DNA of 26,088 nucleotides from positions 1 through 26,088 of IMG/VR virus record IMGVR_UViG_3300045115_000081. One strand, given 5' to 3'. This DNA comes from a virus. Numbering within the stretch: the first letter of the stretch is position 1; every line of letters starts with the position of its first letter. The position numbers were made by a program, and so were the translations under genes. Below, piece after piece: positions 1-26,088 of this stretch. The notes under the pieces are model-generated. The model did no database searches. It was given only the letters and a program-made list of their open reading frames with translations, and had not been told where the DNA came from.

Positions 1-139
1 TTTCGGCAAACTCTTTGCCACTAATGTCCAAACTTAAAGCTGTTTTAATTGCCTCATATAAGTCTTTACTACCGAAAGGCATTAATTCTAATAAAAATCC
101 TTCTGTTTCTCTGTCTATTTGTTCTTTAGTTTGTTCCAT
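1..139 (-). CDS. Hypothetical protein, 3' end outside window
   Basis: Leftward gene whose start (ATG at 139-137) is inside the window and whose end lies beyond base 1; 46 residues are visible, beginning MEQTKEQIDRETEGFLLELM. A strong Shine-Dalgarno site (AAGGAGGA) precedes the ATG and is embedded in the last codons of the gene upstream on the same strand, so the two look translationally coupled. The visible part is acidic, soluble and probably helical. No family is recognised. It belongs to a leftward cluster diverging from the structural genes, which in many viruses would be early or middle genes; that role is inference. Confidence 0.7.
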   Translation of the reverse strand, partial: MEQTKEQIDRETEGFLLELMPFGSKDLYEAIKTALSLDISGKEFAE

Positions 140-145
140 TTTAAA

Positions 146-346
146 TCATTCCTCCTTAAGCGATGCTAATTCATCGGCTAGTCTATTTATTGCGTTCTTT
201 CTGCTTTTAATCTCTTTACTTATTACTTTAAGCTTTCTAAGTAAAAGAATCTTTTCATTCTCATAAGGAATAAGAGATAATTTAATTAATTTAATTAAAA
301 CCCCGAAATCATTAATTAACTCTGTTGGTAGTGTTAAGGTAGTCAT
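146..346 (-). CDS. Small helical hypothetical protein (66 aa)
   Basis: Leftward ORF of 66 residues beginning MTTLTLPTELINDFG and ending LADELASLKEE. The second half is rich in Lys, Glu, Leu and Ile (KLKVISKEIKSRKNAINRL), suggesting a helix or short coiled coil. Its ATG overlaps the stop of the preceding leftward ORF (ATGA), and its last codons contain the Shine-Dalgarno site of the next gene, so it sits in a tight operon. I do not recognise the family. A competing + strand ORF over the same bases is rejected because the three leftward ORFs link through start/stop overlaps and ribosome sites. Confidence 0.65.
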   Translation of the reverse strand: MTTLTLPTELINDFGVLIKLIKLSLIPYENEKILLLRKLKVISKEIKSRKNAINRLADELASLKEE

Positions 347-450
347 TTTCTTAACCTATCATTCTTATTAATATTAGTTACATTAAAAAATATTTCTTCT
401 ATTCTCATTTTTCTTTCCTGTTGTTTTAGGTCATTACAACAATAGACCAT
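343..450 (-). CDS. Small hypothetical protein (35 aa)
   Basis: Leftward short ORF, MVYCCNDLKQQERKM..., ending NKNDRLRK with a TGA that overlaps the ATG of the next gene. This junction is the main argument that it is real. There is no clear Shine-Dalgarno site before the ATG at 450; an internal ATG at 408 is preceded by AGGAAAG and would give a 21-residue product (MRIEEIFFNVTN...). The true start is therefore uncertain. It may be a leader-type peptide or the first gene of the leftward operon. No function can be assigned. Confidence 0.4.
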   Translation of the reverse strand: MVYCCNDLKQQERKMRIEEIFFNVTNINKNDRLRK

Positions 451-472
451 TTTGCTATACTGGTGTACTAAT

Positions 473-488
473 TCTACTCTTTAGTAGA
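473..488. repeat. Short hairpin upstream of the leftward genes
   Basis: Perfect 6-bp inverted repeat TCTACT / AGTAGA with a CTTT loop, just upstream of the leftmost gene cluster. It could form a stem in the 5' leader of the leftward transcript or an operator; it is short and AT-rich, so chance is possible. Confidence 0.35.
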
Positions 489-510
489 TTACAAGCTATC
501 CCCGTCAGGT

Positions 511-526
511 AGAGCGTAAGCTCAAA
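511..526 (+). other. Recurrent hairpin element, copy B
   Basis: AGAGCGTAAGCTCAAA: a GAGC/GCTC stem closed by a GTAA loop and followed by AAA. It matches 14 of 16 bases of the element at 17062-17077 and resembles the reverse strand of 917-935. It is followed by AAGGAGAG and an ATG that is immediately a stop (ATGTAA at 553), so no protein follows. Confidence 0.4.
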
Positions 527-553
527 CAAGATATACCATAAGGAGAGAGTAGA

Positions 554-598
554 TGTAAGTAAGTTTTTATTTTTTATAATAAAAGTAGCTTACTTACA
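554..598. repeat. Long inverted repeat with T-rich arm (possible terminator)
   Basis: TGTAAGTAAG at 554-563 pairs perfectly with CTTACTTACA at 589-598. Inside, TTTTATT and AATAAAA can extend the stem, giving a long AT-rich hairpin. It could end transcripts arriving from either side or be a cruciform/replication element. No ORF covers it. Confidence 0.55.
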
Positions 599-599
599 A

Positions 600-626
600 A
601 CAATAAACAAACATTATGTTTATTGT
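600..626. repeat. Perfect 10-bp inverted repeat
   Basis: ACAATAAACA (600-609) and TGTTTATTGT (617-626) are exact reverse complements separated by 7 bases. It lies directly beside the preceding hairpin, so two stems stand in tandem at the edge of the AT-rich stretch. Candidate operator or origin hairpin; function unknown. Confidence 0.55.
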
Positions 627-785
627 ATAATTAATATTATTACTTAACTTATATTAATTATACTATTAGTAATACTAAGTAGTATATAAATGTTTCTATT
701 TATTTATTAATCAATATAAGAATATTAATTATACTATTTTTATTAATTTATAAATAAATATTAATTAATTAATTCATAATAAGAA
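627..785. other. Extreme AT-rich tract, candidate replication origin or control region
   Basis: About 160 bases composed almost only of A and T, made of TTAATT, ATATTAATTATACTATT and TATTTATTTATTAA-type words, with no ORF. It contains a 17-bp exact direct repeat (651-667 and 722-738) and follows two tandem inverted repeats. Such tracts between divergent gene clusters often serve as unwinding elements. No initiator-protein gene is in the window, so the assignment is inference from composition and position. Confidence 0.4.
651..738. repeat. 17-bp direct repeat pair
   Basis: ATATTAATTATACTATT occurs exactly at 651-667 and again at 722-738, the starts being 71 bp apart. Low complexity raises the chance of coincidence, but the internal TACTATT gives some specificity. 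Could be iteron-like or a protein-binding pair. Confidence 0.45.
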
Positions 786-879
786 AGAGTTCAGGAATGG
801 GGATTCGGGTATATATATGGGGGATATATAACTCATCACTCTCAAGATTGTGCAAGTAAAATATATTAAAAAATATAAA

Positions 880-895
880 AAGGAGAATACTCCTT
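880..895. repeat. Hairpin AAGGAG-AATA-CTCCTT
   Basis: Perfect 6-bp stem with a 4-base loop. On the + strand the left arm is a Shine-Dalgarno-like AAGGAG with no start codon after it, so it is not a normal ribosome site. It lies between the AT-rich tract and the divergent promoter element. Confidence 0.35.
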
Positions 896-916
896 CTTAC
901 TCTCTCTAGTGGTTTC

Positions 917-937
917 CTTTGAGCCTACGGGCTCTAC
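917..937 (-). other. Recurrent hairpin element, copy A
   Basis: On the + strand TTTGAGCC-TACG-GGCTCTAC: a 5-bp stem whose + strand loop TACG would be a UNCG-type tetraloop in RNA. Read on the minus strand it is AGAGCCCGTAGGCTCAAA, like copies B (511) and C (17062). In the leftward direction it lies about 20-40 bp past the TATA-like centre of the palindromic element at 942-972, so it could be at the start of a leftward transcript. Confidence 0.4.
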
Positions 938-939
938 AC

Positions 940-960
940 TGTAACACAAAGACTTATAAG
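940..960 (+). promoter_or_regulatory. Promoter module copy 1 (TGTAACAC...CTTATAAG)
   Basis: TGTAACACAA, three bases, then CTTATAAG. The spacing is identical to the four other copies (3757, 7691, 15518, 16992), though here the TATA-like part is the palindrome CTTATAAG. It precedes the terminase operon. It is also the left half of a larger palindrome (942-972), which may make it bidirectional or repressible. Confidence 0.5.
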
Positions 961-972
961 CAGTTTGTGTTA
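942..972. promoter_or_regulatory. 31-bp palindrome centred on a TATA-like box
   Basis: TAACACAAA (942-950) and TTTGTGTTA (964-972) are exact inverted repeats flanking the self-complementary CTTATAAG (953-960), with spacers of 2 and 3 bases. Each arm carries the upstream half of the promoter module in opposite orientation. The arrangement suits a divergent promoter serving the leftward genes and the terminase operon, or a dimeric regulator site over a TATA box. Confidence 0.5.
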
Positions 973-1002
973 AATACGTTTAATTGTACATAAAATGACA
1001 AG

Positions 1003-1011
1003 ATTTAAATA
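1003..1011 (+). promoter_or_regulatory. TATA-like box before terminase operon
   Basis: ATTTAAATA lies about 70 bases before the TTG start of the first terminase gene. If used as an archaeal TATA box, the transcript would begin near 1030-1036, which is where the hairpin at 1036-1059 starts. It lacks the TGTAACACCA upstream half of the other promoters. Confidence 0.45.
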
Positions 1012-1035
1012 GTTATTAATATTTTCTGCAAATTA

Positions 1036-1059
1036 ATGGTTATAATAAGTTTTAACCAT
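1036..1059 (+). promoter_or_regulatory. Leader hairpin before first terminase gene
   Basis: ATGGTTA (1036-1042) pairs with TAACCAT (1053-1059) around a 10-base loop, immediately before the G-rich ribosome site at 1061-1068. It probably forms at the very 5' end of the mRNA and could stabilise it or modulate TerS translation. Confidence 0.4.
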
Positions 1060-1075
1060 AGGGGGGATAGACGCT

Positions 1076-1561
1076 TTGGCAAAGTTACCACAAAATGATG
1101 GAAGACGATTTTCTAGCGTTTCTAACTCTATAACTCACGGTAAAAGAAGTGAACATTTTCAGAATTTCTTAGAACGGTACGGTTGTACTCTTAAAGATGT
1201 TGACACATTTGACCCTAACTTCTCTACCAAGTTTCAACTTAAATTAGATTTACTTAACGAGTTTGACCAGAGAATTAAAGGAGCATTATTATTTTATAAA
1301 TCTACTGGAGCCCGAGGACTGAGCATGTTAGACGAACTTGTTCATCTCAGGGGCCAGATTCTAGAACGGGAAAAGAAGTTAGTTCAAGAAGGTAAAGACC
1401 CTCTTACTGACCAAGCATTACAGCGTGCAAATTCAAGATTATTTGAAATCGTTAAATTTTTAGAACATATCAAGTATGACCAAGAAAAAACAGAACGCAT
1501 ACATGAACTGAAAAAGGAAGAAAACCGAGATGACGATATAATCTTTGTACGTGAAAAATGA
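1076..1561 (+). CDS. Terminase small subunit-like protein (161 aa)
   Basis: Likely TerS, the DNA-recognition component of the packaging motor, acting with the large subunit encoded immediately downstream (ATGA overlap). The product is charged and mainly helical, with a basic N-terminus (MAKLPQNDGRRF) and a central/C-terminal helical region (LDELVHLRGQILEREKKLV; FEIVKFLEHIKYDQEK) suited to oligomerisation. The start is a TTG at 1076, chosen because a purine-rich site (GGGGGGAT, 1061-1068) lies at proper distance and the reading frame begins there; an ATG start is not available nearby. No clear helix-turn-helix motif was seen, so the call rests mainly on size and position. Confidence 0.65.
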   Translation: MAKLPQNDGRRFSSVSNSITHGKRSEHFQNFLERYGCTLKDVDTFDPNFSTKFQLKLDLLNEFDQRIKGALLFYKSTGARGLSMLDELVHLRGQILEREKKLVQEGKDPLTDQALQRANSRLFEIVKFLEHIKYDQEKTERIHELKKEENRDDDIIFVREK

Positions 1562-3072
1562 ATTATACTGAAATAACTCCGGAACTGAGATTGGATTGTG
1601 AGAAAGAATCTAAATTAGACCTTGCTCCGGCAACTTCTAGGTGTAAAGAGTCTACTTCTTACTTCTGTAGGAACATTTTAGGCATTAAATCATATACTTG
1701 GCAACATTTACTTTGGAAAACACTTGATGCTAGAAATACTAGAGTTGCGTGTATAACTAGCAGACAAATAGGTAAATCTACTGCATTGGCTATTTTTGCT
1801 CTTAAACAAGCCGTTTATAACTTAAGACCGGCAGGCATTTCTAATAAAACCCATATTGGAATAATTTCTGCAACTGATGAACAGTCTAAAAAAGTCATGC
1901 TAGAAATTAGAAGACTCATTCAAGCAGGAGATGATTACATTAAAGAAGATACTAAAGGTAAAATACCTAACTTCTTGTCAAACCAAATAGATAGTTCAGT
2001 TGAGGCAGCAAACAACAAAACGACAATTACGTTTGAAAATGGGAATACTATAGTCTGTTTACCTCCTACCGACAGAGTTAGAGGATACTCATTTTCTTAC
2101 GTTTTTGTTGATGAAGCTGCTTTCATTGAAGATGAAGGAATATTCTTCCAATGTATAGAGCCAACAGTTTCACACACTAACGGAGTGATTGTTTTAACTA
2201 CTACTCCTAACGGTCAGCAAGGGTTTCTTTATGAACTGTTCGACCCGGAAGATAAAAATAAAGAACATGAATATATCCGGTTCTGGATACATTATTCCAG
2301 TATAGATGATAAAAAGCATATTGAACAAATAGAAAAGAAAAAAGAGTTTTATTACGATACAGGCAGAGAGAAAGAGTTCAAACAAGAGTATGATGCTTTA
2401 TTTACTTCTCAAGTGTCTGCTTTCTTTGATTCGAGTGACGTTGACAACATGATAGATTTGAACTTAACTAGAGAATCGTTTTGGAAAAAGGATGTTACTC
2501 ATCTGGGTATAGATTTCGGCATGGTAAACTCTAACACCGTTATTTCAATAGTTAGAAAAGAAAAAGATACAATTAAACTTGTTTGGCAATACATCTATCC
2601 TCCAGGAACAGATACTAACTTAATGAACGATGTTAAAACACTTATGCAAGATTATTCTGTTGAAAAAGTTATAGTTGATGATTGTCCGCAAGGAGACTAT
2701 ATAATTAAGGAAATGACTAAAGAAGGTTTTCCTCTTACTACAATGAAGTTCAGAACAGAAAAAGTAGCTAAATACGTATCGTTCAGGAGCATGTTACATA
2801 AAGGTAAAATTAAGTCTTATGATACAGACGAACTGAAAAAACAAATGAAAGCTATGCAAGAAATTCAAGGCGTAGTTACAGTGAAAATAGAAAAACCAAC
2901 CGGCGGTAAAGATGACGCTGTTGATTCGTTCTTGCTTGCTTGTTATCATTACCTTGACCAAGATACTTCTTTTGAGAGTTATGCAGTGTTACCAGCAGAT
3001 AAAACTCTCGAACCGGAATTAATGGAAGAACTAGAACTGTGGGGAAATAAAATATGCGAACAAAAGATGTAA
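1558..3072 (+). CDS. terL: Terminase large subunit (TerL), 504 aa
   Basis: ATP-driven DNA-packaging motor with a headful/concatemer-cutting nuclease. The ATPase domain shows Walker A ITSRQIGKST (residues 66-75, Lys73), Walker B VFVDEAAF (182-189, Asp185-Glu186) and a TTTP coupling motif (214-217). The RNase H-like nuclease domain shows LGIDFG (Asp319), VIVDD (Asp374/375) and GKDDAVDSF (Asp452, Asp453, Asp456), so the acidic catalytic residues appear present. At 504 aa it is of ordinary length for the family and looks intact. The start overlaps the upstream stop as ATGA; the C-terminus overlaps the next gene by 19 bases. TerL identity is very secure. Confidence 0.95.
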   Translation: MNYTEITPELRLDCEKESKLDLAPATSRCKESTSYFCRNILGIKSYTWQHLLWKTLDARNTRVACITSRQIGKSTALAIFALKQAVYNLRPAGISNKTHIGIISATDEQSKKVMLEIRRLIQAGDDYIKEDTKGKIPNFLSNQIDSSVEAANNKTTITFENGNTIVCLPPTDRVRGYSFSYVFVDEAAFIEDEGIFFQCIEPTVSHTNGVIVLTTTPNGQQGFLYELFDPEDKNKEHEYIRFWIHYSSIDDKKHIEQIEKKKEFYYDTGREKEFKQEYDALFTSQVSAFFDSSDVDNMIDLNLTRESFWKKDVTHLGIDFGMVNSNTVISIVRKEKDTIKLVWQYIYPPGTDTNLMNDVKTLMQDYSVEKVIVDDCPQGDYIIKEMTKEGFPLTTMKFRTEKVAKYVSFRSMLHKGKIKSYDTDELKKQMKAMQEIQGVVTVKIEKPTGGKDDAVDSFLLACYHYLDQDTSFESYAVLPADKTLEPELMEELELWGNKICEQKM

Positions 3073-3635
3073 AGATAGATGTACTTCTGCTTGAGAAGTT
3101 GAAAACGATTGACACCGACCCAAATAAGGCAATTAAAGACGTATTGCTTTTTTTAAGGAACGAAGCTAAAGGTAAAGAAGCTAAATTCAAGTATGACCAT
3201 AATGTTAACTTACTTGCAGAAAATAACGAAAAACTCAGAACACTTCTTCAAGATGTTGAAGCTGAATATGCTAAAGCTATCTTTTCTGGTGAAATGCAAC
3301 TTGATGACCTTAAACAAACACTAGTTAAACTTGAACTGCAAATCAAGTACCCTAGACTACTTTCCCCCTCTTATGAGTATGAAACGATTCCAGAGTACCA
3401 AGAACTACAACTTAAAGGGATGAAAGCTACTCTTGAAATGATTAAACATAAAATGAAGATGTTAGAAGAAGGTATGATTAAAGCTAAATCCCAAATGAAG
3501 GCAGAATATGAGAACCGAAAAAGTGTATTGGAAGAACAAAACATCAGAATTGAGCTTGAAATCAAAAGGGCAAAAGAAATGAAAGAATCGTTTAAATTCT
3601 TCGAGGGACTAGATGACGATACGAAACCAAGTTAG
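3054..3635 (+). CDS. Coiled-coil protein between terminase and portal (193 aa)
   Basis: Strongly charged, predicted almost entirely helical, with heptad-like stretches around residues 55-105 and 125-185 (KATLEMIKHKMKMLEEGM; QNIRIELEIKRAKEMKESF). It ends acidic (EGLDDDTKPS). The start ATG lies within the end of terL and the stop lies within the start of the RHH gene, so it is translationally embedded in the packaging operon. No known family recognised. By position it could be a packaging accessory, a scaffold-like factor or a portal/terminase clamp; none of these can be chosen from sequence alone. Confidence 0.8.
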   Translation: MRTKDVKIDVLLLEKLKTIDTDPNKAIKDVLLFLRNEAKGKEAKFKYDHNVNLLAENNEKLRTLLQDVEAEYAKAIFSGEMQLDDLKQTLVKLELQIKYPRLLSPSYEYETIPEYQELQLKGMKATLEMIKHKMKMLEEGMIKAKSQMKAEYENRKSVLEEQNIRIELEIKRAKEMKESFKFFEGLDDDTKPS

Positions 3636-3828
3636 GTTTAAACTAACAGATGAAGACTTGGACCGATTGGAAACTTATACAGAAAATAGTCTTGAGACGA
3701 AATCTGAAGTTATTCGAAAGGCCCTAGTCCTTTATCTTGACCTAAATACAGAGGGGTGTAACACCAACCTATTTAAAAGAAATGTTACATTCGTTAAGAT
3801 AACCCGGGATGATACTGACAGAGAATAG
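3613..3828 (+). CDS. Ribbon-helix-helix (CopG/MetJ-type) DNA-binding protein, 71 aa
   Basis: Residues 3-10 form the basic beta strand (IRNQVRFK), followed by helix A (DEDLDRLETYTEN) and helix B after a turn (TKSEVIRKALVLYLD), the standard RHH layout that dimerises and inserts a two-strand sheet into the major groove. It overlaps the coiled-coil gene and the portal gene. The C-terminal ~25 residues are not part of the fold; their codons contain the promoter module at 3757-3777, so that tail may be constrained by DNA function. A likely role is transcriptional control of viral promoters, perhaps the five-copy module, but this is inference. Confidence 0.8.
   Translation: MTIRNQVRFKLTDEDLDRLETYTENSLETKSEVIRKALVLYLDLNTEGCNTNLFKRNVTFVKITRDDTDRE
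3757..3777 (+). promoter_or_regulatory. Promoter module copy 2, inside RHH gene
   Basis: TGTAACACCA-ACC-TATTTAAA; only one base differs from copy 3 at 7691 over 21 bp. The TATA-like part starts 39 bp before the portal ATG (3809), which would place the transcript start about 10 bases upstream of the gene, an almost leaderless mRNA. Found wholly within coding sequence. Confidence 0.6.
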
Positions 3829-5104
3829 TTTGGACCTGATAGATGTTAGGGCTTCTAAAGGAGTTCCGAAAGATTTTGTTAGTTCTTTTTCTACTTCTAA
3901 TCAGCTAGATAAGCAGACTATGGGCATCTTCTTAGAAATGATAAGAAATGACCCTATTTGTTCTAGTGCAATGGATATTACCATTGAAACTGCTACTTCT
4001 AACGGGTACAACTTTTATCCTAAACCCGGTAAAGAAGATGAAAAGTTTGAGAAACAAGCTCAAGAAGCTAAAGTTTATTTTGAAGATGTTCTTGATTATG
4101 ACATAGTTCAAGATAACGTAGTAGCTAATTTGTTCTTATATGGTGATTGTCCTGTTGAGATGAGAGGAAACACTCAACGAAAAATCAATGAATTACATGT
4201 CTTAGAGATGACCGAACTAGACATTGAATATAACGAAAACGGTGAAATAACCAAGTTTATCCAACAATCTGGTAAAGGAAAGATTGAATGGGGTCCTTCT
4301 GATGTGATGTTCATTCAATCTAGACAAATCGGTAGTAAGGTCCGAAGTTATGCTCCTTTAGAGTCAGTTGCAGTAAATTTCGCCACACTCATGTACGCTA
4401 ATAATCACATTTTACAGATTCTTAAAAATATGCCTCCCAAACTTATGTACGTTCTCAAGAATGCCGATAAGACTACTCGGGCAATGTTCATCAACAATTT
4501 GAGGCTGTCTAAGACTAATCCTGCAGTTGACCTTGTTGCTAATAATGAAGCTACAATCGTCAGTCCAGAATTTAATTATAATGGGCTGTTTGATGTATTG
4601 ACTTATGTTAGACAACAAGTACTTATGGTTACTAGAGTACCCCCTGTTTGGGTTGGACTAATTGATACTAAAGGAGCTGACCGAGGAAATTCAGAAGCCA
4701 TGATTTCAGCATTTATGTCAAGAATAGTAAAGATTCAACAAAGAATAGCTTCTTCCATTAACAAAGATTTACTTCCAAAATTAGGCCATAAAAATATCTG
4801 GTTTAAGTATAATCCCCCTAGTTTAAAGCTAGAAAAGGAGATTATAGAGAATGCAGAACGATTATCCAATATTGGAGCAGACCAGTCGGTAGTTGCCAGA
4901 TACCTCAGCGAGAGAGGTATTCGTGTTGGCAAAGACCAGATTGTTCAAGAAAACCAGACTAAAGATAAAGACTTAATGCCTTCAAGAACCAGAGAAGATA
5001 AAACTACTGATTCTATGACTTCTGAACTTAACAGAGATGGTACTTCAGATAAGTCAGGTAAAAAGATAGAATCTAGAAATATTCAGCAAAGGTGGTACAT
5101 ATGA
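3809..5104 (+). CDS. Portal protein (431 aa)
   Basis: Forms the dodecameric ring at the capsid vertex through which DNA enters and to which the neck attaches. Position after terminase and before protease/capsid, length, and sequence features fit the siphovirus portal family: an N-terminal region with MGIFLEMIRNDPICSSAMD, a wing-like segment with LFLYGDCPVEM, and a C-terminal helical stretch with VTRVPPVWVGL followed by GNSEAMISAFMSRIVKIQQ, typical of the stem/crown helices. The tail (KDLMPSRTREDKTTDSMTS) is polar and likely disordered. The start overlaps the RHH gene and follows a near-leaderless promoter. The stop overlaps the next ORF as ATGA. Confidence 0.9.
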   Translation: MILTENSLDLIDVRASKGVPKDFVSSFSTSNQLDKQTMGIFLEMIRNDPICSSAMDITIETATSNGYNFYPKPGKEDEKFEKQAQEAKVYFEDVLDYDIVQDNVVANLFLYGDCPVEMRGNTQRKINELHVLEMTELDIEYNENGEITKFIQQSGKGKIEWGPSDVMFIQSRQIGSKVRSYAPLESVAVNFATLMYANNHILQILKNMPPKLMYVLKNADKTTRAMFINNLRLSKTNPAVDLVANNEATIVSPEFNYNGLFDVLTYVRQQVLMVTRVPPVWVGLIDTKGADRGNSEAMISAFMSRIVKIQQRIASSINKDLLPKLGHKNIWFKYNPPSLKLEKEIIENAERLSNIGADQSVVARYLSERGIRVGKDQIVQENQTKDKDLMPSRTREDKTTDSMTSELNRDGTSDKSGKKIESRNIQQRWYI

Positions 5105-5196
5105 TTAAAGAAAATTTATCATATAAGGAAGCTAAAGAAATAAAGGACTATAAAAAGAAGAAAAAGATGTACGAGGAAGATGAAGACGATGAATGA
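5101..5196 (+). CDS. Charged microprotein (31 aa)
   Basis: Short ORF MIKENLSYKEAKEIKDYKKK... ending in an acidic run EEDEDDE. Its ATG overlaps the portal stop (ATGA) and its end overlaps the start of the protease gene, so it fills the gap between them exactly. A block of five lysines is followed by the acidic tail. Function unknown; it may exist to couple translation from portal to protease, whose ribosome site (GAGGA) lies inside it. Confidence 0.5.
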   Translation: MIKENLSYKEAKEIKDYKKKKKMYEEDEDDE

Positions 5197-6307
5197 TAAT
5201 TTCTTACTTTCAGATTTGAAAATAGAAAAGAAAGGAGAAAAGTTAGTAGTTAGAGGTACTGCTGCAGTAGCTAACAAACTTCATGCTCATGCGTACACTG
5301 TTGACAAAAAGAAATCGTTCAGAAGTTATTTCACTGACAAGGCACTTAGGAAAATGGAATCTGACCTTAAATATAGGCCAGTTTTCATCGATATCCAACA
5401 TAATGTTACTACTAAACTTAATAATGATTTCATTATTGAGAAGATTTTAGAACAATATCCTGAACTTAAAGATGAACTAAAGACTATCCAAAGTAATCTT
5501 ACTATGTCTGATGTTCCTATGTTTATTTTAACTAATCATCAACTTAATGATGATGAATTAATTGTAGAAGTAGAATCTAATCCCCTTTATAAGGAGATAG
5601 ACGAAAATCATGCTAAGATGTATAATGTGGTTACTGAAAGTATCTTAAACCAAGCAATTAACGGGTTTTCAGTAGATTTCGTTTCTAAGGACGTTTATAA
5701 TGAAAATGGAGTACAAAAGATAGACGATTTAGATTTATTGGGAATAAGTTTAGTCAATTCCCCTGCGATGGGTTCTTATACCAGTATTGCTGAAGTGGCA
5801 ACTCGCAGTATCCAACGAATAGTTGAAACAAGAACAGGTGAACAGAAAATGACAGAAACTGGGGAGAAAGTAGTTCCACAAGTAAATGTGGAAGAAGTAG
5901 TTGCTAAAAAGGTTGAAGAAGCCTTGAAACAACGTGAATTAGAAGCACAGAAATCAAGACAAGAAGCAGAAACAGCTAAGTTGAAAGAAGAACTTGAACA
6001 ACTTAAAAGGGAAAGAGAAGCACAAGCAAGTTCTGGGTCTCGGGGAGTACCTAAAACAGAACCTAAGATGTCCTTTGATGAGTTCAAAACAAGACTTAAC
6101 AACTTAAGTGAATCTGACCAAATTCGGTTATATGCTGAATTTGTTACAAATAATAACACTCAAAGTATCCCGCCACTCTTAAAAACAGCAAGTCATCGTG
6201 GTAGGCCAGACGACCCCAGAGTAACTTGGGGATTCGAAGCTCCATCAGGGAGTATGGCCGAAGCGTACAGACAAGCTATCAGAGCTAAGGATGATATGAG
6301 ATTTTAA
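5180..6307 (+). CDS. Prohead protease fused to scaffold (375 aa)
   Basis: The N-terminal ~205 residues match the HK97-type (S78/U35) prohead protease pattern: a His in FIDIQHN (His74), a Ser in INGFSVDF (Ser164) and the family-typical LLGISLVNSPAM at 187-197. The middle (about 225-290) is a long charged coiled coil (VEEALKQRELEAQ, KLKEELEQLKRERE), a scaffold domain. The C-terminal ~90 residues may contact the capsid protein. So one polypeptide likely supplies both maturation protease and internal scaffold, self-removed after assembly. Start could be ATG 5180 or ATG 5189; 5189 is better spaced from GAGGA. It lies just upstream of the major capsid gene, as expected. Confidence 0.85.
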   Translation: MKTMNDNFLLSDLKIEKKGEKLVVRGTAAVANKLHAHAYTVDKKKSFRSYFTDKALRKMESDLKYRPVFIDIQHNVTTKLNNDFIIEKILEQYPELKDELKTIQSNLTMSDVPMFILTNHQLNDDELIVEVESNPLYKEIDENHAKMYNVVTESILNQAINGFSVDFVSKDVYNENGVQKIDDLDLLGISLVNSPAMGSYTSIAEVATRSIQRIVETRTGEQKMTETGEKVVPQVNVEEVVAKKVEEALKQRELEAQKSRQEAETAKLKEELEQLKREREAQASSGSRGVPKTEPKMSFDEFKTRLNNLSESDQIRLYAEFVTNNNTQSIPPLLKTASHRGRPDDPRVTWGFEAPSGSMAEAYRQAIRAKDDMRF

Positions 6308-6333
6308 AATAAAATCGGTAGGAGGAAAAACAA

Positions 6334-7434
6334 ATGAACCAAAACCTAATGGAAGTGCGTGCCGCACTTACCACTACGACCAGTGATGACTGGTCAGCCG
6401 GTACTACTTACGGTGGAGCAGAAATCCAAAAGAAAGTAGAAGAAATGCCAATCGAAGCATTTAACAAAATGACTGACTTGGCCAAATTGTTGCCTAGAAA
6501 GAACATTAACCAGCTAGCTTATTTCTGGAACTTAGTTGAAGAAACTGTTGCTGGGTCTGGAGTAGCTAACAGCTCATTCCTATTCTATGCAGAAGGAGCC
6601 AGTGGAACTCCCGCAGCTACTTCAAAAGTACAACTAGCTGCTTTAACTAAATCATATAGAACTGATTACGAAGTAACCGGTTTAATGATTGCTGCAGGTA
6701 TGGGCAACCAACTAGCAGAAGAAGCAAGATTTGCTGCTGAAGCTTTAGCTGTCGGTGAAGAAAAGTCCATTATCTGTGGTACTGCAACCAGTGCCTATGG
6801 ATTCAGTGGAAGTTTCTTAGGATTATTACAATTGATGGGAAGTTATGCCAGCTTTGCAGAGACAACCACCGTTTACGGAATTGCTCGTGCTTCTGGTAAG
6901 ACTTACTTAGATGTTGGAGTTGTCAGAGGAGCTGCTGCTGCTGCTGATGCTTTATCCTTAGACGACTTGGACGCTGCTTTAACTACCTCTAATAAGAGAG
7001 GAGGAAAGGGCTCTCGAAGAATCTATTTCTGTTCTGAAGACAGAGTTGACGAAATTGCTCAATTGCTTCAACCACAACAGAGATTCAATTCTCCAACTAT
7101 CGAGTTCGATGGTGGATTTAGAGTATTGTCCTATAAGGGGATTCCCATTATCGGTAGCCGATTCATGGATAAGAACGGATTGACTTCAACTGGAGCCAAC
7201 TCTACTGCAACTTATGCAGACCAAGCCATGTATTTACTTGACCTAAACCATATCTTCATGGTACACGTAGCAGGAGTTAATGCTGTACATGTTCCTGTGG
7301 TTTCCGGTGCACACACTGCATCTACTTCTCAACTAGGAGCAGACGTAGTTGGTGGATTCTATAAGTCTTACGGAGTACTTGTAATGGATAGATTCGACAC
7401 CCAAGTAATCATCATGAACTTAACGGACATTTAA
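6334..7434 (+). CDS. Major capsid protein, HK97 fold (366 aa)
   Basis: Shell subunit. The call rests on position after protease-scaffold, a strong ribosome site (AGGAGG), length, and composition typical of HK97-like capsid proteins: N-terminal helical region (AEIQKKVEEMPIEAFNKMTDLAKLLP), a spine-helix-like segment (AEEARFAAEALAVGEEKSII) preceding a G-T rich loop, an Ala/Asp-rich helix (DALSLDDLDAALTTSNKRG), and a C-terminal beta-rich P-loop/A-domain region with RFNSPTIEFDGGFRVLSYKG and GIPIIGSRFMD. Codon choice is noticeably more C-rich at third positions than in neighbours, consistent with high expression. A T-tract follows the stop. Confidence 0.88.
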   Translation: MNQNLMEVRAALTTTTSDDWSAGTTYGGAEIQKKVEEMPIEAFNKMTDLAKLLPRKNINQLAYFWNLVEETVAGSGVANSSFLFYAEGASGTPAATSKVQLAALTKSYRTDYEVTGLMIAAGMGNQLAEEARFAAEALAVGEEKSIICGTATSAYGFSGSFLGLLQLMGSYASFAETTTVYGIARASGKTYLDVGVVRGAAAAADALSLDDLDAALTTSNKRGGKGSRRIYFCSEDRVDEIAQLLQPQQRFNSPTIEFDGGFRVLSYKGIPIIGSRFMDKNGLTSTGANSTATYADQAMYLLDLNHIFMVHVAGVNAVHVPVVSGAHTASTSQLGADVVGGFYKSYGVLVMDRFDTQVIIMNLTDI

Positions 7435-7440
7435 TTGTCC

Positions 7441-7458
7441 TATTTTTTTATTTTTTTA
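7441..7458 (+). terminator. T-tract terminator after major capsid gene
   Basis: Two T7 runs separated by a single A, starting a few bases after the capsid stop, with no GC hairpin before it. This is the form of archaeal intrinsic terminators. Immediately downstream is a TATA-like ATTTAAATA (7459-7467). Confidence 0.5.
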
Positions 7459-7467
7459 ATTTAAATA
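7459..7467 (+). promoter_or_regulatory. TATA-like box after capsid terminator
   Basis: ATTTAAATA, the same core as at 1003-1011, abuts the T-tract. If functional, transcripts would start around 7485-7490, which is inside the following small ORF. No TGTAACACCA half is present. Confidence 0.3.
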
Positions 7468-7695
7468 GTACGTTATGGAACATTCACTAAGACCGCAGCA
7501 GGAACTTCCGAGAGTTTTGCTACTGGAATGAAGAAGTTAGATTGGTTTAATTTAACGGTATGCGGAACTGGAACAAGTGCAGTTGTATTACCAGTAATAT
7601 CTAGTGCAAGTACTTTCCCATTAAGCACAGGTACTGTAACCGTACATTTCGATACTGGAACTTCAACTGGTTTCTGGAAAGCAGAAGGATTGTAA
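7468..7695 (+). CDS. Small beta-rich structural-like ORF lacking a normal start
   Basis: The open frame reads VRYGTFTKTAAGTSESFATG then MKKLDWFNLTVCGTGTSAVV... ending GFWKAEGL, with protein-like composition all the way from 7468, yet no ATG, GTG or TTG occurs in frame before ATG 7528 (55-aa product, no ribosome site). A nearby ATG at 7475 is in a different frame and stops after 18 codons. One extra G after that ATG would give MGTFTKTAAG... and an intact 73-aa protein. Possibilities are a real frameshift mutation, an assembly indel, programmed shifting or a non-standard start. By position and composition it could be a capsid decoration protein. Confidence 0.45.
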   Translation, partial: VRYGTFTKTAAGTSESFATGMKKLDWFNLTVCGTGTSAVVLPVISSASTFPLSTGTVTVHFDTGTSTGFWKAEGL

Positions 7696-7711
7696 CACCA
7701 ACTTATTTAAA
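7691..7711 (+). promoter_or_regulatory. Promoter module copy 3
   Basis: TGTAACACCA-ACT-TATTTAAA overlaps the stop codon of the preceding small ORF (its GTAA supplies TAA). It stands about 80 bp before the decoration/fibre block. It is followed by a pyrimidine-rich tract (7714-7732) and then a leader hairpin. Confidence 0.6.
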
Positions 7712-7741
7712 TTGTTTTTTATTTTTCTTTCTTAATATGAC

Positions 7742-7762
7742 GCCCCACACCGATACGGGGGC
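7742..7762 (+). promoter_or_regulatory. GC-rich leader hairpin
   Basis: GCCC (7742-7745) pairs with GGGC (7759-7762), and an inner CCG-ATA-CGG stem (7750-7758) stacks within. It is the most GC-rich spot in an AT-rich leader and lies shortly after the expected transcript start, ahead of the ribosome site GGAGG at 7782-7786. Confidence 0.4.
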
Positions 7763-7792
7763 TGATTAGTAAAATATACATCGGAGGATATT

Positions 7793-8497
7793 ATGGCTCA
7801 AAACAAAACTATTAACGATAGAGAATACAGTAAATTCTTTCAAGACGGTGACAATGTAGGTTCAGATTATTCTGCTGCTTTAATTTGTGGGTGGGACTCT
7901 GACAGTGGTACTGCACGGGTTTTACCTATTACTTCTGCTGGTTTAAAAGTAGATACTGAACTTACTCTTTCTGGAGTAACTATTGATAACGTAAAGGTAT
8001 TTAGTACTGACGGAACTGCTGCCAATTCTAAGTACGCTTATGTTGACGCTAATAATTATGTTGGAGTGAATATTTTAGCACAAGGTCTTACTGCTCTTAA
8101 AGTTAGTAAAGATGCTAATGCTAATAGTTCAACTAACCCAATTTATGTTAAGGAAGTTAGTGCTGGTAGTGACGTAATTGTTGTGAATGCCACTGGTGCA
8201 GTAGCTATCAATACTACGACTGCAATTGCTAATGAGTTTAAGTTATTAAAAGTGTTATGTCATTTTAGTTCAGCTCCAACAACATCCGAAAACTTTGTTG
8301 TTACTTTGGATAGTGCAGCTGGTGCTGCTTACGATACTGTATTAAAATCTGTTAACCCATCTAGTACTTCTTCCACGGATATTGTTTTCTTACCAGAAGG
8401 TGAGATGAAATTTGTTTCTGGAGATGAAGTTAAAGTTACGTTCACTAATACAGATACTAGGACATACGGACTCAGCATATATTATCAGTTGGTATAA
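7793..8497 (+). CDS. Beta-rich virion surface/decoration-like protein (234 aa)
   Basis: Begins MAQNKTINDREYSKFFQDGDN and is dominated by short beta-prone Ser/Thr/Ala/Val segments, with a C-terminal sandwich-like region (LLKVLCHFSSAPTTSENFVVTLDS ... VKVTFTNTDTRTYGLSIYYQLV, given in parts). No signal peptide or membrane segment. First gene after its own promoter module and leader hairpin, with a GGAGG ribosome site. No family recognised with certainty; the composition and place after the capsid gene suggest a capsid decoration or fibre-base protein. Confidence 0.75.
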   Translation: MAQNKTINDREYSKFFQDGDNVGSDYSAALICGWDSDSGTARVLPITSAGLKVDTELTLSGVTIDNVKVFSTDGTAANSKYAYVDANNYVGVNILAQGLTALKVSKDANANSSTNPIYVKEVSAGSDVIVVNATGAVAINTTTAIANEFKLLKVLCHFSSAPTTSENFVVTLDSAAGAAYDTVLKSVNPSSTSSTDIVFLPEGEMKFVSGDEVKVTFTNTDTRTYGLSIYYQLV

Positions 8498-8509
8498 GGA
8501 GGTATTAAA

Positions 8510-9412
8510 ATGACTCTTTACCTTAATGGTTTAAAAATATTGGACGGTTTTTTCGAGAATGGTAGTGTTACTCTGCCAAGTATAACTTTTGCATCAGACC
8601 AAGATAGCGGTTTTTATAGAATTGGAGCTAATAATATCGGACTATCCTTGAATGGAGTAAAAGTAATAGATTATCAGACTGATGCAACTTATTTTTCTCA
8701 CGGAAAGATTGGTTTGGATTCTACTGATTATATTACATGGACTGATAACACTCAAATAGCTTTTTATGTTGGTGGAGCTTCAAGAGCAACTTTATCAACT
8801 ACCTCTCTTACTTGTTCTCTTTTTAGTGCTACTGGTTCTACTGGTTTTATAGGTAATATATTGTATCCATACAACAACACCTTCTTAACATTAAAAGGTA
8901 GAGTTACTACTTCTTCCTCAGCTCAATCAGTTAAGGTATTCGCTGCCACAGCAACTGGTGTTCCAACGATGGGGCATCAACTTTTATCGTATTATTATGG
9001 TAATGGTGAAGCACAGGTAGGTGGTGTTGATTGTCTTGATGGATTTTCATTTCAGAGAGTTGGATTTAAGCAAACAACTGATGGAACTCAACAAGCATTT
9101 ACAGGAACAGGGGTTGTTTTAACAACTACTACTGACCAGATTTACCAAGTTAAAGCTTTAGTTGTTGGTAAACAAGGTTCAACTAATGTTGCTGGTGTTG
9201 AGATTGTAGCTACTGTAAGAAACGTTAGTGGCACTGCAAGTATTGTAGGTAATGTTCAGCAAGTAGCTCCTAACCAGAGTGCAGGAGATTGGGGTTCGGC
9301 TGGGGTATTTGCCACATTCACAGTATCTGGAGCAGATGTAAGAGTATCTGTTCAAGGTAAAGCGGCAACTACAATAGATTGGCGTATGAAAATGGATTAT
9401 ATTACTTACTAA
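8510..9412 (+). CDS. Fibre-like protein (300 aa)
   Basis: The N-terminal third has the pattern common in phage fibres, PSITFASDQDSGFYRIGAN with NIGLSLNGVKVIDY. The C-terminal half (from about residue 125, LKGRVTTSSSAQSVKVFAAT) resembles a globular beta domain found at ends of tail fibres, with VYxVxAxVVxK-type strands (IYQVKALVVGKQ) and a final WRMKMDYITY. Good AAGGAGG site, 12 bases after the upstream stop. Likely a trimeric surface fibre. No catalytic motif seen. Confidence 0.7.
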   Translation: MTLYLNGLKILDGFFENGSVTLPSITFASDQDSGFYRIGANNIGLSLNGVKVIDYQTDATYFSHGKIGLDSTDYITWTDNTQIAFYVGGASRATLSTTSLTCSLFSATGSTGFIGNILYPYNNTFLTLKGRVTTSSSAQSVKVFAATATGVPTMGHQLLSYYYGNGEAQVGGVDCLDGFSFQRVGFKQTTDGTQQAFTGTGVVLTTTTDQIYQVKALVVGKQGSTNVAGVEIVATVRNVSGTASIVGNVQQVAPNQSAGDWGSAGVFATFTVSGADVRVSVQGKAATTIDWRMKMDYITY

Positions 9413-9421
9413 GGTGGAAAA

Positions 9422-12244
9422 ATGACAGACGAAAATTTTAGATTTGAAAACGGAAAAATTATCCAGAATGGTAATGAATTAACTGTTCAATCACAAGTTC
9501 AGGCGGGAGATGTGCTAGGAGATAATGGGGTAATTGACCCTAGTTTCGAAGATTATTGGAATTTTATATCGCACACTCCTAATGGATGGAACTCTAAAGG
9601 AACGTCGTCTCAACATACTTTTGTGGAAAGAAGTACTAATGCTAGAGTTGGTAATTATTCAGCAAGAATTTTTCATAACGAAAGTGATATTGATATCTCA
9701 AGAAGTTTTTCAATAACTTCGGGCCATAGTATCACTATTTCAACTTGGGTCAAGATTCCAAGTGGCAATTCTACTGGTGCAACTTTAATTCTATATGATG
9801 GTTCAAGCAAGTATTACAGATTTACTGGTGTAAATGCTGGTACTTGGCAGACTGGCGAAGATGTTGATTCAGTTTTATCAATTGCTGCAACTTCAGAATG
9901 GCAAGGACCAGCTGATTCAATTGTTACATTAATAGCTCCGACCAGCGGTTCAATTATGGTAATTATTGCTGAGGAGGGAGGAAGTGTTGTTGGTTCAGAC
10001 CAAGTTTTAGTTGGTCAAGTAACTGCTTTCGACAATGATGATGGCGTTGAAAAGTTAAGCAACAACTCTTTCGCTGATTGGACAGGCGTGACATCTAATG
10101 CAATCAATACAAAATGGGATTGTCAGAGCATTAGTGGTGTGGGCAGTTATAGTTATGGATATAATGAAGACATCACCTATATCCATTCTGGTAATAAGTC
10201 GTTAATCCTTAGAGCGGGTTCAGACACAATAGCTATCTGTGATTCTATAGAACCAGTGGATACAACTGACGGATTAACTAGAGACATATCATTATGGGGA
10301 TGCTATGTTCCAACGTACACGGATAGCACATTATTACTCTATTTAATCAACGATGTTTATGGTGCTAATACTCAGTATTGGGACTTTGTAGCTGAAGGAT
10401 GGGTTAACGGGACCACAACTCCACCAAGTGCTGATTGTATTAAGTCGTTTGTAATAAACGGGACTTTGGGAGAATTCACTGTTGAAGATATTACTCCCCC
10501 TGCAAGTAATTTAATCGTTCCAATGATTGGAACTGGCGGAACAGGAATAACTGCATCTCGAGTTTACGTAGATGATATTTCAATTCAACCACAAGTCACT
10601 AACACTTTTGTTCCTGAAATTGGTTTGAAATCTACAACATCTGTAGCTAAATCTGCAATGACAGATAATGATATCTTGATTAAAGTTAATGACGCCAATG
10701 ATAGAAATATGTTTCAATCTTGGTACAGTTATTCAAATGATGAAGTTGTGATTAAAGGTGCTGCAAAAGACACTACTGAAGAAGGGGCTACTGATTTAGT
10801 GCTGATGGGCGGAACACCAAATCCCACAAAAGAAGCTGTGGGAGGAAATATTGTTTTAAAAGCAGGATTAAAAAACTCGTTAGGCAGTTGGATAAATGGC
10901 GCTGATGTTTATTTAGTTCCTGATTATGCTAATAAAGATGGAACAAATAGAGAAGGTAGAGTTTACGTTAGTAGTTTAGCTGGATGGGACCAACCTGCAC
11001 TACAATTCTGGATGCATGAAAATGGCGGTGCTATCTCTGCGTATGCAGATTACAGTGGAACAGAACAACCACTTTATTTATGTGGAGCACCCGGATATCC
11101 TGGAACTGACCACGACGGTAAAAATATCTTTGTCCTAAGTGGAGCTGGTGACGGTTCAGGCAGTGATGGAGCTATCAAATTTGGTAGAATGTTGAGAAGC
11201 AGTATAAGTTCTTGGGCGCCAGAGGAATATTTAGAATTAAATGCTGATGTTTCCGAAAGTGAGATATCATTCAAGGCAAAAACTAGAAACGATAGTGATG
11301 GTTATGAAATAAGTATTCTAGCTGCTCCTGGTCAAGATAGTGGTGTAACAAATAGGAATGGTGGGGATGTAAACCTAGCCTCTGGCGTTAAAGATAATTC
11401 AGGTGAAGATGGACAAATTACTTTTGGATATCATGATGGCTCTAATCGTTGTCAGATGCTTAGTATGCAATTCAGCGATACTGAGAAAGGAGACTCTTTA
11501 AGTGAAGTGTTGATAATGGGACAAATTCCAGAAGCTAACCAAGATGGTTTTGATGTTCTACTTGCAGCTCAACAGGGTTATGATTCAGGGGTTACTGCAA
11601 GGAATGGTGGAAATTTGTTACTTGGTGCAGGTAAAGGAATCAATGGTGGTAGTGACGGAATAATCGGGATGGTGCATCAACTCAATGATTCAACAGGACC
11701 CTTACTGGGTATGGGATTTGAGTATGCAAGTTCTATTTTGTCTATCAAGGCTTTACCTCAAGATTTATCTGGTGTATCTGATTACGAAGGTTTTGACGTT
11801 AAGCTTATTGCTGGTGACGCAGATTCGGGTAGTTTAGGCGATTTAGACGGTGGAGATTTGATTTTAGAAGCGGGTGTTGGAGTTAATGACGGGAATGATG
11901 GAAGAGTGATTGTTTCCCATAGATTGCTTCTTAAACAAGGTGCAGATGTCGCTTCAGCAAATAATCTTGACCTAGGATATGATGGAAATGTCTTTGAGAT
12001 TACTGGAACTACTGAGATTCAACTGCTTTCAAATCTTGGTTGGCAGAACGGTTCTGAGGTTATTTTATTGTTCACTTCAACACCAACGGTAAAACACGCG
12101 ACCGCAACAAGTGGGGCTTATATAACAATCCTATTAGCGGGGGCAGTTGATTTCTCTGCTACTGCTGGCGATGTTTTAAAGTTAGTATTGTGTGAAATTG
12201 GCGGAACGCAAGCATGGAGAGAAGTGTCCAGAACGGCGATATAA
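9422..12244 (+). CDS. Large fibre with two jelly-roll-like domains and five repeats (940 aa)
   Basis: Probable host- or glycan-contacting fibre. Residues about 35-185 (NGVIDPSFEDYW ... RVGNYSARIFH) and 210-390 (KLSNNSFADWTG ... HSGNKSLILRAG) each have the layout of carbohydrate-binding-module jelly rolls (CBM4/9-like). Residues about 445-835 hold five degenerate ~80-aa repeats with the pattern GG-x-(V/L)-x-L-x-x-G...G-x-DG-x-I/V, with glycine pairs near 474, 566, 647, 729 and 810. Residues 838-940 form a C-terminal cap (GADVASANNLDLG ... WREVSRTAI) of the type that ends beta-helix tail fibres. Start from GGTGG ribosome site. Family known in phages; binding target not inferable. Confidence 0.75.
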   Translation: MTDENFRFENGKIIQNGNELTVQSQVQAGDVLGDNGVIDPSFEDYWNFISHTPNGWNSKGTSSQHTFVERSTNARVGNYSARIFHNESDIDISRSFSITSGHSITISTWVKIPSGNSTGATLILYDGSSKYYRFTGVNAGTWQTGEDVDSVLSIAATSEWQGPADSIVTLIAPTSGSIMVIIAEEGGSVVGSDQVLVGQVTAFDNDDGVEKLSNNSFADWTGVTSNAINTKWDCQSISGVGSYSYGYNEDITYIHSGNKSLILRAGSDTIAICDSIEPVDTTDGLTRDISLWGCYVPTYTDSTLLLYLINDVYGANTQYWDFVAEGWVNGTTTPPSADCIKSFVINGTLGEFTVEDITPPASNLIVPMIGTGGTGITASRVYVDDISIQPQVTNTFVPEIGLKSTTSVAKSAMTDNDILIKVNDANDRNMFQSWYSYSNDEVVIKGAAKDTTEEGATDLVLMGGTPNPTKEAVGGNIVLKAGLKNSLGSWINGADVYLVPDYANKDGTNREGRVYVSSLAGWDQPALQFWMHENGGAISAYADYSGTEQPLYLCGAPGYPGTDHDGKNIFVLSGAGDGSGSDGAIKFGRMLRSSISSWAPEEYLELNADVSESEISFKAKTRNDSDGYEISILAAPGQDSGVTNRNGGDVNLASGVKDNSGEDGQITFGYHDGSNRCQMLSMQFSDTEKGDSLSEVLIMGQIPEANQDGFDVLLAAQQGYDSGVTARNGGNLLLGAGKGINGGSDGIIGMVHQLNDSTGPLLGMGFEYASSILSIKALPQDLSGVSDYEGFDVKLIAGDADSGSLGDLDGGDLILEAGVGVNDGNDGRVIVSHRLLLKQGADVASANNLDLGYDGNVFEITGTTEIQLLSNLGWQNGSEVILLFTSTPTVKHATATSGAYITILLAGAVDFSATAGDVLKLVLCEIGGTQAWREVSRTAI

Positions 12245-12246
12245 AA

Positions 12247-12333
12247 ATGGCAACTAAAGGAAATATACAGTTTTCAAGTGATGCGTTAATTCGGATTAAT
12301 GATAAAGTTGCATATTATGCAAAAAATAAATAA
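12247..12333 (+). CDS. Microprotein (28 aa)
   Basis: MATKGNIQFSSDALIRINDK... ending AYYAKNK. It begins two bases after the stop of the 940-aa fibre gene and ends two bases before the next start codon, both junctions having the TAA-A-ATGG form used repeatedly in this genome, which supports translation. Too short to assign; it may be a linker cistron or remnant of a larger gene. Confidence 0.45.
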   Translation: MATKGNIQFSSDALIRINDKVAYYAKNK

Positions 12334-12334
12334 A

Positions 12335-12655
12335 ATGGTAAAAAATCATTCATCAGTTTGCATTCACGAGGACGATTGGGGAATGGTAAAACAGAAACTA
12401 CTTAACGGAGATGATAGAATGGTAAGATTAGAATCAGATATAAAAGAGATTAAATCTGACATCAAGGATGTTAAGGAAAGTCTTACTTCATTACCCGAAA
12501 AGTATGTCACCCGTTCCGAGTTTAGCGAGTTTAAGGGTACTCTTGGCGTTAAGGAAAAATCTTTCAAGGACAAAGCATGGCAAGTATTCATTATTGCTTT
12601 ACCTTGGATTGCCTTATTTTTATTTTTAGGATTTAAACAATATCTTGGGAACTAG
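12335..12655 (+). CDS. Coiled-coil protein with C-terminal membrane segment (106 aa)
   Basis: Layout: N-terminal MVKNHSSVCIHEDDWG, a heptad coiled coil at about residues 27-55 (RMVRLESDIKEIKSDIKDVKES), then one strong transmembrane helix near the C-terminus (VFIIALPWIALFLFLGF). This resembles XhlA-type small phage membrane proteins associated with lysis, but such coiled-coil/TM designs are widespread. I chose ATG 12335 over the in-frame ATG at 12299 because it follows the preceding stop in the recurrent TAAAATGG form. Its place between two large fibre genes rather than beside an endolysin is odd; it may instead act at the membrane during entry or egress. Confidence 0.65.
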   Translation: MVKNHSSVCIHEDDWGMVKQKLLNGDDRMVRLESDIKEIKSDIKDVKESLTSLPEKYVTRSEFSEFKGTLGVKEKSFKDKAWQVFIIALPWIALFLFLGFKQYLGN

Positions 12656-14956
12656 ATGACATGCAATGTTACCGGAACAGTAATTGTAGGAAATGTTAAC
12701 GGAAGTAGTTCTACAAATGCTATTTCAGGTAATGTAAGTTCTGGTAGTGTATCCGGTTCAACTAGGACAGAACCAATCAGTGGAATTATCACAAGTAATA
12801 TGGTAACTGGAGTTGCAAGTACTGAAGGACCTTATGACCATGGTGCTCTTCTTGGTCTAGGAGACAACGACCACCCACAGTATGAACTAGTTGCAAATAA
12901 GTCTAGTGGAACAAGTCTAGGTACCTCGGATACTTTATACCCTACTCAGAATGCAGTTAAGACTTATGTAGACAATGCTATTGGTGGGGAAAACTTGTGG
13001 GACAGGACAAGTACTTATCTTTATCCGCATAATTCTGGTGACTCAATATCTGGCGGAACAAGTTCTGGTGGAGATTTATATCTTTATTCCACATCACACG
13101 CTACTAAAGGAAAAATTTACTTAGGTTCAGACAGTGCTTATGATGAAGTTTATAAAACAATACTTATCGGTAGAACAACTCAACCCGGAATAGGGGGTTT
13201 TGTCGGTGGTTTCTTTGAAGGAGATTCTGGTGGAATTTCTTATAATGTTGGAGTTAGAGATTTAGCTCCTACTGGTTATGCTCAAATAGCTACATTAAAT
13301 AGCACAGGAGGTGTTGGAGAATTTGGAGTAGGCGGAGTGTCTGCTGCTGACCCGGTTTATCGTAACCGTGCTTATTTTTATTCTAATGCAAGTTTAGATG
13401 GTCTGACTTTCCAAGCTATTGCAGCCACTGGAACTATTATCTTTGGAACAGGCGGAGCTACTTCTGCTTATGACCGAATGAAGATTGATGAAAATGGAAA
13501 TGTGTTGATTGGAACAAGTTCTTCTTCTGGAGTAAGATTACGCGTTTCTTCTATTGGGACAGACATTGAACGAGGTTTTTACGTATCAACTGTTTATTCT
13601 GGTTCTGACCAGACAGTAATTGGAAACTTTGCTGATGTTTATGGGGTCGGTACGCATCTAAATGCGCGGGCTATTGGCGGGCAATTTTTAGGCAACGATT
13701 ATAAAACAGATAGGTCTACTGGTTCTACTTCAACTTATGGGGGCTGGTTTGCAACAAAAGATAGAACAGGAACATTTGCAGCAGGAGCTACACACACATT
13801 CTTGGGAGGATTCTTTCAGGTAAATGATGCTTTAGGAAATTGGACTACGAACAATCCAACAGTTACAAGTTATGGAGTATACATTGCAGGAACTCCAACA
13901 GGTTATGGTTCAAATCACACGCATTATTCTTTATATTCTGTATCTGGAAATAATTATTTTGGGGGTCGTGTCGGAATTGGAGATTCTTCACCAGATTACG
14001 AGTTAGATGTAGTAGGAACTATTGGAACAGACTACATTCAATTTAATACTGCGGCAACACCAATAACTAATGCAGAAGGATTACTCCAATGGAACTCAAC
14101 AGATGGAACTTTAGATTTGGGTATGTCTGGTGGAGATGTAACTCAACAAATTGGTCAGGAAATGTTTATTAAAGTAATCAACAAAAGCGGGACTAGTATT
14201 GTTAATGGAAAACCTGTTTATTTCAATGGAAGACAAGGAAACAGGCCAAAGATTTATTTAGCAAAAGCAGATGCACATTCCACTTCTTGTGTTTGTGGAG
14301 TAACTACTCAAGATATTGCAGATAATGCTGAGGGATATATTACTACTTTTGGTTATGTTAGACAGATTAAAACAAACTATTCAGGCAGTGGCGATTGGGG
14401 AACTACTTGGAACGAAGGAGATTTACTTTATGTTTCCAAATCGGTTGCTGGACAATTAACTAACGTTGAACCTAGTGCACCGCATCATTCAGATATAGTT
14501 GGAGAAGTTGGTGTTGTAGGTGCATTGGGGGTCGGTTCAATCTTTATTCGTGTTGATAAACATAAAATCATGAGCGAGATTTCAGATGTTAATGGAACTG
14601 CTTTAAATACTTCTGGACAGATTTTAGTGTGGGACAATTCTAACCAATATTGGGATGCTGATTACAATATCACTGATTATGAAACTAAAGCAAAACCTTA
14701 TTCAGAAAAAACTTCTACTTATACTATCACTACTTCAGATAGTACCATCAATTGTACCTCAGGAACATTTACTGTAAACTTGCCAACGGCAGTGGGAATT
14801 ACTGGAAGAGTGTTTAACATAAAAAATACAAGCACTGGAATTATTACAATAGACGCTAATGGTTCTGAGACAATAGATGGAGAACTGACACAGACGGTAA
14901 ACCAATGGGAAAATATAACTATCCAAAGCACAGGTTCAAACTGGATAATACTTTAG
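12656..14956 (+). CDS. Long tail/head fibre protein (766 aa)
   Basis: Residues 1-55 have repeated GNV/SG-type short motifs (GTVIVGNVNG, SGNVSSGSVSG). Residues 61-76 DHGALLGLGDNDHPQY are a classic fibre motif, followed by PTQNAVKTYVDNAIG (96-110). The shaft carries GNVLIGTSSSSGVRLRV and VGIGDSSPDYELDVVGTI, the VGIGxxxPxxxLxV repeat of phage fibres. A middle domain (QEMFIKVINKSGTSIVNGKPVYFNG, in parts) and the end (VNLPTAVGITGRVFNIKN ... TIDANGSETIDGE) are beta-rich and end NWIIL. The gene begins directly after the upstream stop. Likely a trimeric fibre; no autoprotease residues were identified. Confidence 0.75.
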   Translation: MTCNVTGTVIVGNVNGSSSTNAISGNVSSGSVSGSTRTEPISGIITSNMVTGVASTEGPYDHGALLGLGDNDHPQYELVANKSSGTSLGTSDTLYPTQNAVKTYVDNAIGGENLWDRTSTYLYPHNSGDSISGGTSSGGDLYLYSTSHATKGKIYLGSDSAYDEVYKTILIGRTTQPGIGGFVGGFFEGDSGGISYNVGVRDLAPTGYAQIATLNSTGGVGEFGVGGVSAADPVYRNRAYFYSNASLDGLTFQAIAATGTIIFGTGGATSAYDRMKIDENGNVLIGTSSSSGVRLRVSSIGTDIERGFYVSTVYSGSDQTVIGNFADVYGVGTHLNARAIGGQFLGNDYKTDRSTGSTSTYGGWFATKDRTGTFAAGATHTFLGGFFQVNDALGNWTTNNPTVTSYGVYIAGTPTGYGSNHTHYSLYSVSGNNYFGGRVGIGDSSPDYELDVVGTIGTDYIQFNTAATPITNAEGLLQWNSTDGTLDLGMSGGDVTQQIGQEMFIKVINKSGTSIVNGKPVYFNGRQGNRPKIYLAKADAHSTSCVCGVTTQDIADNAEGYITTFGYVRQIKTNYSGSGDWGTTWNEGDLLYVSKSVAGQLTNVEPSAPHHSDIVGEVGVVGALGVGSIFIRVDKHKIMSEISDVNGTALNTSGQILVWDNSNQYWDADYNITDYETKAKPYSEKTSTYTITTSDSTINCTSGTFTVNLPTAVGITGRVFNIKNTSTGIITIDANGSETIDGELTQTVNQWENITIQSTGSNWIIL

Positions 14957-14965
14957 GAGGATAAA

Positions 14966-15517
14966 ATGAGTTACTTTAAACATATAAAACAAGACGTTGT
15001 AGCAGATGCAAATAACTCTTCTACAACAAACTTATCTGCTGGAAATTCTTACACCTTTACTGGAACATCTACCAGTACATTGGGAATTGCAGGAATCCAA
15101 GTTTCTCTAAAAACAGATGTGAATTGTATAGTTTATATTGACCAATCTCCTGACGGAACTAACTGGGACATAACTGACCAATATAGTTATTATTCAGCAA
15201 TTAATAATTTTGGTATAACTATTCAAGCAGTTAATTCTTATGTCAGGGTTAGAGTTATAAGCAACTCTCTAACTTCAACTTATTTTAGGTTACAAACAGC
15301 TCTTTGTCCAATTGTTGAAGCGTTGCCTAGAAGTCTAGACGGTAGTGGTAATTTAAAAACTTCCATTCGTGCAATTGAAGATGCACACGGTTTTGAAGTA
15401 GAAAATACACCTATTGGGGAAATGGGGGCAGTTACTAATATAAGAGCCCCATTTTATAACGGACTAAATATAGTTCCGAGTTCAACTAACTTAAATTTAA
15501 TGGTGAATTACGAATAA
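14966..15517 (+). CDS. Beta-rich structural protein (183 aa)
   Basis: MSYFKHIKQDVVADANNSS..., with a central beta-sandwich-like region (IAGIQVSLKTDVNCIVYIDQSPDGTNWD; AVNSYVRVRVISNSL, in parts) of a kind seen in phage tip or decoration proteins, where a D-G-T-N-W-D turn is common. The C-terminus (NTPIGEMGAVTNIRAPFYNGLN) is separate. Strong GGAGG ribosome site. It is the last gene of the fibre block and is followed at once by the next promoter module. Exact role unknown. Confidence 0.65.
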   Translation: MSYFKHIKQDVVADANNSSTTNLSAGNSYTFTGTSTSTLGIAGIQVSLKTDVNCIVYIDQSPDGTNWDITDQYSYYSAINNFGITIQAVNSYVRVRVISNSLTSTYFRLQTALCPIVEALPRSLDGSGNLKTSIRAIEDAHGFEVENTPIGEMGAVTNIRAPFYNGLNIVPSSTNLNLMVNYE

Positions 15518-15538
15518 TGGAACACCAACTTTTTTATA
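15518..15538 (+). promoter_or_regulatory. Promoter module copy 4 (degenerate)
   Basis: TGGAACACCA-ACT-TTTTTATA starts right after the preceding stop codon. The upstream half differs from consensus at one base; the TATA part is replaced by T-rich TTTTTATA, extending to TATATTAAAA. The neck gene starts at 15561 with its own AAGGAGAGG site (15545-15553), so any transcript would have a very short leader. Confidence 0.4.
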
Positions 15539-15560
15539 TTAAAACAAGGAGAGGATTAAT

Positions 15561-16622
15561 ATGACTAACGATATTACTATTAATAAAGGAGATTTACTTC
15601 CTATTACTTTCTCAATTTTAGATGGAAGTAGTGCTAGAGATTTAACGGGATATTCCGGTACAATCAGTCTTAAATATGAACTATCTAGTGGAAGTACTTC
15701 TACTGTTCTATCTAAGGCAGTAACAATCACGTCCGGTACCGGGGGAACTGGTTCAGTTAACCTTCTTCCGTCTGAAACAACTCTTCTTTCCGTAGGAACA
15801 TATTCTTATGAAATAGTGTTTACTAGTGGAACTTCTATTGAAATTACCCCTATTTCAAGCACAATTACCGTCATTGACTCGAATACTTCTAAAGGATACA
15901 CTAACGAATCCCTAGTTGAAGCAGAATTGGGTACTAGTATCACTAGTAGTACTACTCCTAATTCAACCCAGTTAAATCAATGGATTAAAGAAGCAGAAGC
16001 ACAAATTGAAGGAAAACTAGGCCAAATGTTCGGTTCTACTACGGCTACCAACTTTGTTCAGTCTTATGATGAACACACCTCACTTAAAGAGGATTTAAGT
16101 CCAGTTTATTCTTCAATGGGACACGACTATTCTGGTCTAAATCTTAATACATCTACCTTTTTAGTAGATAATAACGGATTAAGAATTTATCCAATTATTT
16201 CAATTACTTCCTTATATAGGAACGTGGCAGGAGACACTGAAGCTGATTCTTGGGAATTACTTACCGAAAACACAGGAAGTAGCGGAGATTTCATATTAGA
16301 TAAACTTAATGGAAAAATTATTTTCATTAATAAATTACCTATCCGGGGAAAGAAACGAGCTATTAAGTGGAGTGGTACTTATGGAAGTAGTTCAGTTCCA
16401 GTGGAAATCCAAATGCTTGCTACGAAGATAGTAGCTCAACGAGCAATGCAAGTTAAAATCAAAAAAGGAATGATGTCCAATACTGACTCTTATTCACTTG
16501 AAGGGTTCTCTAGAAAGAAAGAACTTTCACAGAATGTATCTTATTTACAGGAACTTGATAGAGAATTGGATAGGATTTGGGAAGACATAAGCGGAACATT
16601 CCAATCGGAGATTGTTAAATGA
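15561..16622 (+). CDS. Head-tail connector with extra N-terminal beta domain (353 aa)
   Basis: Two parts. Residues 1-110 form a beta domain of the type at the N-terminus of baseplate/receptor-binding proteins (ITINKGDLLPITFSILDG, RDLTGYSGTISLKYE). Residues about 115-353 look like the gp6/connector adaptor family: NESLVEAELG, a helical segment (LNQWIKEAEAQIEGKLGQ), a beta hairpin (LRIYPIISITSLYRNV), and a closing helical region with PVEIQMLATKIVAQRAMQ. Ordinary adaptors are 100-200 aa and lack the first domain, so this is probably a fusion. It should bind the portal ring. The stop overlaps the next start as ATGA. Confidence 0.65.
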   Translation: MTNDITINKGDLLPITFSILDGSSARDLTGYSGTISLKYELSSGSTSTVLSKAVTITSGTGGTGSVNLLPSETTLLSVGTYSYEIVFTSGTSIEITPISSTITVIDSNTSKGYTNESLVEAELGTSITSSTTPNSTQLNQWIKEAEAQIEGKLGQMFGSTTATNFVQSYDEHTSLKEDLSPVYSSMGHDYSGLNLNTSTFLVDNNGLRIYPIISITSLYRNVAGDTEADSWELLTENTGSSGDFILDKLNGKIIFINKLPIRGKKRAIKWSGTYGSSSVPVEIQMLATKIVAQRAMQVKIKKGMMSNTDSYSLEGFSRKKELSQNVSYLQELDRELDRIWEDISGTFQSEIVK

Positions 16623-16996
16623 GTTGGGGAACTGAAGCTAAAGAACTAATAGAAACGGATTTAGCAGATTTAGATATAGTAACACCCCTAACTCATGTCA
16701 TAAGAACTTCAACCGGTACCTCTGATGGAGGGTATAGTTCCCCCAGTTATACTACTTCATCAAGTACCACTATTTATGGTATACCTACCACTTATTATAA
16801 TCAAAGATTAAACTTTACTAAGTTTGGAAATCTTAAGACTGGTGAACTTGTTTTTTTAGTTTCAGCAGATACTTCTATTTCTAAAGAGGACCAGATAGTT
16901 TATTCTAGTGGCACTTTTAATGTTAGGGAAATCAATCCTGTGCTTATTTCTGATACGGTTATAGCTCAAGAAATCAGGATGGAAAAGGACCTGTAA
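16619..16996 (+). CDS. Head-tail stopper/joining protein (125 aa)
   Basis: Size and place fit the neck stopper (SPP1 gp16 / HK97 joining-protein class) that plugs the connector. The characteristic part is TKFGNLKTGELVFLVSADT followed by EDQIVYSSGTFNVREINPV, where a small beta barrel binds the connector. Ser/Thr-rich loop at residues 28-55. Linked to the connector by ATGA overlap; its stop TAA is part of promoter module copy 5. Assignment is by pattern and synteny. Confidence 0.6.
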   Translation: MSWGTEAKELIETDLADLDIVTPLTHVIRTSTGTSDGGYSSPSYTTSSSTTIYGIPTTYYNQRLNFTKFGNLKTGELVFLVSADTSISKEDQIVYSSGTFNVREINPVLISDTVIAQEIRMEKDL

Positions 16997-17012
16997 CACC
17001 ACAGTATTTAAA
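16992..17012 (+). promoter_or_regulatory. Promoter module copy 5
   Basis: TGTAACACCA-CAG-TATTTAAA with the same spacing as copies 2 and 3. Its GTAA supplies the stop codon of the stopper gene. It stands 66 bp before the tail terminator gene and would drive the tail module. Confidence 0.6.
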
Positions 17013-17032
17013 GAAGTTTTTAATAGAAGGGA

Positions 17033-17053
17033 TTGTGGTCGTAGTTACCACAA
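17033..17053 (+). promoter_or_regulatory. Leader hairpin in tail-module 5' UTR
   Basis: TTGTGGT (17033-17039) pairs perfectly with ACCACAA (17047-17053) around a 7-base loop. It begins 28 bases after the start of the TATA-like box, close to the expected transcript start, like the hairpin at 1036-1059. Confidence 0.45.
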
Positions 17054-17061
17054 AATCTATC

Positions 17062-17077
17062 AGAGCGTAGCCTCAAA
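17062..17077 (+). other. Recurrent hairpin element, copy C
   Basis: AGAGCGTAGCCTCAAA directly abuts the ATG at 17078, in the place where a Shine-Dalgarno site would be; none is present. It matches copy B (511-526) at 14 of 16 bases. It may be a translational element or protein-binding RNA hairpin. Confidence 0.4.
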
Positions 17078-17515
17078 ATGGGATATCAAACTGTAACCGA
17101 AAGTACACTCCGTAAGAATGTATATAATACTATATTTACTTTACTCAATACTTATAAAATAAACGGATGGACTATTTTTTCTGCCTTCCCAGAAAAAGAC
17201 CCGGTGTTTCCTTGTTTAGTTGTTAATCCAGCAAATATCACTATTCGTAAAATTGGTATGAAATTAGATGCTAGAATGGATATGATTGAAGTTATAGTAG
17301 AGATATTTTGTAAACAATCTGACCGTTCTGAGACAATAGATTTAGCTAAAGATAACATCACTAACACAATCCTTACTTATGAGAGCACTCTTGGTACTTA
17401 CAAACTATTGATTAACGATGAAGAACCATTTGTTGATTCACCTGTTGACCAAGTAGAGTTCGGTGGACAGAAACTTAACACTTCAGCAATATCATTGGTA
17501 TTTCAACTTCAATGA
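17078..17515 (+). CDS. Tail terminator/completion protein (145 aa)
   Basis: Compact alpha/beta protein with an N-terminal helix (ESTLRKNVYNTIFTLLNTY), strands with the FPCLVVNPANITIRK pattern, and a central strand (MIEVIVEIFCKQSDR) followed by a helix (TIDLAKDNITNTILTYES), the layout of gpU/gp17-type tail terminators that cap the tail tube and join it to the head. Located between stopper and tail tube as expected. No Shine-Dalgarno; the ATG follows hairpin element C. Overlaps the next gene as ATGA. Confidence 0.6.
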   Translation: MGYQTVTESTLRKNVYNTIFTLLNTYKINGWTIFSAFPEKDPVFPCLVVNPANITIRKIGMKLDARMDMIEVIVEIFCKQSDRSETIDLAKDNITNTILTYESTLGTYKLLINDEEPFVDSPVDQVEFGGQKLNTSAISLVFQLQ

Positions 17516-18018
17516 TTCAAATAAGGGTAGAAAAAGAGATACTTGGTACATTTGAAAAAATTATCAAGTCAATGGAAAAAAATCCAATAAAAGCAGCACA
17601 AAATGTTGCTCAATATGTTAAATTACAAGCACAATTCAATGCACCTAAAAAATCAGGTGGATTGATTAGTGGAATTAAAGTAATCAACCAAAAGAAAGGT
17701 GCTAGAGTAATAGCATATGACCCACAGAAAAGAGTTGACGGAGATATGTTAGCTTTGTGGGCAAATAGAAATGTGGCGTTTCACTATAAGAACATAAGAG
17801 GGAAAAGAACAAGAGCATTTCGGCTTGGTCCCAAAGGGGTTTATGTTGTTTATGGAGACAAGAACGTTAAAAGTAAAAGTGGAAAACCAATCAGGTGGAC
17901 TGGTAAGTTCAAAGGAACTGATGGTTATTTTTCACTAGCAGTTAAAGAAGGAAAAAGAATATTTGGAAAGAAGATGACCGAAGCTGTAAAATACGCCCTC
18001 GCTGGGCAACAAATTTAG
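17512..18018 (+). CDS. HK97 gp10-like neck protein (168 aa)
   Basis: Begins with a helical segment (EILGTFEKIIKSMEKNPIKA) and QYVKLQAQFNAPKKSGGLI, which matches the signature of the HK97-gp10 family (helix, then A-P-x-x-[TS]-G-x-L). The C-terminal half is basic and beta-rich with a KSGKPIRWTGKFKGTDGYFS segment. Family members act in head-tail joining. Here it follows the tail terminator rather than preceding it, a small order change. The basic charge may face DNA in the neck channel. Confidence 0.7.
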   Translation: MIQIRVEKEILGTFEKIIKSMEKNPIKAAQNVAQYVKLQAQFNAPKKSGGLISGIKVINQKKGARVIAYDPQKRVDGDMLALWANRNVAFHYKNIRGKRTRAFRLGPKGVYVVYGDKNVKSKSGKPIRWTGKFKGTDGYFSLAVKEGKRIFGKKMTEAVKYALAGQQI

Positions 18019-18030
18019 GAGGAAAATAAT

Positions 18031-18570
18031 ATGGCTAAAGTATGGAAAGCCCGAGAGGCTTCAGTAAAGATTTTACCTGCTGCTAGTGTAACCATTAGTG
18101 GCACAGGAACTTCATTAGCAACATATTTCACTAGTGGAAGTTCTATTGATGCAGATATGAAAGGTGTTGAAATAACAGAACCAGAATTATCTGTAGAAAA
18201 GATTGATTTGTTAGGTAACGATACTAACGGATTCCAAAATGCAGATGTTGAAGAAAAACCTGCCGGTATGGCAAAGTTAACCGGTACCCTCGTACTTAGA
18301 GGAGACGAATCTGCTATTGAACTAAACAGTTACGAATCTGGAACGTCTGTTGCATCTACTTATACTAGATACCAAGTATCTAATGGTACTAGAAAGAAAA
18401 TTGCAGTATTAGTTACTTTAGATGACGGAACAGACGGAGTATATGTGGCATTAGCTGACGCATTTATTACTACCAAAGACGTTAAGTTAACCGGAGCAGA
18501 TGGACACTTTGAAAGAAGTGTAGAAATTACCACGTTGCCTAAAAACTATTATTTAGAATTTAAAAACTAA
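18031..18570 (+). CDS. Major tail tube protein (179 aa)
   Basis: Polymerises into the tail tube. Evidence: position between neck and tape-measure genes, strong TAGGAGGA ribosome site, and the tube-like sequence layout: N-terminal strand, IDADMKGVEITEPELSVEK, LTGTLVLRGDES, and C-terminal VTLDDGTDGVYVALADAFI with a closing ADGHFERSVEITTLP. Codon use is C-rich at third positions, like the capsid gene. A T-tract directly follows the stop, as after the capsid gene. No C-terminal Ig domain. Confidence 0.8.
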   Translation: MAKVWKAREASVKILPAASVTISGTGTSLATYFTSGSSIDADMKGVEITEPELSVEKIDLLGNDTNGFQNADVEEKPAGMAKLTGTLVLRGDESAIELNSYESGTSVASTYTRYQVSNGTRKKIAVLVTLDDGTDGVYVALADAFITTKDVKLTGADGHFERSVEITTLPKNYYLEFKN

Positions 18571-18574
18571 ATAA

Positions 18575-18592
18575 TTTTTATTTTTTATTTTT
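18575..18592 (+). terminator. T-tract terminator after tail tube gene
   Basis: T5, T6 and T5 runs separated by single A bases, beginning a few bases after the tail-tube stop with no preceding hairpin. The next gene starts within 5 bases of its end (TTAAATATGG), so read-through must supply the downstream genes, or an unrecognised promoter overlaps here. Confidence 0.45.
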
Positions 18593-18596
18593 AAAT

Positions 18597-18830
18597 ATGG
18601 AAAGTGTACAAAAGATAGCAAAGAATGGGAACATTATGGTAGATGTAATCATTAAAAGTATCCCTTATCAGTTACATAAAGAGTTCAGTGAATTAAGTAA
18701 GAAATATTACAATGATGTTTACTGGGTAACTTTACAAGACTTGATGAGAAAAGCTGAAGCGTATGATGCAATAACTACTATGTTTGGTGTTTCTCAGGAA
18801 GAAAAAGGAGATGATGAAAATGAAAATTGA
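18597..18830 (+). CDS. Tail assembly chaperone-like protein (77 aa)
   Basis: Small protein between tail tube and tape measure, the usual site of assembly chaperones that coat the tape-measure protein. It has an N-terminal beta part (NIMVDVIIKSIPYQLHKEF), a helical part (WVTLQDLMRKAEAYDAITTM) and an acidic end (EEKGDDENEN). No Shine-Dalgarno before ATG 18597; in-frame ATG 18636 is an alternative. Overlaps the next gene by 11 bases in a +1-shifted frame. No strong slippery site was seen. Confidence 0.55.
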   Translation: MESVQKIAKNGNIMVDVIIKSIPYQLHKEFSELSKKYYNDVYWVTLQDLMRKAEAYDAITTMFGVSQEEKGDDENEN

Positions 18831-19182
18831 AGACAGAATTGCAGAGTGGTGTGGTGAACTAAAAATAAAAACAGATGACGAAACTGATTTTATTTTAAAA
18901 CCAAGACTTGAACATAAAAGAAAATTAATGTTTTTACAAAAGAAATTTGATGATGGTTCATACTCAGAAGATGACGTTGCAACACAGGACAGCATATTAC
19001 TTGGAATAGTAAAAGAATCATATCCACATTTTAATCAAGTTCAACTTGAACAAGTAGTTCAATTATATGGAACTGAATTATTAATTGAGTTATATTGTGC
19101 TTGGAAATGGAGAGATAGAGAAGCAATTGAGGCATTTAAAAAGAAACAAAAAGAAAAAATATCCGAAGTCTTAAATGGATAA
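18820..19182 (+). CDS. Tail assembly chaperone-like helical protein (120 aa)
   Basis: MKIEDRIAEWCGELKIK..., mostly helical and charged, with FILKPRLEHKRKLMFLQKKFDDGSY-type segments and a basic C-terminus (FKKKQKEKISEVLNG). Start ATG 18820 chosen because AAGGAG (18805-18810) is at the right distance; in-frame ATGs at 18811 and 18814 are too close to it. Resembles gp13/gp14-like chaperone genes by size and place. Its end overlaps the next ORF by 8 bases. Confidence 0.6.
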   Translation: MKIEDRIAEWCGELKIKTDDETDFILKPRLEHKRKLMFLQKKFDDGSYSEDDVATQDSILLGIVKESYPHFNQVQLEQVVQLYGTELLIELYCAWKWRDREAIEAFKKKQKEKISEVLNG

Positions 19183-19393
19183 AGAAACAAGACTAGAACA
19201 ACTTAGACAAAAGTTGATGAAAGAAGCTGCAATAGCTGATTTCACTTATGAGAAATGGTTAGAAAACGAAGCGGAAGTTGCTTATATGATAGAAAAGATA
19301 ACTCATCAGGTTGTAGATGATAACTATTATGCTATGAAGATGGAGGCATTTAAAGAAATCCTAAAAAAGGACCCCAACTTTAAAACTGAATAA
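19175..19393 (+). CDS. Small helical protein before tape measure (72 aa)
   Basis: MDKETRLEQLRQKLMKEAA..., almost fully helical and charged, with ENEAEVAYMIEKITHQVVDD in the middle. The start overlaps the previous stop (ATGGATAA) in a +1-shifted frame, and the stop is followed by the tape-measure start in the TAAAATGG form. Could be a third chaperone component, or the C-terminal part of a frameshift product. Unknown family. Confidence 0.6.
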   Translation: MDKETRLEQLRQKLMKEAAIADFTYEKWLENEAEVAYMIEKITHQVVDDNYYAMKMEAFKEILKKDPNFKTE

Positions 19394-19394
19394 A

Positions 19395-20888
19395 ATGGCA
19401 GAAAACCAAATGCGTATTGATTTTTTAGTAGGTAAAGATGATATTTCCCGTAAATTAAGTGAAATAGAAAGATTAACTAAAAAGCTAGATATTTCTACCC
19501 CCTTTAACAAATGGAAAATAGTTTATAATACTCAGGATGCTGCAACTCAAAAGATAATAGAAACCGGAAAACAAATAGAATTAAACAAAAGAAGAATGGA
19601 CCAATTTACTGAATCTACTAGAAGATTTGATATGCGTTGGCTTTCTGTTATGTTTACTGGAATGATGGTAGATAGGGCCTTAAGTGGTGCATTGCGTTCT
19701 ATATCTAATACCTATGAAAGGGCAACAGAGAATCAGACAGCATTAGGACAAGCAACAATGGGATTAACTGCCAGTTGGGAATTTTTAAAATTTAGTATTT
19801 TCAATGCTTTAGACCAACCCGGTATTAGGTGGATGATTGATGGTCTTATTAATATAGTTAATTGGGTATCTGAAGGAGTAAATAAGTTCCCATTGTTAAC
19901 TGCTTCAGTTTTAGGCCTAGTTGGTTTATTTGCTATCGGAGGAAAATTTGCTACCGCAATTGGTGGATTAGCAATGTTTTGGGTTAGTATGTTTGGTCCT
20001 TATGGTTTTTTTCCTCTTAAAGCTGCTGCGGGAATGGGTACTGCTGCTGCGGAGGCAGGAACTGTTACAGGTGCTTGGTCAACAGCTTTCCTTTGGATGA
20101 AAGATTTAGTAGCTGGCGGATTACTTATTTATGCTGCATACAAAGTAGTTAAAGCAATAGGGAGCGAAGAGGAAGTAACTGGACAAGACGCCTTATGGGC
20201 AGCTCTTTCAGCAGGGGTAGGTACTGGACTAATTCTTGGTGGACCAGCAGGAATATTTGCAACTCTTACCGTGGGTGTTGCTATGGCTATGATTGAAGGA
20301 GCAAAAGAAACAACAAAACAAATGAAAGAAATACAAGATTTACCTCCAGAAAGAAGGGGAATTTATGCACCAGAAGGAACTACCACTATCCCTGGTTCTG
20401 TTTCATTTAAAAAAACACCTTTCCCTGAATTAACTACGATGGAAGCTATGTCTCCTGCTTTGGCTTTATATAACAAAGGAGAACAGATGTGGGACTGGTT
20501 AACAGGTAAATCCCAATTGATTACAACTTATGTTGACGATATGGATAGACTTACTCCTTCCTTAGAACAACATAATAAACTAATGGATTATGCTATGAAA
20601 AACGTTTTTCCAAAACAAATAGGAGATGACACGTCTGGAGTAACTGGTCTTTCCATGGCTTACGGTAAGGAAGAAACGGGTCTTGGTCCAAGGATATCAA
20701 CTACAAATAACATAATGGATTCATCTACAAAAACATACATTCCTTCTTTAATAAATAAACAAAATGAATGGAAGATTTCAACTGATGACGTTAATGAATC
20801 ATTGAGGGTACAAATAGACCTAATGAAGGAGATAAACGAACTACGAAGTGCAGCATATTCAAGTTATAATGTTTCTAGTGCGTGGTAA
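19395..20888 (+). CDS. Tail tape-measure protein, short (497 aa)
   Basis: Sets tail length and may form a channel in the host membrane. N-terminal coiled-coil region (residues about 1-80, DDISRKLSEIERLTKKLD; IELNKRRMDQFTESTRR), a hydrophobic core at about 165-215 and 235-300 (LLTASVLGLVGLFAIGG, GVGTGLILGGPAGIFATL, GVAMAMIEGA), and a polar C-terminus. At roughly 1.5 angstrom per residue (general rule for tape measures) the tail would be about 75 nm, short for a siphovirus. No lysozyme or peptidase domain recognised, in contrast to many bacterial phages. Confidence 0.75.
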   Translation: MAENQMRIDFLVGKDDISRKLSEIERLTKKLDISTPFNKWKIVYNTQDAATQKIIETGKQIELNKRRMDQFTESTRRFDMRWLSVMFTGMMVDRALSGALRSISNTYERATENQTALGQATMGLTASWEFLKFSIFNALDQPGIRWMIDGLINIVNWVSEGVNKFPLLTASVLGLVGLFAIGGKFATAIGGLAMFWVSMFGPYGFFPLKAAAGMGTAAAEAGTVTGAWSTAFLWMKDLVAGGLLIYAAYKVVKAIGSEEEVTGQDALWAALSAGVGTGLILGGPAGIFATLTVGVAMAMIEGAKETTKQMKEIQDLPPERRGIYAPEGTTTIPGSVSFKKTPFPELTTMEAMSPALALYNKGEQMWDWLTGKSQLITTYVDDMDRLTPSLEQHNKLMDYAMKNVFPKQIGDDTSGVTGLSMAYGKEETGLGPRISTTNNIMDSSTKTYIPSLINKQNEWKISTDDVNESLRVQIDLMKEINELRSAAYSSYNVSSAW

Positions 20889-20890
20889 AA

Positions 20891-21430
20891 ATGGCAAACA
20901 TAACAATACAAGATTCAGGATACATTAGTACTAATAATGCTGGAACAAGAGCAACTAGTGCTAATATGGCAAACTCAGGCAATGCAATAAATTTAAAGTC
21001 AGTAGATATTAAATTTAGTTCAAAAGGTAATTTAGATAATTCTCCGCTATTGGGGGCTTATGGTGTTGGGACAGATACTTCGGTTGGTAGCACAGTTAAT
21101 ATAGCCAGTGTTGAAAATTTAGGTTTTACAATCACAGGAATACTAAACATGGCCGATGCAACTGACCAAAGTTATTTAGTTCCTTTGATTCAGTTACCTA
21201 GAACTAGATGGTATAAATTACTTTATTATAACTCCCTTTCTGGAGATTATTCTGAACAAACATTATACCAATTATCTGATGATACTTTTACTGCTGGAGA
21301 AGTAACTACCTTTAGTCTAGGTGGACAATATAAACATTTACACGTAATGGTTTCATCGGTTGATGTTAGTCAAAGTTCAACCAATATAGTTAAATTCTCA
21401 ATAGTGGGGTTCATAACTAAGAAAATATGA
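20891..21430 (+). CDS. Distal tail/tail-tip protein (179 aa)
   Basis: Starts at ATG 20891 in the TAAAAATGG junction after the tape-measure stop; a GTG nine bases earlier is possible but less likely. Beta-rich product with an N-terminal polar segment, a strand pattern SVDIKFSSKGNLDNSPLLG and a C-terminal sandwich (LHVMVSSVDVSQSSTNIVKF). By synteny it corresponds to the distal tail (Dit-like) protein that begins the tip. Ends overlap the hub gene as ATGA. No family signature certain. Confidence 0.55.
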   Translation: MANITIQDSGYISTNNAGTRATSANMANSGNAINLKSVDIKFSSKGNLDNSPLLGAYGVGTDTSVGSTVNIASVENLGFTITGILNMADATDQSYLVPLIQLPRTRWYKLLYYNSLSGDYSEQTLYQLSDDTFTAGEVTTFSLGGQYKHLHVMVSSVDVSQSSTNIVKFSIVGFITKKI

Positions 21431-22884
21431 GCCTTTTAGTTAAAAAGATATTATGGTACCCCGTTACTAATTTAAACACTTCTTTAGTTTTAGATAACCA
21501 ATATGGAACCCCAGAGAATATAACTGACGACATAAACTGGAACTCGGGAAAGGCGTTAGATATAAAAAATAATGTTCTTTCACTTACTTTAAAAAATGCT
21601 AATAGTTTCTATAATGAGTCAGATGGAAGAATTGCATTTCAAGAACAAGACCAGATTAAGATATATATCCGTTATGTAGACGACAATGATGATTTAGGAA
21701 CAGAATGGGAAAGTAACACTAATGAACCAAGTTCTGATTATCTTCTTGGAACTTATTATGTTATTGAACTAGGTGTTAACCACCAAACAAATAATACTCA
21801 AGTAAAATTAACTTGTGCTGATAAAACATATATTCTATTTAATAGGGTATTTGCTAAAGGGTTTACTTTGTCTGAAGGACTAACTGCACCAGAAATTATT
21901 CAAAAAGTAATTAGGTTTGCTGCACAATCCACTAACGGTCCTTTTTATGGTTCCGGAAGTGATTCTGGAGTTAAGTATGAGGTTGATGCTAGGACTGTTT
22001 CCGAAGGAGGATATATGCAAGATACTAGAAATGATTCTAGTGTCTTCCCAGAAGTAGCTATCTCTAAAGTTTGGAAACCTATTTATGAATGGATAAAAGA
22101 CTTAAGTCAAATAGAGTACACCAATAGTTCTACCGAAATAAGCACCAATGCGTTAGTACATACTAGAGCATTTATTTTCTGGATTGATGAAGAAAACCGG
22201 TTTCATTGGGTATATCCAACAGACACAGTTGATTCAAGTGTTGTAGTAGGAACTGATAAGGTTATTTCATTACAATTAACTAAAAAGGTATTTGATGTGG
22301 TAAATATGATTATTTTCAATGCCGGAACTGATATGTATGGTACTGGAATTTGGAATTATGAAATAGATACTACTAGTTCAGTTAGAACTCTTAAAATGAA
22401 AGTTCTTCCAATGGTAGACATTGCTGAAGACTTAATAAATAAAGATTATCAAGTAGGTTATACCCTTGCTGCAAGTAGAGATGCAGGAGAAGGTGGAAAA
22501 GGCAATGGTTATCCTATTCCTCAATTTCCAACCAGTTATCCTCCAAGCGGATGTTATTTCTGTCAATATTCAGATACTTATCCCCTATCGGCTAATGTAA
22601 CTACTGATAGTAAATATAATGATGCTTTAAGAGAAGCAGCAACCAAAATAGGCAGTGGTAGAGCACAGGCTATTTTAGACAAACTTGCTAATGCAAGATG
22701 GGTCGGTAATATCGAAATTATCGGTTCAAATTCATATAATCCGGGTAATTTAATACAACTTACTGATACAGAAGTGGGAATATTAAATCAAAAAATAAGG
22801 ATTATGCAAATACAACATAACATTACTAAAACGGGTTGGTTCACCACTTTAACATTAGAGGAGGATGGCAAGGCCATAGAATAA
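21427..22884 (+). CDS. Baseplate hub / tail-associated tip protein (485 aa)
   Basis: Corresponds to the gp27/gpD/gp44-like hub at the tail tip. N-terminal beta barrel (DIKNNVLSLTLKNANSFYNE; DQIKIYIRYVDDNDDLG; TNNTQVKLTCADKTYILF), middle region with FIFWIDEENRFHWVYPTD, and a C-terminal barrel with GNIEIIGSNSYNPGNLIQL and IRIMQIQHNITKTGWFTTL, the family-typical ending in which the last strand closes the barrel. A cysteine pair occurs in SGCYFCQYSD (around residue 379-382). No obvious endopeptidase motif. Confidence 0.7.
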   Translation: MSLLVKKILWYPVTNLNTSLVLDNQYGTPENITDDINWNSGKALDIKNNVLSLTLKNANSFYNESDGRIAFQEQDQIKIYIRYVDDNDDLGTEWESNTNEPSSDYLLGTYYVIELGVNHQTNNTQVKLTCADKTYILFNRVFAKGFTLSEGLTAPEIIQKVIRFAAQSTNGPFYGSGSDSGVKYEVDARTVSEGGYMQDTRNDSSVFPEVAISKVWKPIYEWIKDLSQIEYTNSSTEISTNALVHTRAFIFWIDEENRFHWVYPTDTVDSSVVVGTDKVISLQLTKKVFDVVNMIIFNAGTDMYGTGIWNYEIDTTSSVRTLKMKVLPMVDIAEDLINKDYQVGYTLAASRDAGEGGKGNGYPIPQFPTSYPPSGCYFCQYSDTYPLSANVTTDSKYNDALREAATKIGSGRAQAILDKLANARWVGNIEIIGSNSYNPGNLIQLTDTEVGILNQKIRIMQIQHNITKTGWFTTLTLEEDGKAIE

Positions 22885-22885
22885 A

Positions 22886-23233
22886 ATGGTTATACTTAAT
22901 GAGGGACTTAATAGAATAAGAGATTTGATTGATACAGACATTACCAAAGGAACTCTCGGGACAAGCGGAACAGCGGCAGCAGTTACTGATACCGACTTAA
23001 TTGCAAAGGACGTATCTACTGAATTTACTGTAACCAAACAAGTATCGGATAAGCAGATACAATTCGATTATGGGCTTAACTCTACTTCTGGAACAAGTAC
23101 TACTTATAGAGAATTTAAATTACACAATGCTAGTTATGATTATGATAGAATTGTTTTCACTGGAATTGCTTGGACTAAAAATGGTAGTGAAGAAATTAGT
23201 ATAACTAAAAAATATTTCATTAAAGGAACATAA
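22886..23233 (+). CDS. Small tail-tip protein (115 aa)
   Basis: MVILNEGLNRIRDLIDTDITKGTLG... resembles a recurrent tail gene type starting with NxGLNxIRDLIxxD followed by a T/A-rich linker (GTSGTAAAVTDTDL) and a beta sandwich whose end is RIVFTGIAWTKNGSEEISIT. Joined to its neighbours by TAAAATGG upstream and TAATG downstream. Probably a structural tip or fibre-adaptor protein; the exact role is not known to me. Confidence 0.65.
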   Translation: MVILNEGLNRIRDLIDTDITKGTLGTSGTAAAVTDTDLIAKDVSTEFTVTKQVSDKQIQFDYGLNSTSGTSTTYREFKLHNASYDYDRIVFTGIAWTKNGSEEISITKKYFIKGT

Positions 23234-23907
23234 TGACTTACGAAGAAATACAGAAAGATAAACTTGCAATTAAAGACCAAATAGGTAAACCTCCGGCCAC
23301 ATTAACTGTTGGTGTTTGGGGATTTGATGAAGGAATACAAGTAGAAGAACTTTCTACTGTTATATCTACCTTAAATATTGGCGGGGAAACAGGAATTTAT
23401 GGTAATGCTAATTTTGGTATTTATGGGGTAAGTAAGTATGGTGGTTCAGCACAAACTTCTTTTATTCTTGGTCATTCTGTTGCAGGTGTTTTAGGAATTT
23501 CAACTCTTGGTTCAAATTCATCATCTCCGGTAATCACCAGAGTAGTTAATCCAAATAATACTTATAGAGAATATTTTAGAGACACTACTTTTAAAAATAC
23601 ATCTAACACTACTGCTGATTGGAATACCACTACATTTAAGATTAATTTCACTAGTGGTAGCGGTACTGCCGAATCTGAAATCATAGCATTAAATTTAGAA
23701 ACTTATTCTTTTGCTACTTTATTTTTAACAGGAACTTCTTTATCTTTAATAACCCCCTCTTTATCTTTTGATGGTGGCTCTAATTGGGAAGAAGTATCAA
23801 ATGGTGTTTTATATAATAGTTCTTATCCTAGTAGTTCTGGAATAAAGTATAAATTGGTTTCTTCTGGAACATCTGAAGTTAACTCAATAAGAATAGTTTA
23901 TGGTTAA
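23233..23907 (+). CDS. Tail fibre/tip protein with C-terminal beta domain (224 aa)
   Basis: N-terminal TYEEIQKDKLAIKDQIGKP helical segment, a Gly-rich middle with IYGNANFGIYGVSKYGGSA, then a beta sandwich. The C-terminal ~45 residues (SFDGGSNWEEVSNGVLYN ... NSIRIVYG) match the end of the 406-aa protein two genes on (TFDNGSNWLSLSQGVITK ... DSITSYAAYY), so both share a domain. TAATG overlap with the upstream gene. Confidence 0.6.
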   Translation: MTYEEIQKDKLAIKDQIGKPPATLTVGVWGFDEGIQVEELSTVISTLNIGGETGIYGNANFGIYGVSKYGGSAQTSFILGHSVAGVLGISTLGSNSSSPVITRVVNPNNTYREYFRDTTFKNTSNTTADWNTTTFKINFTSGSGTAESEIIALNLETYSFATLFLTGTSLSLITPSLSFDGGSNWEEVSNGVLYNSSYPSSSGIKYKLVSSGTSEVNSIRIVYG

Positions 23908-23908
23908 A

Positions 23909-24211
23909 ATGAATAAAAAACAAGCTATTTCCAACCAACTTACTGAGAAAGGACTGAAAGACTACATAACTTTACTAAAAACCCTAGTTAGGATACACAA
24001 CAACGAAGAACCTAAGTTCAAGTACAACACAGACCAGATGGTTCTAGGATTTGGAATGATTAACCTTTCCGGGCCAGAACAGACTAGAGAATGGATAATC
24101 TGTCTTAGATGGCTTATTGGCGGTAATCTGTCTGAAGAAGTAACGGAAACTATAATGAGTGATGGAACAAAGAAAGTAAAAATTAAACTTATTTATGCTG
24201 AGGTGAGCTAA
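23909..24211 (+). CDS. Hypothetical protein (100 aa)
   Basis: MNKKQAISNQLTEKGLKDYITLLKTLV..., helical N-terminal half and beta C-terminal end (VKIKLIYAEVS). Unlike its neighbours it is not Ser/Thr-rich, so it is probably not a fibre. ATG 23909 was chosen over ATG 23900 because it follows the previous stop as TAAAATG. It may be an assembly factor or a tail chaperone for the following fibre. No family recognised. Confidence 0.6.
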   Translation: MNKKQAISNQLTEKGLKDYITLLKTLVRIHNNEEPKFKYNTDQMVLGFGMINLSGPEQTREWIICLRWLIGGNLSEEVTETIMSDGTKKVKIKLIYAEVS

Positions 24212-24212
24212 T

Positions 24213-25433
24213 ATGGTAGTACAAAATATACTTTATAAACAGGAGAACGGGGACTTAATTGATGCTGATGAGACTAATTCTGATAAGAGTTTTATCTTAA
24301 ATAATATGTTGAACTATGCACTTGACGGAGCTACTACTACCAATCAGAACAATATTAAAGTTGATTTATTTGGTAGTGATACTGCACAATATCTATCATT
24401 CATGGAATACGATTCAGGGAACGATTTATATAAATGCATAAATACTAGCTCTGCTTATTATGTGATTATAGAAGCTACAAGTACTACTGCTACCAGTTCT
24501 GGGAACATCGTTATAACCCCAATGGCTTCTGGAAAGTGGATGGTGTACGATACGACAGACAACTATGAAGTTGGTAGAGCAAAGATTATAGAATATTTGT
24601 TTAAACCTACCTCTAATACTGACGCCACTACCGCAAAGATTAAAGCCAATTTTACTGGAATAACAGCTATTAAAACTGCTGATTCCAATGATTCAGGAAG
24701 GCAAGTATGGTTTGTATATCTTCGCTCAACTGACACTAATAATAATTTTGGAGATAATGCTACTAAAACCGTAGATTTTGTTAACACTACCACTAATACT
24801 GCTGCATCAACATGGTCCAGAGTAGATTATACTGAAGCCAGTGGAGCAGCTAGTTCATCTTACGAATTTCCTACTGGAACAACCGTTAATAGTAAGGCTT
24901 CAGGTAGCGGTACCCCCTTTTATTATGATGAATACGGTACAGATAGAAGTGCTGATGAGTACAATAACCCAACACAATTGAAGATGATAACTAATGGTGG
25001 TTTGTCTTATGGAAGTGCATTTGCTACTTCTTTGGTTTTAACAAAAGGAACGTACACTAATGTGGTTGCTACTGCAGGAACTGGACAATCTATTACTGGA
25101 AATCACACATATGATTTTACAGCAGACGGTTCTATTCCTGCGTTTACTACTGTCACCGAATCTGATTTAACCCCGTATCTTATAACAGGAAGTACAACAA
25201 TTACTACTTCGGAAGATATTTCTATAGTTAGAAGCATAAACAGCCTAACTGGAAGCAACACTGTTTCAACTGAAGTAACTTTTGATAATGGAAGCAACTG
25301 GTTATCTTTATCTCAAGGAGTGATTACTAAACTGACAAATCTAGGAACTTCAATGAGGTTTAAGTTTACAATAAATAGGGCTGCAAATACGGAAACTGAC
25401 TCAATTACAAGTTACGCAGCTTATTACAGCTAA
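24213..25433 (+). CDS. Tail fibre-like protein (406 aa)
   Basis: Preceded by GAGGTGAG. N-terminal part MVVQNILYKQENGDLIDADE, a middle beta region (KWMVYDTTDNYEVGRAKIIEYLF; RQVWFVYLRSTDTNNNFGD) and a C-terminal sandwich that shares the FD-x-GSNW-x-x-x-S-x-GV motif with the 224-aa protein at 23233. Very rich in Thr, Ser, Asn and Gly, as in surface-exposed fibres. Followed by a strong ribosome site for a truncated fibre start. Confidence 0.65.
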   Translation: MVVQNILYKQENGDLIDADETNSDKSFILNNMLNYALDGATTTNQNNIKVDLFGSDTAQYLSFMEYDSGNDLYKCINTSSAYYVIIEATSTTATSSGNIVITPMASGKWMVYDTTDNYEVGRAKIIEYLFKPTSNTDATTAKIKANFTGITAIKTADSNDSGRQVWFVYLRSTDTNNNFGDNATKTVDFVNTTTNTAASTWSRVDYTEASGAASSSYEFPTGTTVNSKASGSGTPFYYDEYGTDRSADEYNNPTQLKMITNGGLSYGSAFATSLVLTKGTYTNVVATAGTGQSITGNHTYDFTADGSIPAFTTVTESDLTPYLITGSTTITTSEDISIVRSINSLTGSNTVSTEVTFDNGSNWLSLSQGVITKLTNLGTSMRFKFTINRAANTETDSITSYAAYYS

Positions 25434-25445
25434 GGAGGAATTAAA

Positions 25446-25487
25446 ATGACAAGAAATTTTCCAAAATCTGGTGTTTATAATGGTTAG
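25446..25487 (+). pseudogene. Truncated fibre N-terminus (13 codons)
   Basis: A full TAAGGAGG ribosome site and well-spaced ATG start MTRNFPKSGVYNG, then TAG. The peptide resembles the N-terminus of the collar-domain gene downstream (MTVTFPKTNGSVLF), sharing MT-x-x-FPK. Best explained as the remnant of a duplicated fibre gene cut by a stop or recombination. It may still serve for translational coupling to the ORF starting at 25480. Confidence 0.4.
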
Positions 25488-25596
25488 GCCAAAAGGAATA
25501 CCTTGTCGTAAAATACATTATGAATTAAGCTTATTAGAAAATGAAAATAATAAGTATTTCGGAAAAAATATTAAATTTAGAGGTGAAAAAATATGA
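25480..25596 (+). CDS. Small basic hypothetical protein (38 aa)
   Basis: MVRPKGIPCRKIHYELSLLE... ending KFRGEKI. The ATG overlaps the end of the 13-codon ORF and its TGA overlaps the ATG of the collar gene (ATGA), and it carries the collar gene's AGAGGTGA ribosome site. A +1 shift at GGT-TAG would join it to the 13-codon peptide. Family unknown. Confidence 0.45.
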   Translation: MVRPKGIPCRKIHYELSLLENENNKYFGKNIKFRGEKI

Positions 25597-25997
25597 CTGT
25601 AACGTTTCCCAAAACTAATGGTTCTGTGTTATTTGCAGAGGAGATTAATTGTTTACCACCCATCGGTTCGGTAACTGGTTGGTTAAAAAGTTTAACTGGG
25701 TGCCCTACGTTACCATCTAATTGGGTAGAATGTAACGGACAGACTCTTTCAGACGCAGACTCTCCTTTTAACGGACAGGTAATACCCAATCTTAATGCAG
25801 ATGGCGGAGGAACAAAAAGATTTTTGAGAGGTTCAACTACTTCTGGAACTACTGGGGGAAGTGAAACCCATACACACACTTTACATACTGGTGGAACTTG
25901 TATTAGTGGAGCAGGTTCTGCAGTTCCCGATTATGCCGAAAGCACATCTACTTTACCTAGTTATTATGAAGTAGTTTGGGTTATGAAAATTAAATAG
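25593..25997 (+). CDS. Tail-collar domain fibre tip (134 aa)
   Basis: Short receptor-facing fibre protein. The central region (GSVTGWLKSLTGCPTLPSN, then WVECNGQTLSDADSPFNGQ and IPNLN) is the phage tail-collar domain, also in microcystin-dependent-protein-like proteins. The tail has the GSETHTHTLHTGGT His-rich loop, a metal-binding pattern common in fibre tips, and the family-typical ending PSYYEVVWVMKIK. Two cysteines in the collar (CPTLPSNWVEC) may be paired. It is small because it lacks a long shaft, so it may cap another fibre. Confidence 0.8.
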   Translation: MTVTFPKTNGSVLFAEEINCLPPIGSVTGWLKSLTGCPTLPSNWVECNGQTLSDADSPFNGQVIPNLNADGGGTKRFLRGSTTSGTTGGSETHTHTLHTGGTCISGAGSAVPDYAESTSTLPSYYEVVWVMKIK

Positions 25998-26005
25998 GTG
26001 CAACA

Positions 26006-26088
26006 ATGTTCAAATGGCTCTATCATAAGGACAATAAGGTAACTAGCTCAGAAGTACCGCTACAAGTAGCTTGCAGAGAGTTCGTTAA
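26006..26088 (+). CDS. Partial gene at right edge
   Basis: ATG 26006 opens a frame (MFKWLYHKDNKVTSSEVPLQ...) that runs to the end of the window, 27 complete codons. Preceded by TAGGTGCAAC, a weak ribosome site overlapping the collar stop. Too little to name. Confidence 0.5.
   Translation, partial: MFKWLYHKDNKVTSSEVPLQVACREFV

Follow-up and report, generated by a model that had tools for sequence, protein, structure and literature searches.

A repeated box-TATA module, probably a late promoter, at virion gene units of a putative archaeal tailed virus

Introduction

Which sequence could switch on the separate virion units of a tailed archaeal virus? Very few tests of late-gene control exist for these viruses, and HF2 is the clear case that we found. 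Here we examine a complete IMG/VR entry of 26,088 bases (the window, meaning the whole stretch of DNA analysed), which is itself likely a fragment. A preliminary description had proposed that a 21-base module, repeated five times with constant spacing, stands in front of each virion unit as an archaeal promoter. A compact module at several virion units, with a candidate regulator gene adjacent, would offer a concrete and cheap test of assembly timing in an uncultured archaeal virus that uses the archaeal (eukaryote-like) transcription apparatus, and the motif could be used as a signal of unit borders in related genomes. The arrangement is tidy but expected in kind, and it has been proven experimentally in one other case, HF2.

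Results

Gene units of the window

The virion genes of the window run rightward as a block (terminase, portal, capsid, neck, tape measure), and the left end of the window carries a few genes on the - strand. The motif copies sit in the virion-gene module, and the fragment has few other genes.

1076..3635, + strand: packaging unit (1076-1561; TerL, 1558-3072; 3054-3635)
3613..3828, + strand: ribbon-helix-helix (RHH) protein, 71 aa (phrog_876, 1e-07)
3809..7434, + strand: procapsid unit (portal, 3809-5104; 5180-6307; major capsid protein, 6334-7434)
7443..7457, + strand: T-tract after the capsid gene (T7-A-T7 run)
7793..15517, + strand: unit of putative surface or fibre-like proteins (genes at 7793, 8510, 9422, 12656 and 14966)
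15561..16996, + strand: neck unit (15561-16622, phrog_1084; head closure, 16619-16996, phrog_161, 3.1e-04)
17078..25433, + strand: tail unit by gene order, nearly gapless from the gene at 17078 through 24213-25433

TerL matches phrog_2 (2e-40) and PF03237 (1.4e-16), and its neighbour 1076-1561 is possibly the small terminase, judging by position. The procapsid unit matches PF04860 (3.4e-10), PF17236 (1.8e-07) and, under that model's cut-off, NF033394 (7e-19); position likewise suggests that 5180-6307 encodes the protease/scaffold. The T-tract is probably an archaeal U-tract terminator. Matches in the unit that follows it are one weak tail-fibre hit, phrog_37034 (function unknown) and a weak Phage_cement_2, so that its surface or fibre-like role is mostly presumed. 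The tape measure (19395-20888) matches phrog_28 at 1.1e-09.

Three exact copies of the motif and a probable fourth

Searching the whole window on both strands, we found three exact copies of TGTAACACCA-N3-TATTTAAA and one with three mismatches but the same 10-3-8 spacing.

3757..3777, + strand: exact copy (box 3757-3766, spacer 3767-3769, TATTTAAA 3770-3777)
7691..7711, + strand: exact copy (box 7691-7700, spacer 7701-7703, TATTTAAA 7704-7711)
15518..15538, + strand: degenerate copy, TGGAACACCA-ACT-TTTTTATA, three mismatches
16992..17012, + strand: exact copy (box 16992-17001, spacer 17002-17004, TATTTAAA 17005-17012)

All four lie on the + strand; the - strand of the window has none. For these four the spacing and orientation first described are correct, as is the single difference in 21 bases between copies 3757 and 7691. 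Shuffled sequence gave a mean of 0.11 motif matches, with none of 100 shuffles reaching four, and a repeat search of the window ranked the motif first among its repeat families. A motif just as frequent within genes or on the opposite strand, named at the outset as the observation that would speak against the motif, is not what we found. The repeat test is not specific for promoters: in HGTV-1 the best-scoring pairs were closely spaced repeats within a gene. Run on the right arm of HF2, the same test returned the class II repeats alone.

By itself the octamer TATTTAAA is not enriched (7 observed, 5.8 expected), whereas the box GTAACACCA is (3 observed, 0.19 expected), which places the signal in the box and its fixed spacing. 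Four of the five AT octamers lie fully in non-coding DNA, which makes up 5.8% of the window (binomial 5.5e-05; 0.0098 if only the three exact copies are counted). Compared over flanks of 40 bases, the copies agree at 8-15 of 40 positions, with one pair at 18/40, mostly within chance; because the flanks are largely unrelated, the copies are not duplicated segments, and it is the motif itself that has been kept.

In a matrix scan the 15518 copy scored 17.2 bits against 30.1, with the next chance match at 12.1; leaving one copy out, each exact copy reached 28.9 bits, 15518 17.6 and chance sites 13.1. The fifth copy is weaker than first described.

940..960, + strand: variant copy (box TGTAACACAA, spacer AGA, palindromic AT core CTTATAAG)

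It agrees with the others at 13-14 of 21 bases, the exact part being only TGTAACAC, box positions 1-8. It ranks about 11th in the matrix scan, under chance matches in coding regions, and its score of 7.8 in a spacer-less matrix is lower than that of chance sites. TGTAACAC occurs exactly four times in the window, always on the + strand and close to unit borders. As sequence, then, the five copies first described as equals are three strong ones, a probable one at 15518 and a doubtful one at 940.

A second promoter class lacking the box, ATTTAAATAGT (1003 and 7459), was also considered; at one mismatch it was not above chance. Rfam and tRNA searches of the window gave no match.

Placement at unit borders

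Expected transcription starts were set at 26 bp past the octamer start, a value taken from HF2. The copy at 3757 is not intergenic but falls in the RHH gene (3613-3828), among its 3', C-terminal codons; the start predicted from this copy would fall near 3796, 13 nt ahead of the portal ATG at 3809. At 7691 the box shares bases with the TAA stop that ends the small ORF before it, and a start near 7730 would give a 63-nt leader with GGAGG ahead of the gene at 7793. Similarly, the box at 16992 overlaps the TAA stop of ORF 16619-16996, and a start near 17031 would leave a 47-nt leader to the gene at 17078. The 15518 copy lies directly 3' of a stop codon, with an expected start near 15557, 4 nt ahead of the ATG at 15561 and 3' of that gene's Shine-Dalgarno sequence. 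Since such a short leader leaves the Shine-Dalgarno outside the RNA, this copy is doubtful as a promoter, or only auxiliary. The motif does stand ahead of the portal, post-capsid, adaptor and tail units, as had been claimed, though at the portal it does so from inside the RHH gene.

These positions at unit borders, together with the TAA stops overlapped at 7691 and 16992, might also suit an element that does not act in transcription, such as a border sequence for module recombination, a translation start or a 3' end signal. We regard this as highly improbable: copy 3757 lies within a gene, no fixed hairpin was found, and the distance from motif to next gene start ranges from 43 to 136 bp, so the motif is not a translation element.

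The 940 copy is intergenic, with the left-hand genes of the - strand on one side and the packaging genes of the + strand on the other, and has a predicted leader of 97 nt. Its core has diverged while a better TATA lies nearby, which counts against 940 as a promoter.

1004..1011, + strand: alternative canonical TATA for the packaging unit, TTTAAATA, without the box and better as a TATA than the core at 953

An archaeal host

Whether TATTTAAA can be a TATA box depends on the host. Among the phage matches listed for TerL, the best-scoring named one is Halogranum tailed virus 1, a halovirus, and in the best viral-contig match (L005) TerL is followed, as in the window, by the portal and then by an SU10-type capsid domain. 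A TerL C-terminal alignment, which was made from presumed archaeal sequences and is therefore biased toward archaea, was scanned against some 85,000 genomes of bacteria and archaea and confirmed six relatives, all six in Bathyarchaeota. In the phylum of these matches, 35 of 398 genomes have TerL matches at E <= 1e-15, and in several of those TerL is followed by a recognisable portal. The order TerL-portal is common to archaeal loci L143 and L145-L148.

A bacterial phage promoter, of sigma-70 or T4-late type (TATAAATA) with an activator box, is highly improbable. It would fit the strong Shine-Dalgarno sites of the window and the fact that TerL matches T4-like terminases as well. Yet the nearest relatives of TerL are archaeal, and 50,697 phage records contain no protein related to the capsid, portal, neck or tail proteins. 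Sigma-70 sites occur in the window at chance level (69 observed, 68.7 expected), the motif has no -10 at the correct position, and no listed TTGACA/TATAAT site with 16-18 bp spacing is formed by copies 3757, 7691 or 16992. Given the archaeal TerL relatives and the lack of sigma-70 enrichment, the window very probably belongs to an archaeal tailed virus, with TATTTAAA as a putative TBP site.

We found no close relative, either in viral contigs by TerL and capsid protein or in genomes by TerL, and the capsid protein is absent from the 398 genomes of that phylum. The distant relatives examined lack the motif, and no repeated TATA module among them was convincing. While such absence is expected for virus-specific boxes, it means, together with the lack of a close relative, that the claim rests on one genome. 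The kind of matrix scan proposed earlier, applied to the window, singled out the exact copies and 15518 but not 940. Elsewhere in viral contigs the exact motif had one match, in an unrelated AT-rich contig, which looks like chance. A relaxed motif had one match in each of 26 contigs; one short collar-like match aside, no shared virion genes turned up, so these matches too were judged chance.

A probable late promoter with a separate box

We consider the motif likely to be a repeated late-promoter module of an archaeal tailed virus (Caudoviricetes). The archaeal promoter form seen in the preliminary description has good, if indirect, support: TerL kinship, TerL-portal synteny, the placement of copies at unit borders on the coding strand and the proven HF2 analogue (PMC8707807) support both the archaeal host and a promoter role. 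"Late" refers here to which genes are served and is no statement on timing.

Archaeal promoters are recognised by TBP, at the TATA octamer, and by TFB, at the BRE. TATA-like octamers lie upstream of the units at 3770, 7704 and 17005 (each TATTTAAA), at 15531 in degenerate form and at 953 in diverged form. Host TBP would bind TATTTAAA, with TFB on the bases immediately 5' of it, and host RNA polymerase would start about 26 bp past the TATA start. A sequence-specific factor would occupy the TGTAACACCA box, which adjoins the TATA/BRE region, either as an activator recruiting TBP/TFB or as a repressor occluding them. The portal, post-capsid and tail units would be switched together, the packaging unit possibly with them; the neck unit is the least likely member.

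The box had been read as a virus-specific BRE or activator site, and the BRE part of this reading we set aside. In strong TFB sites a purine-rich BRE directly precedes the TATA, with G at -6 and A at -3 relative to the TATA start (PMC11065993). Counted from the octamer start, the box occupies -13 to -4 and so reaches beyond the BRE, and the BRE-position bases of the exact copies (CCAACC, CCAACT and CCACAG) are not purine-rich, with C at -6 in all three and A at -3 in two. The lack of a purine-rich BRE does not exclude a promoter, because BRE mutations in an HF2 repeat left activity unaffected (PMC8707807). The box is better read as the candidate site of a separate regulator, adjoining and partly overlapping the TFB position.

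Inverted boxes at two sites

Two of the five sites, 940 and 3757, have an inverted partner box beyond the core.

964..974, - strand: inverted box partner of 940, TTTAACACAAA on the - strand
3783..3789, - strand: inverted box TGTAACA past the TATA of copy 3757, 7/7 in symmetric register (P 0.001)

At 940 a 9-bp inverted repeat surrounds the AT core (arms TAACACAAA, 942-950, and TTTGTGTTA, 964-972), against a null of 0.6-1% at a random place; the box in symmetric register has P 0.011. The inverted boxes lie at 14 bp (940) and 12 bp (3757), on the core's far side, and the symmetric registers, 11-15, were picked after the data were seen. Such symmetry would suit a dimeric repressor that covers the TATA, or else a promoter that fires in both directions.

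It is possible, although we think it somewhat unlikely, that the motif is an operator-type repeat whose box is a repressor site, silencing late genes early in infection or in a provirus. Stoperators of mycobacteriophage L5 are comparable repressor sites. In such a reading the AT core would be an overlapped part of a promoter or a coincidence. The inverted boxes flanking the core at 940 and 3757 and the RHH gene in the window would agree with it, as would the inverted repeats across the BRE in the SMV2 motif (PMC11065993) and the habit of archaeal-virus RHH factors, most of which repress by occlusion, covering TATA/BRE (PMC5569661). Copies 7691, 15518 and 16992, however, have no partner box, and a promoter is better suited by a TATA octamer that is exact and stands at a constant distance from the box. 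The two readings are compatible, since a repressor site, too, would point to promoters.

A doubtful alternative is that box-TATA-box at 940, perhaps also at 3757, is a symmetric promoter firing both ways. Left - strand genes or antisense RNA would then be driven besides the late units. In HF2 the class II repeats work in either direction, and one of them, IR12c, lies at a strand switch (PMC8707807), as 940 does too. Against this, only two of five sites have the partner, its register was selected post hoc, the 940 core is poor as a TATA, and the closest - strand gene begins about 600 bp away.

The RHH protein as a candidate factor

If a late-promoter box binds a separate regulator, the RHH protein might be that factor, and the preliminary description had picked it for binding tests. 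We do not see it as the obvious choice: its best NCBIfam match is aCcr1_fam (5.7e-07), under that family's cut-off. In the archaeal cell cycle aCcr1 reportedly represses cdvA, and the paper that founded the family names viral homologs in its title. Comparison of the RHH protein with PDB sequences gave no significant match, and its fold model, of low confidence with two helices, was too poor for a structure search. For a putative RHH operator, an inverted or tandem repeat that the RHH dimer would bind, the window shows partner boxes in inverted orientation at 940 and 3757, two sites of the five. The protein could target these promoters, the host, or both. It is tempting to join these strands into a symmetric box-TATA-box promoter, firing in both directions at strand switches, through which one virus factor synchronises all virion units while the same RHH protein, aCcr1-like, also acts on host cell-cycle genes and so couples late expression to an arrest of host division; we hold this to be highly improbable.

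Discussion

The closest parallel to the module is in HF2 (Haloferacalesvirus), whose 29-bp class II intergenic repeats in the virion-gene module were cloned, found promoter-active and mapped for their starts (PMC8707807). Both viruses have a few near-identical short AT-containing repeats in the virion module of a tailed archaeal virus, at the starts of gene blocks; those of HF2 are proven promoters with TATA at -19 to -26 (PMC8707807). The sequences are dissimilar, and HF2 has two copies of 29 bp, where our motif, 21 bp long, has three exact copies and one or two weak ones and includes a separate box on the upstream side. The HF2 repeats are also conserved across a genus (PMC8707807), whereas the motif described here is read from one genome.

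In SIRV2, SIFV, SMV2 and further archaeal viruses, too, a virus-specific sequence surrounds the TATA/BRE core, is repeated ahead of many units and differs in its flanking boxes from virus to virus (PMC11065993). Their units are early anti-defence genes rather than virion genes, and their BRE is purine-rich, unlike that of our copies (PMC11065993). Another virus-specific cis element beside TATA is the GTC element of SIRV1/SIRV2 (Kessler et al. 2004, as summarised in PMC5569661); as described there, it is 3 bp long and downstream of TATA, in contrast to the 10-bp upstream box here.

SvtR, AvtR, F55 and the aCcr1 family resemble the small RHH protein encoded here among virion genes, and the preferred target of SvtR is a structural gene's promoter (PMC5569661). 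The difference is that the sub-threshold aCcr1 match suggests that this RHH protein might act on the host instead. Judged by these analogies, the motif is a new example, unrelated in sequence, of a known arrangement.

Putative terminators and other features of the window

Two long T-rich tracts each lie immediately 3′ of a gene:

7443-7457, T7-A-T7, immediately 3′ of the major capsid protein gene
18574-18592, T5-A-T6-A-T5, immediately 3′ of the gene at 18031-18570

Judging from its position, the latter gene may encode the tail tube protein, and both tracts look like archaeal U-tract terminators behind abundant virion proteins. An open frame of ~75 codons (7465-7695), absent from the gene list, appears coding-like; it has no standard start 5′ of the ATG at 7526, from which 55 codons remain, and its TAA stop falls within the 10-bp upstream box of the putative late promoter at 7691.

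The RHH protein gene (3613-3828) sits amid the packaging and portal genes, and its product matches the archaeal cell-cycle regulator family aCcr1 below threshold. In the AT-rich intergenic region at 350-1075, a hairpin-like inverted repeat (TGTAAGTAAG...CTTACTTACA, 551-597) and further AT-rich palindromes (651-782) could possibly mark an origin or regulatory region. At the right end, a tiny ORF (MTRNFPKSGVYNG, 25446-25487) lies 5′ of the collar-like gene at 25593 and is similar to its start; it is possibly the leftover of a duplicated tail gene.

In L005, a distantly related viral contig, a 721-aa ORF (5599-7764) carries the capsid domain at its C-terminal end, apparently fused to an upstream protease-like protein, whereas the two are separate proteins in the window.
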